Shown here one piece after another: positions 1-64,000 of a DNA stretch of 64,000 bases (its first letter is position 1; each line of letters opens with the position of its first letter). Origin of the DNA: a virus. Location of the stretch: the IMG/VR virus record IMGVR_UViG_3300013233_000109, positions 1-64,000 of that record; one strand, written 5' to 3'. A model generated the notes under the pieces. It was not told the DNA's origin, made no database searches, and saw nothing but the letters and a program-made list of their open reading frames with translations. Position numbers and translations under genes: made by a program.

Positions 1-167
1 CACAACGTGGCGCATTCCGTGCTAATGAAATGGTTGTAGTAGGTACTACTTATGATCGCTTACTAGCATTTTTGAAGAGTGTACTGCCTGCAGCTGAAAC
101 TACAGAAGACGCAGATGGCACAGACGAAGCATCAGATGAAGTAGCAGACGACACAGCTGGAGAATAA
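1..167 (+). CDS. 3' end of an unidentified protein with an acidic C-terminal tail (partial)
   Basis: The reading frame is open from the window edge (first full codon at position 3) to TAA at 165-167, giving about the last 54 residues. The visible part has a conserved-looking stretch (RGAFRANEMVVVG, then YDRLLAFL) followed by a tail very rich in Asp, Glu, Thr and Ala. Acidic tails occur on phage single-stranded DNA-binding proteins such as gp32, but no diagnostic gp32 motif is visible, so the function stays open. The next gene starts one base after the stop, so the two are probably co-transcribed. Confidence 0.7.
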   Translation, partial: QRGAFRANEMVVVGTTYDRLLAFLKSVLPAAETTEDADGTDEASDEVADDTAGE

Positions 168-168
168 C

Positions 169-840
169 ATGGCGGCATTTGTTAAGCACATTGGAAAAAT
201 TCAAGACCGCAAGGTTGCGATTATTTATAGAAAGGTACCGGACGAAGACCATATGTGTCTAGTAGCGTACCCGGATACTTTGCCTAAAGCATTTCATGAT
301 GCTATTATGCAAGTAATCGAAAGCGCGCCGGGGCAACAAGCAACAGATTTATCAGATGCGTTGTTTCGCAATCTATTACCGGATGGTCGACCTATTTTGC
401 AAACAATGCATAATGAAGGTATGATCAAGAAAGTTAAAACTAACGAAGTAGTTGTTACCCCTAACGCTACTAGTCACGTTAGATTAGATGAGCTAAATTC
501 TATTATGGATTCTATGGAAGCAGGTGATGAAGCTAATAAGAAACTAGCTGATTTAGATGCGAATGCTGGCATGGAGAAGAATGTTGCTAATCAGATGTAT
601 AATTCTAGTGCTGATCTATCAGATGAAGGTATTGCTGCTGAACGTCTAGCACAATCTAATAAACTTGTAGCTGAGGCAGAAGCAATGATTGCTGAAAGTA
701 AACGCTTGCAAGCTGAAGCGTACGATCTTGACGCATCGCTAAAACCAAAGAAGGCTACTAAGAAGAAAACTGCCAAGAAGAAGGCTACTAAGAAGAAGGC
801 TACTGCTAAAAGTGCTAAAAGTGCTAAAGCTGCTGATTAA
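169..840 (+). CDS. Conserved T4-like phage protein with a lysine-rich tail
   Basis: 223 aa. I recognise the N-terminal domain (about residues 1-95, starting MAAFVKHIGKI, with a later LLPDGRPILQTMHNEG motif) as a type widespread in marine T4-like phages; its function is not known to me. Residues 100-190 are rich in Ala, Glu and Lys and probably helical or coiled coil. Residues about 193-223 are a low-complexity histone-H1-like tail built from repeated KKATKKK/AKSAK units, which suggests nucleic-acid or other polyanion contact (inference). The start lies one base after the previous stop, and the stop TAA shares a base with the next ATG (TAATG). Confidence 0.85.
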   Translation: MAAFVKHIGKIQDRKVAIIYRKVPDEDHMCLVAYPDTLPKAFHDAIMQVIESAPGQQATDLSDALFRNLLPDGRPILQTMHNEGMIKKVKTNEVVVTPNATSHVRLDELNSIMDSMEAGDEANKKLADLDANAGMEKNVANQMYNSSADLSDEGIAAERLAQSNKLVAEAEAMIAESKRLQAEAYDLDASLKPKKATKKKTAKKKATKKKATAKSAKSAKAAD

Positions 841-1151
841 TGAGCATTATGTTAGATGAAATATATCTAGATCAATGGGAAGAAATCATCGGCGCGGTTG
901 ATAAGACGCATATTCCTATGCGCCTTATTAATCGTATTGCTATTAATACAGACACAGCTACTTCTGAAAATGAAATTAATGTAATGGATTTACGGCGACT
1001 AGGTTATGATGACGATCTTATTAAAGAGATTGTGTCAGAAACAATACTAGAACTAGACACCGCTAATACATTAGATTATTTCTTGGACGTAGATTATATT
1101 GCTAAAACCGCACAAGTTCACACAGATTTGATATTGCGTGAGCTGCATTGA
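840..1151 (+). CDS. Conserved hypothetical phage protein, 103 aa
   Basis: A 103-residue acidic protein with no family I can identify and no membrane segment or signal peptide. Its ATG overlaps the preceding TAA (TAATG) and its TGA overlaps the TTG start of the dihydrofolate reductase gene, so it is embedded in a translationally coupled run. A small acidic protein near replication genes could be a transcription accessory factor such as a gp33-like protein, but nothing in the sequence proves that. Confidence 0.75.
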   Translation: MSIMLDEIYLDQWEEIIGAVDKTHIPMRLINRIAINTDTATSENEINVMDLRRLGYDDDLIKEIVSETILELDTANTLDYFLDVDYIAKTAQVHTDLILRELH

Positions 1152-1612
1152 AGGCTATATTAGCTTGTGACAAACACGGGGGCATTGGACTAAACGGTTC
1201 AATGCCGTGGCCTAAGCAGAAGAAAGATTTGCAACGTTTTAAAGATCTTACACTAAACACACAGATTTTAATGGGAAGAGGGACGTGGGAAGCCACTGGC
1301 ATGCCTAAACCTTTACCTGATAGAACTAATGTAGTGCTTAGCAGACAAGATTTGAACTTACCGGAAAATGTTGAACAGATTAAATCACTGAGTGATTTAA
1401 ATGATTTGGCATTTTCTATTAATTGGGTTATAGGTGGGGCTAAGGTTTTTGAAAGTACATTTGACTTACTTGACGAAATTCACTTAACACACTTATACAA
1501 AGAATATGAATGCGATACTTATATCTCCATCGCTACTATCAAAGAACATTTTGAACTAGCATCGTCTACTATTTGCTTGACGCATGCTTACGAAATTTGG
1601 AAACGAAAATGA
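1148..1612 (+). CDS. folA: Dihydrofolate reductase
   Basis: 154 aa, the usual length of bacterial DHFR. It regenerates tetrahydrofolate with NADPH, which is needed after thymidylate synthase turns methylene-THF into DHF. Visible landmarks are the N-terminal strand and Met20-loop region (GGIGLNGSMPWP, residues 11-22), the catalytic acid Asp27, the GRGTWEA segment near residue 43, and the IGGAKVF dinucleotide-binding motif near residue 95. Translation starts at TTG (1148-1150), overlapping the TGA of the upstream gene. The stop overlaps the ATG of thymidylate synthase (ATGA), so the two enzymes of the thymidylate cycle are coupled. Confidence 0.95.
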   Translation: MKAILACDKHGGIGLNGSMPWPKQKKDLQRFKDLTLNTQILMGRGTWEATGMPKPLPDRTNVVLSRQDLNLPENVEQIKSLSDLNDLAFSINWVIGGAKVFESTFDLLDEIHLTHLYKEYECDTYISIATIKEHFELASSTICLTHAYEIWKRK

Positions 1613-2607
1613 AACAATACTTAAACGATCTCCGTACTATCTTACAACACGGTGAGAAACGCTCTACGCGGTCCGGCGATACTTTATCTATATTTGGATT
1701 ACAGACTCGATATAATCTCAAAGAACGATTTCCTGCTGTTACTACAAAAAAATTAGCATGGAAATCGGTAGTGGCGGAATTGCTGTGGTTCCTTGAAGGT
1801 AGCGGGGATGAGCGTCGGCTAGCGGAGATTTTACACGGTACTAGAGATAATAATAAAAAAACTATATGGACTGCTAACGTTAATGCTGATTATTGGAAGG
1901 GCGAAAATGGCGATGCTGGACGAATATATGGCGTACAATGGCGGAAGTGGCGGAGTACTAAACTATACGGTAAGTCTGAATCAGACGAGCTTATTCTAGG
2001 ACGACACGAATATATCGACCAAATCGCTAATCTCATTGAGGGGATTAAAACTGATCCTACAGGAAGACGGCATATAATTAGTGCGTGGAATCCTAGCGAT
2101 TTGGATAATATGGTGCTACCGCCTTGCCACGTGCTTTCGCAATTTTATGTGATGCCGTATACATTAGATCAGCGTATAACTATTTTTAAAGAATTATATC
2201 CTACTATTGGCACTGATTCTATTCAAAGCGGTTATGGCAATGTTGAGGATTTATTAGATGCGTATAATATACACAAGGGAAAACTAAGCTGCCAGATGTA
2301 TCAAAGATCCGGGGATTTTTTCTTGGGAATCCCGTTTAATTTAGCAAGTTATTCGCTATTAACGCATATGATTGCGCAAGTATGCGATCTCAATGTTGGT
2401 GAATTTATTCATACTATCGGGGATGCGCATATATATTGCAATCATATTACGCAAGTTAACGAGCAGCTAAATAGATCAGTGTACGACGATTTTGCTAGTG
2501 TACAGCTTAATCCAGATATTAAAGATATTAACGATTTTACTATGAATGATATTACATTGCGAAACTATAAGCATCATCCTGCTATTAAGGCAAGTATGGC
2601 GGTCTAG
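1609..2607 (+). CDS. thyA: Thymidylate synthase (ThyA type) with an internal insertion
   Basis: 332 aa from ATG 1609; a start at 1573 is possible but would overlap folA by 40 bases. The enzyme methylates dUMP to dTMP with methylene-THF. Landmarks are the N-terminal folate/phosphate region (FPAVTTKKLAWKSV), TIW, YGVQWR, the catalytic Cys173 in PPCHVLSQFYV, YQRSGDFFLG, and FNLASYSLL, in which the Asn that selects dUMP over dCMP is kept. About 37 extra residues lie between QFYV and GKLSCQ, where E. coli ThyA has only a short turn. This accounts for much of the excess over the roughly 264 aa of bacterial ThyA. The enzyme should feed phage DNA synthesis together with folA. Confidence 0.95.
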   Translation: MKQYLNDLRTILQHGEKRSTRSGDTLSIFGLQTRYNLKERFPAVTTKKLAWKSVVAELLWFLEGSGDERRLAEILHGTRDNNKKTIWTANVNADYWKGENGDAGRIYGVQWRKWRSTKLYGKSESDELILGRHEYIDQIANLIEGIKTDPTGRRHIISAWNPSDLDNMVLPPCHVLSQFYVMPYTLDQRITIFKELYPTIGTDSIQSGYGNVEDLLDAYNIHKGKLSCQMYQRSGDFFLGIPFNLASYSLLTHMIAQVCDLNVGEFIHTIGDAHIYCNHITQVNEQLNRSVYDDFASVQLNPDIKDINDFTMNDITLRNYKHHPAIKASMAV

Positions 2608-2657
2608 TAAGTTATTGATTTATATAGGGTTATTGCTAAATGCGAATAATTAACATC

Positions 2658-2698
2658 AACCACTAAGTCTTTGAATTTAAAGGATTTAGTGGTTTTTT
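2658..2698 (+). terminator. Rho-independent terminator after thyA
   Basis: A 15-16 bp hairpin (left arm AACCACTAAGTCTTT at 2658-2672, right arm AAAGGATTTAGTGGTT at 2679-2694, one G-U pair and one bulge) followed by a T run. It lies between the + strand thymidylate genes and the converging - strand operon. The T run favours termination of + strand transcription. The hairpin may also slow - strand transcripts, where the U run is poor. Confidence 0.85.
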
Positions 2699-2752
2699 AT
2701 TTCGCTGTAGAAATGTTTTGTGTGTGTTGACACGTTTAACTGCACGGTACCG

Positions 2753-4342
2753 CTAGTTATACTTATTATCGTAATAATCGTTAAGCCATTTCCACTCGTA
2801 TGTTTTAAACAATTCTTTTTCATCTCCGTTAACTTTTTTGTAGTATTCCATCGCGTCAGTATATCCATTATACGTCCAGTTGTGATGAGTTGTCTTAGAC
2901 CATTTTAATAAGTGATATTCGGCTTCGGTATTACCCTTAGCTGTAGATGTTGCTGCTACTAATTTGATCACTTCGCGGAATGCGGTTCGCCATGCAGCCC
3001 ACGGTTCGTCGGCATAATTTACTGTTCCTGATAACAATGGTACTACTGTATGTTCTTGTGCTAAACTAAAGTCTATACCTTTGCCGGTATGCTGCAGTAC
3101 TAAATTTTTATTGAAACAAATCATACCCATGTGGCCGTATGTGTCATCTGTTATTGGATTATACGCATTAAATATATAATGTTTTGACTGTTGCAATCTA
3201 TCTGGCTGCCATTCCCAGTTGAAGTCATCACTTACTTTTAACTTAGCATAAGCAATAAAGAACCACGGAGTCGTTGCTTTCTTTGCGCATGCTATATAAG
3301 CTGCCAATCGCCCAGTGACATTACTTACTTGATGTACTATATTAGCACTATCTTCTGTGATACTTAATAGATGACGGTAATGATCATCGGCGTTGGATTC
3401 GCCGTTGCTCATAAACACAATGTCCATTGGCTTGTCATTATACGTTTCTCCGTATATCTTGTTAATATACGGATGATCGTATATTTCGCACTTAATACTA
3501 GTTAACGCATCCTTAGGCACAATCACTGTACTGCCACTTTTGCTTAGCGGAGTAACTGCTCTTGTTTCGCGACGCCATAGATTTACTGTTGGTAAATTCT
3601 TGAACTCGTTGCGATCTTCTATTGTGCTAGTGTATATAGCTAGTGGACCTTTGAAATAAATTTCAGGTACCGCTTCGGCATTTGTATCGTACTGATGCAA
3701 TATAACAGGAGGTTTGAATCTAGGTACTACAGTATCTTGAAAACATATTGTATCGTACCATTCTAATAATTCTGCTTGTGCTATCTGCTTATTAAATTCT
3801 GCTACGTTTACGAAAAATGTATCACCGAATTTTTGCTCGTTGCTAGGGAATACGTGAAGCATTTTATCTTGCCATTCGCTTGGATGCCAAGTGAAATCAA
3901 ACTCGCTGTAATCGCATACCGAATTTATTATCCATATATAATCTTCTGTGGATTTTGATACTATACGTTTTAATGTGCCTAGGTAATCATTAACAAATCG
4001 TGTTTTTGACACTGTGTAAGCGTCTGTAAGCCGAGATAACTGGTCATTTAGCTCTTGATTATCGTGATCTATGTATACTATATTATATGGCGTTGTGCGT
4101 GGTACCACTGGATGCGAATAATTCTTATCTGTTGCTTCGTGTTTAGGTACTAGTGTTGTTCTACTATTTTCTTGGTGCTGACTTGGCCATATGTGTACTT
4201 GCTGCGATTCCCATGGTGGTGGTTCCCATAGTAAATCAAATTCGCTGTAGTCGTTGTGATTATCTAATATCCAGCAGAAGCGTGTCCTGGATTGTGACCT
4301 TGCTTCTTCTATGGTGGTTGGGTGGTAAAATATATCAAACAT
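2753..4342 (-). CDS. Glycosyltransferase-derived protein with repeated GT-A-like modules lacking DxD
   Basis: 529 aa. At least two, probably three, related modules are visible. DYSEFD followed by a W-x-P element occurs at residues 31-36 and 144-149. A third module (about 306-500) begins MDIVFMSNGES and continues through a segment matching the 307-aa glycosyltransferase at 16101-17024 (compare MDCIYLSYDEP, the AA-x2-ACAKKA helix and the W-R-x2-FRE motif). At the position of DGD in that enzyme this protein has AYAKLK, so the metal-binding Asp pair is missing. It may be a non-catalytic sugar-binding or scaffold relative (inference). Its ATG overlaps the TAA of the carbamoyltransferase (TAATG). 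Last gene of the long operon. Confidence 0.8.
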   Translation of the reverse strand: MFDIFYHPTTIEEARSQSRTRFCWILDNHNDYSEFDLLWEPPPWESQQVHIWPSQHQENSRTTLVPKHEATDKNYSHPVVPRTTPYNIVYIDHDNQELNDQLSRLTDAYTVSKTRFVNDYLGTLKRIVSKSTEDYIWIINSVCDYSEFDFTWHPSEWQDKMLHVFPSNEQKFGDTFFVNVAEFNKQIAQAELLEWYDTICFQDTVVPRFKPPVILHQYDTNAEAVPEIYFKGPLAIYTSTIEDRNEFKNLPTVNLWRRETRAVTPLSKSGSTVIVPKDALTSIKCEIYDHPYINKIYGETYNDKPMDIVFMSNGESNADDHYRHLLSITEDSANIVHQVSNVTGRLAAYIACAKKATTPWFFIAYAKLKVSDDFNWEWQPDRLQQSKHYIFNAYNPITDDTYGHMGMICFNKNLVLQHTGKGIDFSLAQEHTVVPLLSGTVNYADEPWAAWRTAFREVIKLVAATSTAKGNTEAEYHLLKWSKTTHHNWTYNGYTDAMEYYKKVNGDEKELFKTYEWKWLNDYYDNKYN

Positions 4343-5859
4343 TACGAAATAGCCGTGAATACTTTAACACCGTATTCTTTTTCAAAGCGTTTAGCATCAC
4401 TGCGATCATTTACCATTGGTTCACCTCTTATGTTTAGTGACGTATTTAATAAAATTGGACATCCTGTTTCTTTGTACCATGCTTCTAGTAGCTTCCTAAT
4501 ATCGCTGCCGTCATCTTGTACTGTTTGTACTCTACTAGTAAAATCCTCATGCACTACAGCCGGGAATTGATCCGGCTTGCGACATTTAGCAGTCACTTGC
4601 ATATAATCACTATCGCTAAATCCTCTGGGCATAATAAAATATTCATGCACATGCTCAGCTAAAATCATTGGAGCAAATGGTCGGAACTTTTGCCTGCGTT
4701 TAATCTCGTTTACTTGATCTTTAATCTCATCGCCGCGCGGATCTGCTAACAGCGATCTGTTACCTAGCGCACGTGGTCCGAATTCTGCTTTCCCTGATGC
4801 TACACCTGCGATTTTATGTTCTTTTAGGTGCTCTACTATTTTATCCACTGGCAATTTACTACCAATGTTATACCCGTGAAATGCATTGTTCCAGTTTATT
4901 TTCTTACCATATGCTAGTGCTGCTGCGCCTAAGCTAGAACCTGCATCGCCTGGATTAGGCATTATCCATATATTATTGTAGTACTTTCCGATTAGTCTGT
5001 TAGCACTACAATTCAATGCTACTCCGCCCATGAATACTAAATTGCCACTAATATCATAATGTTTTGATTTCGCGATTACATTACTAATCATTTGTTCGAC
5101 TACATATTGCGCGCCGGCTGCTACATCAAATTCGTTAATATTTTCATCTTGTAGCGATTCTATACCGATGTGTAAATTATCATTGAACGTAGGTGGATCC
5201 ATTGTATCTACTAGATCTCTTAGTATTTTATTAGCGGACCGGTCGACTTTTCCATATGCTGCCATTCCCATTAAAATATATTCTTCATCAAGGGGGCGGA
5301 GTCCTACAGATTTTGTAACCGCACTGTAGAATAATCCTATGCTGTTAGGGTATTTTTGACTCCACATTTTTTTATACTGTGCGAACCCATCTTTATTGTA
5401 ATGTGCCTGCCATATGCTGATTGTATCCATTTCGCCAATGGCATCAATTACTACTACTGTAGCAGCACTATATTTACTAGTCTGGAATCCTGCTGCTGCG
5501 TGTGATTTGTGATGCGTGTAACTTACTACTTTTGAATTATCTAGTAGGCGACGATGATCTACGAAATGTTCTTTTAATGTTGTGCGGAGTGTTAGATGTT
5601 TATCCACTTCTTGCCCAGCACGTAATTGTCTCCACTTTTTTAACCAGTGATTTTCGTAATATGCTATAGTACCTATTTGGCCTAACGAATTAGCATATGA
5701 TATTATTTCGCTACCTACCTCTGGATCGTGCTTCTTTTTTGTAAATCGTTCGCTGTGACTAGCGAATACAATATCCCCTGTGTTAGGATTTATTACTGTA
5801 ATACCGGCATCATGGTAGCCGGCACTGATTCCTAGAATATTTTTTTTAGAAATGGTCAT
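4342..5859 (-). CDS. Carbamoyltransferase, NodU/CmcH/TobZ family
   Basis: 505 aa. Family members transfer a carbamoyl group from carbamoyl phosphate, via carbamoyl-AMP, to a hydroxyl of a sugar or other small molecule. N-terminal Kae1-like domain: GISAGYHDAG (residues 10-19), HHKSHA (116-121, metal-binding His), an acidic VVIDAIGEMD strand (about 136-145) and FMGGVALNCSANR. C-terminal domain: KAEFGPRALGNRS, RRQKFRPFAP, and LLNTSLNIRGEP near the end, all standard for NodU/TobZ. The length and every motif look complete, so it is probably active. Its start overlaps the end of the DUF1289 gene by 14 bases. In this operon the acceptor is probably the product of the glycosyltransferases and radical SAM enzymes (inference). 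Confidence 0.93.
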   Translation of the reverse strand: MTISKKNILGISAGYHDAGITVINPNTGDIVFASHSERFTKKKHDPEVGSEIISYANSLGQIGTIAYYENHWLKKWRQLRAGQEVDKHLTLRTTLKEHFVDHRRLLDNSKVVSYTHHKSHAAAGFQTSKYSAATVVVIDAIGEMDTISIWQAHYNKDGFAQYKKMWSQKYPNSIGLFYSAVTKSVGLRPLDEEYILMGMAAYGKVDRSANKILRDLVDTMDPPTFNDNLHIGIESLQDENINEFDVAAGAQYVVEQMISNVIAKSKHYDISGNLVFMGGVALNCSANRLIGKYYNNIWIMPNPGDAGSSLGAAALAYGKKINWNNAFHGYNIGSKLPVDKIVEHLKEHKIAGVASGKAEFGPRALGNRSLLADPRGDEIKDQVNEIKRRQKFRPFAPMILAEHVHEYFIMPRGFSDSDYMQVTAKCRKPDQFPAVVHEDFTSRVQTVQDDGSDIRKLLEAWYKETGCPILLNTSLNIRGEPMVNDRSDAKRFEKEYGVKVFTAIS

Positions 5860-6025
5860 CTCTGTTTTTTAAATCCTTTATTATTGTTTCTCTCTCAGTG
5901 TCGGTTATATTTAACCACTGTGCTACTTCAGTTTTAGTGCGTTTACATCCGACGCAATATCCGGTGCGAATGTCAATGCGGCATAATCCTATACACGGTG
6001 AGGTTTCTAGTGCATGCGGCATCAT
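5846..6025 (-). CDS. DUF1289 small cysteine-rich protein
   Basis: 59 aa, starting at the first of two ATG codons (6023-6025). The sequence contains SPCIGLCRID, then GYCVGCKRT, the four-cysteine CxxxC...CxxC signature of DUF1289, followed by a helical part with the E-x-A-x-W-L motif typical of that family. Function is unknown; the cysteines suggest a metal or Fe-S site (inference). It overlaps the upstream 39-aa gene (stop within the double ATG) and the downstream carbamoyltransferase by 14 bases, so it is coupled to both. It is too short for most gene callers. Confidence 0.88.
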   Translation of the reverse strand: MMPHALETSPCIGLCRIDIRTGYCVGCKRTKTEVAQWLNITDTERETIIKDLKNRDDHF

Positions 6026-6141
6026 CGGTACGTAAATGGATCGCGCTTCTTGAGCTCTTTGAGTTTCTTTCTGTAGCGTAATTCTAGTTTAATTTTTCTA
6101 TAAAGTTTTGCTATTGGATTGTTTTTCCATATGTTTTTCAT
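6022..6141 (-). CDS. Very small basic protein, 39 aa
   Basis: A 39-residue ORF starting MKNIWKNNPIAK and ending KKRDPFTYR, very rich in Lys and Arg with an amphipathic central helix. I recognise similar tiny basic proteins from cyanophage genomes, but no function is known to me. The start ATG (6139-6141) overlaps the TGA of the upstream 367-aa gene (ATGA), and its own TGA lies inside the ATGATG start of the DUF1289 gene. This four-gene chain of overlaps is the main evidence that it is translated. Confidence 0.75.
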   Translation of the reverse strand: MKNIWKNNPIAKLYRKIKLELRYRKKLKELKKRDPFTYR

Positions 6142-7241
6142 TTTGCTAGTGCCTCAATTTGTTGTTCTTTGTAATCACTGTCGCTCCAGTGATATGGATA
6201 TTCTGCGTAATTATCTTTAGTTTTTATACTACTTACATCTAAGTATTTAAACAATTTCTCCCATATTATAGAATAATCAGTAGTGCCAAATGAACGTTCT
6301 AAATCTACTTGGCCTACTTGCGGGTGACCTATTGTTAGCGATTTATCATCTGGATCAAATCCGTTGTTAATTAACCATTTTTTAAAGTTAGCTAATTCAG
6401 TTTTCATGAATTCGTATTCGCCTGGGTTATTGGCCCATTCAATATCAAAGTCACCAGCGGCTTCGGTTTGCGAGCTCAATGTTGTAGTAGTTAATTTGTC
6501 TATATCTTGGCCTTCTTCATCCTGAAATACCTCCCAGTGATGTTTGCCAATTGCTTTGTTTACGCCAACAAACACACCGCCTAGTGGTCTAGCTAAGGTA
6601 TCTACTCCGAATGATTCGTAATCTGATTCTGTTAACTTAAACCGCGGTGCTTGTAAATAACACATTAACTGACTTGGACGCATCCATTCAGGCGCATATT
6701 CTTTCTTGCGATAGCTTAACGCCCAGGATTCAAATTCGTGGCATAATAGATTTAATTGCCTAATGTTCCATTTTGTGTTTGCATCTGCGTTATTATAGAA
6801 TACTGACATATTATTGCTTGTTCCTTGCAAATCTTCAAAGTATTTGTGTAACTGATTCATCTTATCGTGTACTAGTTTGCGGCCGGGCAGTCCGTCGCCG
6901 ATAGCACCGTTGTGATCTTGTATACAGTTTTCCATACTAAAATGATCATCTATTGAATATCCCAAGTCTGCGTTGTTTATGGCATCGCATGTGACGTTCA
7001 TTTGTGCTGTTAGCATTTCTCCATTGCGGGCGTACTCTGGAATGCCGAAAAATTGATAGTTTTTTTCTAAGTGTAGCTTATTTTTAATAATATCGTTAAA
7101 CGCATTGTACCATTTTACGCTCAGTGGATCAGTGTATACGTCAATATACACTGGCATTGTTTCGCTAGTGTCTCTATTTTTTAACGTCATTACTATTGTA
7201 TCAGTTAATTCCTTGGTACCATTCATGTGCTTCGCTGTCAT
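6138..7241 (-). CDS. Conserved hypothetical protein next to the radical SAM enzymes
   Basis: Up to 367 aa. I recognise the general type (a central LCHEFESW helix and a later RPSQ-x-MCYLQAPRF element) from T4-like marine phages, but it has no assigned function. No membrane segment or signal peptide is visible. The start is uncertain: ATG 7241 overlaps the previous gene by 41 bases, ATG 7226 by 26, and ATG 7190 leaves a 10-base gap; no Shine-Dalgarno sequence decides between them. It lies between the radical SAM array and the carbamoyltransferase, so it may be an accessory protein or a substrate of the pathway (inference). Confidence 0.8.
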   Translation of the reverse strand: MTAKHMNGTKELTDTIVMTLKNRDTSETMPVYIDVYTDPLSVKWYNAFNDIIKNKLHLEKNYQFFGIPEYARNGEMLTAQMNVTCDAINNADLGYSIDDHFSMENCIQDHNGAIGDGLPGRKLVHDKMNQLHKYFEDLQGTSNNMSVFYNNADANTKWNIRQLNLLCHEFESWALSYRKKEYAPEWMRPSQLMCYLQAPRFKLTESDYESFGVDTLARPLGGVFVGVNKAIGKHHWEVFQDEEGQDIDKLTTTTLSSQTEAAGDFDIEWANNPGEYEFMKTELANFKKWLINNGFDPDDKSLTIGHPQVGQVDLERSFGTTDYSIIWEKLFKYLDVSSIKTKDNYAEYPYHWSDSDYKEQQIEALAK

Positions 7242-8532
7242 TGTCTTTTAATATCTCTGCTAATGTGCTGTCGCCTGGGCGGATTGCTTCTATTTTTTCT
7301 ATACGTGTCTTGCCTTTTATTGCACCTGCTTTATATGTATCGCTAAATTCTTCCTCGAACACAGGGCGGCTCCACAAATTATTCATCATATCTATTATTG
7401 ACTGCTGCTTGCTAGAATATCCTTTGGCATTGGCATAATCTAAGAACTCTTTAATTATACGATGTAATATGCTTTTGGGCAATGATAATGGTGACATTAA
7501 TATATCTGGGCCAAATGCGAACGTTATCTTGCTTAATATTGTAGTGTTTAATTCCTTGGATAGATTAAACATATTTTTTAACTCGAATAATCCTGGCAAT
7601 GTTAACGTAAAATCTAATCGCATTTTACGAGGGTGGCCATTACTTAATTCTTGCCCTTGTTTGTAATATGCTAGGAACTGATTGTAATCTAGTCCTGTTC
7701 TAATGTACTCTCCTATTTTGCCCGTGCCGTCGATGCTAGCACATATCTGCCAATCTCGTATATTTGGTAATATGTCTGTGAATAAATTAGTGCCTTTGTA
7801 TTCTATTCTTGATAAATTAGTATTATAACGTGCGTATACTTTGTGTCCGTCATTTAATTCTACAATGCGATTCATATACTTCCAGTGCTGCTCGAACATC
7901 AAGGGCTCGCCGCCTACCCAGTATATTTCCTCAATGCGATGTTCCTCTACGGCGTTGCTGAATTCTTGTTCGATCTGATTGTCTTGAAACGTTGATATTT
8001 TTTTGCGAACGTCGGGCTTCATCCAGTTATTTTTTGGATTATCGTAATTAATCATGCCGTGCTTGCGTTGCTCACTTTCCCAGGAGCTACTTAGCATATC
8101 CCCGCATTGGCGGCATTTGAAGTTGCATAGATTACTAAAGCGATAATCCCAGCTCACTGTTTTTAGTGTTGTGTATCCGTGTTCGTTCGTGTTATCCCAT
8201 ATACTATCGTATTTGTGATTAAATAGTCTATCAAAATATGTCCGGTAAACGTCAGTGTTAAGTAGTTTGTCATTGCATACTTCGCACTCTGACAATGTCT
8301 CACCTGCCATCATGCGCTTGCGTACTGATTTCATGTGCTCGCTGTTCCAGTGTTCCTCTAGCGATTGCGGATTGTATTGCCCGGTGCCTGTTGCGGTGTC
8401 TATGTACTGCTCGAATGATTGCGCTGGCTCACGTGACGCGCAACACATTCTGCGCTCTGTTTGTGGTGAGAGATAGGTGTGTGTCCACGGTGCTAGACAT
8501 AATGTTGATGGCTTATCTAGGGGCTTTTTCAT
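7201..8532 (-). CDS. Radical SAM protein A with N-terminal cysteine cluster
   Basis: 443 aa. The radical SAM CX3CX2C motif (Cys136, 140, 143; CNFKCRQC) should bind the [4Fe-4S] cluster that cleaves S-adenosylmethionine, and GGEP at 207-210 binds the SAM amino group. Before it lies an extra set of cysteines: Cys12 in CLAPW, the CC pair at 30-31 and CxxC at 83-86, in the style of SPASM/twitch auxiliary Fe-S domains but at the N-terminus. Related enzymes modify peptides or sugars; the substrate here is unknown. It belongs to the PW/CC subgroup with B and C. The gene overlaps its neighbour B by 20 bases. Confidence 0.92.
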   Translation of the reverse strand: MKKPLDKPSTLCLAPWTHTYLSPQTERRMCCASREPAQSFEQYIDTATGTGQYNPQSLEEHWNSEHMKSVRKRMMAGETLSECEVCNDKLLNTDVYRTYFDRLFNHKYDSIWDNTNEHGYTTLKTVSWDYRFSNLCNFKCRQCGDMLSSSWESEQRKHGMINYDNPKNNWMKPDVRKKISTFQDNQIEQEFSNAVEEHRIEEIYWVGGEPLMFEQHWKYMNRIVELNDGHKVYARYNTNLSRIEYKGTNLFTDILPNIRDWQICASIDGTGKIGEYIRTGLDYNQFLAYYKQGQELSNGHPRKMRLDFTLTLPGLFELKNMFNLSKELNTTILSKITFAFGPDILMSPLSLPKSILHRIIKEFLDYANAKGYSSKQQSIIDMMNNLWSRPVFEEEFSDTYKAGAIKGKTRIEKIEAIRPGDSTLAEILKDNDSEAHEWYQGIN

Positions 8533-9724
8533 ATAATACCTTATATAATTCTCTATGCGTTGTTTCTAAGCTAACACCGCGGCGGTTATCTAGCTGATTT
8601 ATATTTTGTAGCAATTCTACCTGCGATACTTTTGCTGGCGCTTCTATGAATTTTGCTATAGAATTGAACTCTCGCTGTACTGCTTCTGTTTGATTGCTTG
8701 GCACTGTTAATCTTGCTTTTGCTACTTGCTTAGCTAGTGGTGGGAGCGATTGTATGCAGTTATGCGGGGCGTCGTGTAACATATTCCAGTGTACTAAATC
8801 AAAATCTGCAAAATGTTCCCATGATGTGATGTCATGCAGATACAATACATTGTATATATTTATAGTGACGCATAACTGTAATGCTATATTTTTTGACGTA
8901 TTGCGCAAAATCATGAACTTTTTTATGTTGCGATTTACTTCATCCCAGCTAGCATTTGTACGCTCGTATTCAAATCGTTTCCCTACGTTATCAATACTAA
9001 ATGCGATTTCAACGTGCTTAAAATGTTCCCATACTTTAATGTATTCTTCCGGCCATTGTGTGCCGTTGGTATTGTAATGTATGCTAACATGCTTGGCCCT
9101 ATTACTATCTACTAGGCGCTGTAAGTACTGAAAATGTTCTTTAATTAAGAATGGTTCGCCACCTGTGAATTCTAAGTATTCTATTTGTGGACTAAGCTGA
9201 TCTAATTCGTTCCAGAATGCGCTTGCGTTGCGTGGCCATTGCCCGTGCTGTTTCATTTCATAATGAAAGCTTTTCTTTTTATCCCCCGTGACAAATCTTA
9301 GCTCTTCTCCGGCAAAGTTACTTGAACTCCAGCTACCGCATATACGACATTTTAAATTGCATATATTTCCTAGTTTTAAATCTAAAAATGATAGCGTATT
9401 ACTTTCTGTTGACCATTCTGATTTAGCAATAATGTCGCTAAGTCTATTTTGTGTATTTTGTCGCTTGCTAGTTCTACCGCTGTCTTCTTCATCCCAGCAC
9501 TTTCTGCAAGTCTTAGGGCGATTTCCTAGTAAAAATTGACCACGTAATTCTGTCATGTAGTTACTATCTTGGATGTCGGCCAACGATGCGGTGTTTAAAT
9601 CAAATTTATCGCCGTAGTTATCTACTATCTCATCGTCAGCTAAACAGCATGGGCGCACTGTTCCTATTGGGCTCGCTTCAAGTGATAACCACGGTAGAAC
9701 GCAAAATGTTTTATTTGGTATCAT
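8513..9724 (-). CDS. Radical SAM protein B with N-terminal cysteine cluster
   Basis: 403 aa. Radical SAM core with CNLKCRIC (Cys122, 126, 129) and TGGEP (187-191). N-terminal auxiliary cysteines are Cys8 (FCVLPW), the CC pair at 26-27 and CxxC at 73-76 followed by W-x-E-E. The same arrangement occurs in A and C, so the three look like diverged paralogues rather than one broken gene. All motifs are intact. The start ATG overlaps the TGA of C (ATGA), which indicates coupled translation. Confidence 0.92.
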   Translation of the reverse strand: MIPNKTFCVLPWLSLEASPIGTVRPCCLADDEIVDNYGDKFDLNTASLADIQDSNYMTELRGQFLLGNRPKTCRKCWDEEDSGRTSKRQNTQNRLSDIIAKSEWSTESNTLSFLDLKLGNICNLKCRICGSWSSSNFAGEELRFVTGDKKKSFHYEMKQHGQWPRNASAFWNELDQLSPQIEYLEFTGGEPFLIKEHFQYLQRLVDSNRAKHVSIHYNTNGTQWPEEYIKVWEHFKHVEIAFSIDNVGKRFEYERTNASWDEVNRNIKKFMILRNTSKNIALQLCVTINIYNVLYLHDITSWEHFADFDLVHWNMLHDAPHNCIQSLPPLAKQVAKARLTVPSNQTEAVQREFNSIAKFIEAPAKVSQVELLQNINQLDNRRGVSLETTHRELYKVLYEKAPR

Positions 9725-11352
9725 AAATCTTTTAACTCTGGTATGCCTTCAAAGAATATCTCGTTGCGTATACTATCTAACTCTTCTATGCGTTTACGAA
9801 ACTCCGGCAATAAATGTGTATTGTCTGTTGCATCTAGAAATGTTATTGCGCTCTCGAATCCTGTAGTGGCACGATTTAATCTGTCCTTGCCTGCTAGCCA
9901 TTTGATGTGATCATCAAATGATTTGCGTATTTTATCTTTGTATGCTGGCGTAGCTATGTCTATTCTATAATGTGGAGGATCTTGTAATATATTCACATTC
10001 AGATCTTGCGGCTTTAATAACCCTTTTTCTACCCAATCCTTGTGAAAGTCGGCTACGTGTAGCGCATTCATTATGCTCACTGTCGGGCTGATGTAGAAAT
10101 CTACGCATGGGCATACTTCAAGCATACGTCTTCTATTTGCTTCTACATCAGCCCATTTAGTACCTGTTCGTATATACTCTGCGTGGGTGCCCATTGCATC
10201 CAAACTCGCACCAACACTAACACTATCAAACTTTTTCCAGTAATCAAATACATCCCGATCTTTCAGTTTAACTTGAGTAAAGTTAGTGTTGTATATCAAC
10301 CGTACATGAAACATCTCGCGACGTTCTAGTTCGTCTAGAATCTTGTAATGCTCTTCCATTGTCAGTGGTTCACCACCCGCAAAGTATATCTGTTCAACAT
10401 GCTCGATGTGTTCCATTACTTGTTCAAACATGTCTGTTTTGTATTGTCCGGCATAATTTAATGCGGTGTGCTTGTCGCCCCAGGTATTATCACCATGCAG
10501 CTTACTTAACGCAATCTGATCTTTATACCACGAGCTGCTGAATATATGCCCGCAACTTCGACAGCTTAAATTACATAGATTTGAGAATCTTACGTCCCAG
10601 TATGTCATCTCAAATCTATCTAGGTGGCCGTCTGCTTTTGTTTCTGCTACACGTTTTATATGATGCCCGTGGTGCTTATTAGCTGATTTCCTACCGCTAA
10701 AGAACCCACTTGCTTCTTGCTCGTAGCATTTGCTGCACATCGGGTTATCTGTATTAGACATCATATCTACTCGTAATTGTTTCATTTTTAGCGAGTTCCA
10801 TATCGTAGCTAAGCTATTTTCTTTTGTATTACCTACGCTACCGACTTTCATATCACTGTGACAACACGGCCATGTTTCGCCAGTTGGAAAAGTATGCAGG
10901 TGATTCCACGGATATATACAGAATGTTTTACTTTGTGTTAACATAAATTCTTCGTCGCTAGTTAACTCTGATAACGCAATACCTAGTGGTAACACAGAAT
11001 TATATGTTTGTCTTAATTCACTTGCTGCTACAATTATTGTGTCAGTGGCTAGCTGTACTTCGCAATGCGATTCAAATTTATTGTTTGTTACTATTATTAT
11101 AAAACATGGCGTAATGTCAACTTCGGCTATAAGCGATGCTAGTGTACTATATAAATTAGCATCGCCTTGCACTAACAGTGATATTATTACACGCTCAGAT
11201 GGTGTGTACGTTGATCTATGTGCGTTTAATAATTGTGTGCGTAACCATTCGTACCTGGCGTATATGGGCTGCGCAAACCAATTATCAAGATTTATTGTAG
11301 CTACTATATCATATTCGCTATTTAGTGTTGCTACTATTTGTGATTTATTCAT
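9721..11352 (-). CDS. Radical SAM protein C with an extra N-terminal domain
   Basis: 543 aa, the longest of the six. Residues 1 to about 135 form an added domain absent from the others, with a buried strand (FIIIVTNN, 84-91) that resembles part of an alpha/beta fold of unknown type. The usual layout then follows: Cys145 (FCIYPW), the CC pair at 163-164, CxxC at 206-209, CX3CX2C at 260-267 (CNLSCRSC) and AGGEP near residue 330. The extra domain could bind substrate or a partner (inference). It lies just downstream of the 82-aa unknown gene. Confidence 0.92.
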   Translation of the reverse strand: MNKSQIVATLNSEYDIVATINLDNWFAQPIYARYEWLRTQLLNAHRSTYTPSERVIISLLVQGDANLYSTLASLIAEVDITPCFIIIVTNNKFESHCEVQLATDTIIVAASELRQTYNSVLPLGIALSELTSDEEFMLTQSKTFCIYPWNHLHTFPTGETWPCCHSDMKVGSVGNTKENSLATIWNSLKMKQLRVDMMSNTDNPMCSKCYEQEASGFFSGRKSANKHHGHHIKRVAETKADGHLDRFEMTYWDVRFSNLCNLSCRSCGHIFSSSWYKDQIALSKLHGDNTWGDKHTALNYAGQYKTDMFEQVMEHIEHVEQIYFAGGEPLTMEEHYKILDELERREMFHVRLIYNTNFTQVKLKDRDVFDYWKKFDSVSVGASLDAMGTHAEYIRTGTKWADVEANRRRMLEVCPCVDFYISPTVSIMNALHVADFHKDWVEKGLLKPQDLNVNILQDPPHYRIDIATPAYKDKIRKSFDDHIKWLAGKDRLNRATTGFESAITFLDATDNTHLLPEFRKRIEELDSIRNEIFFEGIPELKDL

Positions 11353-11353
11353 C

Positions 11354-11602
11354 CTAACTCCATTTTAATTGAAACATTGGTAAACTTGATTCATTTGTTA
11401 ACTCTACTATCATCCCGGTGCGAACTCCTGTGTTTGTTTCTGCTAGCCATTTGTCTAACACATCTTCATTTAATGCCCAGTAGCGCCAATCGCGTAATAA
11501 TACAGCGTTGCTGCTCGCCACAAGCATAAAACGTGTTATAGACTCGTGTACCATTCTGCTAAATCGTTCTATTGATCGTCGTAGCTTGTAACTTATGTGC
11601 AA
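11354..11602 (-). CDS. Hypothetical protein, 82 aa
   Basis: A short basic N-terminus, then a segment with RDWRYWALNEDVLDKW. No family recognised. It overlaps the 222-aa gene by 44 bases if the first ATG is used; a second ATG at residue 17 would remove the overlap. It ends one base before the start of radical SAM gene C. It is supported by its tight fit in the operon rather than by homology. Confidence 0.6.
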   Translation of the reverse strand: MHISYKLRRSIERFSRMVHESITRFMLVASSNAVLLRDWRYWALNEDVLDKWLAETNTGVRTGMIVELTNESSLPMFQLKWS

Positions 11603-12227
11603 TTGTTTGACAAGACCATTCCGTGTATAGTTTACGCACTAATTCAAGGTTTAACGCTAGCCCCATAATGAGATTTATTTTTTTAATTTCTGCCAGAAAT
11701 AACGTAACGTTAGCGAAACTCTCGTACGGGAAGTTGATTTCCTCTTTTATTTGGGCCATGAGCGGGTGTTTTGATAATCGCTCAATTGCACGCTTCTCTT
11801 TATTTATATCTAGCGAGTATCCTTTAACACGTTGATTATCAAGTAACTTCTGCTCGTCACTTCGACTCACCGAAATGTTAATTATATATTTCCAAAATAT
11901 ACTTCCGTACAGTACGTCGATGTCATTATCTAAGTCAGTTGGATGTTGAGGCATGATTAGGCCTAGATTGGAGCTTTCGTACATATGAAATGGTATATGC
12001 CCGTAGTGACCGGATATTATTGTAATTTCGTTACTGTGCCATTTGCCGTTACTAGTGTGGAATGATAACGAATGATTAATAAACCGTTGGGATTCATTTA
12101 CTTTATTTCGGTAATCAGTTTGTGTATTGCATGCATCACCGATAACTGTTTTTTCACTTAGTGTTAATGCCTTATATAACAAGTTTCCTGAACTACCAGG
12201 TAAATATCGAATCAATGCTAATAACAC
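11559..12227 (-). CDS. Hypothetical protein with a P-loop-like N-terminus
   Basis: 222 aa from GTG 12227, which has a good ribosome site (AGGAG, 8 bases upstream). The N-terminus has a hydrophobic strand followed by LPGSSGNLLYK, a glycine-rich loop that recalls sulfotransferase/P-loop folds and the similar PPGAYGHYIFW of the 290-aa protein at 49899-50771. No complete Walker A motif is present, so nucleotide or PAPS binding is only a possibility. It sits in the middle of the radical SAM array, 22 bases downstream of gene D. Confidence 0.7.
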   Translation of the reverse strand: MLLALIRYLPGSSGNLLYKALTLSEKTVIGDACNTQTDYRNKVNESQRFINHSLSFHTSNGKWHSNEITIISGHYGHIPFHMYESSNLGLIMPQHPTDLDNDIDVLYGSIFWKYIINISVSRSDEQKLLDNQRVKGYSLDINKEKRAIERLSKHPLMAQIKEEINFPYESFANVTLFLAEIKKINLIMGLALNLELVRKLYTEWSCQTIAHKLQATTINRTI

Positions 12228-12249
12228 TATTGCAACTCCTGCGATTCTT

Positions 12250-13605
12250 TCATAAGTTCGTGTACCATTCTGCTAAATCCGGGAAGGTTTCTTTGAAGTT
12301 TTTGCCTCTGCGTTTATCGTATTGTTCGAAGAATTTTTTAAAGTCATTGTGCAATGATGGCATATCAAATGTTCCATCGTGCGGTGTCTTTACTACATCT
12401 AAATAATCTATTAATCGCTGTAATTGATTTAATTCCATTTGGTGTAGCAGTTTATTATCTTTGTTAGTATCTAACCACTTTTGCAGGTCTTCTTTGTACT
12501 TAGTTCTTATATTGTCGGGCAGGATTAATGCGCTCTGGAATGATGGAAAACGTAATATGTTCAACGAGAACGTTGGATAATCTTTGCCATGCGTTTTCTT
12601 TATGCGTAATACATAATTTAAGAAATCTGGTAGTGTGTCTAAACATAACGCATTCACCGTGCACATCATGTGAAATCCTTGTACGCTGCCTTTTGTTAAT
12701 ATTTTATCTACGTTTCCTGCCCACCGATCCCATACTAAACCATCTCGGATATATTCTGCTTGCTCGAACATGCTCTCATTGCTAGTGTATAACTGGAAGT
12801 TTTTTATTCCGTGACTAGCATCTATTAGCTTATCTATTAACGCATCTTTGGCACCTAGATTGGTATTTATAGCAAACTGCATATCTGTTTTCTTCTTTGT
12901 AAACCATTCTAATAATCTAAACGTGTGCTTTGACATGAGTGGCTCACCACCTGTTAAACGTAGTTCTTGTAATGATTCGTGGAGGTCAGATTCCCACCAT
13001 TTAAAGAATGCTTCTACGTACGGATTTGTTTCATCTTTAGCGAATGGTTCTGCGCTGTCGTGCGTGTGTGTAAAGTGATTACGACCGTCACTTACTAAGT
13101 CCACAAACGGTCCGTTGACTTTTAAATCTTTGACCCATTCTGTACTAAATGCAGGATTACAATAGCTGCAACTAAAATTACATGTGCGGTCAAAAGCAAT
13201 TTCCAAAGTCTTAAGATTAACGTCGGTTGATTCTGCTTCCATTTTTGAAACGTATTCTACGTCTTTGTCATCATAAATTACACTCTTATATACTCTGTCA
13301 GATATATTATCGCGGCCGATGTCTTCGACTTTCCAGCAGTACTGACATCCTGCTGGGCGTTCGTTGTTTTGCATCTGCTTGCGTTCTGCTTTCTTTTGCT
13401 GTGTGTTGTGTATTGCTGCTGGATTATCTTTAATTTCATTAATATTTATTTGATGTGGTAGTGGATGATGGCAGCTGGTTGTTTGTCCACTTCCTAGCCA
13501 TATAGTGGCATTATACCATTTAGCTAAGCAAAGAGAAGTACTGTATGAATTAAGATAATCTCTTATTTCTAGATCGGTTTTTCTTGTTTCTTTTCTTAAA
13601 CTCAT
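12250..13605 (-). CDS. Radical SAM protein D with N-terminal cysteine/histidine cluster
   Basis: 451 aa. CNFSCSYC (Cys142, 146, 149) and TGGEP define the radical SAM core. The N-terminal cluster differs from A-C: CLAKW with Cys26, then SCHHPLPHQI with Cys45 and three nearby His, then CxxCW at 87-90. Protein F has the same pattern (CLAKW, SCYHPPLHQI), so D and F form a second paralogous subgroup. The start overlaps the end of E by 4 bases. Confidence 0.92.
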   Translation of the reverse strand: MSLRKETRKTDLEIRDYLNSYSTSLCLAKWYNATIWLGSGQTTSCHHPLPHQININEIKDNPAAIHNTQQKKAERKQMQNNERPAGCQYCWKVEDIGRDNISDRVYKSVIYDDKDVEYVSKMEAESTDVNLKTLEIAFDRTCNFSCSYCNPAFSTEWVKDLKVNGPFVDLVSDGRNHFTHTHDSAEPFAKDETNPYVEAFFKWWESDLHESLQELRLTGGEPLMSKHTFRLLEWFTKKKTDMQFAINTNLGAKDALIDKLIDASHGIKNFQLYTSNESMFEQAEYIRDGLVWDRWAGNVDKILTKGSVQGFHMMCTVNALCLDTLPDFLNYVLRIKKTHGKDYPTFSLNILRFPSFQSALILPDNIRTKYKEDLQKWLDTNKDNKLLHQMELNQLQRLIDYLDVVKTPHDGTFDMPSLHNDFKKFFEQYDKRRGKNFKETFPDLAEWYTNL

Positions 13606-14750
13606 TTACTGTGCCCCGGGATATTGTCCTCAATTAAGAATTTTAGTTCATCTGGTACAGCTAACTTATTCCGTAAACTGAATTGCTTAAAGAATGATTG
13701 CTGATCTGTTCTAAGATCGTTATTGTACACTGTATTAGTTAACAGATTTATTATAATTTGCAGTAATTCCGATTCATCACTGCTCTTGTGTTTAACGCAA
13801 TCTAGTATCGATTGCGCTTTTATTTTTTCAGAGGGGGTTAAAATCTCAAAACTGTTAACACGCGGTGTTTTGCAATTCTCTAAGCTCCACAAAATTCTTC
13901 CGGGATATTGTTCCTTTATTTTATATATATATTTATGTAACTCGTTAAGACCCCATACTGTGTGTGCTGTTATCAATGACAGGAACCTTATTTGGACTGT
14001 TGTATTATCTAATAGCCAGTGTAAATTACTATTGAATAAATTAAAATCAAATCCTGCACGAATGTACGATGTAATTCCTGGGCTAGCATCTATACTTGGC
14101 TGAATTTCAATAATTGCGTCTTTTGATAACAGTGTGTTTATAATCTCTTTGCTTTTAAAGTTAAGATTAGTGGCTACCCGGACGGTAAGACCATCTATGT
14201 CAATTTGATCTATCAACTCGCTAAACAACGGAGTAATAAATGGTTCGCCACCTAATATAGTTAGCATACTAGCTGGTTTATTGCTATTATAATAAGATAC
14301 TAACTTATTAAGGAGCGAACCGGTGTTGCTATGTATAAAATTTAGTTGGTGTGCGTCAAATTTTATGTCGTACGGACCATTTGTTTTAAGGTCTCCTTCC
14401 CACTGCGAACTAAAAGCAGAATTACAGTAAGCACAAGTAAAATTACACAGGTTTCCTATGTTGAGTTGCAAACGATCAATTGCTAAACTCCCGGCCCACT
14501 CTCTGAGTTTAATATGCCGCATTGATTCTTTTCCATTCTCTTCAGTCTTCCAGCAATAATTGCATGACGCGTCCTTAATTCCTGCTAGCAAATTGCTACG
14601 CTGATGTGCTAACGTGTTAGCTACATCTTCGCCCTGCACAGGGATTGCTAGTGCTCGGCAACACCCGTACAAGTAATTTGACCGCGGGTTGTATACCACT
14701 TCTTGCCACTTTGCTGGGCAAAATGAATGCTTGTTTTTATCTGTGAGCAT
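13602..14750 (-). CDS. Radical SAM protein E, shorter variant
   Basis: 382 aa from ATG 14750, which overlaps gene F by 14 bases; an upstream ATG at 14810 would overlap by 74 bases and adds a non-conserved stretch. CNFTCAYC (Cys102, 106, 109) and LGGEP are present. The N-terminal cluster combines features of both subgroups: FCPAKW (Cys11) as in D/F, a CC pair at 30-31 as in A-C, and CNYCW (63-66). It is the shortest of the six but has all key residues. Confidence 0.9.
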   Translation of the reverse strand: MLTDKNKHSFCPAKWQEVVYNPRSNYLYGCCRALAIPVQGEDVANTLAHQRSNLLAGIKDASCNYCWKTEENGKESMRHIKLREWAGSLAIDRLQLNIGNLCNFTCAYCNSAFSSQWEGDLKTNGPYDIKFDAHQLNFIHSNTGSLLNKLVSYYNSNKPASMLTILGGEPFITPLFSELIDQIDIDGLTVRVATNLNFKSKEIINTLLSKDAIIEIQPSIDASPGITSYIRAGFDFNLFNSNLHWLLDNTTVQIRFLSLITAHTVWGLNELHKYIYKIKEQYPGRILWSLENCKTPRVNSFEILTPSEKIKAQSILDCVKHKSSDESELLQIIINLLTNTVYNNDLRTDQQSFFKQFSLRNKLAVPDELKFLIEDNIPGHSK

Positions 14751-16107
14751 AGTATTTACATTCTTCCCAAAATGTTTGTAACTCCGGAAAATAATCCAGG
14801 AAATTTTCATTGTGTCTATTATCTGCTTCTTTGAAGAAATTATAGAAATTTGCTTTCTTTTGTTCTACATTATCTGTGCTATTACGCATCCACGCAATGT
14901 CTCTGTCTAAGCGGGCTATTTCGTAATCTTTGAATCCATGATAGCGATTAGCACTTGTTTCTATGTTATCTTCCATGAACATTTTAATTTTTTCTAACTC
15001 AGCAGTGTATTGCTCAGGTAATATTTGCATACTTTGCCACTCAGGTGTACGCAATACTGGCGTGTCAAACCACACACGCTGATAATCTTTGCTATGTGTT
15101 TTGCGTAATAATAAAATACCTTCTATTAATTTGTTGAGATTTTGGATAGATAGATTATTCATTGTTATTATAAATGTAATACTACTGTAATTTGGCACTT
15201 CTGTCAAGTACTGATTTACTCTTTCCCATAATAAATCAAAATCTAGTCCGTGGCGTATATATTCTGCTTGCTTGCCCCAGGTGTCTACAGAGACGTATTG
15301 CATAAAATGTTCTATCTTCCCTGTAGTTAATTGCTTAACATATCCTAGGTACTTATCCCATAACTTTTGCTCCACTGATAAATTACTTGTTACGTTTAAG
15401 TGTAGATCGCTCTTTGGATTTGCTAATACATAATCAAATACTTTATATGTGTTTTTATCCATTAATGGCTCACCGCCTGTCATTCTAAAATGTATTAAAT
15501 CTTTATATAGTTCCGGCCACCATTCCCAGAACGCATTAACATACGGGTTATCTTCGCTATGTGGAATTACTCTGCGTTTGCCTGTGAAATATTGCGGATC
15601 GTTGTGCGGGGGTTGTGTCGGGTAGGCTCCGTGCTGCTTAACTTCTCCCATCCACTTAGAGGAAAACTGCGGGGAGCAATATGAACAGGCTAAATTACAC
15701 GCATTATTAAAATTAACCTCAACATACGACGGCGTTGTGTTGGCTAGCGGATTAGCTACTATGGTATCAAAATCTTTTGCTGCCCATGGCTCGCCTGATC
15801 TATAATGTCTGTCACTTAGCTTGTTATTATCTTCCATATCCCAGCAATAGCTACATTCTGCAGGGCGTTCGCCATTGATCATTTGCTTGCGTGCTACTGC
15901 TTTTTCTTTAGTGTTATGCAGGGCGCTCGGATCTAATTTTATATCATCTATGCTAATTTGATGTAAAGGGGGGTGATAGCAACTATTATTAAGTCCGGTG
16001 GGCAGATGTAAGCTTAGTTGTTTCCACTTAGCTAAGCACATGCTAGGGCTCACGGTTGCTAGCTTTTCCTTGGCTTTTTCTGCGTCGCTTAGAAACTTAC
16101 TTACCAT
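14737..16107 (-). CDS. Radical SAM protein F with N-terminal cysteine/histidine cluster
   Basis: 456 aa. First radical SAM gene to be transcribed in the operon. Auxiliary cluster: Cys24 in CLAKW, Cys43 in SCYHPPLHQI, CxxCW at 85-88. Core: CNLACSYC (Cys137, 141, 144) and TGGEPLM. It is closely similar in architecture to D. It overlaps the glycosyltransferase gene upstream by 7 bases, which ties the radical SAM block physically to the glycosyltransferase block. Confidence 0.92.
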   Translation of the reverse strand: MVSKFLSDAEKAKEKLATVSPSMCLAKWKQLSLHLPTGLNNSCYHPPLHQISIDDIKLDPSALHNTKEKAVARKQMINGERPAECSYCWDMEDNNKLSDRHYRSGEPWAAKDFDTIVANPLANTTPSYVEVNFNNACNLACSYCSPQFSSKWMGEVKQHGAYPTQPPHNDPQYFTGKRRVIPHSEDNPYVNAFWEWWPELYKDLIHFRMTGGEPLMDKNTYKVFDYVLANPKSDLHLNVTSNLSVEQKLWDKYLGYVKQLTTGKIEHFMQYVSVDTWGKQAEYIRHGLDFDLLWERVNQYLTEVPNYSSITFIITMNNLSIQNLNKLIEGILLLRKTHSKDYQRVWFDTPVLRTPEWQSMQILPEQYTAELEKIKMFMEDNIETSANRYHGFKDYEIARLDRDIAWMRNSTDNVEQKKANFYNFFKEADNRHNENFLDYFPELQTFWEECKYYAHR

Positions 16108-17024
16108 CCTTCTTGGTTCCGTATCACGTCGATTTCGCGCACGGTTGCTCCTTTATTATGCCAGTTAGATTGATAGTGATGCTTAAAGAAAGCACTAGCA
16201 CTAGCGTCAGGCGTTATGATGGGAAGATCTAGCTGTGTTTTTAATTCCCTGCCGATTTCTAGTAACATTGTTGGTAAATCAGTTACTTGCGATTTGTAAA
16301 TCTCTGCTAGCTTCGCAAAATCTTGTACATCTTTATAATCCCAATCACTTAACATAGTCATTTGTGTTCCCATACGTGCGCCAAGTTGCGCGTACAAGCC
16401 GTATTCAACATCGCTGCCTACATTGTGCCATATGCTTAAATGATCCATATTACGTTTATGCACACTATCTTTAAAATCAATCAATGATGGTTTTGTTCCT
16501 CTATTTAAACACATTTTTACGCCTTCACGGAAACCTGCGCGCCATGCGTGAAACTTGCTGCCGTTTGGGTATGTTGTGCTATAACAATCATGCATTGCCC
16601 AGTACAGGGGGTCAAAACAAAACTCTACATCAGTATCATCGCTGCCATCGGATGCTTCATGTGTTTTCATATTATATATAAAGTCTTTAGTCCAGCAACT
16701 AATTCCGCCATTACCATACATTAATCCGTTAATGTGGTTTCTTGCACGCCAACGATACACTGCTTTATTGTACTGGTCGTCTTTGATATCTAATACTAAA
16801 TTAAAAAAGTACGGGTCGGGAAGATTGTCGCCATCGATTAAAATAAATCTGTCGGTTGTACTAGCGTCAGCTGCGGCTTTATGTGCGGCATCGCTACCCT
16901 TGACTCCGTCTACTCTTGTGGCCCATGGAATCATGTTTTTTATTTTTACCCAGTATTCTTCCTTCTGTGGCTCGTCATAACTTAAATAGATACAATCCAT
17001 GTCTGCGATATCAATCTGTCTCAT
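16101..17024 (-). CDS. GT-A-type glycosyltransferase, 307 aa
   Basis: The N-terminal region (MDCIYLSYDEPQ from residue 9, then a G-V-K-G and A-A-H-K-A-A-A helix) and FILIDGDN (about 60-67) give a GT-A fold with a DxD-type metal site (DGD) for a nucleotide-sugar donor. A YGNGGISCW motif and a later WRAGFREGVK motif match a glycosyltransferase type I recognise from cyanophages. The donor and acceptor are unknown. The 529-aa protein at the end of the operon looks like a duplicated, DxD-less version of it. It overlaps the upstream 117-aa gene by 14 bases. Confidence 0.85.
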   Translation of the reverse strand: MRQIDIADMDCIYLSYDEPQKEEYWVKIKNMIPWATRVDGVKGSDAAHKAAADASTTDRFILIDGDNLPDPYFFNLVLDIKDDQYNKAVYRWRARNHINGLMYGNGGISCWTKDFIYNMKTHEASDGSDDTDVEFCFDPLYWAMHDCYSTTYPNGSKFHAWRAGFREGVKMCLNRGTKPSLIDFKDSVHKRNMDHLSIWHNVGSDVEYGLYAQLGARMGTQMTMLSDWDYKDVQDFAKLAEIYKSQVTDLPTMLLEIGRELKTQLDLPIITPDASASAFFKHHYQSNWHNKGATVREIDVIRNQEGW

Positions 17025-17364
17025 ACGTTTTTGTTTCCCATTGTGTTGTCGAATTATTATCTATTAGTGTAATGTCAGTATCGTTAGTACTAACGCCATT
17101 TGTGCTCGGTACTAATTTACCTATCGAAATTAAATTTTTCTTGTGAATTTCACCATCTTTAATAAAGATATTTTTGTCGCCTATAGCAAATTGCTCAGGT
17201 GTTATTGTTATATAATCACCTTCTAATTCCTGCATAGAATATGTTACTGTTGATGCTGTATAATATAATCTAAAAAATATACTCTGCTTAACAGGGGTAT
17301 TAATTAATTTTTCTGCTTCTCTGAAGAATTTATCATCTAATGTTGTGTTTGTTATATTGTGCAT
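17011..17364 (-). CDS. Hypothetical protein, 117 aa
   Basis: A mostly beta-rich, polar sequence with no recognised family, no signal peptide and no membrane segment. It overlaps glycosyltransferase genes on both sides (32 bases upstream, 14 downstream), so it is a normal member of the operon. The C-terminal 40 residues are rich in Asn, Thr and Asp and may be disordered. Confidence 0.7.
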   Translation of the reverse strand: MHNITNTTLDDKFFREAEKLINTPVKQSIFFRLYYTASTVTYSMQELEGDYITITPEQFAIGDKNIFIKDGEIHKKNLISIGKLVPSTNGVSTNDTDITLIDNNSTTQWETKTYETD

Positions 17365-18148
17365 TAATTACCTCGCTAAATTGTTTTATATTATAATGAA
17401 ATGGATACTGCTGATCTATTGTGTTAATTCTTATATTCGATCCACTAAATTCATAAATCATTTCTTTGGTCCAGTCTTCGGATTGCAGCCAATTTATTCG
17501 CCCTTTCATATGTATCAATGTTGGATAGCTAGTACTTGGTAATGTTACAGTATCTACTCCAATCGCTAGTGCTGCTAACGCATAAACTAAATCTGTAGTT
17601 CCGTGATCTGTTTTGCCTAGCTTTATTTTTGTCTGTACTTCTTCCCAATTCTCAAATAATTCACGTACTGTTGCGAAGAATTTTGCTGCGGTTTTGCTAA
17701 ATCTCCAGTACGTTATAGCATTGTATACGTCCGGTAATTTGTTGGCGTCAAATATTTTTCTATAATGGCGCTCGGTTGTTAGCTCATTTTTGTAATTACG
17801 TGCGCCTATTGTTAATACTACATCGCGTTTCCGTAACATTGTCCACCAGTGATCTATACTATGCGGAATTATCATATCTGCTTCGATTTTTATTGTCTCG
17901 CGAAATGGACTTGCTGCGAATACTTGCCAGTCATTTGCGTACGGATTTTCAGTGTTAACTGGATAGGGGAATTTTATTATGTAATCAAAAATAGTATTAT
18001 CTATGGTATCATTTGTTAGTATTGCTATTTTTGCAGCAGGGGTGTGAATCTTTATACTTCTTGCACACGCTATCGCACAATTAACGTAATCTACATCCGC
18101 TGTATTACTTGCTACTATTAAATATCCTTGCTCAGCTAATATCGGCAT
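17333..18148 (-). CDS. GT-A-type glycosyltransferase, 271 aa
   Basis: N-terminal strand YLIVASNTADVDYVNCA, then AKIAILTND, and a metal-site segment ETIKIEADMIIP (about residues 83-94), the layout of GT-A enzymes related to the cyanophage and LPS-type transferases. A W-R-F motif and a TTDLVYALAALAIGVD helix follow. No signal peptide, so cytoplasmic. It overlaps both neighbours. It is similar in design to the next gene upstream, so the two may add successive sugars (inference). Confidence 0.8.
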   Translation of the reverse strand: MPILAEQGYLIVASNTADVDYVNCAIACARSIKIHTPAAKIAILTNDTIDNTIFDYIIKFPYPVNTENPYANDWQVFAASPFRETIKIEADMIIPHSIDHWWTMLRKRDVVLTIGARNYKNELTTERHYRKIFDANKLPDVYNAITYWRFSKTAAKFFATVRELFENWEEVQTKIKLGKTDHGTTDLVYALAALAIGVDTVTLPSTSYPTLIHMKGRINWLQSEDWTKEMIYEFSGSNIRINTIDQQYPFHYNIKQFSEVINAQYNKHNIR

Positions 18149-18956
18149 TTATCATATCCTCCATTGCGAATTTATTTAAACAGTGAAAATCTGTTGTTAC
18201 TATCGATCGCATTAGTCGCATTTTGTTCCTGGACCATTTTTCATATGTTATCTCAAATTCAGTGTCAGATAGCTGTGTGGCGTATATGTCGTTTAATGCT
18301 GTAGGCAAATGCCAGGGGATGGTTGGTATTGCATCTAGTCTGTGACCGTGCATTATTGATTGCGCTATACTTACTGCATAATCATTCCTGTACGGTAGTG
18401 AATTAAATTTATATATATTACTGTAGAATTTATAATTATCTTTTATCATTGTTATTGTATCGAACATTTCTTTTGCGAAGTCACTTTTGCGGAAATATAA
18501 TATAGTTGCCCAGTAATGTGGCATTTTTGTTTGGCCAAATGTTTGATACGCCGATAAACTATTTTTACTGGCTACATCGTATACATTCCTGTGACAGAGA
18601 AAATCATGTGGATTATTAAATAATTTGTTTAGCTGATCTGAATTAACAATGTAATCACTGTCGATTACTACTGTTTCGTCATATGGGCTAATGTCGTATG
18701 CTTGGTATCGGTTTACATTGTACCAGTGATCTATTTTATCTTTAGTGTGTATATCGAAATTACGCTTAGATTTTGTCTCTGCTTCGGCTATTACTATATT
18801 ATGTTTAATATTTTTATCAGCTAGTGAGTTTGTATCTGTTACTATTGTTGTCGGCTTATCTAAGAAGCGCGAAATGCGATCTGCTACCCACACTGCTTGC
18901 GATAAATAATCTAATGTTTTATTATTAAATGCGAATATTAAAAAGCCTTGGCTCAT
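18132..18956 (-). CDS. GT-A-type glycosyltransferase, 274 aa
   Basis: The start at ATG 18956 overlaps the TGA of the upstream gene (ATGA); an upstream start at 18992 is less likely. N-terminal strand GFLIFAFNN, then TTIVTDTN, and a clear DxD in ETVVIDSDYIV (about residue 100). RNDYAVSIAQSIMHG near residue 190 is the acceptor-side helix seen in related enzymes. First catalytic gene of the long operon. The sugar specificity cannot be read from the sequence. Confidence 0.82.
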   Translation of the reverse strand: MSQGFLIFAFNNKTLDYLSQAVWVADRISRFLDKPTTIVTDTNSLADKNIKHNIVIAEAETKSKRNFDIHTKDKIDHWYNVNRYQAYDISPYDETVVIDSDYIVNSDQLNKLFNNPHDFLCHRNVYDVASKNSLSAYQTFGQTKMPHYWATILYFRKSDFAKEMFDTITMIKDNYKFYSNIYKFNSLPYRNDYAVSIAQSIMHGHRLDAIPTIPWHLPTALNDIYATQLSDTEFEITYEKWSRNKMRLMRSIVTTDFHCLNKFAMEDMINADIS

Positions 18957-19249
18957 CGTTGCTTCTGTAATGTTTCGTATTCTGCGTGCCATGCGTTCAA
19001 TTGTTCTTGATACCGCATTGCTGCTTCGGTGTGTAATTCGCTTGGTTTAACTTTACATGGATTTCCGTACTCGTCGAGTAATACAATTTCTCTTGCTGTT
19101 CCGTACACTAGCGTTAATGCTAATATTTCAGGGCCGGCTTTCCACATGCCCTCAAATGCTGTAAATAGCATTTTTGCTTCGTATTTTTCCGTAAGTGTTT
19201 GCTTTGCTGCTTCGTGGTCGAATCGTGCTTTTATTGTGTCTGCTATCAT
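18953..19249 (-). CDS. Conserved hypothetical protein, first gene of the long operon
   Basis: 98 aa from ATG 19249. A start at 19297 would lie inside the -35 box of the operon promoter, so it is excluded. The sequence (KARFDHEAAKQTLTEKYEAK, then LLDEYGNPCKVKPSEL) is of a type I recognise as conserved in cyanophages, with no assigned function. The 5' leader carries an AAGAGGTG element about 11 bases before the ATG. Confidence 0.82.
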   Translation of the reverse strand: MIADTIKARFDHEAAKQTLTEKYEAKMLFTAFEGMWKAGPEILALTLVYGTAREIVLLDEYGNPCKVKPSELHTEAAMRYQEQLNAWHAEYETLQKQR

Positions 19250-19273
19250 ATTAGTATTTACACCTCTTTTACT

Positions 19274-19302
19274 AGTATAACATAATTTGATACGCAAGTC
19301 AA
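19274..19302 (-). promoter_or_regulatory. Sigma70-type promoter of the 16.5-kb radical SAM/glycosyltransferase operon
   Basis: On the - strand: TTGACT (19297-19302), exactly 17 bases, then TATACT (19274-19279). It is followed by a short leader and the ATG at 19249. No other comparable promoter is seen downstream, where genes overlap almost without a break to 2753. It should be read by host RNA polymerase with its housekeeping sigma, that is, early in infection. Confidence 0.85.
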
Positions 19303-19328
19303 AATAAAAGAGCTATAAAAGCCCTTTT
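19302..19328 (-). terminator. Terminator of the tail-fibre operon
   Basis: On the - strand a 9-bp hairpin (arms 19320-19328 and 19306-19314, loop 19315-19319, one G-U pair) is followed by ATTTT. It lies just after the stop at 19357 and directly before the promoter of the next operon, so it insulates late tail-fibre transcription from the early operon. Confidence 0.8.
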
Positions 19329-19356
19329 ATTGTATTACTGTATTGCTAGCTAGATA

Positions 19357-20310
19357 CTATGCTTGTGATACGGTAGCATTTACGTTAGTAGGTGTTCCCC
19401 ACGAATTAGCAATTGATGTTGTGCTAGGTTGGCGTAAATCACATTGTGATGTTAGCGTTCCACCTACTATATCTAAAGTTGCGTTAAAAGCTTCGTCTGC
19501 TGCTGCGTCAACAAATTGTACTTCAAATACTACGTTGTTACTTGCTGTTGATTTAACAAATATCTCAATATAGTTAGCAGTATAAGGAGCAGTATCGGCA
19601 AATTGCTTAAATATTGATACGTTTGAGGCTGTTATATCCGCAATGCCTGTTGCTGCTGCGATGGTTGCTGTTCCGGCACCGCCTATTTTATTAGTGCCAG
19701 TGTAAGCAACACCTGCTATAGTCGCTGTATCAATTCCTAGCGAATATACAATAGTACCTGCTTGCGTACACAAGTCGGTCCATTCGGTATTTTTGTTATT
19801 TACTGTTCCGCCGCTTCGTGCAGTATTAATTGCTATTGTGCCGCCTGCGTTAAAGAAACTTTGCAGGGATTCGCCATCTGTGAATGTAGCAGTATGTGTT
19901 AAAATTGTGCTTGTTGTCCACTCTCCGGTTATTGTTGCAGTATCTGTAATTGCTGCACCTTGTGCTGCTGCGTTTGATGTGTTAGCAAAAACTGCATCTA
20001 CGTTTGCTTGCATTGCTGCTATAGCTGAAATTGTTGTTCCTGCTGTTGGCGCTGCAACCGCAGTAAGGGTAGTACCTTGATGCGTTGCTATTGTGCTAAT
20101 GCGGTTTACTAAGTCTGCCCACTGTGTAGCTGATATTGTTGAACCAACTGATGTAGCTGCTAATGTGCCAGATTGCCCGTAGCCTTTAGCTCCGGTGCCT
20201 GCTCCCCATATAGTGTTTACGTTTGCTACAGCATGATTAACTGCTGCTCCGCCTTGTACAAAAGTATTGTATTCTGCGCTGTTGATTGTTTGACCTGATG
20301 CGTATGACAT
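19357..20310 (-). CDS. Virion structural protein, tail-fibre region
   Basis: 317 aa, rich in Ala, Thr, Ser, Gly and Asn, of low complexity and almost without charged clusters. The opening MSYASGQTINSAEYNTF and the VGSTISATQWADLVNRI segment match a virion-protein type I recognise from cyanophage tail-fibre loci. Probably a fibre or fibre-associated beta-structured protein. Ribosome site AGGAAAAT lies before the ATG. Last gene of the tail-fibre operon, followed by a terminator. Confidence 0.75.
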   Translation of the reverse strand: MSYASGQTINSAEYNTFVQGGAAVNHAVANVNTIWGAGTGAKGYGQSGTLAATSVGSTISATQWADLVNRISTIATHQGTTLTAVAAPTAGTTISAIAAMQANVDAVFANTSNAAAQGAAITDTATITGEWTTSTILTHTATFTDGESLQSFFNAGGTIAINTARSGGTVNNKNTEWTDLCTQAGTIVYSLGIDTATIAGVAYTGTNKIGGAGTATIAAATGIADITASNVSIFKQFADTAPYTANYIEIFVKSTASNNVVFEVQFVDAAADEAFNATLDIVGGTLTSQCDLRQPSTTSIANSWGTPTNVNATVSQA

Positions 20311-20330
20311 ATATTATTTTCCTATTTAAA

Positions 20331-21773
20331 TTAGTTTATGCGTACAATCGCTTCGACTGTACCTTCTGTTACTGTAGATTTATTTTCTAAAGATCTACCT
20401 ATAACGTTAAAAGCAGTTATTTCATTAATACTTGCTGCTCTTGCGAGACCGTTTCCTGCTGAAACTAATCTATCACCTTTGTTTATTTCACCTACTACAC
20501 GAACTGGAACTCGACCACTTAGCGCAACTGGTGGATGTGTTTCATTTGAGCCTGCTTCGCTATTCATCAAGTAAGCTACGTTTGTGCTTATTACACCAAA
20601 GACATTGTCTGTTAAATCTGATTGTACAGCTTGTATCTCTGCTGTTCCACCTAATTCAACCACTGTTCCGGGTGCAAGTACTTCGTTAGATTCAAATCGT
20701 TCAGCTAAATCAGCATACTGTGCTGTTGTTGCTGTGCCTTGGAATATGTTTGCAAATAAATCACCCGACACATCACGTGATGCTACTGTTAATGCGACTG
20801 CAGCTGAATTGCGTGTCTGACCATCTAACAAATCAGCATCTAATCCTGACCCACTACCATCAACAGTTTTAATTGATGCTAGTAGTTGTGCTGCTGTTTG
20901 CCCTACTGTAGCAGCATCGACATAACTTTTGTTAGTAGCATCTGTTGAATTAACTGGATTGCCTACATTAATTACTTGATTCCCACTTAGATTTAAGTCT
21001 GCTACTAGTGCCACAGATCCATCTGCTAATAAAGCTGTTGAGTTACCAACTACATTGCTAACTTGTGTATCAACATATAGCTTAGTTGCTGCGTCTGTGT
21101 CGTTAGCTGGGGCATTAAGTCCTGTTAATTCCCCGGCACTAGTGCCTGATATATTTTGTAAATTTACAATACCTGTAATAGCATCGGCACGTACTATGCG
21201 ATCCGTCTCAAATGTCGCACCACTTAGCGGATCAATTAATGATTCTGCTGCGGTAGCTGTACCTTGAAAACGTGGGTCAAGCCCGGCGCCTAGCGCATCG
21301 TCAGCTGCTAGCGTGATGCCTGTTTTTATTGTTGTAAAACCCGAGACACTCACTGATGGGGTAAATTCGGCATCTGGGCTAATAATGGCAACTACTTTAT
21401 TTCCTGTTACAATTTTTACAATATCGTGCGGCACTGATGATGTATCTAATATTTCCTCATCTAACACACCGGTTGCTAAGTTAATAGGGCGAACTGGTAC
21501 GAACCCAGCTACACCGTCTGATACGTTTAGTTGTTTATTTACAGTGTCGTACCATAATTGCCCTTCTATTGGGTTTGCTGGTGGTGTGATGTTCGCATGT
21601 GACTCCAGTAATCTAACGAAGTTCTCGTTAAATACTTCACCGTAATTAGCAGTATTTTTACCAATTAAAGTGATGCTAGTAGTAGAGTCTGCTTTGCCGT
21701 CTGCTAAGATGCCGTCTGTGCTATTTCCTAGTACAAGTGGAGCACCACTGGTTTTGTTTATTATATAAGCCAT
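20331..21773 (-). CDS. Tail-fibre-like protein 1
   Basis: 480 aa. The N-terminal 220 residues (MAYIINKTSG, IGKNTANYGE, GQLWYDTVNKQLNV, FETDRIVRADAITG) are nearly the same as those of the fibre protein at 22912-24399. Repeats of TDAATKLYVDT / TDATNKSYVD type follow, typical of trimeric fibre shafts. The C-terminus (about 340-480) has no S74 chaperone and differs from the paralogue. It has its own late promoter and a clear AGGA ribosome site. Likely a receptor-binding or whisker-like fibre. Confidence 0.85.
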   Translation of the reverse strand: MAYIINKTSGAPLVLGNSTDGILADGKADSTTSITLIGKNTANYGEVFNENFVRLLESHANITPPANPIEGQLWYDTVNKQLNVSDGVAGFVPVRPINLATGVLDEEILDTSSVPHDIVKIVTGNKVVAIISPDAEFTPSVSVSGFTTIKTGITLAADDALGAGLDPRFQGTATAAESLIDPLSGATFETDRIVRADAITGIVNLQNISGTSAGELTGLNAPANDTDAATKLYVDTQVSNVVGNSTALLADGSVALVADLNLSGNQVINVGNPVNSTDATNKSYVDAATVGQTAAQLLASIKTVDGSGSGLDADLLDGQTRNSAAVALTVASRDVSGDLFANIFQGTATTAQYADLAERFESNEVLAPGTVVELGGTAEIQAVQSDLTDNVFGVISTNVAYLMNSEAGSNETHPPVALSGRVPVRVVGEINKGDRLVSAGNGLARAASINEITAFNVIGRSLENKSTVTEGTVEAIVRIN

Positions 21774-21794
21774 GAATTTTTTCCTGTTATTCGT

Positions 21795-21808
21795 TGTTTG
21801 TATTTATG
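21795..21808 (-). promoter_or_regulatory. T4-type late promoter for tail-fibre protein 1
   Basis: CATAAATA on the - strand at 21801-21808. By T4 spacing the +1 is at about 21795, giving a leader of about 22 bases with an AGGA ribosome site before ATG 21773. Confidence 0.75.
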
Positions 21809-21828
21809 CATTTCTAATACTAAGCATA

Positions 21829-22038
21829 TTATGTCGGTGGATTAATATCAGCTTTCATTACTGCTAAATTGTTAGCAAAATCAACTTCTACCGCATTTTC
21901 CATTGTTGTGTTTATGTAGGTTGTATATTCTAAGTATTCCGGAGTTAGATTTTCTTCACTAGTGAATATAATTTCTACTCCGTCGCTATCTCGTGTCACG
22001 CCAATGATATTATCATTAACCATTATAAATGTATACAT
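21829..22038 (-). CDS. Small hypothetical protein between fibre genes
   Basis: 69 aa, acidic, with a beta-strand-rich first half (FIMVNDNIIGVTR). It starts at the last base of the glycine-rich adhesin gene (stop/start overlap) and so is coupled to it. No family recognised; a chaperone or small fibre-tip protein would fit the position (inference). Confidence 0.7.
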   Translation of the reverse strand: MYTFIMVNDNIIGVTRDSDGVEIIFTSEENLTPEYLEYTTYINTTMENAVEVDFANNLAVMKADINPPT

Positions 22039-22910
22039 TATACTGCTACTCCTCGTCTATCGCCATTAACTAACCACGTAACAAAACTCGCACCGTCAAC
22101 ATAAGCTCCGGCTCGACCAGTATGCCCGGTAGAATTGAAATTACCACCGTATATGCCGTTTTGCCCTAGTGCGCCACCTGTTGCTGGATATGTGTTGCCG
22201 TGTGTGCCAAGTCCGCCGGCAAATTTTGTGCCTCTGGATCCGTAACCAGCAGCTGATGGATAGCCGAAACCGCCGTAACCTGGTACTGAACCTGCTCCGC
22301 CACCGCCGCCGATGGAGTTACCACCGCTGCCATCGCCGCCAGCTCCGCCACCACCACCACCGGCTATTAGATTATTATTAGTAATCGATGTGGTTAGTTG
22401 TATAAGTAGCGCGTCGCCGCCGGCATAATGACCGCCGCGTAAACGTGTAGTAGCATTGGGCGTGAGGTAGGATCCACCACCACCACCTGCTCCTATTACT
22501 TCACCGTTGTTGATTATTGTTAATGTGGATCCTGCTGGGAAGGTGCCCGATGTTATTGCCGGGCCTGCTATTGTTTGTAATCTATTTTGATTTACACCGC
22601 TAACTGATACAGCTGACCCTACTACTACACCGGCGTTTATTGTTAATGTTACTGCTGTTGGGCCGGGTAATGCAGCACCGTATAATGCTGTGGCTGCGGA
22701 GAATACGTTATAATTGTTTGTATTGGCGGATATTACTAAATTAAGTGAGATTACACTGGACTCACCGTAGAAGTCACTCCACTTTATTGTGCCCGACGCT
22801 GGTAAACCTGAGGACGCACCGTAGTACTCTGTTGGCGAAAATGGATTTGTGCCGCCGAATTCCCCTGTGATATCAGCTGTATTGATCGGCCCTGTTGTTT
22901 GTAATGTCAT
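22038..22910 (-). CDS. Glycine-rich tail-fibre adhesin, gp38-like
   Basis: 290 aa. The N-terminus (INTADITGEFGG, then FSPTEYYG) is an attachment segment I recognise from cyanophage structural proteins. From about residue 135 the protein has glycine-rich blocks (GAGGGGGSY, AGGGGGGAGGDGSGG, IGGGGGAG, YGGFGYPS) separated by short variable pieces. This is the design of T2/S16-type gp38 tip adhesins, where glycine-rich motifs pack as polyglycine-II helices and the loops between them bind the receptor. The C-terminal 20 residues include a conserved-looking SFVTWLVNGDRRG. It lies directly after the S74 fibre gene (1-base gap), as expected for a fibre tip. Confidence 0.75.
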   Translation of the reverse strand: MTLQTTGPINTADITGEFGGTNPFSPTEYYGASSGLPASGTIKWSDFYGESSVISLNLVISANTNNYNVFSAATALYGAALPGPTAVTLTINAGVVVGSAVSVSGVNQNRLQTIAGPAITSGTFPAGSTLTIINNGEVIGAGGGGGSYLTPNATTRLRGGHYAGGDALLIQLTTSITNNNLIAGGGGGGAGGDGSGGNSIGGGGGAGSVPGYGGFGYPSAAGYGSRGTKFAGGLGTHGNTYPATGGALGQNGIYGGNFNSTGHTGRAGAYVDGASFVTWLVNGDRRGVAV

Positions 22911-22911
22911 A

Positions 22912-24399
22912 TTATTTTTTTAATGCTGCTACGTCTGCTTGAAGCTCTTTAATGGCCTCGATTAATAAACCTACTAAGTTTCCATACGCTACTGATTTTA
23001 ATCCACTCTCGGATGTTGTAACCACCTCCGGCAATACTGCTTCAATTTCTTGAGCAATGACCCCGGCGTAGCGTTTATTATCATTGATGTCGTTTCTTGT
23101 AAATGTTACACCGTTAATTTTACCTAGTTTTGCTAATGCATCAGGTATTGTTTCTATATTATCTTTTAAAGATCTGTCGGAGAATGCTGTGATATCACCT
23201 GTCGAGACAATTGATCCAGCTACATTCACTACTCCTGTTAATTGTGGATTTGCTTTGTTAGCTTTTAGACTCAAATCTGTTTGTAATGCAAATGCTGTGG
23301 AATCTAATCCATCTAATGTGTCAGCATCTAGTCCTGATCCGCTACCATCTACTGTCTTGATTGCTGTTAAGATTTGCGCTGCTGTTTGCGTTGCTGAATC
23401 AACATAACTTTTGTTTGCGGCATCTGCTGAATTAACTGGATTACCTAAGTTAATTAATCTATTATTGTTGAAACTTAAATTGCCGGTTACAGGAATAGTT
23501 CCATCTGCTGCAACTACTGTTGCAATTTCAGTATCGACATAACTTTTGTTTGCAGCATCTCCTACATTTAATGGATTACCTACATTAATTATCTGATTGT
23601 TACCTAGGTTGAAATCAGCTGCCATTGCTACAGATCCGTTAGCAAATAATACACCCGACAGCTGGCTTGCTGCTATAGCAGATACGATTTCTGTGTCGAC
23701 ATATAATTTGTTTGCTGCGTCTGTATTGCTTGCTGGTGTGTTAAGTCCTGTTAGTTCTCCAGCATTGGTGCCTGATATATTCTGCAAATTAATAATCCCA
23801 GTCGTTACGTCAGCACGTACTATGCGATCAGTTTCAAAGATTGCTCCGTTTACTGGGTCAATCAATGAATATGCTGAATCAGCGGTGCCGGTTAATGTAG
23901 GGGTTATTCCTAGTGCTAATGAATTATTAGCTACTAACTGAATGCCAGGGGATATTGTTGGAAATCCTGCTATGCTTACTGCTGGAGTAAATTCAGGGTC
24001 TGGGCTGATTATTGCTACAATTTTTCCACCAGCTATAATTTTTACTATCTCGTGCTCTGCTGATATTGTATCTAATATCGTTTCATCTAGTACCCCTGTT
24101 GCTAAATCAAGTGGGCGGACTGGCACGAAACCATTTAATTCATCGTATACATTTAATTGTTTTTTTGTTGTATCAAACCATAATTGCCCAGTTAATGGGT
24201 TTGCTGGTTCTGTTACATTAGCATTAGATTCTAGTAACTTAATAAAATTCTCATTGAATGCTTCGCCGTAATTGGCAGTATTTTTGCCAATTAATGATAC
24301 ACTCATTGACGAGTCGGTTTCGCCATCTTCTAATACCCCGTCGACACTGTTAGTAAGTGTTGCTGGCACTCCGTTGGTTTTGTTTATTATGTACGCCAT
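22912..24399 (-). CDS. Tail-fibre-like protein 2 with S74 intramolecular chaperone
   Basis: 495 aa. Residues 1-220 are paralogous to fibre protein 1. Three shaft repeats of the NPVNSADAANKSYVD type follow. The last 89 residues begin at Ser407 in SDRSLKDNI and contain YAGVIAQEIEAVLPEVV and a C-terminal coiled coil. This is the peptidase S74 / endosialidase chaperone, which trimerises the fibre and then cuts itself off between Ser and Asp. The mature fibre would then be about 406 residues. It has a late promoter and an AGGA ribosome site. Confidence 0.9.
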   Translation of the reverse strand: MAYIINKTNGVPATLTNSVDGVLEDGETDSSMSVSLIGKNTANYGEAFNENFIKLLESNANVTEPANPLTGQLWFDTTKKQLNVYDELNGFVPVRPLDLATGVLDETILDTISAEHEIVKIIAGGKIVAIISPDPEFTPAVSIAGFPTISPGIQLVANNSLALGITPTLTGTADSAYSLIDPVNGAIFETDRIVRADVTTGIINLQNISGTNAGELTGLNTPASNTDAANKLYVDTEIVSAIAASQLSGVLFANGSVAMAADFNLGNNQIINVGNPLNVGDAANKSYVDTEIATVVAADGTIPVTGNLSFNNNRLINLGNPVNSADAANKSYVDSATQTAAQILTAIKTVDGSGSGLDADTLDGLDSTAFALQTDLSLKANKANPQLTGVVNVAGSIVSTGDITAFSDRSLKDNIETIPDALAKLGKINGVTFTRNDINDNKRYAGVIAQEIEAVLPEVVTTSESGLKSVAYGNLVGLLIEAIKELQADVAALKK

Positions 24400-24417
24400 G
24401 AATTTTTCCTGTGTTTA

Positions 24418-24431
24418 TGTGTGTATTTATG
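24418..24431 (-). promoter_or_regulatory. T4-type late promoter for tail-fibre protein 2
   Basis: CATAAATA on the - strand at 24424-24431, predicted +1 near 24418 and a 19-base leader with an AGGA ribosome site. The box overlaps the stop codon of the upstream gene. Confidence 0.75.
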
Positions 24432-25068
24432 CTGCTGATAGTGATGTTAAAGTCTGTATTCTCACTGTGTAATCTATTTGTATCTGTCTGTTTAATGATT
24501 TCTGCACTGGATGAAAAACAACATGCGTAATTAAACGTGGATTGTTAACATCGCCTGTATATGATTTAAGCCCTAACTCGTCGAATACAAATTCGCCATC
24601 TAGCTGCGTAGCATTATCAAATGCTTGCTGGCCACTTGGTTCTCCGTAATCTAAAAGACACGACACAAGTATATCAGTGTACACTTTGCCGCTAGTGTGT
24701 AACACTGTTAAATTGTTGCGAGTGGTGTCGGTGTTTGCAGTTGAATTGTCATCTACTACTTTACTATAGGTTTCGCTATACAAATCGGCATTTTGGCCTG
24801 TGCTGTTAGCTGGCAAATAAGTAATAACACCAGTAGGATCTACTGTTGTACCACCGTTTCCGAACGACATTTGATATATGTGACCAATGCCCTTATTTGC
24901 TAACATTTCAGCTAGTGATTCACTGAAATTCTCGTGATGTATAGCATTTTTCTTCTCTAGTATTACTTCACCGGTGGTTGGATCTGTGATTTTAATATGC
25001 CCCTGCACATGAAAACCAGCATGCTCGTTAACTGGCTTACTTTCTTTAGACTCTTTCTTATCATTCAT
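24427..25068 (-). CDS. Virion structural protein, 213 aa
   Basis: 213 aa from ATG 25068; a GTG at 25083 with an upstream AAGG is an alternative, but a late promoter box lies between the two and predicts transcription from the ATG itself. The sequence (HVQGHIKITDPTTGEVILEKKNAIH split by a hydrophilic tail, and a C-terminal IQIDYTVRIQTL) is a type seen in cyanophage tail clusters; it is beta-rich and may connect fibres to the baseplate (inference). Confidence 0.8.
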   Translation of the reverse strand: MNDKKESKESKPVNEHAGFHVQGHIKITDPTTGEVILEKKNAIHHENFSESLAEMLANKGIGHIYQMSFGNGGTTVDPTGVITYLPANSTGQNADLYSETYSKVVDDNSTANTDTTRNNLTVLHTSGKVYTDILVSCLLDYGEPSGQQAFDNATQLDGEFVFDELGLKSYTGDVNNPRLITHVVFHPVQKSLNRQIQIDYTVRIQTLTSLSAA

Positions 25069-25073
25069 GTTCT

Positions 25074-25081
25074 TATTTATC
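25074..25081 (-). promoter_or_regulatory. Late promoter with 5-nt spacing to the ATG
   Basis: GATAAATA on the - strand, 5 bases before ATG 25068, so the T4-style +1 would be the A of the start codon. It differs from the consensus at the first base. Confidence 0.55.
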
Positions 25082-25085
25082 ACTT

Positions 25086-28000
25086 TTAAATACCTTCATT
25101 TTTAATGAATAATGCTTGCTCCGAGAACTGATCTTCTAGTCTCGGTATTTTAACATTAAAGTCGTACGGTTCAGCTCCGAACCCGACTTCCTCTGGTGGT
25201 GCTAAGTTAATAACAATATTATTAATTATAACAATATTATCATTAAATGGATCAAAACCTAAATTATTAATTTCATACCAGCTATTTGCATAACTTATAA
25301 TATCTATGTACATAATGTCGGTTGGTGTAAACACACCTGGGTCACCAATAAATGATAACTCTATATCCGGTAATAAATTAGCTCTATTAAACCCACTAGC
25401 TGCTGGATCTTTGACATCCAATGGCTTAGTGCCTACTGCTTTAGTTTGAAATCTATTAAATTTTGCATCATTTAACTTAATTGATAATTTGCCTGTTCTA
25501 CCATTAAATCCAGGTAGTACTAAGCTGTATCGTACTTTACCACGCGGAGCTGGCTCTTGTATGAAATCATTTACTGTAAATTCTAGTGCTGTTAATACTG
25601 TAGTTTTTACTGGCACTTGTGTTTCTCTATTAGCATTATAAATTAGACTACCTGCTAAATGGCCGGTGTCGCTTGCTCCGGGTACCGCCTCGGCATCTGC
25701 CGTTAGCAATACGTTATCGGCTGTAATACTAGTGTCATTTACTGTAAATTGTTCTGGCGTTGTGATCATTGTTCCGGTGCCGGCTGTTCCTCTGCGTAAA
25801 CCATATAATGTAGTAGGCGTTTTATTTAAATATGTAATACGTTCGCCGTTTATTGTTATTATTCCGAATAATCCTTGAGATGGTACTGGCGTAAATAAAT
25901 TACTAGTGTCATCTACGTGTATCACCTCATCGCTAGCATACAACGGTGATGATAGTGTTGCTTCTACTGTTGGATGTAGCGTGTAATGCGCATAATTGCC
26001 TCGCATATCTTGGAAATATCTAAAATCTACGGTCCTGGCATCTGGCGCTTCTATGAAATTACCTTGGTCGATTGTCCCGAATCGTGTACGCACTGTTAAT
26101 AATAATGTGTCAAACATTTGCCCGGGCACTAATTCTTCCGGAGCGTGTGAACTGTACGTGTCTACAAATCCGCCACCTACGACGTCAACGTCCGATGGGC
26201 GAGTGCCGTTATATTCATCTAGCGAGTCTGAATATCCAACTATTGAATACTCATTATTTGTATACACTGTGTTATCTAATATATTTTGCCCGGGGAATTT
26301 ACTAGCATATTCGGCATCTAATATATTCTCGTTAAATGTTGGGAATCCAAGATTATCTAATGTTACGTTATCGTACTTACCGAAATCATACGGTGTTAAA
26401 TCGTAGCCATCTATTGTATTAAAATCTACACCGTTTATTTGAACTCCTGGGTATTCTAGTCCATTTATTAGCATCGGTATGTTCAAACCTTTATCGTTAG
26501 CTCCTGGCTCGTAAAATCCCTGTGTTCTGTCCATTCCGCTTAACTCTTCTATATCAACTAACGTATGTTGCGATGGTATAAATTTTTCATCATTTATATT
26601 TAATAAGCCCGAGTTTACTGTGTATACACTACTGTTATATTTTACTAAAATTTCATCGGATATATTATCAAAGGCGATGGTATCAAACGGAGCCGTGTCG
26701 TATCCTGTTGATATTTGCGAACTACTATTAATTCTAGCTAATCTATCTGCACTGGCATTTTCTTCTATTTTTATATAATCAGCTTCGTTTAGTGGCCATG
26801 TATATACATTCGTATTGTATTCATACCTATCATACTTAATGGTTGTTGTAAATGATCTAACTAAATCATTTTTCGTTACTATTCTAGCTGTTGCGTCTAA
26901 TCCATTACCTCCCTCGATTAAAACAGTTGGTGTAGTTGTAAATCCGCTGCCCTGGGTTTCGATGTAAATACTTGTTACTAATCCATCGCTATCTATTCTT
27001 GCTTTAGCAACAGGCAGAATGTTAGCGTCACCAGTGATGGTTATTGTGGGTATTTCTGTATAATTAATGCCAGGGTTAATTAGTTCTATACTATCTATAA
27101 TAATCTGCCTGTTATTAAACCATTGATTATGCGGGTATGCTGACCATATGCTATCGCTTGCTAGTGTATTGCTATCTTCTGTTAATAATAATGCTCCGTC
27201 GTCTAATACTGGACTAATAAATTTGCTGTATGGAGCACTGTATATTGACGGACAATCGAAATCTGTAATTACATTGTCATTTAAATCTGTTGCTGTGTAC
27301 GATAATTTAAAGTCTTTGATTTTTGTATGATACGGTTTTACTTCGTTTATATAATCTATTACATAATCTTGGTTGTCTTTGTTAAACACAGCATACGGCA
27401 ATAATTCGCGTACTTTGTGATTAACATCTATTAGACTAGTTTTATTTAACCAGTGCACATTTTCTTGCTCTGACAGGATATAATTGAATACTGATATTAA
27501 CAATATATTACGCTCAATTTTTAAATCATTAGTTAGTATTTCTTCGTTAATTGATTTTAATATATTACGCAATTCGCTAAGAGGTTCTTCGTCGAACTTC
27601 TGTACTTCGTATACTTCAAAATCGTACCCATAACGTAATAGGCTGTAATCGTACAAGGCCGCACTAAATTCTAGTGTGCCATCTTGGACTGCTACTCTGG
27701 TCCAGCTATTGTTGCTATATTGATATAATTCCCATTTACTGGCACTGTTGTCTAATACTTTAACAAATGTTACTACATTAAAATCAACCGAGTCTAGCTC
27801 ATTGATTGTTTGTACAGTTAATTGTATTTTCTCAGATTTGGAGCTGGCTGTTTTATACCAATCTACTGTTTTCCAGAATCGCGTAGTATCAAAACTCTGC
27901 ACTCTTGTTAACTTTAATATTTTTGCGGGGGTTACCTCGTGTATTGTCCAGAATCCGCCCACTGATTCATTTGATACTACTAAGTATTTGAACCCTGCTG

Positions 28001-31000
28001 GTACTAACGCTAAATTCTGAAATTCGAGTTCTGTGAGATCTTGAACTTTTATGTCATATGTAGTAGGTGATGGCAATGGCTCCTCGGTCTTTAAAAGAGG
28101 GTACACTTTGTTTTCAGCTGCTGGCGTTGTTATTAGTATCGCATTCACTTTTAAGATGTAATTTTTTAACGCTGCTAGTCTGTCTTTAAACATTGTCTGG
28201 CGTGGGCGGAAATTGACACCGTAACGCTCGCTAGCATTTAATTTAATATCCGGCACTTTGTTACCTTGCGTGTCGGCACCTACAAAACTATCTAATAGCT
28301 TTTTGTATAATCCTGCTGGTAAGAAATCTGTCTTGTGATTTTCTCTAATTAATTCGTATTCTTGGAAAATATTTGCGTCATTTTTAACATTGTCGAATTC
28401 TACGTGAAGCACTGTCTCATTATCTATGTACTTTGATTTTGTATTATATAATCCTACTGTGTTTTTATTAATTATTGCTGCATACGCGATGCCAGACGAT
28501 GATGGGCTCTTAATATACGATGCTATTGCTGATGGGCTTAACGTTTTTTCGCTATTAGTTAGAATCGTGTTGCCGTTTTTTACCCAATAATAATACGTTG
28601 TCTCTATTACAGTATCTTTAATTTCACTAAGTGATACAAAATTTGTAGTATCTAACACATCTCCGGCAAATAGGGTAGGTGGCACTTTACTCTCAGTCCA
28701 TTGATATACATCTACTGAGCTTCCTTTAAACACTGATCCCCATAGATTTGCTGCTACATTAACATCCTTTTGGAAGTAATCTACAAATCTAACAGTACTG
28801 ACATCCCACCAGATTTGACCTACATTCGCTTTGCTCCACAATATGCCCGAGGTTGCTGATCCGTATACTGCTGGATCAGTTGGCGTAATATAATCTAAGT
28901 TTTGTTGGGCAGCTCCTAATATCTTGCCGTTCAATGGGTCAATATAATCTAATCTGCTTAGTATGTCTTCTGACGAGTTGCTGTAGAGATACATAGCATT
29001 AATCATATTAATATCAGTTTGCGGTTGTTGTGATCTAATTGATTCCCAGTTACGTGCTTGGCTGCTAGCACTATATAATGTAATATGGCTGCCCGGTGTA
29101 CTTACTATGATGTCGCCGTCTACTAACGTAGCTTTATTACCGTACAGCGAATTTGACGTTACTGTTGTATTGTATACTTGTTGTCCAAATGCTAACTTGC
29201 CAGCACTAAATTCAGTAACGTCTTGTAATATATCGTAGGTGTAAATTGCTCCGGATTTTTCAAAAGCATCGACTAATCTCATTGATTTACCGTCAAATGT
29301 AGTACTTCTATTATCAATTGGCGCCAGCTTCTGTGTAGTTCCTGCGCTGCTAACTAGTAAATGATTTTTATTAATATCAATTTCTACAATTTTGCCAAAA
29401 TTAGCATTAATTTCGCTAATAGGCGGACGGATGATCTGTGCTGCGTCGTATACTGTAAAGTTCAAATCGCTAAATGCGAACCCAATACCTGGCAACACAT
29501 CTAGCTTACTAGCAAGCGATGTTAATAACTTATTCTTTAATTCGATCATTATCTGATTATTAAATAATCGAGATGTTACATTAGGTATGTTTTTAGCATT
29601 GATATTATCTACTAGATCACTTAATGTTGTTCCTACAAATACATCAATATTATTAATACGGATAGTATCTGTTGCTGTTAGTGATGTGGTAAAATTTGAT
29701 ATTATATACCCGTTCATTCTAGCAGTGTTTATATAGCGTGTTACTGTACCTTCGTTTATGTTCTGTGTACTGTCTGTTGGTGAGCCGATATATAACGAGC
29801 ACTGTGAATTACATAAACTTACACTTTCACCAAATGATGAACCTGTTGTTCCTACGATTGTAGCAATTTCAACGTAATCATTAATGTCGACTTCTAAGAA
29901 ATCGCCTACTACCGGATTAGCTAATGTTATTACATTTGCTGCTGCTATATAATCTTCTGTGACTATATTATTAATATGAATTGCTCCGTTGCTGTAATTT
30001 CGCAAGGTGGTGTACGATGGCATATTAGCTTCGACTACAAAACGTTCAACTACTCTACTATACACGCGGACGGTATCGGTGTTGTCACCTAATACAATCT
30101 GACTAGCATTATCTGATACATCGATTGCTGTTACATTTGTTAACGGGATGGTGCCTTTATTTTCGTATTTCAGTATATTATTTAAATTGTATCCTGTTAC
30201 TTCGATTCCGTTACTAACAAAGAACCACCTATTGTCTGCGCTAAGTGCTAGTATCTCACCATTAGCATAGGGGATAGTTTCTACCAATGAATAATCAATA
30301 GCTTTTTCTGATTCTACGCGAGCTATTATTTGTATTTCTGTACTAGTTAATACAATCGCAGTAGTGTCGTTAAATTTAATATCGATTGCTGCTATTGCAA
30401 ATTGTTCCTTTAATACTAACCCTGTAGCTTTTTTAGTATAAGCATACACCGTGGTGTCATCGGCTACAAAGGCTCCGGTGGTGCCAGTACCTTGTGCTAC
30501 TATTTTTCCGTAATTATTATTAATAACAGGGGGTTGTGTTGTTTTACTTTCTGCATATAAATCTTGCTTAGCATATACGTGTGATAAATTATCGTTAGTG
30601 TCTACCCATACTTTATCTGTAGAGAATAATTTGTTATCTAAATCTGAATTAGCAATATCGCTCGGAGTGCTTACTCTACTAGATGTTAATAGGAAAATAT
30701 TACCAGTATTTTCTATTTCGATTTGCTCAGCATCTAATGAGCCGGCTATTACTATCTTATAATCACTTAATATAGATGTTATGTTGTGAGCTCCATTTAT
30801 TTGCGGGTCAACGTACTTAATTATTATTTTATCATCTGTTACTAAAGTGTGTGGCGAATTAACGTCTATTGTAATCGTTCCATCTAGATTATCACTTACT
30901 CTGATTATTTCAGGGTTAATGTGTTTAGTGCGATAAACATTCCAGCTATAATCATTGTCTTTTGCTACCCATATAGTAGATCCGTCTACAATGTCATTAA

Positions 31001-34000
31001 CTTGCGATGTTATCTCAGACAAATCATTTAAACTAAAGACTGAAAATGATACTTCGTTTTCTGTCACAAATCCGGCTGTTGGTAACTGGATGTCTTCGTT
31101 GTTGCCTTTGCGCATTGGATATATGTTGTTAGTGCTATGTTTAACACTTTGATTAAATATATCACCGACTAATATTTGCTGAGAAGCAGCACTAATTCCA
31201 TTGGTTATTTGCACTGTTGACGGATTGTCGTTTAACTGGGTTTCGTCTAGCTGTACCTCGACATAGCCCCTGCTATTTGTTGCTCCGTATTCGGCACGTT
31301 TAACTGCCCAGTTTTCAAATATTTCGTAATCTGTTACTGCGTTGTTTATTGTTGTATTGCGGAATAAATCTAAACTACTTGCGGTTCCTTTTGATTTAAC
31401 AATATCTTGATAAACATTAACTTGCGATATATCGCTTAAATCTAAGCTAGTTAGGTATTCACGTGGGCGGAATCCAATTAACCCTAGTGAGAACAAATCG
31501 TTGTCTTTTTCTAAATTAGCTGTTTTGCTATTATAGAACTGCAGCATCTCATTAGACTTAGTTGCTAAATTTGGCAGGGCACCAGTGGCTACGTTAGTGT
31601 AATCTATTTTAGCCCAGCTGCTTAAATTAAATAATTCTGATGGTGATACTTTTTCTAAAGCAGCATATACACTGTTTTTATAGCGTATCATCTCACCTTT
31701 GTTATAACTACTTGTAGATGCCCATTCTGCTACATTATCATCATTTAACAGAAATCCCTGGGCATCTACTTGGCCGTTCCAATCTGTACTAGTGAATCCT
31801 ACTAATTTAACTCGTGTTTGTCTAACCCCGGTGACCGGATCGTATATCAGATCACTAAAGATACTAGTGTTATCGAGTACTAATATATGCTCAAAACTAG
31901 TTAAATTAAAGTTTAAATAACTAATGATTTTGTCATTAATAGTTGATATTTTAAAGTTATTTTCAATTCTATCAACTACATAATCGCTTGGTAATAATAA
32001 TTGTCTGTTTTGATCTTGTGGCTGCTCATTTACTGCCATATTTAATAAGCTATCTACTACAGTAAACTCGCGTTCAAATTCAAGTGCTTCGGCTGCTGGA
32101 TTTAAATTAATTATAGCACTATCGCCCCATCCTTGGTCGCTCCAGTATGTGAACTCCGACGCCATTGATGTCCAATTTACTTCGACGTTATTCTCTGTAT
32201 TCTCAAAACGTAGCCCGCGCTCACTTAGGTAAGCTCCATAACTTATTATGAAATCTACCACAGCATGTTTGTTTGTAAATACATAACCATACGGTATATA
32301 CGCAATACGATTACTAAATGTTTGTGGTATACGGATAGTAGTAGCATCGCGTGACGTATTGCCTACTACTATCTTTTTAAACTTTCCACCGCTAAGTGAC
32401 TGTCTAATTTTAAAGTATGGATCTGTGTTGCTGTTGCCGTATACCGCATATCCGTCTTGTACTTTTTGTACTGTTATAGCCGAATATACTACTTCGTCAA
32501 ATGGCTGATTTTTATGTACTAATAAATTGTAACTCTCATCTGGCAGCAATAACGAATTATTTAAACTATCTGGGCTACTTCTGTCAGTGAATACTTTTAA
32601 ATTGTCTTTGTCTGTGAACGCTGCCATTCTGTAACATAAGCTAACATCTAAATTAGCTAAAACGTTAGATAGTTCGGCTGAGCTATTATAACCGTAGAAT
32701 TTGTTATAATCGATAATCCAGTTTACATAACTATTTTTATTTGTGGTACTAGCAATCTCTAATTCTTTAACATTTAATCTGCTTCTGCCATCTAATAGAT
32801 ACTGATTGTGCTCTTCACTGAATTTATATCGATCTCTATCTGCGTTTAAACTAAAATATTGTGCTGGTTTTGTTAGCGATAATAAACGTTGAACCGCAAA
32901 TGGCCACGCACTACTTTTTCTGAATGCACTTTCTGCAGGACTTTGATCACCTACTTTCCAAGATTGCTGAAAATCAAACGCACTATGTGCTGCTACTACA
33001 TTCTCTAGCGGGGATAATAATCTACCTTCGCTATCAACTGGTATGATTTCTAATAATTGCGGGCGGATGTATTTTTCGGCAATATACGGAGCTACCGGAT
33101 CTTTAATTAATCCTAGTGCTAAATCGTCCCATAGTACTAAGTTACCGCTTGTATACGGTGCAGGGCCATATTGCTGCTGCCACCATATCGGCTCTAGCGA
33201 TAATCCTAGCATCTCCCACGGGCGTGTATGCGGGGAATCAGTGTCGTATAAATGATTGTAAATACCGCGCCAGTTTCCCTTTAATATGTTTCCGTCTAAT
33301 TTGTTTACTGATTTGCTGTAATTTTTAGTTTTGTCGTTGGTACTATCAAATGCTTGCGTTACATAATCTATTTTATTCCAGCCTAACCAGGATACTAGCG
33401 ATGGCGTTAATATTTCTGTTATTTCCGAGTCTGTATAATCAGTGGTGCGGAATTGTCCTGGGTTTATATCGTTGAACGATAGTGGTGTATCGCTGTTAAC
33501 TTTGATATTATTAAAAATACGTTTCTCAAATTCTAATAATACATCATCGCGTATGTCATCGAATGCCACTGTGATACTACCGTCGTGTCCTCTAATGACA
33601 TTAACTGGTGTTACATAAGTGTCATCTAGATATTTCACTGGTTTATATTTTTGGTACATTCCCATTTTAGTAGGCGTACTTGGAATGCCTGATGCTACAG
33701 TGCTATTATACTCCATGAATAATATAACGTCGTCAACTACTAAATCTACTAAAAATGTTACGTTGGGGCTGTCTGCACTTACTGTGTAGTCAATATCTTT
33801 GAGCAATATAGTGTCATTTAGATAAACTAATAATGCTTTATTATTTGCTTGTGTAAAATCAAATATATTTACTGTGTTGAATGTTTCCGAACTGATTGCA
33901 GTCACTAAGTGCTGTGTGGCTTCAAAATCTGTGCCGCTTGGAATCATGTCGCTATTATAAAACGCGCTTGTTGTGCTTTTTCCTACGTTGATTTCAGTTA

Positions 34001-37000
34001 ATGCTTGCTCTAGTATTTCTGCCGATGATAATTCAAAGACATCGTGCTTGGCTACCCAGTCCACTAATTGATTTTTAAACTTTTCATAGGCGCGTGAACT
34101 GAATTTTATAGAATCGTAAAAATTATATTCATTTTTGCGTATAAATGTTGATGCTAATGCTACTGGTGCCGATTGCTGAATTATATTTAATCCATATGAC
34201 GGAACTTGACCTAGGTCTCGCAAATTATTGGCACCGTTGATATTACCACTAAAATCTAATATGTTTTGTGCTAACGTAATATAGTGATTCCGTATTGTTC
34301 CTAGTGTTAATTCACTTGTATTTCCGTTAAAAACGTTCTGCGACAGATTCTGCGGCACTTGGTAATAACCGTTGCTGCTAGCGGTGTTGCTTATTATTAA
34401 TACTTCGACAGGTGTGCCGATTGCAATATTATTGTTTAACGTTATTAATGTTGAATCTGTTATAGATAATGTGTAGTTATCTGTTGTAACAAATTGATTA
34501 TCGGCAATCACTTTAATTGCAGGGGTCTTTAAATCAATGGTCGGAGTAATGTCCACTACTAGTGGCTTTCCTTCGTAAATATAATTAAATATTTGCGGGA
34601 TATGTGCTATTTCAGCACTTCTGACCCACCCGGTATGCGATGTGTAGTCAGTTATTGTTTGGTATGTTCTAGCAAAGTGCTTGCTTAAATTATCGCTAGT
34701 GCTTGCAGTAACACTAACATAATCAAAACTATCAGTATATAAATCATTTTTAAATGTGATATCGCCTAGGTTACCGATATTTAAATACTTTAGTGGAAAC
34801 CCAAGTACTGTATCATTTTGGCCGGCACCTATAGCATAACTAAATAATTTTGTGCCGATAAATGTCGATGCTGTGTACCGATCTCTATTAGCTAAGCTAA
34901 TACCGTCAGTGTCGAATAAATCGAATAATGGTGGCTGATTTACTTTCGTTTTTTCCTGTGATGGTAACCACGTGCTGTTAGCAAATACATATGATTTGCC
35001 TATTAACGTAGTACCGGAGGTTGTTAATATGTTATGTCCTTCGCTAGTGGCGCTGTCATCTGCTAGCGTTAATACTATTGTTTCATTTCCGTCAGCATTT
35101 AAATCCTCATATGACACTACGAATATTTTGTCTCGGACTGTGGAATCTGTGTCTGCTGCAAAAATAATGCGTGTATTATTTGCTAATTTATAGCCATCTA
35201 CAAAATACCCGGGATTTGTTGCTAATCCATTTATATTGCTTAGCGCATCTGTTTCTGTAAAATCTATTACGTCGACTGGTGTTTTGCCTTGTGTGCCGTG
35301 ATTAAATAGTTTTAAGTTGGCTTCAAATTCTAAGATAGGACGGTTGGCTCTAAAATTATTGTCTGTTACTACTACAGTATTATTATATTCTGCTGTTTTT
35401 GTTATAACATCAATGTGCGTCCAACGATTAGAACGTGACCACGCATTTCTGTCATTGCTAGCTTTGTTTATTGTTATATAATCAGATGTTAATGGCGCAT
35501 CTAAACTGCCGTTATATCCTATTGTATCAAACGGTGATGCTTCGTAAGTATCTAGTATACTATCCGTAAATGGTTCTGGTGTGATGAATTCCGACACTGG
35601 TAATAATTTTATTGCGGTTCCTACACCTTCGATGTAATATTCTACGTCTTGATATTCTTGTGGACTGGTTTGTCCTCTGAATTGTACTTTTAATCCGTTA
35701 GTAAATACAACGCCGTTTGCTGATGTGTATACTTTTTTACCTAGTATCTCGTCAATGAATAATACTGCAGACTCATCTTGATCTACTATATTAATCTTTC
35801 CAAACATTCCTGGATTTGATGAATCTTGATAATATAATGTATCTAGTGTTGCTGTTAATACAGGCACACGTTCGAAGAAGCCTTGGCTGTTTTTAAAGAA
35901 ATCAACATTGCTGTATGTGTCGCCGTGTGTTATTGTTACTTTTTCTAATGTGTTAACTGTTTTAAACGGTAGTAAATCTACGTATGGATTTTCGCCGTTG
36001 ATATCGTATACTAAATTAATCTTAAATATTTGATATCTATCATTCAGATTGTTTATTTCGCTAAATGTTTCAAATGTATTTGAATCGTAACTATCATTAT
36101 TAAAGCGTGTTTGATTTACCCAGCCGGTGTTTGTTCCTAATCCGGTGGTATTATCTAAAAATATTATTGTTTTTCCTTGTAAATCACCTATGTTATTGAT
36201 ACCGTTAGTCAATGATGATACTAAAACATTATTAATGTCGTTATATTTTAAATCTGATGCTAGATCAACTGTTCCTATGTATGTTAATGTTCTGTAAAAT
36301 TCTTGCGAGGTAACGTCTGGTACGTGAAATTCTAATATGCCAGCTGGTGTTCCGTTATTAATAACACCGTCTATGTCACGTGACGTGATGTTACTAGCGT
36401 ATGATGTGCTGCCAGATGTGCCTGGCTCGGTTTGAATATATAGATTTCCCGTTGATGTAAATGTATAATTTCCACTGCGAACTAATGTTATTGTTGGGTT
36501 TTCGCCTGCTATGTCTGCAATGTTATACGTGTTTGATAATGTGTTTTGATTAAAATTAAATTCATCACTTAAAAATATGTCTGTGGCTCCGACATCAACA
36601 CTATCCGGTCCTTGCGGCAGCCAGTAATACTGTGAGTAATTTACAAACTTGTCAAAATCAACAAATGGTGACCAACTGTATGTTTCGCTGCTAAATAGTC
36701 TGTCGTGATTTTGTACATCGGCACCTTTTGTTTCTAATCCGTCAATTAACCCTGGGTATGTTAATACATCCTGTGTGTTATTGTTGCTGTCGTTAAATAT
36801 AATTCCAGGTTCAAGTTGATAATTGGCTCTTGTAACGTCATTTTCTACTATATAAGTATCGGTGCTTGATACACTAGGTCCTGTGCGCTTACCTACAAAT
36901 CCTTGTGTGCGTTTAATCTTTGGTTCTTGTATTAATTGATCGAACGTTGATCCGAGAAACTTTTTATTAGTACTAGTTTGAAAGATCTCTGGAAGAAAAT

Positions 37001-37025
37001 CTACACTGCGTATTCTATCAGCCAT
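25086..37025 (-). CDS. Giant virion structural protein, 3979 aa
   Basis: An uninterrupted ORF of 11,940 bases. The N-terminus (MADRIRSVDFLPEIFQ, QGFVGKRTG, WSPFVDFDKFVNYSQYYWLPQGPDS) matches a giant virion protein I recognise from cyanomyoviruses, annotated there only as structural or baseplate-related. The rest is beta-rich, with many Asp, Asn, Ser and Thr. The segment WSRSNRWTHIDVI and others look like repeated carbohydrate-binding or beta-sandwich modules, and the last 400 residues resemble a cyanophage-type end. It lies directly next to gp6 (stop/start adjacent), so a peripheral baseplate or tail-fibre network role is likely. No catalytic motif was found. Confidence 0.88.
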   Translation of the reverse strand: MADRIRSVDFLPEIFQTSTNKKFLGSTFDQLIQEPKIKRTQGFVGKRTGPSVSSTDTYIVENDVTRANYQLEPGIIFNDSNNNTQDVLTYPGLIDGLETKGADVQNHDRLFSSETYSWSPFVDFDKFVNYSQYYWLPQGPDSVDVGATDIFLSDEFNFNQNTLSNTYNIADIAGENPTITLVRSGNYTFTSTGNLYIQTEPGTSGSTSYASNITSRDIDGVINNGTPAGILEFHVPDVTSQEFYRTLTYIGTVDLASDLKYNDINNVLVSSLTNGINNIGDLQGKTIIFLDNTTGLGTNTGWVNQTRFNNDSYDSNTFETFSEINNLNDRYQIFKINLVYDINGENPYVDLLPFKTVNTLEKVTITHGDTYSNVDFFKNSQGFFERVPVLTATLDTLYYQDSSNPGMFGKINIVDQDESAVLFIDEILGKKVYTSANGVVFTNGLKVQFRGQTSPQEYQDVEYYIEGVGTAIKLLPVSEFITPEPFTDSILDTYEASPFDTIGYNGSLDAPLTSDYITINKASNDRNAWSRSNRWTHIDVITKTAEYNNTVVVTDNNFRANRPILEFEANLKLFNHGTQGKTPVDVIDFTETDALSNINGLATNPGYFVDGYKLANNTRIIFAADTDSTVRDKIFVVSYEDLNADGNETIVLTLADDSATSEGHNILTTSGTTLIGKSYVFANSTWLPSQEKTKVNQPPLFDLFDTDGISLANRDRYTASTFIGTKLFSYAIGAGQNDTVLGFPLKYLNIGNLGDITFKNDLYTDSFDYVSVTASTSDNLSKHFARTYQTITDYTSHTGWVRSAEIAHIPQIFNYIYEGKPLVVDITPTIDLKTPAIKVIADNQFVTTDNYTLSITDSTLITLNNNIAIGTPVEVLIISNTASSNGYYQVPQNLSQNVFNGNTSELTLGTIRNHYITLAQNILDFSGNINGANNLRDLGQVPSYGLNIIQQSAPVALASTFIRKNEYNFYDSIKFSSRAYEKFKNQLVDWVAKHDVFELSSAEILEQALTEINVGKSTTSAFYNSDMIPSGTDFEATQHLVTAISSETFNTVNIFDFTQANNKALLVYLNDTILLKDIDYTVSADSPNVTFLVDLVVDDVILFMEYNSTVASGIPSTPTKMGMYQKYKPVKYLDDTYVTPVNVIRGHDGSITVAFDDIRDDVLLEFEKRIFNNIKVNSDTPLSFNDINPGQFRTTDYTDSEITEILTPSLVSWLGWNKIDYVTQAFDSTNDKTKNYSKSVNKLDGNILKGNWRGIYNHLYDTDSPHTRPWEMLGLSLEPIWWQQQYGPAPYTSGNLVLWDDLALGLIKDPVAPYIAEKYIRPQLLEIIPVDSEGRLLSPLENVVAAHSAFDFQQSWKVGDQSPAESAFRKSSAWPFAVQRLLSLTKPAQYFSLNADRDRYKFSEEHNQYLLDGRSRLNVKELEIASTTNKNSYVNWIIDYNKFYGYNSSAELSNVLANLDVSLCYRMAAFTDKDNLKVFTDRSSPDSLNNSLLLPDESYNLLVHKNQPFDEVVYSAITVQKVQDGYAVYGNSNTDPYFKIRQSLSGGKFKKIVVGNTSRDATTIRIPQTFSNRIAYIPYGYVFTNKHAVVDFIISYGAYLSERGLRFENTENNVEVNWTSMASEFTYWSDQGWGDSAIINLNPAAEALEFEREFTVVDSLLNMAVNEQPQDQNRQLLLPSDYVVDRIENNFKISTINDKIISYLNFNLTSFEHILVLDNTSIFSDLIYDPVTGVRQTRVKLVGFTSTDWNGQVDAQGFLLNDDNVAEWASTSSYNKGEMIRYKNSVYAALEKVSPSELFNLSSWAKIDYTNVATGALPNLATKSNEMLQFYNSKTANLEKDNDLFSLGLIGFRPREYLTSLDLSDISQVNVYQDIVKSKGTASSLDLFRNTTINNAVTDYEIFENWAVKRAEYGATNSRGYVEVQLDETQLNDNPSTVQITNGISAASQQILVGDIFNQSVKHSTNNIYPMRKGNNEDIQLPTAGFVTENEVSFSVFSLNDLSEITSQVNDIVDGSTIWVAKDNDYSWNVYRTKHINPEIIRVSDNLDGTITIDVNSPHTLVTDDKIIIKYVDPQINGAHNITSILSDYKIVIAGSLDAEQIEIENTGNIFLLTSSRVSTPSDIANSDLDNKLFSTDKVWVDTNDNLSHVYAKQDLYAESKTTQPPVINNNYGKIVAQGTGTTGAFVADDTTVYAYTKKATGLVLKEQFAIAAIDIKFNDTTAIVLTSTEIQIIARVESEKAIDYSLVETIPYANGEILALSADNRWFFVSNGIEVTGYNLNNILKYENKGTIPLTNVTAIDVSDNASQIVLGDNTDTVRVYSRVVERFVVEANMPSYTTLRNYSNGAIHINNIVTEDYIAAANVITLANPVVGDFLEVDINDYVEIATIVGTTGSSFGESVSLCNSQCSLYIGSPTDSTQNINEGTVTRYINTARMNGYIISNFTTSLTATDTIRINNIDVFVGTTLSDLVDNINAKNIPNVTSRLFNNQIMIELKNKLLTSLASKLDVLPGIGFAFSDLNFTVYDAAQIIRPPISEINANFGKIVEIDINKNHLLVSSAGTTQKLAPIDNRSTTFDGKSMRLVDAFEKSGAIYTYDILQDVTEFSAGKLAFGQQVYNTTVTSNSLYGNKATLVDGDIIVSTPGSHITLYSASSQARNWESIRSQQPQTDINMINAMYLYSNSSEDILSRLDYIDPLNGKILGAAQQNLDYITPTDPAVYGSATSGILWSKANVGQIWWDVSTVRFVDYFQKDVNVAANLWGSVFKGSSVDVYQWTESKVPPTLFAGDVLDTTNFVSLSEIKDTVIETTYYYWVKNGNTILTNSEKTLSPSAIASYIKSPSSSGIAYAAIINKNTVGLYNTKSKYIDNETVLHVEFDNVKNDANIFQEYELIRENHKTDFLPAGLYKKLLDSFVGADTQGNKVPDIKLNASERYGVNFRPRQTMFKDRLAALKNYILKVNAILITTPAAENKVYPLLKTEEPLPSPTTYDIKVQDLTELEFQNLALVPAGFKYLVVSNESVGGFWTIHEVTPAKILKLTRVQSFDTTRFWKTVDWYKTASSKSEKIQLTVQTINELDSVDFNVVTFVKVLDNSASKWELYQYSNNSWTRVAVQDGTLEFSAALYDYSLLRYGYDFEVYEVQKFDEEPLSELRNILKSINEEILTNDLKIERNILLISVFNYILSEQENVHWLNKTSLIDVNHKVRELLPYAVFNKDNQDYVIDYINEVKPYHTKIKDFKLSYTATDLNDNVITDFDCPSIYSAPYSKFISPVLDDGALLLTEDSNTLASDSIWSAYPHNQWFNNRQIIIDSIELINPGINYTEIPTITITGDANILPVAKARIDSDGLVTSIYIETQGSGFTTTPTVLIEGGNGLDATARIVTKNDLVRSFTTTIKYDRYEYNTNVYTWPLNEADYIKIEENASADRLARINSSSQISTGYDTAPFDTIAFDNISDEILVKYNSSVYTVNSGLLNINDEKFIPSQHTLVDIEELSGMDRTQGFYEPGANDKGLNIPMLINGLEYPGVQINGVDFNTIDGYDLTPYDFGKYDNVTLDNLGFPTFNENILDAEYASKFPGQNILDNTVYTNNEYSIVGYSDSLDEYNGTRPSDVDVVGGGFVDTYSSHAPEELVPGQMFDTLLLTVRTRFGTIDQGNFIEAPDARTVDFRYFQDMRGNYAHYTLHPTVEATLSSPLYASDEVIHVDDTSNLFTPVPSQGLFGIITINGERITYLNKTPTTLYGLRRGTAGTGTMITTPEQFTVNDTSITADNVLLTADAEAVPGASDTGHLAGSLIYNANRETQVPVKTTVLTALEFTVNDFIQEPAPRGKVRYSLVLPGFNGRTGKLSIKLNDAKFNRFQTKAVGTKPLDVKDPAASGFNRANLLPDIELSFIGDPGVFTPTDIMYIDIISYANSWYEINNLGFDPFNDNIVIINNIVINLAPPEEVGFGAEPYDFNVKIPRLEDQFSEQALFIKNEGI

Positions 37026-40000
37026 TTAATTATTACCTGTTTGTATGTTACTAGCAGTTAACGCATCAATTATGATAATGTCGTCTACTGTTGCGGCGCT
37101 TGTGAATATCTCATTTGGCTGTGATTTTATTTCATATAAATCACCAAATGAGTTTAATGGATCTTTTGATGTAATAACAATTGACGCTACTACATCACCT
37201 AATTTAGTATGCAAATACGATGATAATTCACTAAAATAGAATGTGTCACCGAAGTCCCAAATACTTATGTCAAAATAATCATTAACTGCTAAAATTATTC
37301 TGCTTTTAATCTCGCTGTCGCTTGTATTTGAATTTGCTACTTTAACTACTTTTATATATGCTTGTAATGCCGTAGCTGACTTGCTGCCGATGATTGGCTT
37401 AAATTTAACACTGTTTAATATAACGTTATCGCTTATCATTCTATGTTCTTGTAACTTCCGATATGCTACTTGTAATGAATCAGATGATGGTACCTCCGGT
37501 TCTGACACGGTGTTAGTACTGTCTTGAATATATCTCGTAAATTCATCATAATATGCTGATGTTACTACATAGATGTCGATTATGTTAGATACACCTGGAT
37601 TAATTCTGCGTGTGTTTGGACTGTTGTGCTTATACTGAAATTGCACATTGCCTCTGCCGACTTTAGCAGATAAGTTTGTACGCTGCGTTAATTTAACTGT
37701 TTCGACATTGCTGAATAATTCGTAAAATGTTCCTTCACTGGTGGCGTAAAATACTTGGCCGGTTGCGTACTCGGTTTTTACTCTTGCTATGGCATCTAAT
37801 GTTGCGTATTCTGTGTTTATTGTGCCGGGCTCTAGCGGCAATGTACGCTCTAGATTATCAAAATCGATGGTGTCCTCAAAAAATACATTTTTAGTCTCAG
37901 GCGTTATTAGTGGTGACACAAAAGTATTAAAAAAGTCTGGGTCGTCTGCGATGCCATCACTATCGATATCTGCGAAACTTACTTCTAAATCGAAATCATT
38001 AACGAAACCATCCGATTCAACTGATTGTGCTATGATATCTAGCGTAATATTGGTTGGCAAAGAACTGCTATTAAGCAGCGTTGGATCAGGTAAACCATTT
38101 GTTTTTAGAATCTTTATATAATCATTTACTGTCTTTCCTTTCTTTATATCGAATATTTTTGTTGTTTCGTCATGGAAGAATCTTGTTTCTGATACGCTAG
38201 CAAAGTGGTAATTTAGTGTACGCGCTGTTACTGTATACGTGTTTTCGCTAGCTATAAATTTTATTACCCAGCTACTTTCGCTACTAATCGCATTATCGAA
38301 TGTAGCAATAGATGATTCTGCTACGTTATTTAAATCAATTTCGTACCATGATGCTGTTTCGTTATTGTAGCCTAAGCCGAAATCTTCGTAAGCTTCAATT
38401 TTTAAAACTATTGAGCTTTCTATATCTGCTGCTATGTTGGAGTTAAATGGTAGTATAGATTCGACTGCTACTGCGCCGGTTGGCACAAAGTTGTTTAGTA
38501 CCACCGGCCCGATGCCATCTGCTAAGTTACCGGCACCAAAGTTTGTGCCGTCAAATATTTGTGATTTTATACCGGCCCATATCTCTAATTTATCGCTCGG
38601 TGATGTCACTGGTCCTTCTTGTACTTTGTTATTCTCATCAAAATGACTCGGGACTCCAAATAATACAGGTGGTGTAAACTTTACTAACGCACCCGGTACT
38701 ATATATTTGTTACTAGTGCTAGTATATGTACCTAGTGGCGTAGGGCTGCTATTTACATCACTAAAGAAACCAGTTGTTTCATTTGTTATTGTAGTACTTT
38801 GATTCCAACTTGTATCGGCTGCTACTGCAAATCTATTAAAATTAGCATAATAGAAATGTAATATACTACGCCCAGATATTAGCGGCTCGACTTGGTTGTT
38901 AATTACAGACTGAATATCGTTGCGGTCGTTAAACGTAAAATTAAATGATTTTTCGCTAGTGTCTTGGTATAATAGTCCGTCATCGCCAAATGTATTAATG
39001 CTGCTAAACTTTCCTGTTGGATCTACTAAATCTAAATAGCGACTTGCTCCGATGTTACTTCTGTTTACTGCTTTACTTTTTATTATGCTGTTAAATGTAG
39101 CAAATGGGAAGTTATTATAATCTTCGCCATTTACCATTCTATTTTGTGTGTAATAGCGGGCTGGTGCTCTGCGTTTAATATCACCGAGTGTTTCTCTATT
39201 TTTAGCATTAGAGACTGACACTGTTAAAGACACTGTGAATGTTGCTGTTTCTGTTCTTCCTGTTTTACTAATATAATTTAGTGCCACTTCGACATTCTGT
39301 ATCTCGCTTGTATCGATTACATATTCTAATCCGTTGCTGCTTCTTACTTGCGCTCTATAATTGCCAATTGGCTGTTCTGAAAATACTCCATCTCCAAAAT
39401 TTAAAGTAATTTGATCATTTGTTCTACTAGTTAAGCTATATAATTTGCGTTCCGTGGCATCTGTTTGATCGTTATTAGAAGCATATATATTTTCAACTTG
39501 ATTCCATTGTTCTATAATACCATTAGTATCTTTAAATAACCACACATCATTTTCGTTGATCCCTGATATATCAATATCAACTGATCTATTAGATATTCTA
39601 TCACTTAGTGAGAAATCCTGTGTTGCTAATGTTCCTTGCTTAAAGAAGAAAAAATATCCTGTATTTGGACTAGCAAAACCTAAATTGTCATCTCTGAATA
39701 GTAAATTTAATGCTCCATTGGTTACTGGAGTTGGCTCGTATATATAATTAGTATTTTGTGAGGTACCATTGACTATTTCAAAATCCATTGCTACGCCATC
39801 TACAGTGGAATTAAATGGTATTACTGGTAAGAATCCATCGGCCATGTTAATTTCATATTCGTCGGTTTTGACCCCAACTACTTCTTGTGAATTGCCTGGC
39901 TTACCTATACGCTGACTGTTTACTAATACCGCATTTAATATTGTTGCGAACTGTTCTTGCCAATCATCATTTGTTACATCATCCCATTTTATTGTTGTAT

Positions 40001-40415
40001 TGCTAATGCTAAGCTGATTGTAGTCTGATAATTTTTCTGTAGTTTTTACAGATACTAACTTCAAATATCCAGCTGCTGATTCATTGCGCTTTGGCGTGTA
40101 GCCTACTAATTTAGCTAAACGCTCAACGCTGTCTCTACGTTCTGCTGTATCTAGGAAATTTTCACGGGTGTTTAAATCATTTCTGAATGATAATGATTGC
40201 CCCATGAACGCCATTAAATCTAATATTGCTACAAATTCCGAGCTCTCAGTATAATCATTGAAACTCTCTGGGTGGTGCTGACGTAAATAATCAACGAAGG
40301 TTTTGCGAATTGTTTCAAAATTATAAGACTGGAAATCTGCTTCTTTATACGTTTTGTATATGCGTTTCCAATCTTCTGTTCCGAAAAGTGCCGACTGTCT
40401 TGATGTTGTTGCCAT
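37026..40415 (-). CDS. gp6: Baseplate wedge protein gp6
   Basis: 1129 aa, clearly longer than T4 gp6 (660 aa). The N-terminal region (ALFGTEDWKRIYKTYKEADF, SFNDYTESSEFVAILDLMAFMGQSLSFRNDLNTRENFL) is the conserved gp6 start of cyanophage-type phages. VNGEDYNNFPFA near 430 and a C-terminal J-type domain (ISIWDFGDTFYFSELSSYL) follow. gp6 forms the inner ring of the baseplate wedge and reshapes on sheath contraction. The extra length is mainly in the middle. It has a late promoter and an AGAAGAG ribosome site. Confidence 0.92.
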   Translation of the reverse strand: MATTSRQSALFGTEDWKRIYKTYKEADFQSYNFETIRKTFVDYLRQHHPESFNDYTESSEFVAILDLMAFMGQSLSFRNDLNTRENFLDTAERRDSVERLAKLVGYTPKRNESAAGYLKLVSVKTTEKLSDYNQLSISNTTIKWDDVTNDDWQEQFATILNAVLVNSQRIGKPGNSQEVVGVKTDEYEINMADGFLPVIPFNSTVDGVAMDFEIVNGTSQNTNYIYEPTPVTNGALNLLFRDDNLGFASPNTGYFFFFKQGTLATQDFSLSDRISNRSVDIDISGINENDVWLFKDTNGIIEQWNQVENIYASNNDQTDATERKLYSLTSRTNDQITLNFGDGVFSEQPIGNYRAQVRSSNGLEYVIDTSEIQNVEVALNYISKTGRTETATFTVSLTVSVSNAKNRETLGDIKRRAPARYYTQNRMVNGEDYNNFPFATFNSIIKSKAVNRSNIGASRYLDLVDPTGKFSSINTFGDDGLLYQDTSEKSFNFTFNDRNDIQSVINNQVEPLISGRSILHFYYANFNRFAVAADTSWNQSTTITNETTGFFSDVNSSPTPLGTYTSTSNKYIVPGALVKFTPPVLFGVPSHFDENNKVQEGPVTSPSDKLEIWAGIKSQIFDGTNFGAGNLADGIGPVVLNNFVPTGAVAVESILPFNSNIAADIESSIVLKIEAYEDFGLGYNNETASWYEIDLNNVAESSIATFDNAISSESSWVIKFIASENTYTVTARTLNYHFASVSETRFFHDETTKIFDIKKGKTVNDYIKILKTNGLPDPTLLNSSSLPTNITLDIIAQSVESDGFVNDFDLEVSFADIDSDGIADDPDFFNTFVSPLITPETKNVFFEDTIDFDNLERTLPLEPGTINTEYATLDAIARVKTEYATGQVFYATSEGTFYELFSNVETVKLTQRTNLSAKVGRGNVQFQYKHNSPNTRRINPGVSNIIDIYVVTSAYYDEFTRYIQDSTNTVSEPEVPSSDSLQVAYRKLQEHRMISDNVILNSVKFKPIIGSKSATALQAYIKVVKVANSNTSDSEIKSRIILAVNDYFDISIWDFGDTFYFSELSSYLHTKLGDVVASIVITSKDPLNSFGDLYEIKSQPNEIFTSAATVDDIIIIDALTASNIQTGNN

Positions 40416-40437
40416 TTATTATATTCTCTTCTTAGTT

Positions 40438-40451
40438 AAATACTATTTATG
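40438..40451 (-). promoter_or_regulatory. T4-type late promoter for gp6
   Basis: CATAAATA on the - strand at 40444-40451, predicted +1 near 40438 and a 23-base leader carrying AGAAGAG before ATG 40415. It lies in the 57-base gap after gp25. Confidence 0.75.
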
Positions 40452-40472
40452 AAGATGAATAAACGGCTCACT

Positions 40473-40847
40473 TTATACGATATTTAAAGATTCTGCGTTT
40501 TGGTCAAATACTAAAGACATATTCTCGACACTTTGATTAGGTAATACTGTTACTGCTACTTCTGCTATTACTGTATTATGTGATGATGTTATTGTTAACG
40601 ATTCGAGATTTAATCTTGGATCGCCGTTGATTATTTTTGTAATTTCTGCTTCCACTGCTTCGAGAATCTCATCTACTAGTGGGTCAAATACATAGTTCCA
40701 TATTTCCGTGCCTACATCTGGGCGGCCGGGCATACTGCCTGCTCTTATTAAGAAAGCATTAAGTAAATCTCGCTTTATTAAATCAAAATCTGTTAATGTG
40801 AATTTCTTTACTTGCCCTATTGTGTTTAATCCTCTGAATGTTGCCAT
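40473..40847 (-). CDS. gp25: Baseplate wedge protein gp25
   Basis: 124 aa, close to T4 gp25 (132 aa). The FTLTDFDLIKRDLLNAFLIRAGSMPGRPDVGT region and the EIWNYVFDPL motif are typical of the gp25/GPW family (TssE in type VI secretion). gp25 joins wedges to the central hub and starts sheath assembly. The ATG shares bases with the gp5 stop. It is followed by gp6, the usual partner. Confidence 0.93.
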   Translation of the reverse strand: MATFRGLNTIGQVKKFTLTDFDLIKRDLLNAFLIRAGSMPGRPDVGTEIWNYVFDPLVDEILEAVEAEITKIINGDPRLNLESLTITSSHNTVIAEVAVTVLPNQSVENMSLVFDQNAESLNIV

Positions 40848-43360
40848 TAGAAATAATCCTCGTTAAATGTGTTTGTACCTACGCCTATAGCACCTGTTAC
40901 AGTTGATGTTAAATCATTTGATACGTTGCTTGCTAGTTCTGCTAAATTCTTAAACGCTCCTGGCGCTAAGCTTGCTAATTCTGCCTGCAGTGGTTGTGTT
41001 TTTGACCCTAGTCCTTCTGCTTGCTTAACTAACGCACCTATGTCTACTGCCCCTGTTAGTGATTTTGCTGTATTTGCTAGCTGAGTTACGTCTGGCATTA
41101 ACTTATCGCCAATTAAATCATTTTGTATAGCATCTAACGCTGAGCGATCTACTGTTCCTACTACGCGCTTGACACCCGACGCTATAGCATCTGAGGCTAC
41201 AGCTGCCTGCTCTGTCACAGATGCTGCTATAGGTGCAGCTTGCTCAGCAAATCCTTGACCTGCTTGCTTTAATGAATCTATTACACCGCCAGCAGTAATG
41301 TTATTTAACACCCCGCCTGCTTTAGATACCGCTAATTCAGCAGCGTGAGACGCGGTGCCTGCGGTGCTATTGATCCCGGCTAATACATCATTGCTTATCG
41401 ATGTGGTATTGCCTGATGCCCACTTGCTGATTGTACTCGCACCTGCTTCGAAGCTCGCTGCTATCATTGGCATAGTATCTGTTGCTGATTCTAATCCTGT
41501 TAGTACTCCTGCTTGTTTAAATGAGGTGTATGCTTGCTCCATTGCTTGCTGCGCTATTGCTGTCTGTGCTGGTAAACTTGATGTTAAATCTGCTAAGCTA
41601 TTTATACCGCCTTTTCCTGTAAATAGCGAATTATCTGCTAATGCTGATAGTTGTGCTGTTATTGTTGTCAATTTTGATACTACACCTTGAACTATTGTCC
41701 CAGCAGCTTCTAGATTTGCTACTGGTATGCCTAGCTCGCCTACACCTTTTATTATACCACTGCTTGCTGCTACTGCTACTTCTTCTTTACGTGCTGCTAC
41801 TGCCGCTGTTGTTTGCGCTGCTGATACTGGGCCTACTGCTTTAGCTGGAGCGTTTTTTGCCTGTGTTGCTGCTTTTGCTACTGTCACTTTAGTTACTGGC
41901 GGTGTTGCTTTTACAGCATCAATTACTTGTTGTGTCTGTGGTTTTGCTACTGCAGGGGATAATGTCGGCACGAATGCTATCCCCTCAGGTACACCGGTGT
42001 TATGCTCAGGGTATGGTTCGTGTGTTGGCGCCCTCGAGACTATGGTTTTATTTATTTTTGCTTCGCTTACTCGCCAGCCTGTTATGTCACTAAATTCAGT
42101 CTCAGGTAGTAATGATGGTTCGTGATATTCTGTTTTCTTTACTTTACCAGGATCGTATGTGTTTAAATCTATTCTACTGCCTTTTATTGCTACATTAGCA
42201 GTGGCTCTTATGCGTGTTTGTAATAAACTGTCGCAATGAATAAATCCGTCTGATTTTACTGTTAATTTCTTTTCGCTATATAATGCTACGTGTTCTTTGC
42301 CAATGATATCGAATCTTTTTTCACATTCTTGCTTAATGTTTTCTTTAGCATAGAAATTAATGTTTTTATTACTATGCATGTTAATGTCTTTGTCGGCGTG
42401 AATGTTTATTTCGCCTTGACTACGCAAATTAATACTATTAGAACTATATACGTCCACTGTTCCTTCGTTGCCAAATTCTAGCCATGTTTGCCCATTCGCA
42501 TGTGCTATATACAGTGCTGCGCCACTATCAGACATTGTAATTTGATGCCCTGTTGCTGTGCGTAGGCGGATCAATCTGTCGTTATCTTTAATGTCACCAT
42601 CGTCCATTACAAAACTATGGCCGCCTTGTCGTGTTTTTACCGCTTTGTTGCTGCCTTCCTTGACACGTTCTCTACCGGGGGTGCTGATGCCGTATGCGTA
42701 TGACGGGCTTTCGCGTTGCGCTGACGATCCGATTGGTCCGCGTATTGTGTCGCTTATTGTGCCGGCTTGCCACATCTGTGTTGCTGATAATGTGTGTAGT
42801 GGTTTAGGTAGATTCTTGAAATTTGGGTTGTTCATATTCTTATCTGAACGATTAATTTCGCAAGTTGGCAGCTGTGTATTGGCATCTGTGTTGAATGCTA
42901 ATCGCTGTTTCTCTGTGTTAAAGATTACAGTGTCTGCCGCTTTCGCACCAACTGCCGGTATCATGTGATTCATTTGAGGCTGTGGTATACACCCAACATA
43001 ATAACCTTGACTTGGGTCGCCATTGACAAAGAAACAAAGTACTTCTACTCCAAGATCCGGCGTAGTGAACCACATACCATATGAATGCGCATTTTTATTA
43101 AAATCTGAATCAGAGGTATCATTTAAATCATGCGACGTATTGCCATAGAACGGTGACAGGTATCGTACATCGCGCCATCCGCTCTCATCATTGCGATTCT
43201 GATTTCCTCGTGTTTTTAGCCATACACTTACTCTCCCTGTTCTGTTAGCATCTATATTCGCCATCACGATCCCAACATATGGCCCGTGTTCTGCTCTGTT
43301 GCCGTTACCGACATCATTGTATATATTTGCACCAGTGTTAGTGCCGTGCATGTTATCCAT
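40847..43360 (-). CDS. gp5: Baseplate spike protein gp5-like, without lysozyme domain
   Basis: 837 aa. Residues about 25-140 form the OB-fold (YVGIVMANIDANRTGRVSVWLKTRG split over two strands, and GVEVLCFFVNGDPSQGYYVGC). Then come GGHSFVMDDGD and beta-helix repeats (INLRSQGEINIHADKDINMH, then NINFYAKENI and KRFDIIGKEHV), as in gp5 and VgrG spikes. T4 gp5 has a lysozyme inserted between OB and helix; no such domain is present here. About 380 C-terminal residues are Ala-rich, low-complexity and probably helical, an unusual tail. It forms the membrane-piercing needle. A lysozyme-like domain is found instead in the next gene upstream. Confidence 0.88.
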   Translation of the reverse strand: MDNMHGTNTGANIYNDVGNGNRAEHGPYVGIVMANIDANRTGRVSVWLKTRGNQNRNDESGWRDVRYLSPFYGNTSHDLNDTSDSDFNKNAHSYGMWFTTPDLGVEVLCFFVNGDPSQGYYVGCIPQPQMNHMIPAVGAKAADTVIFNTEKQRLAFNTDANTQLPTCEINRSDKNMNNPNFKNLPKPLHTLSATQMWQAGTISDTIRGPIGSSAQRESPSYAYGISTPGRERVKEGSNKAVKTRQGGHSFVMDDGDIKDNDRLIRLRTATGHQITMSDSGAALYIAHANGQTWLEFGNEGTVDVYSSNSINLRSQGEINIHADKDINMHSNKNINFYAKENIKQECEKRFDIIGKEHVALYSEKKLTVKSDGFIHCDSLLQTRIRATANVAIKGSRIDLNTYDPGKVKKTEYHEPSLLPETEFSDITGWRVSEAKINKTIVSRAPTHEPYPEHNTGVPEGIAFVPTLSPAVAKPQTQQVIDAVKATPPVTKVTVAKAATQAKNAPAKAVGPVSAAQTTAAVAARKEEVAVAASSGIIKGVGELGIPVANLEAAGTIVQGVVSKLTTITAQLSALADNSLFTGKGGINSLADLTSSLPAQTAIAQQAMEQAYTSFKQAGVLTGLESATDTMPMIAASFEAGASTISKWASGNTTSISNDVLAGINSTAGTASHAAELAVSKAGGVLNNITAGGVIDSLKQAGQGFAEQAAPIAASVTEQAAVASDAIASGVKRVVGTVDRSALDAIQNDLIGDKLMPDVTQLANTAKSLTGAVDIGALVKQAEGLGSKTQPLQAELASLAPGAFKNLAELASNVSNDLTSTVTGAIGVGTNTFNEDYF

Positions 43361-46300
43361 TAATTATCATCTCCGTTTAAGAATCTATCGGCACCATCGT
43401 CTGATATCTCGATACCGTTGAACGCTTGCTTTATATCATCGCCTGTGTCTTCTACTACTGTTACTGCATTATTTATAAAGCGTCCTGCTCCATCAAATAA
43501 ACTAGCTGCTACATTCGAGATAGGTGCGGTTACATCTTTAACGACGTTGGCGGCACTTGAGAAAGCCGCTGATACATTCTCTGTTAAGTCTACTGGATCT
43601 ACTCCTACTGGGCTAGCAGTAACCGTGGTAAGATTTTCTTCGGCTTCAGTGGGTAGTGTTGTATTTTGTAGTGGTTTTGTAGCTACTGGACTACTTATTA
43701 CTGCGGTTTTGCTATTAGCTGTATTCATACCGCTCATTTCTGCTGCGGTTGTTTTATTATTTTCTTCGCGCTGAACGTCATTTGGCGCACCGAATGTGCA
43801 ACCTTCGGGTATAAACATTAGCGTTCCGCTTAATCGTTGTGTGAATGCTCCGCCGGTTAGTTCTGTGGTTATTGTGTTAGCCCTGTATATAAATGAGTGC
43901 TGAGATAATCCCGGCTGGCCTGTTGCTAAATCGTATCCTGTGTTTCCTGCTTTAACATCTGCTAATCCTGTGTATAAATCGTAATCTGTTATGGTATTGA
44001 AATTTATAGCGAAATATACCTCAGATACATCGTAATTTATCGACCCATCGTCTAAGAACGGTTTGTGATTAAATGGGCCTCCTATATTTTGTTCCGGACT
44101 ATAAAATAATTCACTTTGTGCTATAAAGTCTGGGTCACCTACGATGTCAATCTCTACTACCGCTTGATCGCCCGGAGAATATAATTCGCTTGCTGCTGCA
44201 GCTGATGGATCGTTGCTACCTAATTCGCCGTTTTCTGTATATGATGCTGTCGCTTCCATTGGGTGTAGTGTCTGTATAGTTCGTGCGTCGTGGGTTTTCC
44301 TATTAGGGTCTTGCGGCTTGTCGGCTGTGCCAAATGCTGTATAATACAAATAATTGTAATCTTGTGAGAACTTTATGACCTCGGTGTTTTCGCCGGTAAA
44401 CCAGTAATCAAACTTTTTGTGAATATTAAAACATTTATTATTCTCAAAATTATGAATTGATACACTGTCTACTTTGAACGCAGATATGTGATATGTGATT
44501 TTTGTAGCATAAACGTTCCGTATATCATCTTTCTCTAATTGCTCTACTTGTGTTCTTATTTTAAACCAGGTTAGATTTTGTCTGTCTTTGGGTATTAGCT
44601 TGCCGCTATTTTCGTCAGTTGCTTTATCGTATTGATCAGTGATAAACGTGCTATTGCGCATTATAGTATCGATTACTCTAGTAATTTTTTTACCAGCATT
44701 ACTCTCAAATCGTCGTTGATTTGTTAATGCTGCTACATCGGGGTCATCGCGTGCTGGATCATCTACTTTGTGTATAGGTGTAGCATTAAGGTTTTGAGTG
44801 CCCGGCTTTATTACTGTTATTTTGTCAGGGTCTATTTTTACCATCGTGTCTGTTTCGTCAAACTTTATTTCATACAGATCTTTTTCTTTGATTAATTTCT
44901 TGTCGTACAAATAATCTTGCCTGGCGTTAAGTGCTTCTGCTAAACCGTATATATTCTTATTACCGCTTTTGTTAGTAGGATGATTGCCAACGAGCACATC
45001 GCGTAATGTTCTCCCTTGCACCTTTGTATTAGCTGGTACTCCGCCGTGAACAAAATCAAGCGGGGCATTACTATTAGGGCAGACTGCTTCGCAGCTATAA
45101 TCTATTTTGTTACTGTCTAAGCGAAATGATGCTTTAGTAAACATAAATGGGATGAATTTTTCTGACACTGCTTGTCGATCGCTTAATGTTTCTGACGTTT
45201 CTAGATCACTTGCGCTAATCTGATTGCCTTCTGCGTCGTAACCGTAAAATCTTACAACCATTAAATAGTTTTGTGCTACATAATTTATATTTTCTGTTGT
45301 GTTTTTAGTAAAATCTCGGACTAATCCTTGTAAGTTTTCAAGAAATGTTAACCCAGCGGGTTCCGTTATGGTGAATTTCATTGTGAATACATTATGCGGG
45401 GCTTGTGTTGCTGACCCACTTACTAATCCTTCAAACTGAATATGATCTATATAATAATCTAATGGGAAATTTTCTGCACGTTTTGCTCCAAAATTATGTG
45501 TGTTAGCAGTGCCGGGCTTTGCGCTAATGCCGCCACTTTGCATGAATAATGTTAGCCCCTCAACTGATTTAGTGCCGGATCGCATTAACTCTCTGTACTC
45601 GGGATTGCTTAAAATATATAAACTAATACTATATGTCATTGTCGCAAATGCTTTAAACGGATTTGGCTTTGGTTCCCAGGTGCTGTTGAACACTGTAGCA
45701 TCCTCTGGTGATATTTTTCCTTTATTATTTAAAATCGCAAGTGACTCGCTTTCTTCAGCAGGATCAATGCTAGCGTTAGCAAACCTTTGTTTATTTTGTA
45801 CGCCAGGTTCTGTGCTAGCTGCTGGTGCTATAGTATCTGTTTTTTTAGCATTGGCTAGCGTGTCTGCTGATAATGTTGCTGAGGTGGATGCTGTATTACT
45901 AGGTGGATTATTTGGTGCCGATGATGCTTTTGCTGCATTGCGACCTATGTTTGCGTATTCGTCATTGGACGTGTCGTACCCATCGTAAGATACAACCCCA
46001 TTGTTGAATAATTCACTTGCACCGCCGGCTCCGGATATATGTGCTGCTGCAGCAAATGCGGCTATGTCTGCTTCACTGGATGCAGATGTTAACGCACCTA
46101 GTGATTTTCCTTGACGAAGATTAAATGCTACATTATTATCAAATGCTGTATTTTGTATGCTTTCGCTTTCTAAGAATGCTGATAAATTTGTGGCTCCGTT
46201 TTTGCCTGTCCATACACTAGGATTATTTAATACTGAATTGCCACCGAGTGATGCGCCGGGCGTTATGTATCCATTTGTTTCTAATGCTGACGCGCCAAAT

Positions 46301-46419
46301 TGAAATTTACCAACATATCCTAGCGTATTTACTACTGAGATATCCCCGGAGCTTTCTCTTTGTCCTATAGCTTCGCGTAATTGTGATTGCGTACCCGACG
46401 ATAATTTACTTATTGCCAT
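43360..46419 (-). CDS. Baseplate/tail structural protein with N-terminal lysozyme-like domain
   Basis: 1019 aa. Residues 11-170 resemble a lytic transglycosylase/lysozyme: an AIGQRESSG helix with the candidate catalytic Glu22, then NTLGYVGKFQFGASALET, the GKFQFG motif of such enzymes. The central part (about 250-560, with FKAFATMTYSISLYILSNPE and VQGRTLRDVLVGNH) is a structural region I recognise from cyanophage tail clusters and may correspond to the gp27 hub (inference). The enzyme would open peptidoglycan during injection, a task done by gp5 in T4. It starts 1 base after gp53 and ends against the gp5 start. Confidence 0.8.
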   Translation of the reverse strand: MAISKLSSGTQSQLREAIGQRESSGDISVVNTLGYVGKFQFGASALETNGYITPGASLGGNSVLNNPSVWTGKNGATNLSAFLESESIQNTAFDNNVAFNLRQGKSLGALTSASSEADIAAFAAAAHISGAGGASELFNNGVVSYDGYDTSNDEYANIGRNAAKASSAPNNPPSNTASTSATLSADTLANAKKTDTIAPAASTEPGVQNKQRFANASIDPAEESESLAILNNKGKISPEDATVFNSTWEPKPNPFKAFATMTYSISLYILSNPEYRELMRSGTKSVEGLTLFMQSGGISAKPGTANTHNFGAKRAENFPLDYYIDHIQFEGLVSGSATQAPHNVFTMKFTITEPAGLTFLENLQGLVRDFTKNTTENINYVAQNYLMVVRFYGYDAEGNQISASDLETSETLSDRQAVSEKFIPFMFTKASFRLDSNKIDYSCEAVCPNSNAPLDFVHGGVPANTKVQGRTLRDVLVGNHPTNKSGNKNIYGLAEALNARQDYLYDKKLIKEKDLYEIKFDETDTMVKIDPDKITVIKPGTQNLNATPIHKVDDPARDDPDVAALTNQRRFESNAGKKITRVIDTIMRNSTFITDQYDKATDENSGKLIPKDRQNLTWFKIRTQVEQLEKDDIRNVYATKITYHISAFKVDSVSIHNFENNKCFNIHKKFDYWFTGENTEVIKFSQDYNYLYYTAFGTADKPQDPNRKTHDARTIQTLHPMEATASYTENGELGSNDPSAAAASELYSPGDQAVVEIDIVGDPDFIAQSELFYSPEQNIGGPFNHKPFLDDGSINYDVSEVYFAINFNTITDYDLYTGLADVKAGNTGYDLATGQPGLSQHSFIYRANTITTELTGGAFTQRLSGTLMFIPEGCTFGAPNDVQREENNKTTAAEMSGMNTANSKTAVISSPVATKPLQNTTLPTEAEENLTTVTASPVGVDPVDLTENVSAAFSSAANVVKDVTAPISNVAASLFDGAGRFINNAVTVVEDTGDDIKQAFNGIEISDDGADRFLNGDDN

Positions 46420-46420
46420 A

Positions 46421-46717
46421 TTATATTCCTAGCACTGAGCGTAATGTGTCTATGTGTGGTAACTTTATTGCTGTTCCTAGTTTAAAATCTATTAGCGGAT
46501 TAACTAAAATATTTGGATTCCGCATTGCGAATACCCACCATAAATCAGCACTATTATATAAATCGTATGCTAATAAATCTGGACGTTTATCGTATGTTGC
46601 GTTTATTGTGAATAAAACATCATCGGCTAATTTTGGAATACTTCTATTTTCCATGGTATCTAAATAGAAATCTGTTATAGGAGTGCTTAGATGCGCACTA
46701 GTTTGTCTGTATTTCAT
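46421..46717 (-). CDS. gp53: Baseplate wedge protein gp53
   Basis: 98 aa from ATG 46717, which overlaps the stop of the upstream gene (TAATG); a TTG two codons upstream is a less likely start. The core motif YDLYNSADLWWVFAMRNPN followed by NPLIDF is the hallmark of gp53, which sits in the baseplate wedge. It is shorter than T4 gp53 (196 aa) because only the core domain is present, as in other marine relatives. Confidence 0.88.
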   Translation of the reverse strand: MKYRQTSAHLSTPITDFYLDTMENRSIPKLADDVLFTINATYDKRPDLLAYDLYNSADLWWVFAMRNPNILVNPLIDFKLGTAIKLPHIDTLRSVLGI

Positions 46718-47796
46718 TACCAAAATCCTTTCTTTAATAAACTGCCGTTAGCATATTCTTTCAAGCTAAATTCATTACTAACTTGATCTCTTGTTTGTAT
46801 AGGCAGCATTGAGAAATTTATGTCTATCTTTGTAGGCACATACGTTTTACTGTTATATATTTTTGTTAAATCATTAACATCGCCCGAGCTATTAGATGCA
46901 TTTGCAGATGCTAATGACGGGACTGCCCCTTTATTAGCACCGGCTCCAGTTAATCTGCTTATAACTGATCCTACTAAATTACTTCCGATGCTGCCGCCTG
47001 CTTCGACTCCAGCAGTTGCAAAAAAGTCTGTTGGATTAGCTCCATCTGGTACACCGGCAGCTATATAATCTACGTCGTTGGGCATATTATAATTTACCAT
47101 TGTGATTACTGCTGGGTGATCTTTAAATTGATATTCCCCTAGTCCTTCTAAAAATACCAATGGTGGTGGCATCCCGCGTTGTGTGTCTTGTCCGTAAAAC
47201 ATTTTTGTACACGATCGTAAGAAGTGCAGTGCTGCTAACATATAATTAGCTTCTTTTGTGTCTTGTGCTGTAAATGTTGCTGTTACTAATAATTCAATAA
47301 CGTTACTGCCTTTGTAGAAATATCCCCTGTAATTACTATGTGTTAGATCGTAATTCTCATAATTAGCATTATATTGTACTGCTATCTGTGGAGTATACGG
47401 AAATATCAATCCTTGTGTTTTTGCTAGTGGCGCTAATATACCCGGGTTTGGGTCACCGTAAAGGTACTTTGCCCCTTTAGCTAGTTTTAATTTAACACGC
47501 CAATCGTTACTAGGCACGCCAATAGCGGCACCATCTGGGGGAGTGATATTAACTGGCTCATTTGCTACATCAATTGGCGAACCTATAACCGACACTGGCT
47601 CTGGAGCCGCAAATGTCTGCGCGGACTGTACGGCATCTGCTAAGTTTGCTGGATTACTGAAATTTTCAGTTCCTAAATTAGTACTTTGACCAAACCCACC
47701 TGTTACTATACTATTAGTAGCAGGCACGGTTATTCCTAGTGCTGCTTCATCTGGGAATGGGGATAATTGCGGTTCGTTCTCTACTGGTATTGGCAT
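46717..47796 (-). CDS. Tail-tube/baseplate structural protein
   Basis: 359 aa. The central part contains WRVKLKLAKGAKYLYGDP, IFPYTPQIAVQYNANY, THSNYRGYFY, FTAQDTKEANYMLAALHFLR and a later GLGEYQFKDHPAVI, a combination I recognise from T4-like marine phages as a baseplate/tail-tube associated protein (possibly the gp48/gp54 type that starts the tube). The N-terminal 90 residues are disordered-looking. It has a late promoter with 5-nt spacing to the ATG and no ribosome site, so the mRNA is probably leaderless. First gene of the baseplate block. Confidence 0.8.
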   Translation of the reverse strand: MPIPVENEPQLSPFPDEAALGITVPATNSIVTGGFGQSTNLGTENFSNPANLADAVQSAQTFAAPEPVSVIGSPIDVANEPVNITPPDGAAIGVPSNDWRVKLKLAKGAKYLYGDPNPGILAPLAKTQGLIFPYTPQIAVQYNANYENYDLTHSNYRGYFYKGSNVIELLVTATFTAQDTKEANYMLAALHFLRSCTKMFYGQDTQRGMPPPLVFLEGLGEYQFKDHPAVITMVNYNMPNDVDYIAAGVPDGANPTDFFATAGVEAGGSIGSNLVGSVISRLTGAGANKGAVPSLASANASNSSGDVNDLTKIYNSKTYVPTKIDINFSMLPIQTRDQVSNEFSLKEYANGSLLKKGFW

Positions 47797-47801
47797 AATC
47801 G

Positions 47802-47809
47802 TATTTATG
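47802..47809 (-). promoter_or_regulatory. Late promoter with 5-nt spacing to the ATG
   Basis: CATAAATA on the - strand, exactly 5 bases before ATG 47796, so the predicted +1 is the A of the start codon. It lies back-to-back with the sigma70 promoter for gp55. Confidence 0.7.
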
Positions 47810-47847
47810 ATGTTATATAATCTGCGTAGTTTATAATCTACAAGTGG

Positions 47848-47876
47848 TTGACCATTTTGCTGTACTATGCTATACT
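47848..47876 (+). promoter_or_regulatory. Sigma70-type promoter for the gp55 gene
   Basis: TTGACC (47848-47853), 17 bases, TATACT (47871-47876), then AGGAG at 47884-47888 and ATG at 47899. A host-read promoter before the late sigma gene fits the T4 scheme, where gp55 must be made before late genes can be transcribed. Confidence 0.85.
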
Positions 47877-47898
47877 AACACATAGGAGAAAACTAATA

Positions 47899-49899
47899 AT
47901 GGCTAGAAAAAAGAAATATCTCAATAATTCGGATATGCTTAAAGAAATACATTTAAGTAAGATTTCATACTGTAAATTTGCCGATAAAGCAAATGATCAT
48001 CAAGAAGATTATATAGTAGAATCAGTAGAAGCAATTAATCAAACAGCGAATGTGCAAGTTTCAAAAGATGAAGCAGGTGAACCTATTATGGGCGATGTGC
48101 CGGTGATTGAGTTAGCTAGAGCTGCTAGAGCTAAGCGGTTAACTAAACTAGATATTCCTACACTAGTAGAGGATGTGTTAGATACTGATCTTGTTTTTCG
48201 TGTTATGACCACTGAACACATACCACTGGTTCCAAAGAAAAAAGCTAAAAAGAAACCAATCGTTAAGAAATCTGAAGTAGTAGCATTATTTGAGGATTTA
48301 ATGGATGAGGTGCCGCTAAAGGAAAATGAAGCTATAATTGACGACGAGGTGGTTGAGATGGTTCCTATGCGTTGTAAATTCCCACCGTTTTTCCACTATC
48401 GCATAGATGAGCAACAAAAACCTTATATTGTAGGGAAATCGCACTGGAAAGGTAACAGCATAGATGATGGGGAATTTTCTATGGAGCATGGGCAGACCAC
48501 CGGGAATCTTGCTATGATGTATATTAAATTATGCGAACGCTACGGCACTAGAAGTAACTGGCGCGGTTACTGCATTCCAGACAATGTCGAAGCACTAACA
48601 AAGAGAGGATGGTTATCCGAGAGCGACATTAATACAGATGATGAAATTTTATCGTACGATGACGGTAACATGCGGTGGAGTGCTATTAAATCTATTTTTA
48701 GAGATCATAATTACAACGGAATGATGCACAGTTTATCAAACATGCACATGGATTATCTTGCAACACCCGGTCACAAATTAGTAACCAATAGAGGTTTAGT
48801 GCCAATTGAATACGTTTTAGGGTCAGACCGTGTTATTTTAATGGGCGAAGCAGAGGAAACATCGTTTAGTCAGATTTATTCCGACGCATTTGTTGAATTA
48901 TTAGGATGGATTGTAACCGAAGGGACTTATCAATTGCCAAAAAAATCTATTCAAATTTACCAAAATGCTGGCCCTTACGCCGACAGAATTCGTAATTGTT
49001 TAATTAAATTAGATTATGGATTTAGCGAGGCACCGCACGGTAAAAGTGGTGTTAATATATGCTTCTCATTGAGAAGACCGGCTTCGGCAGAAATATTCAA
49101 AATATTGCCAGAAAAGAATTTAAACATGGACTTTATTACATCACTTACCCGTGACCAAAGATTTATACTAATCGATACTATGATTGACGGTGATGGGCAT
49201 CGCCTAAAAAATTATAAAGGATCGCCAAGTAGACGATATGATCAAAAATGCAGTACGCACATGGATTTATTTCAAGCGTTATGTTCGATTTCTGGCTACC
49301 GAACACACAACTACAAAAGACTTATGGAAAATTATAGTAAAACCGGGCACATTACTATGAATCGATTAACTTTTTTGTCTAAAAATAAAAATACTACAAA
49401 CGCAGGAAGTATTGACTTCAATGGTGGTTTAGTTAAAAACCGTGGTGTTAATATAAAAAATAAACATAATCACCCTAACAAACCTACTACTCCGTATCAA
49501 GGTACGGTTTGGTGTCCTGAGACTGAATATGGGTGCTTCTTAGCAAGACGCAATGGCAAGGTTTATTTAACCGGCAATACTTACAATGACGAAATGCAAG
49601 GACAAGCATTACTACAATTATCGCAAATTGGCTTGCAATTTAACGAATTAAAATCGCAGAATCCATTTGCATATTATACTGCCGCAGTGACGAATAGTTT
49701 TACCCGGGTGCTGAATATTGAGAAAAAGATGCAAATGATACGTGATGATATTTTAGAGGCAAATGGGCTATCGCCTAGCTGGACTAGACAATTTGAGAAT
49801 GATAAGACGGATACTAAGTATCTAGACGACCATGGTATCTTAAAGGAAGATGATTCGTGTGAGGCTGGTGACGTTAAGGTTATATACGAGGAGAAGTGA
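47899..49899 (+). CDS. gp55: Late-transcription sigma factor gp55, interrupted by an intein
   Basis: 666 aa precursor from ATG 47899 (AGGAG 10 bases upstream); removal of the 336-aa intein leaves about 330 aa. Extein part 1 (residues 1-224: MARKKKYLNNSDML, KFPPFFHYR, VGKSHWKG, LAMMYIKLCERYGTRSNWRGY) and part 2 (from residue 561: TYNDEMQGQALLQLSQIGL, NPFAYYTAAVTNSFTRVLN) together match the gp55-type sigma of marine T4-like phages, with the T4 gp55 pattern NF-x-GYT...EM...NPHAYITQA. The intein splits the conserved GY-T of sigma region 2, so the factor should be inactive until splicing. A charged Lys-rich linker lies near residues 135-150. gp55 directs RNA polymerase to TATAAATA late promoters, many of which are present here. 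Confidence 0.93.
   Translation: MARKKKYLNNSDMLKEIHLSKISYCKFADKANDHQEDYIVESVEAINQTANVQVSKDEAGEPIMGDVPVIELARAARAKRLTKLDIPTLVEDVLDTDLVFRVMTTEHIPLVPKKKAKKKPIVKKSEVVALFEDLMDEVPLKENEAIIDDEVVEMVPMRCKFPPFFHYRIDEQQKPYIVGKSHWKGNSIDDGEFSMEHGQTTGNLAMMYIKLCERYGTRSNWRGYCIPDNVEALTKRGWLSESDINTDDEILSYDDGNMRWSAIKSIFRDHNYNGMMHSLSNMHMDYLATPGHKLVTNRGLVPIEYVLGSDRVILMGEAEETSFSQIYSDAFVELLGWIVTEGTYQLPKKSIQIYQNAGPYADRIRNCLIKLDYGFSEAPHGKSGVNICFSLRRPASAEIFKILPEKNLNMDFITSLTRDQRFILIDTMIDGDGHRLKNYKGSPSRRYDQKCSTHMDLFQALCSISGYRTHNYKRLMENYSKTGHITMNRLTFLSKNKNTTNAGSIDFNGGLVKNRGVNIKNKHNHPNKPTTPYQGTVWCPETEYGCFLARRNGKVYLTGNTYNDEMQGQALLQLSQIGLQFNELKSQNPFAYYTAAVTNSFTRVLNIEKKMQMIRDDILEANGLSPSWTRQFENDKTDTKYLDDHGILKEDDSCEAGDVKVIYEEK
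48571..49578 (+). mobile_element. Intein with LAGLIDADG homing endonuclease inside gp55
   Basis: 336 residues, starting at Cys (TGC 48571) and ending at Asn (AAT 49576-49578), followed by Thr as first C-extein residue. Splicing blocks: A, CIPDNVEALTKRGW; B, DYLATPGHKLVTNRG with the TxxH motif; F, VWCPETEYGCFLARR; G, NGKVYLTGN. The residue before the last Asn is Gly instead of the usual His, which is known in functional inteins. Between B and F are two dodecapeptides of a LAGLIDADG endonuclease, LLGWIVTEG and LIDTMIDGDG, both with acidic catalytic residues, so homing may still be active. Removing it restores NWRGY-TYNDE, a continuous sigma motif, so the boundaries are well supported. Confidence 0.93.
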
Positions 49900-50771
49900 T
49901 GGTGAGGAGCGATTGTGTTCCTATTATATATCCGCCTGGGGCGTACGGGCATTATATATTTTGGATATTAAATAATTTTACAGAGCGCGGGAACGGAACT
50001 AATAAAACTGTACCATTTGACAAATACGGTGGGTCACACGGTCAAATTAAAAGCAAAACCTTTTGTAAAATAGAAGAGTTACAATTTAATAGCATGAAAA
50101 AACAAAGGTTTTTTCATGCTCATTGCGTGCAGCGGCAAGACATTCCAGTGCATGCTACACAATTTAATATTCTTAATAATTGGTTTAGTAAATGGATTAT
50201 TGTTGCAACAGATAAATGTATGTTAACAAGGTATAATAATCTGTTCGAAAAAGCAACAAACTGCGATATTGATGTATTTTCGTCGATTCTGCCAACTGTG
50301 ATGATAGATAGCACAATGTCAGTGTTTGAAGTCAGGGAAATGCTAAGTTATAAATTATTTTACCCGGTTCCTTGGATATCTAGCAACAACATACCTGGAT
50401 CTTTTGATTTAAAACCAGGCTATTTATTATATGATTTTGAAAATACATTAAATAAATTATGTGCTTATTTAGATACTACTATTTCAAGTGATGATATGCT
50501 GTTTTTGATTAAAACGCACAAAACATTCATGTCATTGCAGCAACATTTACATAAAGATGAAATAGTCGCTAAATTTTTAACAAATTTCAAAGAGGGTTTA
50601 GATGTGCCATTACCTGATAATTTAAGTATTATAGATGAGGCGTACATACAACATTATTTGCGAGATACATTACACTTAGAGATAAAATGCGATGGGCTAG
50701 ATGTATTTCCAAGCAGCACAACAAAATTAAGAGAGATAACATATCCAGCGGAGGATTTAATACGTGAGTAA
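49899..50771 (+). CDS. Hypothetical protein with a sulfotransferase-like N-terminus
   Basis: 290 aa from ATG 49899 (TGATG overlap with gp55, AGGAG 6 bases upstream). The N-terminus IIYPPGAYGHYIFWILNNF has a strand, a glycine loop and a helix as in sulfotransferase/P-loop proteins, but no full Walker A. It is similar in pattern to the 222-aa protein at 11559-12227. The remainder shows no recognised motif. It ends inside the GTG start of gp47. Function unknown. Confidence 0.72.
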   Translation: MVRSDCVPIIYPPGAYGHYIFWILNNFTERGNGTNKTVPFDKYGGSHGQIKSKTFCKIEELQFNSMKKQRFFHAHCVQRQDIPVHATQFNILNNWFSKWIIVATDKCMLTRYNNLFEKATNCDIDVFSSILPTVMIDSTMSVFEVREMLSYKLFYPVPWISSNNIPGSFDLKPGYLLYDFENTLNKLCAYLDTTISSDDMLFLIKTHKTFMSLQQHLHKDEIVAKFLTNFKEGLDVPLPDNLSIIDEAYIQHYLRDTLHLEIKCDGLDVFPSSTTKLREITYPAEDLIRE

Positions 50772-51777
50772 TTTATTTAAAAAAGCTATGGTTTTCACAG
50801 ACATGCATCTAGGTTTAAAAAACAATAGTGAACGGCATAATAAAGATTGTCTAGCATTTGCTACGTGGATGGTCGCGAAAGCTAAGGAGGAAGGTTGCGA
50901 AACTTGCTTGTTTTTGGGGGATTTTCACCACCATCGTGCTAGTATTAACTTACAAACATTAAACTACAGTCTTAAAGTATTAGAAATGTTAAGTAATAAT
51001 TTCAAGAATACTTATTTTATCCCGGGCAATCACGATCTATATTATAGAGATAAGCGTGATATACACGGGGTTGAGTGGGCAAAGCATTTACCTAATATTA
51101 CTATTGTAAATGATTGGTTTAAGGAAGGTGATGTTGCTATTGTGCCGTGGCTAGTCGGGGATGATTATAAAAAGCTTACTACTATTAAAGCAAAATATAT
51201 GTTTGGACATTTTGAACTGCCGCACTTTAAAATGAATGCGTTAGTAGAGATGCCGGATCACGGTACTGTGAAATCTGCCCAGATGGCTAACGTAGGACAC
51301 GTATTTAGCGGGCATTTCCACATGAGGCAGCAACGTGAGAATATTACTTACATCGGAAACTGTTTCCCTCATAATTTTAGTGACGCCGGTGATGACCAGC
51401 GTGGATGTATGATTTTAGAGTGGGACAAAGAACCTACGTTCTACAAGTGGGACGATCAGCCTCTTTATCAGAATATTAATTTAAGTGATTTAATCGACAA
51501 AGGTGAAGACATATTAAAACCTAATATGTCAGTCAGAGTGCAGCTGGATATTGATGTAAGTTACGAAGAGGCTAATTTTATCAAAGAGACATTTAATGAT
51601 AAATTCGGATTAAGAGAGATTAGTTTACAAGCGATTAATCAGAATGAATTTGAGGATGATAACAACGAATCTATTTCATTTAATAGTGTAGATACTATCA
51701 TTAGCGAGCAGATTACTGCTATAGACAGTGATATGTATAAGCCGGCATTATTAATGGATATATACAATAATTTATAG
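50764..51777 (+). CDS. gp47: Recombination nuclease subunit gp47 (SbcD/Mre11-like)
   Basis: 337 aa, the T4 gp47 size (339). Calcineurin-like phosphoesterase motifs: FTDMHLG (11-17), GDFHHH (52-57), PGNHD (87-91) and SGHFH near 183, which bind two Mn ions. With gp46 it resects double-strand ends for recombination-dependent replication and host DNA degradation. It starts at GTG 50764, overlapping the previous gene by 8 bases, and is followed by gp46 after 64 bases. Confidence 0.96.
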   Translation: MSNLFKKAMVFTDMHLGLKNNSERHNKDCLAFATWMVAKAKEEGCETCLFLGDFHHHRASINLQTLNYSLKVLEMLSNNFKNTYFIPGNHDLYYRDKRDIHGVEWAKHLPNITIVNDWFKEGDVAIVPWLVGDDYKKLTTIKAKYMFGHFELPHFKMNALVEMPDHGTVKSAQMANVGHVFSGHFHMRQQRENITYIGNCFPHNFSDAGDDQRGCMILEWDKEPTFYKWDDQPLYQNINLSDLIDKGEDILKPNMSVRVQLDIDVSYEEANFIKETFNDKFGLREISLQAINQNEFEDDNNESISFNSVDTIISEQITAIDSDMYKPALLMDIYNNL

Positions 51778-51841
51778 TTCAAAACATTAGGAAAACTTTA
51801 AAATTGGTAGTATAATTAATGTTTAACAATAAGGAATTTCA

Positions 51842-53752
51842 ATGATTAAGATACGTAATCTCACCTGCAAGAACTTTATGTCCGTAGGTAACGCTAGTCA
51901 AGCTGTGAATTTCGACAGAAGCGATTTAACCCTTGTGCTGGGGGAGAATTTAGATCTCGGTGCGAATGGTTCTAAAAATGGTACGGGAAAAACTTCTCTG
52001 ATTAACGCACTAAGTTATGCTTTTTACGGTGAGGCGCTTACTAAGATACGTGTTAATAATCTCATTAACAAGACTAACGAAAAGAATATGCTTGTTAGTG
52101 TTGAATTTGATATCAATAATGATGAGTACAGAATCGAACGTGGACGCAAACCTAATTTATTAAAGTTTTACAAAAATAACCAAGACTTAGATGATGCACA
52201 GGATGATGCGCAAGGTGATAGTAGAGAAACACAAAAGGAAATTGAAAAATTACTAAATATAAGTCACGATATGTTCAAGCATACTATCGCGCTAAACACA
52301 TACACCGAGCCCTTTTTATCTATGAAGGCGAATGATCAAAAGAATATCATTGAGCAATTATTAGGTATTACCGTTTTAACAGAAAAAGCAGAATTATTAA
52401 AAGATGTTACCAAATTATCTAAAGAAGGAATTAAAGAGGAAGAATTTCGAATATCGGGACTTATTAAAGCCAACGAGCACATTGAAGAGCAAATATCAAA
52501 TCTGGAACGACGTCAGCGTATATGGCTTAAACAAAACACTTCCGACCAAGCAGATATAACGTCTGCTATTAGCGCGCTCACTGGCGTTGATATTAATCTA
52601 GAAATTGCTGCACATACAGCTAACGCAGAAGCTATTATTAATGCTGATAAAATTAATACTGCTGAGAAATTTGATATCGATAAATGTAATGCTGAATTTG
52701 CTTTACAACAAGATCAAGAGAAAGCTGAATTAACTAAACATACGTTAGCAGTTAACGAATGTAATAAATGGATTGACCGTATAGAACGCGATAATAAAAC
52801 ACTAGCACGTAATGTAACCGGCTTACAAAAGGATATTGATTTAATTAAAGATCATAAATGTCACGCTTGTGGGCAGGATTTGCACGATGCTAAGCAAGAA
52901 GAAAACATAGCGTTCAAGGAAAATGAATTACAGAAGATTGCGTTACAATTACTTACTAATCAAGAACAAGAGATGGAACATAAGCAAACACTAGCAGATT
53001 TAGGTGAGGCTCCGCTTGCTATTCCGGACGTGAACGATACTAGAGATTATGCGCCAGTTTTACCTAAAGTTATAGAAACTTTTTATAAAACGGTAAATGA
53101 GGCACATGAGCATAAATCCTCGCTCGCTACGCTCACAGCACAATTAGCTACGGTGAAGGCAGCGGTGGATCCGTACAGTGACCAGATTACAGAAATGGCC
53201 GAATCTGCTTTACAGGATGTAGATTATACTGAGATGAATCGTTTAACTGAATTAAACGCACATCAGACATTTTTGCTTAAACTTTTAACTAGCAAAGATA
53301 GCTTTATTCGTAAAAAGATTATTGAACAGAATTTAAATTATCTCAATGGGCGATTAACACATTATCTTAGCGAAATTGGGTTACCGCATACTGTAAAATT
53401 CTTATCGGATTTGTCCGTGGAGATTACAGACCTCGGTAGAGAATTGGATTTTGACAATCTAAGCAGGGGCGAGCGTACTAGACTTATTTTATCACTATCG
53501 TGGTCATTCAGAGATGTACTCGAAAGTATGTACAGTCATATTAATTTGATGTTCGTAGACGAATTAGTAGATAATGGTCTAGATACCACTGGCGTGGAAG
53601 CTGCCATTAAGATTTTAAAGGGCATGGCGAGAGAACGTAATAAATCTGTATGGCTAGTGTCGCATAGAGAAGAATTAATAAGTCGTGTTAATAACACGAT
53701 GAAAGTTATTAAAAGTAATGGCTTTACTAGCTATGAAGGGTTAAACGAATGA
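51842..53752 (+). CDS. gp46: Recombination nuclease ATPase gp46 (SbcC/Rad50-like)
   Basis: 636 aa (T4 gp46: 560). Walker A at 43-51 (GSKNGTGKT), long coiled coils, zinc hook CHAC near 339-342, ABC signature LSRGERTRL near 540 and Walker B LMFVDE near 568. It clamps DNA and powers the gp47 nuclease. A TATAAT-like element lies about 30 bases before the AAGGAA ribosome site, but without a good -35 box. The gene ends against the stop of the converging endonuclease gene with no terminator seen. Confidence 0.96.
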   Translation: MIKIRNLTCKNFMSVGNASQAVNFDRSDLTLVLGENLDLGANGSKNGTGKTSLINALSYAFYGEALTKIRVNNLINKTNEKNMLVSVEFDINNDEYRIERGRKPNLLKFYKNNQDLDDAQDDAQGDSRETQKEIEKLLNISHDMFKHTIALNTYTEPFLSMKANDQKNIIEQLLGITVLTEKAELLKDVTKLSKEGIKEEEFRISGLIKANEHIEEQISNLERRQRIWLKQNTSDQADITSAISALTGVDINLEIAAHTANAEAIINADKINTAEKFDIDKCNAEFALQQDQEKAELTKHTLAVNECNKWIDRIERDNKTLARNVTGLQKDIDLIKDHKCHACGQDLHDAKQEENIAFKENELQKIALQLLTNQEQEMEHKQTLADLGEAPLAIPDVNDTRDYAPVLPKVIETFYKTVNEAHEHKSSLATLTAQLATVKAAVDPYSDQITEMAESALQDVDYTEMNRLTELNAHQTFLLKLLTSKDSFIRKKIIEQNLNYLNGRLTHYLSEIGLPHTVKFLSDLSVEITDLGRELDFDNLSRGERTRLILSLSWSFRDVLESMYSHINLMFVDELVDNGLDTTGVEAAIKILKGMARERNKSVWLVSHREELISRVNNTMKVIKSNGFTSYEGLNE

Positions 53753-54283
53753 TTACTTATAGTAGATATCTATAACATTAAACTCAGTGTATAGCTTATC
53801 TAATAATTTTGTTAATTTTTGAGATTTTGGATACACTGGTACTTTCTTCTTGGGATACTTTACTTTAAATAATTTAATCATTTTATTAAACGTTGATTTT
53901 TTTATTTTTGGCTTCTTTGGAACTTCGCTCGGGTGAATAAAATAATCACCGTCCTCTGTATACGCACCGGCTTCTAGGTAATCTGCTAAATTACGCAAAT
54001 AGGTTGGCAAATCTGTTGGGTGTTTTGAAGTATCGGCACTATAATAACGTTTCCAATTGTTAGTGATCTTCCCTTCCATTGCATTTGCCCTGAATTCAAT
54101 GGCGTTGCGTATAGTTCCTTTATCAGTGGCATACGGTTCCGATTTTAGTTTATGTATATGATCTAGTGCCATTTTTTCTACCGGGACAGGAATTCCAAGC
54201 AAGGGGCAGATGCCGTTATTTTCCTTGTGAAGTTTTTCTTTAAGAATTTTAATATCCTTTTGTTTAAGCTCTTTAAATGCCAT
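53753..54283 (-). CDS. gp49: Endonuclease VII-like protein (gp49-type)
   Basis: 176 aa. The HNH-type centre is seen in NNGICPLLGIPV, then ALDHIHK, and GTIRNAIEFRANAMEGKITNNW, which aligns with T4 endonuclease VII (DHDH and RGLLCNLCNAAEGQ). Three of the four zinc cysteines of T4 are replaced; cyanophage versions show similar losses. Endonuclease VII cuts Holliday junctions and branched DNA during packaging. A late promoter lies 5 bases before the ATG. The C-terminal half is Lys-rich and differs from T4. Confidence 0.8.
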   Translation of the reverse strand: MAFKELKQKDIKILKEKLHKENNGICPLLGIPVPVEKMALDHIHKLKSEPYATDKGTIRNAIEFRANAMEGKITNNWKRYYSADTSKHPTDLPTYLRNLADYLEAGAYTEDGDYFIHPSEVPKKPKIKKSTFNKMIKLFKVKYPKKKVPVYPKSQKLTKLLDKLYTEFNVIDIYYK

Positions 54284-54288
54284 AGTAG

Positions 54289-54296
54289 TATTTATA
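54289..54296 (-). promoter_or_regulatory. Late promoter with 5-nt spacing to the ATG
   Basis: A perfect TATAAATA on the - strand, 5 bases before ATG 54283, so the T4-style +1 would be the A of the start codon. No Shine-Dalgarno sequence lies between. Confidence 0.75.
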
Positions 54297-54322
54297 TGGT
54301 GTTAAATAAGTAGCAATAATAC

Positions 54323-54351
54323 TTGACAGATGAGTTATTATCTACTATAAT
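54323..54351 (+). promoter_or_regulatory. Perfect consensus sigma70 promoter before the non-coding region
   Basis: TTGACA (54323-54328), exactly 17 bases, TATAAT (54346-54351). Both boxes match the consensus at every base, the best promoter in the window, and it is not followed by any credible gene for about 0.9 kb. The predicted start is near 54358. Confidence 0.92.
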
Positions 54352-54357
54352 ATATGT

Positions 54358-55237
54358 ATATTAAGAAAAAATAGTTATCGAGATTTACGTGATAACTACT
54401 ATTACAAAACAAACATAAGCATGGCAGTACGCGGTTGATTTCTGCCAATCAAGACACTCACTGTAACACGGGGTTTCCGCTGATTAATCGAGTTTTTGTT
54501 GCTCGCTTTAACACACTACCCGAAAGGGCGCCATTAAAATTAAGACCTGAATGTGCATTGTAGCAGTCAGACAATCTTTGCTTTGTGTTATCGGAATGGT
54601 TATTTCTTAGAAATAAGAAGTATTTTAGTGAGTGGGACGTCAAGACGCCATCTAATTTATTAGATACAGTTACCCCACAATGCATTATCATTAGCTTGGG
54701 TATATAAGCTGATAATGTATACGTTGTAGATTAAATTCTAGATTCACATGTAATGGAGAGAACGTTAACCTGCTCCCCTCTAGCGATAGAGTTATGCTAT
54801 ATACCCTGTGGCTAAATCTTTAAAGAACTTTTCTTTTGATTTCGTATCATTTAGTAGTTTGATTCTGTGGCTTTAAAATCTTTTAAAATTGCTTTAAAAA
54901 ATGAAGTTCTCATTTAACTCTCAGTTCAGGTCTGCCTACTATTCACTACGTTCATAGCAGTCATTGATTCATCTCATCTGAGCTGAGAATCATCGATTTA
55001 CTTCTTTATTTCTTTTAGCTGATATATAAGCAAAAACATATACATCTCTCATATAACAGTCAAAATATATTACAATATCTAAATTAATTAATTCTGAAAG
55101 AATGCTGTACGAGTTAATGAAATTAACGATGTATTCATTCTATACGAGCACAGCGAAGTATAGACATGAAAGAGAATTGCTGCCACAGTATATCATTAAA
55201 CTCTAGTAATGACTAAAGCATCAAGAATATTATTAAC
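54358..55237 (+). ncRNA. Candidate giant structured non-coding RNA
   Basis: The 981 bases between 54284 and 55264 contain no convincing ORF but many hairpins, read on the + strand behind the perfect promoter. Examples: TAGTTATC/GATAACTA (54372-54398); a CCC-GAAA-GGG tetraloop hairpin (54519-54528); TTATTTC/GAAATAA (54600-54616); ATCTAA/TTAGAT (54650-54665); a 10-12 bp stem with a bulge at 54680-54720; AGAACTT/AAGTTCT (54824-54910, long range); an 11-bp stem TCTCAGTTCAG/CTGAGCTGAGA (54919-54988) enclosing further pairs; GTTAAT-GAA-ATTAAC (55113-55127) flanked by GA/GA mismatches and outer pairs; CTATAC/GTATAG (55140-55163). Size, phage context and ornate structure recall GOLLD or ROOL RNAs; membership in either is inference. 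The 3' end is uncertain. Confidence 0.65.
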
Positions 55238-55251
55238 CTGTGTTTAAACAC

Positions 55252-55259
55252 CATAAATA
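55252..55259 (+). promoter_or_regulatory. Late promoter with 5-nt spacing to the ATG
   Basis: CATAAATA exactly 5 bases before ATG 55265. It is preceded by the 12-base palindrome GTGTTTAAACAC (55240-55251), which could be the end of the non-coding RNA or a protein site. Confidence 0.7.
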
Positions 55260-55264
55260 CAAGT

Positions 55265-55561
55265 ATGAATATAAATGACTTAAAAGGCTCGAGCGATATC
55301 TATTATTTAGGTAGGGCAATGTGGAAAAAACAAGAAAGTGCTACATGGCAAAAGAAAGTTAAAAAATTAGCTAAGACTACTAAAACTCACTGGTCTGGAA
55401 ACGCAAGCAATGCCGATGCGTTCAGTGTTTCAAAATCATATAAATTATTCAATGAAAGCACTAACAAAGTAGTAGCAACCATAACAGAATCTGAATTAAA
55501 AATGCTAAAACACGCTAGTGTAAAAATACGCTCGGAACGTGACGGGATCTTAGACTGGTAG
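55265..55561 (+). CDS. Small basic hypothetical protein, 98 aa
   Basis: A Lys-rich protein without a recognised family; residues 20-45 are strongly basic (KKVKKLAKTTKTHW). A late promoter 5 bases before the ATG and no ribosome site suggest a leaderless late mRNA. It stands alone between the non-coding RNA and the converging gp51-like gene, so it is probably monocistronic. DNA or RNA binding is possible from its charge (inference). Confidence 0.72.
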   Translation: MNINDLKGSSDIYYLGRAMWKKQESATWQKKVKKLAKTTKTHWSGNASNADAFSVSKSYKLFNESTNKVVATITESELKMLKHASVKIRSERDGILDW

Positions 55562-55573
55562 CTAAATACCGAC

Positions 55574-55605
55574 CTACCACAAAATACATCATTTTTGTAA
55601 GGTAG
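55574..55605. terminator. Hairpin between converging genes, possible terminator
   Basis: CTACC-ACAAAA (55574-55584) pairs with TTTTGT and GGTAG (55593-55605), with a 2-base bulge. It lies between two converging genes 53 bases apart. There is no strong U run on either strand, so it is only a possible bidirectional terminator. Confidence 0.4.
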
Positions 55606-55614
55606 TGATATTTC

Positions 55615-55833
55615 TCAAAAGTACGGAAGCCCACTCTTTTCTGTCGTTTTCATATTCTCTTTAGATAGTTTAGCGATCATATCGCGTTCTGCTGCAGATA
55701 AATTCAAACAATCGTTGTATTGAATACCACCACGCATAGCCCAGGTTAGGCTCATAGCGTTCTCTTTAATGATATTACATTCCTTTTCTAAGTCATCAAC
55801 ATAAGCGGAAATAGCCTCGGCATCGAGGGCCAA
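55615..55833 (-). CDS. Small baseplate-hub assembly protein, gp51-like
   Basis: 72 aa, TTG start at 55833, 5 bases after the gp26 stop. The sequence ends in AAERDMIAKLSKENMKTTEK followed by SGLPYF; this ending and the MRGGIQYNDCLNLS motif match small cyanophage proteins placed after gp26 and sometimes named gp51. They act as chaperones in hub assembly, like the gpT-type partners of tape measure proteins. The gp51 name is uncertain because T4 gp51 is much longer. Confidence 0.7.
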   Translation of the reverse strand: MALDAEAISAYVDDLEKECNIIKENAMSLTWAMRGGIQYNDCLNLSAAERDMIAKLSKENMKTTEKSGLPYF

Positions 55834-55838
55834 TAACT

Positions 55839-56672
55839 TTACTCGAAAAAAGACGTCATATCCAGTGTAAACGGCTGTTCGTACTTATGTCCGCAATCAT
55901 CACACGTAATAGATAATGGTTTAAGATCAGTTTTAGCACGCTCGCTAACAATATGAGATTTGATACCGTTGTAAATAGCTCTCTCACAATTCTGTAGATA
56001 CGCTAAAATATGTTCTGGATCATCCACTACGGCACCCGGTACAGCTATATTACTAATATTTTTCACAAGCGTATCTAGTGTGTATTTAGAGACTTTTTTA
56101 AATGCGTCCGATAACAGTTTAATACGCTCCTTCTCAGGAAGTGTATCATCTTGCTTAACAATCATTTGCTGTAATTGCTGTTCTTCAAATTGAATCTGAT
56201 TATTCTCATTCATCTCGAAATAAGTTAACGGTTTAAAAGTAACAGAAATATCACCAGCATCAAACGTATTATGATAATCTGGCGAATGTAAATTATCTAG
56301 CACATCGTGTAAATTTAGTTCATAATCGGACATTTCGTTGCATTCGGGGCAAGTAGTGCTAATCTCCATATTATGTGAGAAGCTAGCTATACGTATCGCA
56401 GCTAATATAGCAGTAATATCAATGCTCGGCATTTGCCACGGATCAATTATACTAGGAATACAGCTTTTAATAACATCAACTAGTGCTGAACCATTGAATA
56501 GTGCATCTGGGGTTCGATAAGTAATTTCGTCCAATGATGTCATAGGATAAACAGGCAGTTCTTTCGTCTCGGGCATATCTAACGTACCCTCGGGATAAAA
56601 GCTACCTTTGCTCGGTAGTGCTAGGTGTATTGCTGGTTTGCGGAAGTAGCCCGCTAGTGGATTTTCATTCAT
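55839..56672 (-). CDS. gp26: Baseplate hub protein gp26-like
   Basis: 277 aa. The N-terminal region (LALPSKGSFYPEG, LPVYPMTSLDEITYRTPDALFNG, CIPSIIDPWQMPSIDITAI) is the conserved start of the cyanophage-type gp26 hub protein. Two CxxC pairs (TCPECNE near 106 and TCDDCGH near 263) look like a zinc site. gp26 is needed for assembly of the central hub that holds the tape measure. It is transcribed away from the tape measure gene from a late promoter that faces the one for that gene. Confidence 0.78.
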   Translation of the reverse strand: MNENPLAGYFRKPAIHLALPSKGSFYPEGTLDMPETKELPVYPMTSLDEITYRTPDALFNGSALVDVIKSCIPSIIDPWQMPSIDITAILAAIRIASFSHNMEISTTCPECNEMSDYELNLHDVLDNLHSPDYHNTFDAGDISVTFKPLTYFEMNENNQIQFEEQQLQQMIVKQDDTLPEKERIKLLSDAFKKVSKYTLDTLVKNISNIAVPGAVVDDPEHILAYLQNCERAIYNGIKSHIVSERAKTDLKPLSITCDDCGHKYEQPFTLDMTSFFE

Positions 56673-56683
56673 TTTTTAATGTC

Positions 56684-56691
56684 CATAAATA
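56684..56691 (+). promoter_or_regulatory. Late promoter for the tape measure gene
   Basis: CATAAATA with predicted +1 at 56697, giving a 26-base leader with an AGGGA ribosome site before GTG 56723. It faces the - strand box at 56703-56710 and shares its predicted +1. Confidence 0.75.
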
Positions 56692-56702
56692 GTGTATATG
56701 AG

Positions 56703-56710
56703 TATTTATA
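56703..56710 (-). promoter_or_regulatory. Late promoter for gp26
   Basis: A perfect TATAAATA on the - strand, predicted +1 at 56697 and a 25-base leader to ATG 56672. It lies inside the start of the opposite transcript. Confidence 0.75.
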
Positions 56711-56722
56711 GGGATAAAACAC

Positions 56723-58975
56723 GTGGATGATATAAACGACCAAGCTGAAGAATTCATCGAGATGATGACTGAAATGTTGCGCGATCCGCAAGTATCAGCA
56801 GCTGAATTAAATAGCAAATTCAGAGAATTATCATCTGGCTCCGGGAATACTAGCAGCAATCTTCAAAAGTTAGGCGATGCTGCTGACGAGTTAACAGGCT
56901 CGATGTCGCAAACATTGAAAGCATTAGGATCCGGTAATACAGAATTCACACAGCTAAATGGTCTAGTAGAGTCGGTTGGATCAGCACTTTCTGGGCTGCT
57001 AGGAAAAATACCACTAGTAGGAGTGGCACTCGAAGCAATGGGCGAAGGTGCCACTGAAGCATTTACTTATGCTATAGAACAAGCACAAATGGGCTATTCA
57101 TCATTTATTGAATTAAGTAAAGCTGGTGTAATCGGAGCCGAAGGTGTAACAGGATTAGGTCACGCAGCCGGGCAAACTGGCATACCGCTAGCAACATTAA
57201 CAAAACTATTAGGCGAAAACACAAAAACAATGGCAATGTTTGGCGGATCTGCTTTAGCAGGTGCCAAACATTTCACTGATACTATGACAGTAATGCGCAC
57301 AGGAGTAGAAACTGAATTGCGTAACCTAGGTTTCTCAACTGAAGAAATCGGCGAAACTATAATAGAATTTAAGAAACAACAAATAATGCTTGGACTACGC
57401 AGTAGTATGTCTGACAGAGAAACCGCTTTAGCAGCCAAAGAACTAGGCATAGAATTAGACTTAGTTGCTAAGTTAACAGGTGTTAGCAGAAAAGAGCAGC
57501 TGGGCATGCGAGAAGCAGCATTATCCGAAGCGAGATTTAACTCATCTTTGCAACTAAAGTACACAAAAAAGCAAGGAGACAACCTCCAGGCGTTTAACGC
57601 TAAATTACTAAGTTTAGGATTAGATGGTGTAGCTAATGGTATGCGAGATTTAACATCGGGATTTATTACAACCGAGGCGTCTCAGCAATTATTCATATCA
57701 TCAAGTGGCAAAGCAGCAGATATAATTAACAGTGTTGCCAAAGGATCGATATCATTAAATAAAGGAATAGAGCAGTTACGATTAGCCACTAAAGGAACCT
57801 ACCAAGCTCAGCTTAATTTATCACTAGCATCAGGTGACCAAGCAGGTGTATTTATTAAACAAATCGAAGCATCAAAATTGCAAGGTGCCTCGTCAACTAA
57901 ATTAGCCGAAATAGACGCAAAAATAGCACAAGATAAACAAAAAAATTCAAAAACAACAGATAAAAATACTAAGAAATTAAACTCGTCTGTAGTTAACCTT
58001 GAAACTACAGCAGCAAGAATAAATGAATTATTTCTAACCACAGCAGCTGGACCTATTGCGATCAAATCATTTAGCGACGGTCTTGACTTACTAACCGCTA
58101 AGATTAGCGATATTCTCGGTATTGAAAATAATACGCGAACACAAATCGAACAACATGCAGCTATGGCATCATACGGAGTTGATCGGGTTAGGGGCGAAGA
58201 TATTCAAAGTACAAGTAGTATTACTAATGAACAACAGCAAATTGTAAACGCATCCAATAGTTTAAAATCATCAATTGAGTTAATGACGCAACAACTAGCA
58301 GATGAAAAAGAAAAAACTAACGCAAATTCTAGTGTCATTAAAGGATTAACAGAAGGGATAGAACAACAGCGACAGACATTGCTGCAAGTTAGTGTTAAAA
58401 AAGCTAACTTCGAAGAAACAAGTAAAAAATCAGCCTACGAAATATTTAGTAAATTTGCAGCCGAAAATAGAAAAAACGATATATTTCATTCAACTGAAAT
58501 GAAATCGTTTATCAGCGAAGCAGGGCTGTCAGGCTCATACGGCCCTGAGAAACAAAAAATAATGGAATCCATAATACAAAAATCAATGGATCGCGGAGAA
58601 GAAGGTATATGGACTAAAAATAAAAGTTGGCTTGAGAAGAATATCAACAATGATTATAATATGCCTAGTAGTGTAATCAAAGCACTGCAAGGAGTCAAGG
58701 CACTAGGTGTATCAGCGCCAAAGTCAGTTATAGAGAAGCAAGAAAAACACAAAATTGAAATAATCAAAGATGCCACTAAAGCAGCTACACAAGCAACACA
58801 AGCAAATAACACGCAACCTAACGATATGCTAGCAAAAGAAATGAAAGAAGCTAATAAAGAATTGATATCAAATGGCAAGCAAAATATAACAATGTTATCT
58901 ACGCTAGATAGAACCGTGAGAGACTTAGTATTAGCAACTAACAAGCAAACACAGCTAATTGGCAATATCAGTTAA
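56723..58975 (+). CDS. Tail tape measure protein (gp29-like)
   Basis: 750 aa, GTG start with AGGGA 8 bases upstream. Mostly helical, with a glycine- and alanine-rich hydrophobic stretch at about 70-125 (LVESVGSALSGLLGKIPLVG, ALEAMGEGATEAF) and long coiled coils in the second half, as in tape measure proteins that fill the tail tube and set its length. T4 gp29 has 590 aa; the longer form here would predict a longer tail if spacing per residue is the same. The neighbours gp26 and gp51-like support this call. Confidence 0.8.
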   Translation: MDDINDQAEEFIEMMTEMLRDPQVSAAELNSKFRELSSGSGNTSSNLQKLGDAADELTGSMSQTLKALGSGNTEFTQLNGLVESVGSALSGLLGKIPLVGVALEAMGEGATEAFTYAIEQAQMGYSSFIELSKAGVIGAEGVTGLGHAAGQTGIPLATLTKLLGENTKTMAMFGGSALAGAKHFTDTMTVMRTGVETELRNLGFSTEEIGETIIEFKKQQIMLGLRSSMSDRETALAAKELGIELDLVAKLTGVSRKEQLGMREAALSEARFNSSLQLKYTKKQGDNLQAFNAKLLSLGLDGVANGMRDLTSGFITTEASQQLFISSSGKAADIINSVAKGSISLNKGIEQLRLATKGTYQAQLNLSLASGDQAGVFIKQIEASKLQGASSTKLAEIDAKIAQDKQKNSKTTDKNTKKLNSSVVNLETTAARINELFLTTAAGPIAIKSFSDGLDLLTAKISDILGIENNTRTQIEQHAAMASYGVDRVRGEDIQSTSSITNEQQQIVNASNSLKSSIELMTQQLADEKEKTNANSSVIKGLTEGIEQQRQTLLQVSVKKANFEETSKKSAYEIFSKFAAENRKNDIFHSTEMKSFISEAGLSGSYGPEKQKIMESIIQKSMDRGEEGIWTKNKSWLEKNINNDYNMPSSVIKALQGVKALGVSAPKSVIEKQEKHKIEIIKDATKAATQATQANNTQPNDMLAKEMKEANKELISNGKQNITMLSTLDRTVRDLVLATNKQTQLIGNIS

Positions 58976-58997
58976 TAAATCTTAAACGTTTTAAATC

Positions 58998-59005
58998 CAT
59001 AAATA
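58998..59005 (+). promoter_or_regulatory. T4-type late promoter for the portal gene
   Basis: CATAAATA, predicted +1 near 59011, a 28-base leader and AGGA 8 bases before ATG 59039. Confidence 0.75.
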
Positions 59006-59038
59006 GCAATAACATATAAAACATTTAGGATTTTAATA

Positions 59039-60748
59039 ATGGCTAGTAAAAGCAAAACCGGGTGGAAAAAGTATTTCAAAGTAGCAAACTCCGCAGGGAC
59101 AATGAGCCCAATTAGTGGATCACTGCAGCAAAACAGCGCAACATTTCGCAATTATCAAAGTAATCTGCCAGAAGTATACACCGGTCACCCAAACCGCCTC
59201 GAACGATATAACCAATACGAGACAATGGATATTGATAGTGAGATTAATGCTTGTCTAGATATTATTGCTGAATTTAGTACGCAAATAAACGAACAAAACA
59301 ATACAGCATTTGATATAACATATAACGAAAAAGCCTCAGACAACGAAATAAAAATTCTAACCGATAACCTAAAACAATGGGTCAAATTAAATCAATTTGA
59401 CAAAAGAATGTTTAAATTATTCCGTAATACAATTAAATACGGTGATCAAGTATTCATACGCGACCCGGAAACATTCGAATTAAGCTGGGTAGAAACTAAT
59501 AAAATAATACGTGTGATTGTAAACGAAAGCGAAGGCAAAAAACCTGAGCAATATATTGTTCAGGACATTAATCCAAATTTCGAAAATCTAACAGTAGCAG
59601 CAAAAACAACAAGTGATTTCCAAAGTAACCCAGTAGGTGGTGGTTATACAGCTCCACAAACTATATCACAAACAGGCGGTGGTGAACAAGGTGGATCACG
59701 TTTCACAGCCGGTCCAACAGAATCGTGTATTGACGCCGAGCATATTATTCATTTAAGTTTAACCGAAGGACTAGATTATCACTGGCCGTTTGGACAATCG
59801 ATATTAGAAAACATATTTAAAGTATATAAACAAAAGGAATTACTCGAAGACGCTATTCTAATATATCGTATACAGAGAGCACCAGAGCGTAGAGTGTTCT
59901 ATATAGACACAGGAAATATGCCAAGTCATTTAGCGATGGGGTTTGTTGAGCGTGTTAAAAATGAGATATACCAGCGTAGGATACCGTCACAAAGCGGTGG
60001 GCAGAACGCAATGGATGCTAGTTACAATCCAATTTCAATGAACGAAGACTATTTTTTTCCCCAGAACGCAGACGGAAGAGGCAGTAAAGTAGACGTATTA
60101 CCGGGTGGACAAAACCTATCCGAGATTGATGATCTACGTTATTTCAACAACAAAATGGCACGTGGACTACGTGTGCCAAGTAGTTATCTACCTAGCGGAC
60201 CAGATGACAGTGCTGATTCAAGCAGCCATGGTGATGGACGCTTAGGGACAGCACTAATACAAGAATTTAGATTCAATCAGTACTGTGAACGTTTACAAAA
60301 TCACATTATAACTAATTTAAATGAAGAATTTAAGATGTTCTTACGTTGGAGAGGATATAATATAGATGCTAGTATATTCGATTTAGCATTCAACAAGCCG
60401 CAGAACTTCGCAAGTTACAGACAATCAGAGTTAGATACAGCACGTATTGGTAATTTCGGTAGTGTAGCAGAAGTGCCGTATTTGTCTAAACGTTTTGCGT
60501 TACAGCGTTTTATGGGACTAACAGAGGCAGAAATGTTGGAAAATGAGGAATTGTGGAGAGCAGAAAATCTCGAGCAAGATGCTACAGAAGCAGCAGGAGC
60601 CGATATGCGCAGTGTAGGCGCAGGCCCAGGGGATTTCGCAGCAGATGCCGAAACAATGGATGATTTTGATGCGGATGATTTAGATGACGAGATGGAAGAT
60701 TTCGATGCTGACATTCCCGGACCAGTAGATGACGCAGAGGAATCATAA
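59039..60748 (+). CDS. gp20: Portal vertex protein gp20
   Basis: 569 aa (T4 gp20: 524). Standard T4-type portal: YETMDIDSEINACLDIIAEF, KLFRNTIKYGDQVFIRDPE, SLTEGLDYHWPFGQSILENI, RIQRAPERRVFYIDTGNMP, ARGLRVPSSYLPSG. A dodecamer forms the DNA entry channel of the head. The last 50 residues are strongly acidic (DDFDADDLDDEMEDFD) and do not occur in T4. The stop TAA is inside the late promoter of the next gene. Confidence 0.97.
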   Translation: MASKSKTGWKKYFKVANSAGTMSPISGSLQQNSATFRNYQSNLPEVYTGHPNRLERYNQYETMDIDSEINACLDIIAEFSTQINEQNNTAFDITYNEKASDNEIKILTDNLKQWVKLNQFDKRMFKLFRNTIKYGDQVFIRDPETFELSWVETNKIIRVIVNESEGKKPEQYIVQDINPNFENLTVAAKTTSDFQSNPVGGGYTAPQTISQTGGGEQGGSRFTAGPTESCIDAEHIIHLSLTEGLDYHWPFGQSILENIFKVYKQKELLEDAILIYRIQRAPERRVFYIDTGNMPSHLAMGFVERVKNEIYQRRIPSQSGGQNAMDASYNPISMNEDYFFPQNADGRGSKVDVLPGGQNLSEIDDLRYFNNKMARGLRVPSSYLPSGPDDSADSSSHGDGRLGTALIQEFRFNQYCERLQNHIITNLNEEFKMFLRWRGYNIDASIFDLAFNKPQNFASYRQSELDTARIGNFGSVAEVPYLSKRFALQRFMGLTEAEMLENEELWRAENLEQDATEAAGADMRSVGAGPGDFAADAETMDDFDADDLDDEMEDFDADIPGPVDDAEES

Positions 60749-60751
60749 ATA
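60744..60751 (+). promoter_or_regulatory. Late promoter with 5-nt spacing to the ATG
   Basis: CATAAATA overlapping the gp20 stop, exactly 5 bases before ATG 60757. It may add a second start of transcription for the prohead core genes. Confidence 0.65.
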
Positions 60752-60756
60752 ATACT

Positions 60757-61002
60757 ATGAACGATTTAACTAATTTAAAAAAGAATGCAGGAATAACAGA
60801 ATCAAACGTAGATTTAAATCCTATTGTAGCAATTATACCAAACGGTAACGGACATGCAGACACTGGATTACCGTTAGATGGAAAGACTCCATTGTATTTA
60901 ATGCGAGATAGCGATGTAAACGGGTTAATTATTTCAACTGACCCGATTACGCCTGAATTGCAATCTAGATTAATTAAACAACATAGTAAGTGGCAGAGAT
61001 AA
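60757..61002 (+). CDS. Small hypothetical protein, head gene cluster
   Basis: 81 aa, no recognised family. It lies in the position of small prohead core genes (T4 67/68) between portal and protease. The sequence has IVAIIPNGNG and a hydrophilic C-terminus. Its TAA overlaps the ATG of the next gene (TAATG). Confidence 0.72.
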   Translation: MNDLTNLKKNAGITESNVDLNPIVAIIPNGNGHADTGLPLDGKTPLYLMRDSDVNGLIISTDPITPELQSRLIKQHSKWQR

Positions 61003-61226
61003 TGATACTCACAGAATTATTTGACCCTGCTATTGAGGGCTATCAGTCAACAGATGACGATAACAGTCAGCAACAATCTTACAACATGAGAAAAACACGA
61101 TTGACATTAATGCAGCTTAATAAGATGCGCAATATCAATGACGTGCGAAACTATGAAATGAAAGTAAAGTTAAAATCAATCCAAGCACAATACGGCGCAC
61201 AAGCAGAAAGCGACGAGCCATTCTAG
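61002..61226 (+). CDS. Small hypothetical protein, head gene cluster
   Basis: 74 aa from ATG 61002, which overlaps the stop of the previous gene; a GTG at 60990 is less likely. The sequence is polar and helical (MRKTRLTLMQLNKMRNINDV) with an acidic end. It may be a prohead core component (inference from position). Confidence 0.72.
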   Translation: MILTELFDPAIEGYQSTDDDNSQQQSYNMRKTRLTLMQLNKMRNINDVRNYEMKVKLKSIQAQYGAQAESDEPF

Positions 61227-61230
61227 AATC

Positions 61231-61286
61231 CCTCTAAAAAACCCTTTATTGGCCTTTTTTCGTTATAAAAACCCACTATAATAGTG
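61231..61286 (+). promoter_or_regulatory. Short intergenic region with a weak hairpin and a TATAAT element
   Basis: AAAAAACC (61236-61243) can pair with GG...TTTTTT (61251-61260, 2-base bulge), a weak terminator. Beyond it the near-palindrome CACTATAATAGTG (61274-61286) holds a perfect -10 box TATAAT without a good -35 box. It may be a start point for the core genes at 61345 onward. AGGAG precedes that ATG. Confidence 0.4.
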
Positions 61287-61344
61287 TAACCTGTTAAATA
61301 AGACTATAACAAGTTATAACACACTAAATTTAGGAGATGGTTAA

Positions 61345-62178
61345 ATGAACAAGTTTGAGAAATTAATTGAATACGTCATTAATGACGAAACAGCAAAAGC
61401 GGAAGAATTATTCCATGATATCGTAGTTGAGAAATCACGCGGTATTTACGAAGGTCTTATGGATATGGAAGAGATGGGTGGCGATGCTGCTGATTCATAC
61501 CAGTCAGATATTTCAGCAGACGAAATTGGCGAAGGCGAAGATGATATGGAAATGTCAGCAGAACCAGAAATGGGCGACGAATACGCAGATGACGAAATGT
61601 CAATGGACGGTGACGTATCAGATGAAAACATTGAAGATCGTGTTGTAGACTTAGAAGACAAGTTAGACGATTTAATGGCTGAATTCAACGAGATTATCGG
61701 CGGTGACGAAATGTCAGCAGAACCAGAAATGGCAATGGGCGACGAGTATGCAGATGACGAAATGTCAATGGAACCTGAGATGGAACCACAATACGAGTCA
61801 GCAGACGAAGAATGTGATGATGATGCTGAAGAAGTTACAGAAGAAGACGAAATTGATGAAGCTAACGAACTAGATGAAAACGTTTCTTTAACTAAAGTAA
61901 CTAAAGGTATTTCTAATAGCTCCGAAGCCGAAGGCACTAACAAAACATCAGTTAATGCTAACAACAGCGGTGCTAAAAATTCATCAGCTAAACCAGTTAC
62001 TACCGGCACAAAACCAGCAAATGGCCAACCAACACCATCATACACAGCTGGAACTTCAACTACAGAGCCAAATGAATCAAAGGTTAAAGAACCTAAGAAG
62101 AAAGGTGAAGAAGGCGCTACTAATAAGAAAAGCGTAATCGAAGGCAAGCAACGTAAAACACGTAAGCGTAAAGTTTAA
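61345..62178 (+). CDS. Acidic prohead core protein
   Basis: 277 aa. The N-terminus MNKFEKLIEYVINDETAKAE, then ELFHDIVVEKSRGIYEGLM, is conserved among T4-like marine phages directly before gp21 and is taken as prohead core (gp67/68-like). Residues 40-165 are extremely acidic with repeats (GDEYADDEMSM occurs twice). The C-terminal third is Ser/Asn/Thr-rich and ends with a basic KQRKTRKRKV. Such core proteins are cut by gp21 after head assembly. It has an AGGAG ribosome site. Confidence 0.78.
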   Translation: MNKFEKLIEYVINDETAKAEELFHDIVVEKSRGIYEGLMDMEEMGGDAADSYQSDISADEIGEGEDDMEMSAEPEMGDEYADDEMSMDGDVSDENIEDRVVDLEDKLDDLMAEFNEIIGGDEMSAEPEMAMGDEYADDEMSMEPEMEPQYESADEECDDDAEEVTEEDEIDEANELDENVSLTKVTKGISNSSEAEGTNKTSVNANNSGAKNSSAKPVTTGTKPANGQPTPSYTAGTSTTEPNESKVKEPKKKGEEGATNKKSVIEGKQRKTRKRKV

Positions 62179-62189
62179 CGGTAACTGCT

Positions 62190-62825
62190 ATGAGTTATTT
62201 GAAAGAGAACCTATCATTTGATGCTGCTAAGATTGTCTTAGAATCAGATGGCGATGGTGGCAAAGATTTATACATGAAAGGTATTTTCATCCAAGGGGAT
62301 GTTAAAAATGCTAATCAACGTGTATATCCAGTCAATGAAATCAAATCAGCAGTCGCAACACTAAACGAGCAAATCAAAGGTGACTATTCCGTGTTAGGCG
62401 AAATAGATCACCCAGACGATTTAAAAATCAACCTAGACAGAGTATCGCATCTAATCACAGAAATGTGGATGGACGGTGCTAATGGCTACGGTAAATTAAA
62501 ACTACTACCGACACCAATGGGCGAAACAGTTAAGGCTATGCTAACAGCAGGCGTTAAATTGGGCGTTTCATCTAGAGGCAGCGGCAACGTAAATGAATCT
62601 AACGGTTATGTTAGTGAATTTGAAATCGTCACAGTAGATATCGTTGCTCAACCAAGCGCACCCGGCGCATATCCAGAAGCTATATACGAATCTTTAATGA
62701 ATGTTAAAGGTGGGTATAAGGCATTAGGAATTGCTAAGGAAGTGAGTGAAGATATACGTGCTCAAAGATATTTAAAGTCAGAATTAATTAATGTAATTAA
62801 TAGACTAAAATGGGATAAAAGCTAA
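62190..62825 (+). CDS. gp21: Prohead protease gp21
   Basis: 211 aa (T4 gp21: 212). Serine protease of the herpesvirus-assemblin-like (S77) type: GEIDHPDD with catalytic His74 and LGVSSRGSG with catalytic Ser at about 127-128; NQRVYP before it is also conserved. It matures the head by cutting scaffold and core proteins. It is placed 11 bases after the core gene and 75 before gp22. Confidence 0.95.
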   Translation: MSYLKENLSFDAAKIVLESDGDGGKDLYMKGIFIQGDVKNANQRVYPVNEIKSAVATLNEQIKGDYSVLGEIDHPDDLKINLDRVSHLITEMWMDGANGYGKLKLLPTPMGETVKAMLTAGVKLGVSSRGSGNVNESNGYVSEFEIVTVDIVAQPSAPGAYPEAIYESLMNVKGGYKALGIAKEVSEDIRAQRYLKSELINVINRLKWDKS

Positions 62826-62861
62826 ACACTAGCTTAAAGATTTTGCCGCAAGGTGAAAATG

Positions 62862-62877
62862 CTTATTGAAAAATAAG
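62862..62877 (+). other. GAAA-tetraloop hairpin between gp21 and gp22
   Basis: CTTATT-GAAA-AATAAG, a perfect 6-bp stem with a GNRA loop, just before the AGGAG ribosome site of gp22. It could be an RNA processing or stabilising element that raises gp22 expression; it has no U run, so it is not a terminator. Confidence 0.5.
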
Positions 62878-62900
62878 TTATATTATAGGAGATAAACATT

Positions 62901-63995
62901 ATGTTAGACGCGATTAAACAGTTGCTAGATAACAATGTCATTAACGAAGATACTTCAGTTGAGATCAACGAAGCTTGGGAAAGTAAACTTTCCGAAGCAA
63001 AAGTTGAACTTAAAGCAGAACTAAGAGAAGAGTTCGCAATGAAGTACGAGCATGACAAAACAACAATGGTTGAAGCTCTTGACAAAATGGTAACTGAAGG
63101 TTTAAACCACGAGATTAAAGAATTTGCTGAAGAGAAACAAAATTTAGCAGAAGATCGCGTTAAGTTTAAAAAGCAAATGAATGAAAATTCAACAAAATTT
63201 AATCACTTCATGACAGCTAAGCTAGCTGAAGAGATTAAAGAATTGCGCAAAGACCGTCAGATCCAAAATGAAGGCATGGAAAAATTAGAATCTTTCATTG
63301 CTAAACAACTAGCTAAAGAAATTAACGAATTCGCAGAAGATAAACGCGATATTGTTGAAACTAAGGTTAAGTTAGTAGCAGAAGCAAATAGTCAATTAAC
63401 TAAGTTAAAAGATCGTTTTGTTGCTGAAAGTTCTAAGAAAGTTCAAGCTCACATTAATGTTAAGCTGAAAGAAGAATTAACATCTTTGAATGAAGATATT
63501 AAAGCAGCTCGTCAAAATAGTTTCGGACGTCAAATTTTTGAAGCATTTAGCTCAGAATTTACAAATACGCATTTGAATGAAAATGCTATTATCCGTAACT
63601 TAAAAGGCAAGCTACAAAAGCAAGCTAAAACTATTAAAGAATCGAGAGTTACTGAAGCTAAACTAACAGTATTAGCAGAAAGTAAGAATAAAGAAATCCA
63701 ACGTATTAAAGATACTAACACACGCAGCGAAACATTAACTGACTTGTTAAGCCCTTTAAACGAAGATAAAGCAAAAATCATGAATAGCTTATTAGAAAGT
63801 GTGCAAACTTCACGTTTACAAAATACTTTTGAAAAGTACTTGCCATCTGTTATGGCTAACGATACAAAAGCTAAGCCAAAAGCTAAGCTAACTGAATCAG
63901 TTAGACGCACATCAGAAGGTAATAAGACTGCCAAGCCACAAAACACTGATACAACAAATATTGTTGATATTAAGAAATTGGCAGGGCTTAAATAA
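62901..63995 (+). CDS. gp22: Prohead core scaffold protein gp22
   Basis: 364 aa (T4 gp22: 269). It follows gp21 in the T4 order. Almost entirely charged helix and coiled coil, rich in Glu, Lys and Ala, with LDAIKQLLDNNVINEDTSVE at the start and a repeated IKEF/INEFAED pattern. It ends with NTDTTNIVDIKKLAGLK. It guides capsid assembly and is destroyed by gp21. A strong AGGAG ribosome site is present. The major capsid protein gene gp23 would be expected just past the window end. Confidence 0.92.
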   Translation: MLDAIKQLLDNNVINEDTSVEINEAWESKLSEAKVELKAELREEFAMKYEHDKTTMVEALDKMVTEGLNHEIKEFAEEKQNLAEDRVKFKKQMNENSTKFNHFMTAKLAEEIKELRKDRQIQNEGMEKLESFIAKQLAKEINEFAEDKRDIVETKVKLVAEANSQLTKLKDRFVAESSKKVQAHINVKLKEELTSLNEDIKAARQNSFGRQIFEAFSSEFTNTHLNENAIIRNLKGKLQKQAKTIKESRVTEAKLTVLAESKNKEIQRIKDTNTRSETLTDLLSPLNEDKAKIMNSLLESVQTSRLQNTFEKYLPSVMANDTKAKPKAKLTESVRRTSEGNKTAKPQNTDTTNIVDIKKLAGLK

Positions 63996-64000
63996 ACAGT

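Follow-up and report, generated by a model that had tools for sequence, protein, structure and literature searches.

A fixed-order cassette of radical SAM and probable glycosyltransferase genes adjoining the tail-fibre genes of uncultured jumbo phages

The window analysed here, a stretch of 64,000 nucleotides (positions 1 to 64,000 of IMG/VR record IMGVR_UViG_3300013233_000109), carries on its minus strand one block of open, mostly overlapping genes at 2753-19297, in agreement with the roughly 16.5 kb of overlapping genes described in a sequence-only reading. The block encodes six twitch-type radical SAM proteins, three probable GT-A glycosyltransferases and one TobZ/NodU-type carbamoyltransferase. 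That reading left out four further genes (h367, h222, h117 and h114), two very small open reading frames (ORFs) near 5850-6140, and the jumbo-phage origin of the DNA. All features named below lie on the minus strand.

The radical SAM genes are rS456 (14737-16107, 328.8 bits to NCBIfam NF033640), rS402 (13602-14810, 148.1 bits), rS451 (12250-13605, 318.8 bits), rS543 (9721-11352, 390.9 bits, with an N-terminal extension of ~140 aa), rS403 (8513-9724, 336.9 bits) and rS443 (7201-8532, 288 bits). All six match NF033640, and the five core genes exceed its cut-off of 170 bits (288.0-390.9); rS402 falls below it and is counted as a relative only. Complete motifs had been claimed for the six, and by eye each indeed shows CxxxCxxC and GGE, together with a twitch-like N-terminal segment containing four Cys. 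Among full-length family members, CxxxCxxC occurs in 130/130 (rS456), 111/111 (rS451), 115/115 (rS543), 92/92 (rS403) and 75/75 (rS443), and the N-terminal Cys pattern in 130/130, 111/111, 115/115, 90/92 and 73/75, respectively; GGE is found in 91/92 rS403 members. The rS402 family, labelled in 13/208 loci with a profile built from one sequence, has CxxxCxxC in 7/7 and the N-terminal pattern in 4/7. NF033640 is a subfamily-type model that supplies a name without a reaction, whereas here five distinct orthologous lineages of it stand together in one order. Further radical SAM genes of this family are scattered singly through the relatives' genomes, amid replication and packaging genes, so the target cannot be read from position alone.

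Three genes, GT286 (18132-18992), GT271 (17333-18148) and GT307 (16101-17024), are probably GT-A glycosyltransferases. The sequence-only reading had named three glycosyltransferases outright; the assignment stands as probable, since none has a significant match in Pfam and the name derives from DxD-like motifs, a sub-threshold match of GT271 to glycogenin (E 0.1) and a low-confidence predicted model of GT307 (pLDDT 66.3; Z ≤7.5 to GT-A and nucleotidyltransferase folds), GT-A-like in its N-terminal half. GT286 is related to GT271 (E 1e-6), and both, each labelled in 190/208 loci, weakly match PHROG 1903; the GT286 profile found no sensible match in the PDB. GT307 is strongly conserved, with a DGDN motif in 129/129 members. 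The last gene of the block, GTrep529 (2753-4342), had no match in Pfam, NCBIfam or PHROG; it resembles GT307 by eye only, and the GT307 profile does not match it even at E 10. It is labelled in 13/208 loci, a lower bound because many loci end before its position.

The carbamoyltransferase of the earlier reading is confirmed at 4342-5859, where both Pfam cut-offs are exceeded (Carbam_trans_N 122.9 bits, Carbam_trans_C 168.1 bits), and HHxxHA is present in 35/35 full-length relatives. It shares both domains with TobZ, NodU and GdmN but scores far below the cut-off of the NodU equivalog NF041651 (120.1 bits against 1000). Next to it lies the core gene h367 (6138-7241), for which the predicted model (pLDDT 87.3) is possibly a cyclophilin-like barrel with a helical insert at 67-183; the top five VIA rows have Z 7.3-8.3 and the next 4.7, and the best Foldseek match (E 0.12) is to kinases. 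Two small conserved proteins complete the core: h117 (17011-17364), in 188/208 loci, and h114 (18953-19297), the first gene of the cassette, which has an HMM match in 166/208 loci and likely starts at an ATG near 19249. The accessory gene h222 (11559-12227), labelled in 10/208 loci and with no protein family match found, is flanked by a 22-bp direct repeat (12258-12279 and 11544-11565).

Upstream of h114 is a sigma-70-type promoter-like site, TTGACT-17-TATACT (19274-19302). The early-type promoter claimed previously is borne out in part. The site is present, and in relatives a -10 box of at least 5/6 lies within 45 nt of h114 in 87/107 distinct upstream regions (exact in 55), against 16-69% of the regions before control genes at 5/6 (h367 highest) and exact boxes in 0-11 of 71-135 each. 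Within the window, however, such matches are at chance level (75 found, 69.3 expected).

The core genes run in the order h114-GT286-GT271-h117-GT307-rS456-rS451-rS543-rS403-rS443-h367-CTase, and this order and strand are kept in 198/208 loci, the window included (labels are HMM matches counted over 208 loci, with ORFs called from 40 aa upwards). Four of the 208 deviate and six hold at most one labelled gene; the complete twelve-gene set occurs in 61 loci besides the window, and there are 131 distinct GT307 sequences. We looked for core genes scattered and decayed in relatives, and found the order intact as above, CxxxCxxC in all full-length core radical SAM members and active-site motifs unbroken in nearly all full-length members of the core families. 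Distances between cassette proteins and tail proteins correlate (Mantel r 0.63-0.76) much as those between tail proteins do (0.75-0.76); cassette divergence parallels that of the tail genes. With one order, intact motifs and this mirrored divergence, the block is not random cargo; the earlier view of a pathway is supported in part, and rS402 and GTrep529 lie outside the twelve-gene core. GT307, h367, h114 and one h117 homologue had zero matches among 50,697 phage records. Many radical SAM genes are also known from a T4-like marine environmental genome, TARA_ERS488813_N000010, although the available portion of PMC5332604 gives its 12 as a count in an Fe-S context and mentions neither a cassette nor a link to tail genes. 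Similarly, the part of PMC7150976 seen here describes radical SAM and glycosyltransferase genes as prominent together in Tasman Sea phage metagenomes, a metagenome-wide profile rather than a gene cluster.

Judged from its sequence, the window comes from a jumbo phage, of which it is a fragment, with a tail like those of 121Q/CBB/Atu_ph07-type phages, and the cassette is carried by a large set of giant phages from aquatic habitats, all uncultured. The window, Sinorhizobium phage Phosso, Agrobacterium phage Atu_ph07 (where the wedge is unannotated) and PA5oct have wedge, giant tail protein, t218 and fibre in the same order, and homologues of t218 (24427-25083) are 42.5-54% identical among the matches listed (25 of 60 phage records). 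With t218 as a tail probe independent of the cassette, 53 loci extend at least 5 kb downstream, and in 52 of them the fibre genes are followed by the cassette (GT286 present). The sole exception, L231, has an empty site in its place; t317 is missing there too, and neither of the two local fibres matches Peptidase_G2. In the window, the cassette adjoins the fibre-type protein t317 (19357-20310) and, beyond it, t480 (20331-21773), a fibre with a Peptidase_G2 self-cleavage domain (E 7.6e-6, 25.9 bits, cut-off 25). Serine and threonine make up 29.8% of the t317 family (n=151) versus 20.8% of t480, 17.9% of the giant protein and 16.2% of t218; the window's own t317 has only 24.6%, the t317 homologue of PA5oct 22.2% and t495-type fibres 22.1% (n=13). 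Adhesins are commonly rich in Thr. In the PA5oct record an ESI-MS/MS note is attached to this homologue and to the fibres near it, which we read as their detection in virions; the homologue has no cassette beside it, so t317 does not require one.

Accessory genes were surveyed in 201 loci (720 ORFs, 89 clusters, 79 representatives scanned for families). They include nucleotide-sugar epimerases/dehydratases, a cytidylyltransferase, GHMP and PfkB sugar kinases, a DegT aminotransferase, hexapeptide acyltransferases and methyltransferases, as well as a SAM synthetase in 11 loci and a nucleosidase-type protein in 20. A few accessory genes start with signal-peptide-like sequences (by eye). Among bacteria of the order to which a Bacteriovoracaceae MAG belongs, 21 genomes have both a carbamoyltransferase and an NF033640 gene, and in nine of them the two are ≤5 kb apart (0.76 expected). 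The exchangeable sugar genes of the cassette and this bacterial pairing of radical SAM and carbamoyltransferase genes favour glycan tailoring, and we consider it probable that the cassette product is a glycan.

Our tentative preference, held at a little short of even confidence, is for a co-inherited phage pathway that builds a glycan and tailors it by radical chemistry, with a tail-fibre protein of the phage itself as the likeliest acceptor. The sigma-70-type promoter would yield one polycistronic message. GT286, GT271 and GT307 would act in the cytosol, moving sugars from nucleotide-sugars of the host onto Ser/Thr of the adjacent t317-type fibre protein, the five twitch radical SAM enzymes may abstract hydrogen at set positions of the growing glycan (epimerisation, dehydrogenation or similar), and the carbamoyltransferase would cap one hydroxyl. 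Exchangeable enzymes in fixed insertion bays could then give a phage-specific sugar, and virions that differ in how they adsorb or in how visible they are to their surroundings; in some phages the SAM synthetase might feed the radical SAM enzymes and the nucleosidase clear 5'-deoxyadenosine. That the acceptor is a cytosolic virion protein is nearly an even call; t317 itself, although the adjoining Thr-rich fibre protein is the acceptor we favour over a host-surface glycan, is a more doubtful candidate. Mycobacteriophage capsid and tail-tube proteins carry glycans, according to work cited in the portion of PMC12619734 consulted, which does not mention radical SAM enzymes.

Of the roles listed in the sequence-only reading, surface glycan chemistry, on virion or host, is favoured, and its host-directed form is the main rival: LPS or capsule would be altered in infection, for example against superinfection or readsorption. 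A promoter-like site of the cassette's own, conserved before it, is equally compatible with a host target, and in the bacterial counterpart L318 the neighbours include an ABC-2 exporter and two glycosyltransferases of the Glycos_transf_1 family, that is, surface polysaccharide; the signal-peptide-like starts would also suit this reading. In the text of PMC7029224 available to us, the pelagimyophage host-recognition region is variable and holds radical SAM cassettes with tail fibres and glycosyltransferases, and its authors regard modification of the O-chain as a likely role of phage GT8 enzymes; there, radical SAM cassettes are an addition distinguishing two genomes, whereas here a fixed-order twelve-gene core recurs in many jumbo phages. 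Against a host target, the cassette is fixed to, and co-inherited with, tail fibres, and the empty site of L231 coincides with the absence of t317 and of a Peptidase_G2 match in its two local fibres. Multi-span membrane components are a defining feature of gtr-like seroconversion cassettes, whereas crude hydropathy (control permease, 5 spans) gave at most one span for each of the 15 window genes and 89 accessory representatives, and therefore no obvious flippase or polymerase in the cassette. We regard host-glycan remodelling as rather unlikely.

A distinctly less probable alternative is that the enzymes modify protein or peptide, with cross-links, epimerised residues or similar on the fibre or on h117/h114, the sugar genes being secondary. 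Twitch/SPASM radical SAM enzymes are better known from, and often act on, peptides; the best PDB sequence match of rS403 is SkfB, albeit weak (E 0.00086), and h117 and h114 are conserved small proteins. Phosso and Atu_ph07 moreover have, at the same genome site, after the giant tail protein, t218 homologue and one fibre, a RiPP-like operon with four radical SAM genes each (one of Atu_ph07 shorter) surrounding a 306/296-aa protein that ends in CHTSCHASCHSSRSRR or CHSSCHASCHNSRSRR. This operon has a CHxSCHASCHxSRSRR-tailed protein but no recognised glycosyltransferase or carbamoyltransferase, and its proteins match no cassette profile (E 1) and by BLAST match two radical SAM proteins only weakly. 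By eye, the fibre at this site has an end similar to the t480 end, and in the Phosso fibre Pfam found no Peptidase_G2. Among ORFs of at least 40 aa, h114 and h117 are the only conserved small ones in the fixed core, and the window clade showed no short precursor whose core is conserved and either Cys-rich or repetitive; bacterial family members are, besides, often linked to carbamoyltransferases.

The two remaining roles fared poorly. Phage DNA glycosylation is known, and thymidylate synthase and DHFR genes adjoin the cassette, but a base hypermodified with sugar and carbamoyl groups to evade restriction is very improbable, as the thymidylate synthase is of the ordinary phage type (phrog_160), in the same place in cassette-less L231, and the cassette families that were found include no recognisable hydroxymethylase or base kinase. 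Least probable of all is a diffusible, aminoglycoside-like small molecule made during infection by radical SAM, glycosyltransferase and O-carbamoyltransferase enzymes: the closest solved relatives of the carbamoyltransferase include TobZ, GdmN and a novobiocin carbamoyltransferase, and twitch-type enzymes such as BtrN occur in aminoglycoside pathways, but the cassette is fixed to tail fibres and has no multi-span exporter, and no cyclitol synthase or resistance gene was recognised.

Returning to the virion fibre, a bolder and somewhat unlikely proposal is a radical-chemistry glycan coat on the Thr-rich tail fibre, in which five radical SAM steps and exchangeable bays would write a phage-specific sugar signature. 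If true, virus particles would have a variation system resembling that of O-antigens, at the genome site where enteric relatives keep long tail fibres.

Glycosyltransferase or radical SAM genes are known among the auxiliary genes of phages. The cassette described here, twelve genes of an apparent pathway that is inherited vertically and has five radical SAM enzymes dedicated to it, adjoins the host-recognition genes of many uncultured jumbo phages. With its carbamoyltransferase and probable glycosyltransferases it offers a function-bearing context for a radical SAM family named without a reaction, the empty-site relative is a natural control, and the cassette is a source of expressible enzymes for new carbohydrate chemistry. 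These observations suggest that such viruses regularly use radical chemistry, whether to build or disguise their own particles or to reshape the host.

The block follows the tail fibres and shares their strand (minus strand, 19297-2753), and its genes run in the order h114, GT286, GT271, h117, GT307, rS456, rS402, rS451, h222, rS543, rS403, rS443, h367, two very small ORFs, CTase and GTrep529 (2753-4342). Here rS denotes twitch radical SAM genes, GT (GTrep529 apart) probable GT-A glycosyltransferases, CTase a TobZ/NodU-type O-carbamoyltransferase and h other proteins; rS402, h222 and GTrep529 stand outside a fixed core of twelve genes, referred to as the cassette. The sequence-only reading had counted six radical SAM enzymes, and all six match the twitch radical SAM family NF033640, although only five pass its cut-off. 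Their pairwise identities of 22-33% over aligned parts indicate old paralogues rather than recent copies. The proposed carbamoyltransferase was confirmed, since CTase scores above the cut-offs of both carbamoyltransferase domains, and its best solved relatives are the carbamoyltransferase 7xb6, a novobiocin-type enzyme, GdmN and TobZ.

GT286 is related to GT271, and both weakly match PHROG 1903, a family without an assigned function; GT271 also has a sub-threshold match to glycogenin (E 0.1). Mean column identity is 78% for GT307 over 14 members, with an invariant DGDN, and 74% for rS456 (17 members), 51% for GT271, 48% for h367 and 43% for GT286. The structural model of GT307 is of low confidence (pLDDT 66.3), and its residues 1-142 resemble nucleotidyltransferase and GT-A folds (Z ≤7.5), a likeness that may reflect a common arrangement only. 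For h367, no sequence relative was found in Pfam, NCBIfam, PHROGs or the PDB, and its model is good (pLDDT 87.3). The modelled fold appears to resemble a cyclophilin barrel with a helical insert, with five structural matches at Z 7.3-8.3 and the next at 4.7. Three of these five are presumably cyclophilin chains, though their titles omit the word. The best Foldseek match of h367 was to kinases at a meaningless E of 0.12, and PDB sequence searches with h367, GT307, GT286 and rS456 gave nothing convincing.

GTrep529 has no family match. Its candidacy as a fourth glycosyltransferase was reduced to a by-eye likeness, as the GT307 profile gave no match at E 10; the sole bridge between the two is that the GTrep529 profile labels the Bacteriovoracales genes found by GT307 alignment (26%). 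A 22-bp direct repeat, GATTTAGCAGAATGGTACACGA, occurs at 12258-12279 and 11544-11565 (minus strand), either side of the accessory gene h222, which from this arrangement looks like an insertion exploiting the 3' end of rS451. One small ORF before CTase (approximately 5850-6040, minus strand) reads as MPHALETSPCIGLCRIDIRTGYCVGCKR..., which we take to be DUF1289-like.

Relatives on viral contigs were collected with rS543 (48 loci), rS456 (80 kept of 162 matches) and GT307 (80 kept of 252 matches), and order and content were scored with profile labels in 207 viral loci plus the window; when the gene at 169-840 served as probe, only two relatives were confirmed, too few to use. Among these 208 loci, GT307 and rS456 were each labelled in 196, GT271 and GT286 in 190, h117 in 188, rS451 in 187, rS543 in 170, h114 in 166, rS403 in 144, rS443 in 119, h367 in 95 and CTase in 78, the later counts being lowered by the truncation of many loci at their ends. 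Outside the core, rS402 (whose profile is one sequence) and GTrep529 were each labelled in 13 loci and h222 in 10. A common order on a single strand was found in 198 of the 208, with four deviating and six carrying at most one labelled gene, and the full twelve-gene set occurs in 61 loci and the window; these loci were chosen via cassette genes, overlap on shared contigs and represent 131 distinct GT307 sequences. Active-site motifs are intact in nearly all full-length members. Fixed order and intact motifs in relatives support the earlier proposal of a pathway and led to the rejection of unrelated cargo.

Between the core genes sit exchangeable genes (720 ORFs of at least 100 aa in 89 clusters from 201 loci), mainly after GT307 (253) and rS456 (245). 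A 354-aa family, present in 147 loci, has no Pfam match and is fucosyltransferase-like by eye only. Scanning of 79 of the 89 cluster representatives identified GDP-mannose dehydratase/epimerase, cytidylyltransferase-like proteins (16 loci), a PNP/UDP phosphorylase-type nucleosidase (20 loci), SAM synthetase (11 loci), AMP-ligase (11 loci) and more radical SAM genes. Among the 25 of 50 families listed for a set of 69 representatives, and mostly in single clusters, were DegT aminotransferase, hexapeptide acyltransferase, GHMP and PfkB kinases, APS kinase, methyltransferases and B12-binding proteins. Taken together, these families form the gene repertoire of variable surface glycans, the probable product of the cassette, and the SAM synthetase and nucleosidase fit the heavy radical SAM load.

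The window comes from an IMG/VR virus record of 72,894 bases and carries T4-type genes for a portal, a head protease and a late sigma factor, and its tail block shows homology with the tail block of jumbo phages. The tail gene t218 (218 aa, 24427-25083, minus strand) matches 60 phage records; identity is 42.5-54% in the 25 listed, among them Phosso, Atu_ph07, 121Q, PBECO4, CBB, GAP32 and Munch. The enteric cousins 121Q and CBB have genes for long tail fibres and other structural proteins in the stretch from thymidylate synthase to t218, and PA5oct has small genes after the fibres and no cassette there. Hair-like fibres or whiskers on the head and tail of 121Q, CBB and Atu_ph07 are described in the available portion of a review (PMC7824862). 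The gp55-like late sigma factor gene (47848-49899, plus strand) encodes 683 aa, with PHROG matches split between 17-247 and 577-656; the corresponding ORFs of relatives are approximately 308-338 aa by eye. This pattern makes an intein-like insertion likely between WRGY and TYNDEM, and a Pfam search of the gene gave no match.

With t218 as a cassette-independent probe, the best 80 of 592 relatives, which are near relatives only, were taken and 79 scored. Among the 53 loci with at least 5 kb downstream, GT286 occurs in 52, and h114 and GT307 in 50 each. The exception, L231, has the same neighbours as the window, with fibres followed by two or three small genes and then thymidylate synthase and DHFR, and lacks both the cassette and t317, the tail gene beside the cassette (19357-20310). 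Neither of its local fibres has a Peptidase_G2 match, and its whole 293-kb record has zero NF033640 and zero GT307 matches. In 12 other long, hand-picked records, there are 8-21 NF033640 matches each (E ≤0.001, not all above cut-off) and 1-2 GT307 matches. Distances between phages for tail and cassette proteins are correlated (r 0.63-0.76, p 0.001, 39-43 loci), versus 0.75-0.76 for tail against tail. Linkage to t218 and this correlation together indicate that the cassette is a long-standing and mainly vertically inherited part of the genome. The idea that t317 is exclusive to the cassette was ruled out by its homologue in PA5oct.

The fibre linkage, the absence of multi-span membrane proteins in a crude hydropathy scan and the Thr-rich neighbour t317 argue for the virion as the target of the probable cassette glycan. 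Ser and Thr make up 29.8% of the t317 family (n = 151) versus 20.8% of the Peptidase_G2 fibre t480 (20331-21773), 17.9% of the giant protein and 16.2% of t218; the values are 24.6% for the window's own t317 and 22.2% for its homologue in PA5oct, which is annotated with an ESI-MS/MS note. We tentatively weigh the virion above the host, at somewhat under even chances. That the glycan instead goes to the host surface seems rather unlikely, and in its favour the cassette apparently has a promoter of its own. Before h114, 68 of 107 distinct upstream regions from relatives have a terminator-like hairpin and 87 of 107 a -10 box at five of six positions (exact in 55), compared with control regions upstream of other cassette genes, where five of six are matched in 16-69% and the exact box in at most 11 of 135. 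In 56 of the 87 boxed loci, the box ends just 5-7 nt ahead of the start codon (e.g. L190:671), which suggests a leaderless message and translation of h114, the first cassette gene. As a timing clue, the T4 late promoter TATAAATA was uninformative (8 matches vs 14.4 expected).

Searches of 50,697 phage records (tblastn) covered GT307, h367, an h117 homologue, h114 and GTrep529, which had no match there, and, of the radical SAM genes, rS543 and rS456. Weak relatives in Vibrio phages (21-24% identity) were found for rS543 in two records and rS456 in seven, and carbamoyltransferase relatives are common (143 records). The one neighbourhood of these Vibrio phage hits that was viewed, in K566, has three radical SAM genes and no annotated carbamoyltransferase or glycosyltransferase; phage C48C1 has the carbamoyltransferase and one glycosyltransferase, and none of the genes nearby is annotated as radical SAM. 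The jumbo relatives also have additional twitch radical SAM genes (L303-L312), each inserted alone among genes that by eye serve replication, repair or packaging; one example lies between gp55- and gp47-like genes, a position taken in the window by a 291-aa gene (49896-50771). Proteins of Phosso and Atu_ph07 (L296:24315-25235 and L295:25062-25952; present in just three records, from two phages) end in CHTSCHASCHSSRSRR and CHSSCHASCHNSRSRR and lie among radical SAM genes weakly similar to RiPP maturases; each is possibly a radical-SAM-modified, tail-linked protein.

Phage glycan modification is the known kind of system within which the cassette would fall. In the portions of the papers available, the abundance of radical SAM genes in T4-like marine viruses (PMC5332604), radical SAM cassettes in the pelagimyophage host-recognition region (PMC7029224) and joint enrichment of radical SAM and glycosyltransferase genes in Tasman Sea phages (PMC7150976) are already published. 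Judged by title and abstract opening, none of the papers listed for this theme describes the cassette, and we did not meet among them the fixed twelve-gene set, its tail linkage, the empty site or a bacterial counterpart.

Three loci were confirmed when genomes were scanned with the GT307 alignment: L213, at 45% identity, and a pair of Bacteriovoracales genes, at 26%. L213 (PBPT01000016.1), the one MAG contig with a cassette, is a 335-kb contig in a Neomarinimicrobiota bin that has tail fibres and a divergent cassette and is probably a jumbo phage that ended up in a bacterial bin; Neomarinimicrobiota as a host was set aside since the contig looks like phage. In the Bacteriovoracales loci (L214 and L215), a gene of 537-547 aa that contains a GT307-like domain precedes one of 457-475 aa, asparagine-synthetase-like by eye. 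Sampling of 38 genomes from the order of one Bacteriovoracales MAG identified NF033640 (E ≤1e-50) in 22 and the carbamoyltransferase C-domain in 25. The two lie within 5 kb of each other in 9 of the 21 genomes with both, versus 0.76 expected (maximum 6 in 5000 trials) under a random placement that takes no account of how genes cluster or where contigs break. At L318, which was read from end to end, radical SAM genes accompany a carbamoyltransferase and a pair of Glycos_transf_1 genes, and genes for an ABC-2 exporter lie beside them on the opposite strand; a second locus (L321) has the same run of large genes. This proximity, together with L318, indicates that the radical SAM family also operates beside glycan enzymes in non-phage genomes, and these bacterial counterparts are the strongest functional clue to the probable glycan role of the cassette.

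Follow-up and report, generated by a model that had tools for sequence, protein, structure and literature searches.

A class 1 LAGLIDADG intein in the phage late sigma factor gene gp55

The gp55 gene and its surroundings

The window, by which we mean the whole stretch of 64,000 nucleotides analysed (positions 1 to 64,000 of IMG/VR record IMGVR_UViG_3300013233_000109), carries on its plus strand the gene of the phage late sigma factor gp55 with an in-frame intein (47899..49899). The open reading frame starts with the ATG at 47899, stops at 49897-49899, and encodes a precursor of 666 aa, with a spliced product of 330 aa. Two PHROG models of late sigma factors, phrog_12791 (E=1.2e-66 over the full protein) and phrog_234 (E=1.2e-13), matched the window gp55 in its two halves and passed over the middle. 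Positions 3-189 of phrog_12791 fell in the N-extein (47899..48570, plus strand), which has 224 aa and ends in TRSNWRGY. Positions 190-282 fell in the C-extein (49579..49896, plus strand), which has 106 aa and starts with the +1 Thr (TYNDEM). The intein, an allele of the family called gp55-a here, occupies 48571..49578 on the same strand and has 336 aa; alignment with 61 other alleles left the coordinates of the first-pass annotation unchanged to the base.

Late genes of T4 need gp55, and gp55 is the single gate to late expression in T4-like phages. Downstream of the window gp55 lie a gp47-like and then a gp46-like gene, an order shared with Synechococcus phage B23. Between gp55 and gp47 there is an open reading frame of 291 aa (49896-50771, plus strand), which overlaps the gp55 stop and had no Pfam or PHROG match; in phage B23 a 156-bp open reading frame takes this place. 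A consensus scan found a promoter-like sequence, TTGACC-17-TATACT with a TG preceding the second hexamer, at 47848..47876 (plus strand), 22 bases ahead of the ATG of gp55. The number of sites of this type in the region was not above chance in the same scan, and TATAAATA late-promoter motifs were not enriched in the window.

The 72.9-kb record, which may be incomplete, contained no second copy of gp55. It also gave no other intein or LAGLIDADG match with family models that also miss the gp55 intein itself. Elsewhere in the window, positions 2753-19297 (minus strand) hold a cluster of a Nol-like carbamoyltransferase gene, two radical SAM genes, and genes without an assigned function, which is perhaps a set for sugar or surface modification. 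Furthermore, a single open reading frame of 3979 aa lies in the structural region (25086-37025, minus strand), and one of 750 aa with no PHROG match lies directly before the portal gene (56723-58975, plus strand).

Insertion site, splicing residues and predicted fold

The insertion had been described as splitting a conserved GY-T motif, and this was borne out by the nearest homologues. Among the 80 nearest IMG/VR gp55 genes, 78 read straight through the site as RSNWRGY/TYN[DE]EM (the slash marks the insertion point), which also supplied the empty sites for which a survey of related phages had been suggested. The empty junction sequence is AACTGGCGCGGTTAC followed directly by ACTTACAATGACGAA. 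As had been noted, removal of the segment left a continuous gp55, and the spliced protein of 330 aa aligned to intein-less homologues with no gap at the junction. The joining was precise at the DNA level as well, for example when L031 (with the intein) was compared with L032, and L088 with L046. Class 1 inteins are expected to interrupt their gene in frame and to have homologues that lack the insert, as is the case here.

Alignment to T4 gp55, which has been solved in 7D7C and 7D7D, placed the insertion between the equivalents of Y63 and T64. In T4, gp55 works with RNA polymerase to direct late transcription; its L54 and R57 belong to the promoter pockets, and E70, D74, and E77 of helix H3 hold the RNA polymerase clamp helices (PMC7892883). 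The L54/R57 equivalents adjoin the insertion site before it and the H3 equivalent adjoins it after it. As a sigma factor, the unspliced precursor of 666 aa is probably inactive: the intein would place 336 residues between the helix of the -10 pocket and the one that binds to the RNA polymerase clamp.

The intein begins with Cys1 (TGC at 48571) and ends with Asn336 (AAT at 49576-49578), directly followed by Thr. The N-terminal splicing half of the Hint fold comprises residues 1-99 (48571..48867, plus strand), with Cys1 in block A and T65-P-G-H68 in block B. The C-terminal half with blocks F and G comprises residues 313-336, VWCPETEYGCFLARRNGKVYLTGN (49507..49578, plus strand). Blocks A, B, F, and G and two LAGLIDADG motifs had been noted from the single sequence, and the 62-allele alignment showed that their catalytic residues are conserved. 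C1, T65, P66, H68, W314, C315, and N336 were invariant (62/62), so that the class 1 nucleophile at position 1, the block B TxxH, and the C-terminal Asn occur in every allele; the +1 residue was T in 49 and S in 12 of the 61 alleles counted.

A penultimate His in block G is usual, not obligatory, for class 1 inteins. In the gp55-a alleles this position was Gly (60/62) or Ser (2/62), and this departure from the canonical block G counts against reading the segment as an intein. Nevertheless, several inteins without the penultimate His are active, among them one of a phage with Gly at this position (PMC5050341), and the penultimate Gly is compatible with fast splicing.

Class 3 inteins have no position-1 nucleophile and possess a WCT triplet, with W at B12, C at F4, and T at G5. 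The gp55-a inteins share two of these residues, Cys at F4 (C315, 62/62) and Thr at G5 (59/62), and class 3 was considered for this reason. It was ruled out by Cys1 in all alleles and by B12, which was L, F, I, M, or V and never W.

A check with Hint and LAGLIDADG_3 models had been suggested, and its outcome was divided. The window intein alone had no Pfam match, to Hint or to any other model, and no PDB match in single-sequence searches, so that a family alignment and a structure were needed. Among the family members, Intein_splicing matched 21/62 alleles and LAGLIDADG_3 matched 28/62; TIGR01445, the NCBIfam model of N-terminal splicing, and intein-containing models matched members as well. 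In addition, the family profile retrieved solved inteins. The AF2 model of the window intein was confident (mean pLDDT 93.6, pTM 0.91) and showed the Hint fold. Its best solved matches in Foldseek were TliVMA, PhoVMA, PI-SceI, and PI-PfuI (best E=3.2e-13), followed by free LAGLIDADG enzymes.

The LAGLIDADG homing endonuclease domain covers residues 100-300 with approximate borders (48868..49470, plus strand), and its predicted structure was I-DmoI-like in Foldseek. Motif 1 (residues 110-118, LLGWIVTEG; 48898..48924, plus strand) contains the acidic E117, and motif 2 (residues 202-209, DTMIDGDG; 49174..49197, plus strand) contains the acidic D208. E117 and D208 each varied once in the 62 alleles, E117 to another acidic residue (E/D in 62/62; D at the second position in 61/62). 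Taken together, the segment at 48571-49578 is a class 1 intein bearing a LAGLIDADG endonuclease within gp55.

Distribution and mobility of the gp55 inteins

A search of IMG/VR with the single window intein found no relatives. With a four-allele alignment as the query, 121 related stretches were obtained, and 80 of the 121 were inspected. Every complete intein among these 80 interrupted gp55 at one and the same position, with Tyr before it and Thr or Ser after it. The occupied right-hand junction was scanned separately, and the 59 contig stretches found all matched the intein family (59/59). The junction-pattern scans, in which 59 stretches had an occupied and at least 120 an empty junction, give no estimate of frequency.

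Overall, at least 62 distinct full-length alleles were collected, every one in gp55 at the same site, including those of the window, of phage B23, and of a contig recorded as part of a Prevotella genome. This contig (L173, DMYZ01000238.1) belongs to a metagenome-assembled genome and is probably phage DNA that was binned along. The intein is not unique to the window phage, which was ruled out by the relatives in IMG/VR and by the junction scan. Similarly, the rarity implied in the first-pass annotation was mistaken, since the same gp55 site is occupied in so many alleles, that of a cultured phage in GenBank among them. Among annotated phages the gp55-a intein was seen in B23 only. The gp55 proteins that carry it were as low as 13-20% identical, and the inteins of those pairs were about 42-49% identical.

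Five of the 59 stretches contained mini-inteins of 151-152 aa at the gp55-a site, with three distinct sequences: L310 (2050-2505, minus strand), L334 (1098-1553), and L341 (2928-3383) share the first, L344 (8431-8883, minus strand) has the second, and L304 (1-447) has the third. L304 is cut by the contig end, which leaves two complete types. The mini-inteins are without exactly the endonuclease (model positions 98-297). They kept positions 1-97 and retained TPGH, WC, and TGN, as well as Cys1 where the start was present. The gp55 proteins of the two complete types were about 90% identical to gp55 with a full-length intein. Moreover, a second LAGLIDADG intein, gp55-b, which is unrelated to gp55-a, was found in the same gp55 genes of three phage types (L151:5150-6124; L156:5135-6085; L161:5126-6097). 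It lies at about the equivalent of T4 N104/F105. Its kin occur on other phage contigs, within genes that resemble those of class II ribonucleotide reductase and primase, gene identities that were read from the flanks.

Compared sixth by sixth, the DNA of the L124 and L128 inteins (4001-5008) was 98-100% identical throughout. For gp55 on either side and the DNA downstream, identities were 0.61-0.93 per segment, with gp55 mostly at 61-77%, and the DNA further downstream was 69% identical. Synonymous divergence (dS) was 0.01-0.04 in the intein versus saturated in the gp55 exteins. L031/L088 and L094/L101 showed the same pattern in weaker form. The reverse pattern was also present: the gp55s of L094/L119 and of L103/L104 were 90-94% identical, while their inteins were only 52-62% identical. 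Judged by these comparisons, the gp55-a intein has recently been transferred between phages without the surrounding gene. This recent mobility is a result for the family and not for the window copy, because the closest relative of the window allele was about 58% identical and no near-identical copy was found.

On the gp55 tree, which has few columns and many unresolved forks, the presence or absence of the intein changed at least 15 times, and at least 6 of the changes were forced by well-supported branches. The dN/dS values were obtained by the Nei-Gojobori method, and pairs with very few changes were ignored. In the informative close pairs, dN/dS was roughly 0.03-0.17 for the Hint part and 0.06-0.39 for the endonuclease, and by this measure both intein domains are under purifying selection.

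Explanations and comparison with known systems

The window gp55 very probably contains a mobile class 1 intein whose LAGLIDADG homing endonuclease serves its homing into intein-less gp55 genes and which excises itself to leave gp55 of 330 aa. The insertion, the empty sites, the conserved catalytic residues, the predicted fold, and the recent intein-only transfer within the family were established by comparing sequences and models. The gene would be translated into the precursor, in which the intein should fold as one Hint domain interrupted by the endonuclease. Excision would proceed by an acyl shift at Cys1, transfer to the +1 Thr, and cyclisation of Asn336, with Gly rather than His before it. 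From what is known of the intein family, splicing and DNA cutting would be expected in the window gp55, as would inactivity of its precursor. The intein most likely leaves soon after translation, and gp55 would become active after splicing and then work normally. The freed endonuclease would cut gp55 genes that lack the intein in co-infecting relatives, and the intein would be copied in during repair. Two things would favour the gp55 site, namely that its sequence hardly varies and that loss has to be precise; an essential site of this kind would guarantee targets and punish imprecise loss.

The first-pass annotation had proposed that splicing is a switch or timer for late genes, where an inactive precursor waits for a cue such as redox, temperature, or time and late transcription is delayed. 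The insertion adjoins the RNA polymerase-binding helix and the precursor is therefore probably inactive, which speaks for a switch. Mini-inteins that have lost the endonuclease survive in two divergent forms, and neither has lost a splicing residue. In addition, Cys1 and the block F Cys315 are invariant in the 62 alleles, which makes a redox disulfide conceivable, and work on mycobacteriophages argues that the penultimate residues tune the splicing rate (PMC5050341). However, the Bethlehem RDF intein, the one tested phage intein with a penultimate Gly, spliced essentially completely, and a change back to His made it slower (PMC5050341). Some close relatives carry the gp55 intein and others coexist without it, and the recent intein-only transfer and a turnover faster than that of gp55 fit a parasite. 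The patchy presence, the intein-only transfer, and the purifying selection match the prediction of homing and look like ordinary homing; the proposal of a switch or timer was not supported and is unlikely. Regulation rather than simple parasitism is possible but unsupported, and a general role is made less likely by the patchy presence and the recent transfers. A narrower version, in which some phages, notably those with gp55 mini-inteins, keep splicing as a control and a cue such as reduction of a Cys1-Cys(F4) disulfide frees stored gp55, is slightly less likely still.

A decayed intein that had lost splicing, with the gene coding for a broken or slow gp55, might be suspected from the Gly in place of the penultimate His and from a window copy too divergent for the Pfam Hint model. 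Yet Gly is the norm of the family, the other splicing residues are all intact, and the family dN/dS is well below 1. Moreover, T4 requires gp55 for its late genes, and no second copy was found in the record, which may be incomplete; decay is very improbable. The segment is also in frame and common to 62 alleles, as would be expected of an ordinary accessory domain in one gp55 subfamily. Such a domain, which had been named as grounds for giving up the intein reading, is contradicted by empty sites in near neighbours and by the independent transfer of the intein. The invariant splicing residues and a fold that is that of inteins with an endonuclease leave it hardly any credence.

Elements of this kind are well known, and gp55 appears to be new as an intein host gene. 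The first-pass annotation knew of no described example; likewise, full-text searches, outside subscription papers and InBase, found no published intein in gp55 or a late sigma factor. A transcription factor is thus added to the proteins that harbour inteins, and the insertion lies next to its contact with RNA polymerase. The gp55 family is also a natural experiment on the intein life cycle, with empty, full-length, mini, and double states and fresh transfers.

The closest named counterpart is the gp55 intein of Synechococcus phage B23 (MN695335, b23_0289; Kyanoviridae). It lies at the same site, has 340 aa, and is about 45% identical over its full length, with the same block residues and two LAGLIDADG motifs. 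In contrast, the B23 gp55 is a far more divergent, short cyanophage gp55, and its +1 residue is Ser. The gene is annotated 'hypothetical protein' and 'phage T4-like gp55', and the genome announcement is silent on an intein. Since B23 is cultured and carries the intein, a delay of the phage late programme by the intein is now testable.

The mycobacteriophage RDF (metallophosphoesterase) inteins, such as that of Bethlehem gp51, are class 1 with a penultimate Gly like gp55-a (PMC5050341). The Bethlehem gp51 intein splices, and its endonuclease is toxic when active (Kelley et al. 2016, PMC5050341). Metallophosphoesterase inteins of related mycobacteriophages can be distantly aligned to the gp55 intein over the full length (about 23%), but their host gene is a different one. 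Outside gp55, the nearest named relatives interrupt the portal gene of Caudovirales GX15bay and that of Gordonia phage Belphegor (27-29%). Phage inteins in portal, TerL, and ribonucleotide reductase genes have the same architecture, whereas their hosts are packaging or nucleotide enzymes and not a transcription factor. Like the gp55 intein, TliVMA, PhoVMA, PI-SceI, and PI-PfuI consist of a Hint domain interrupted by a LAGLIDADG endonuclease, but they are only 9-13% identical to it and reside in cellular host genes.
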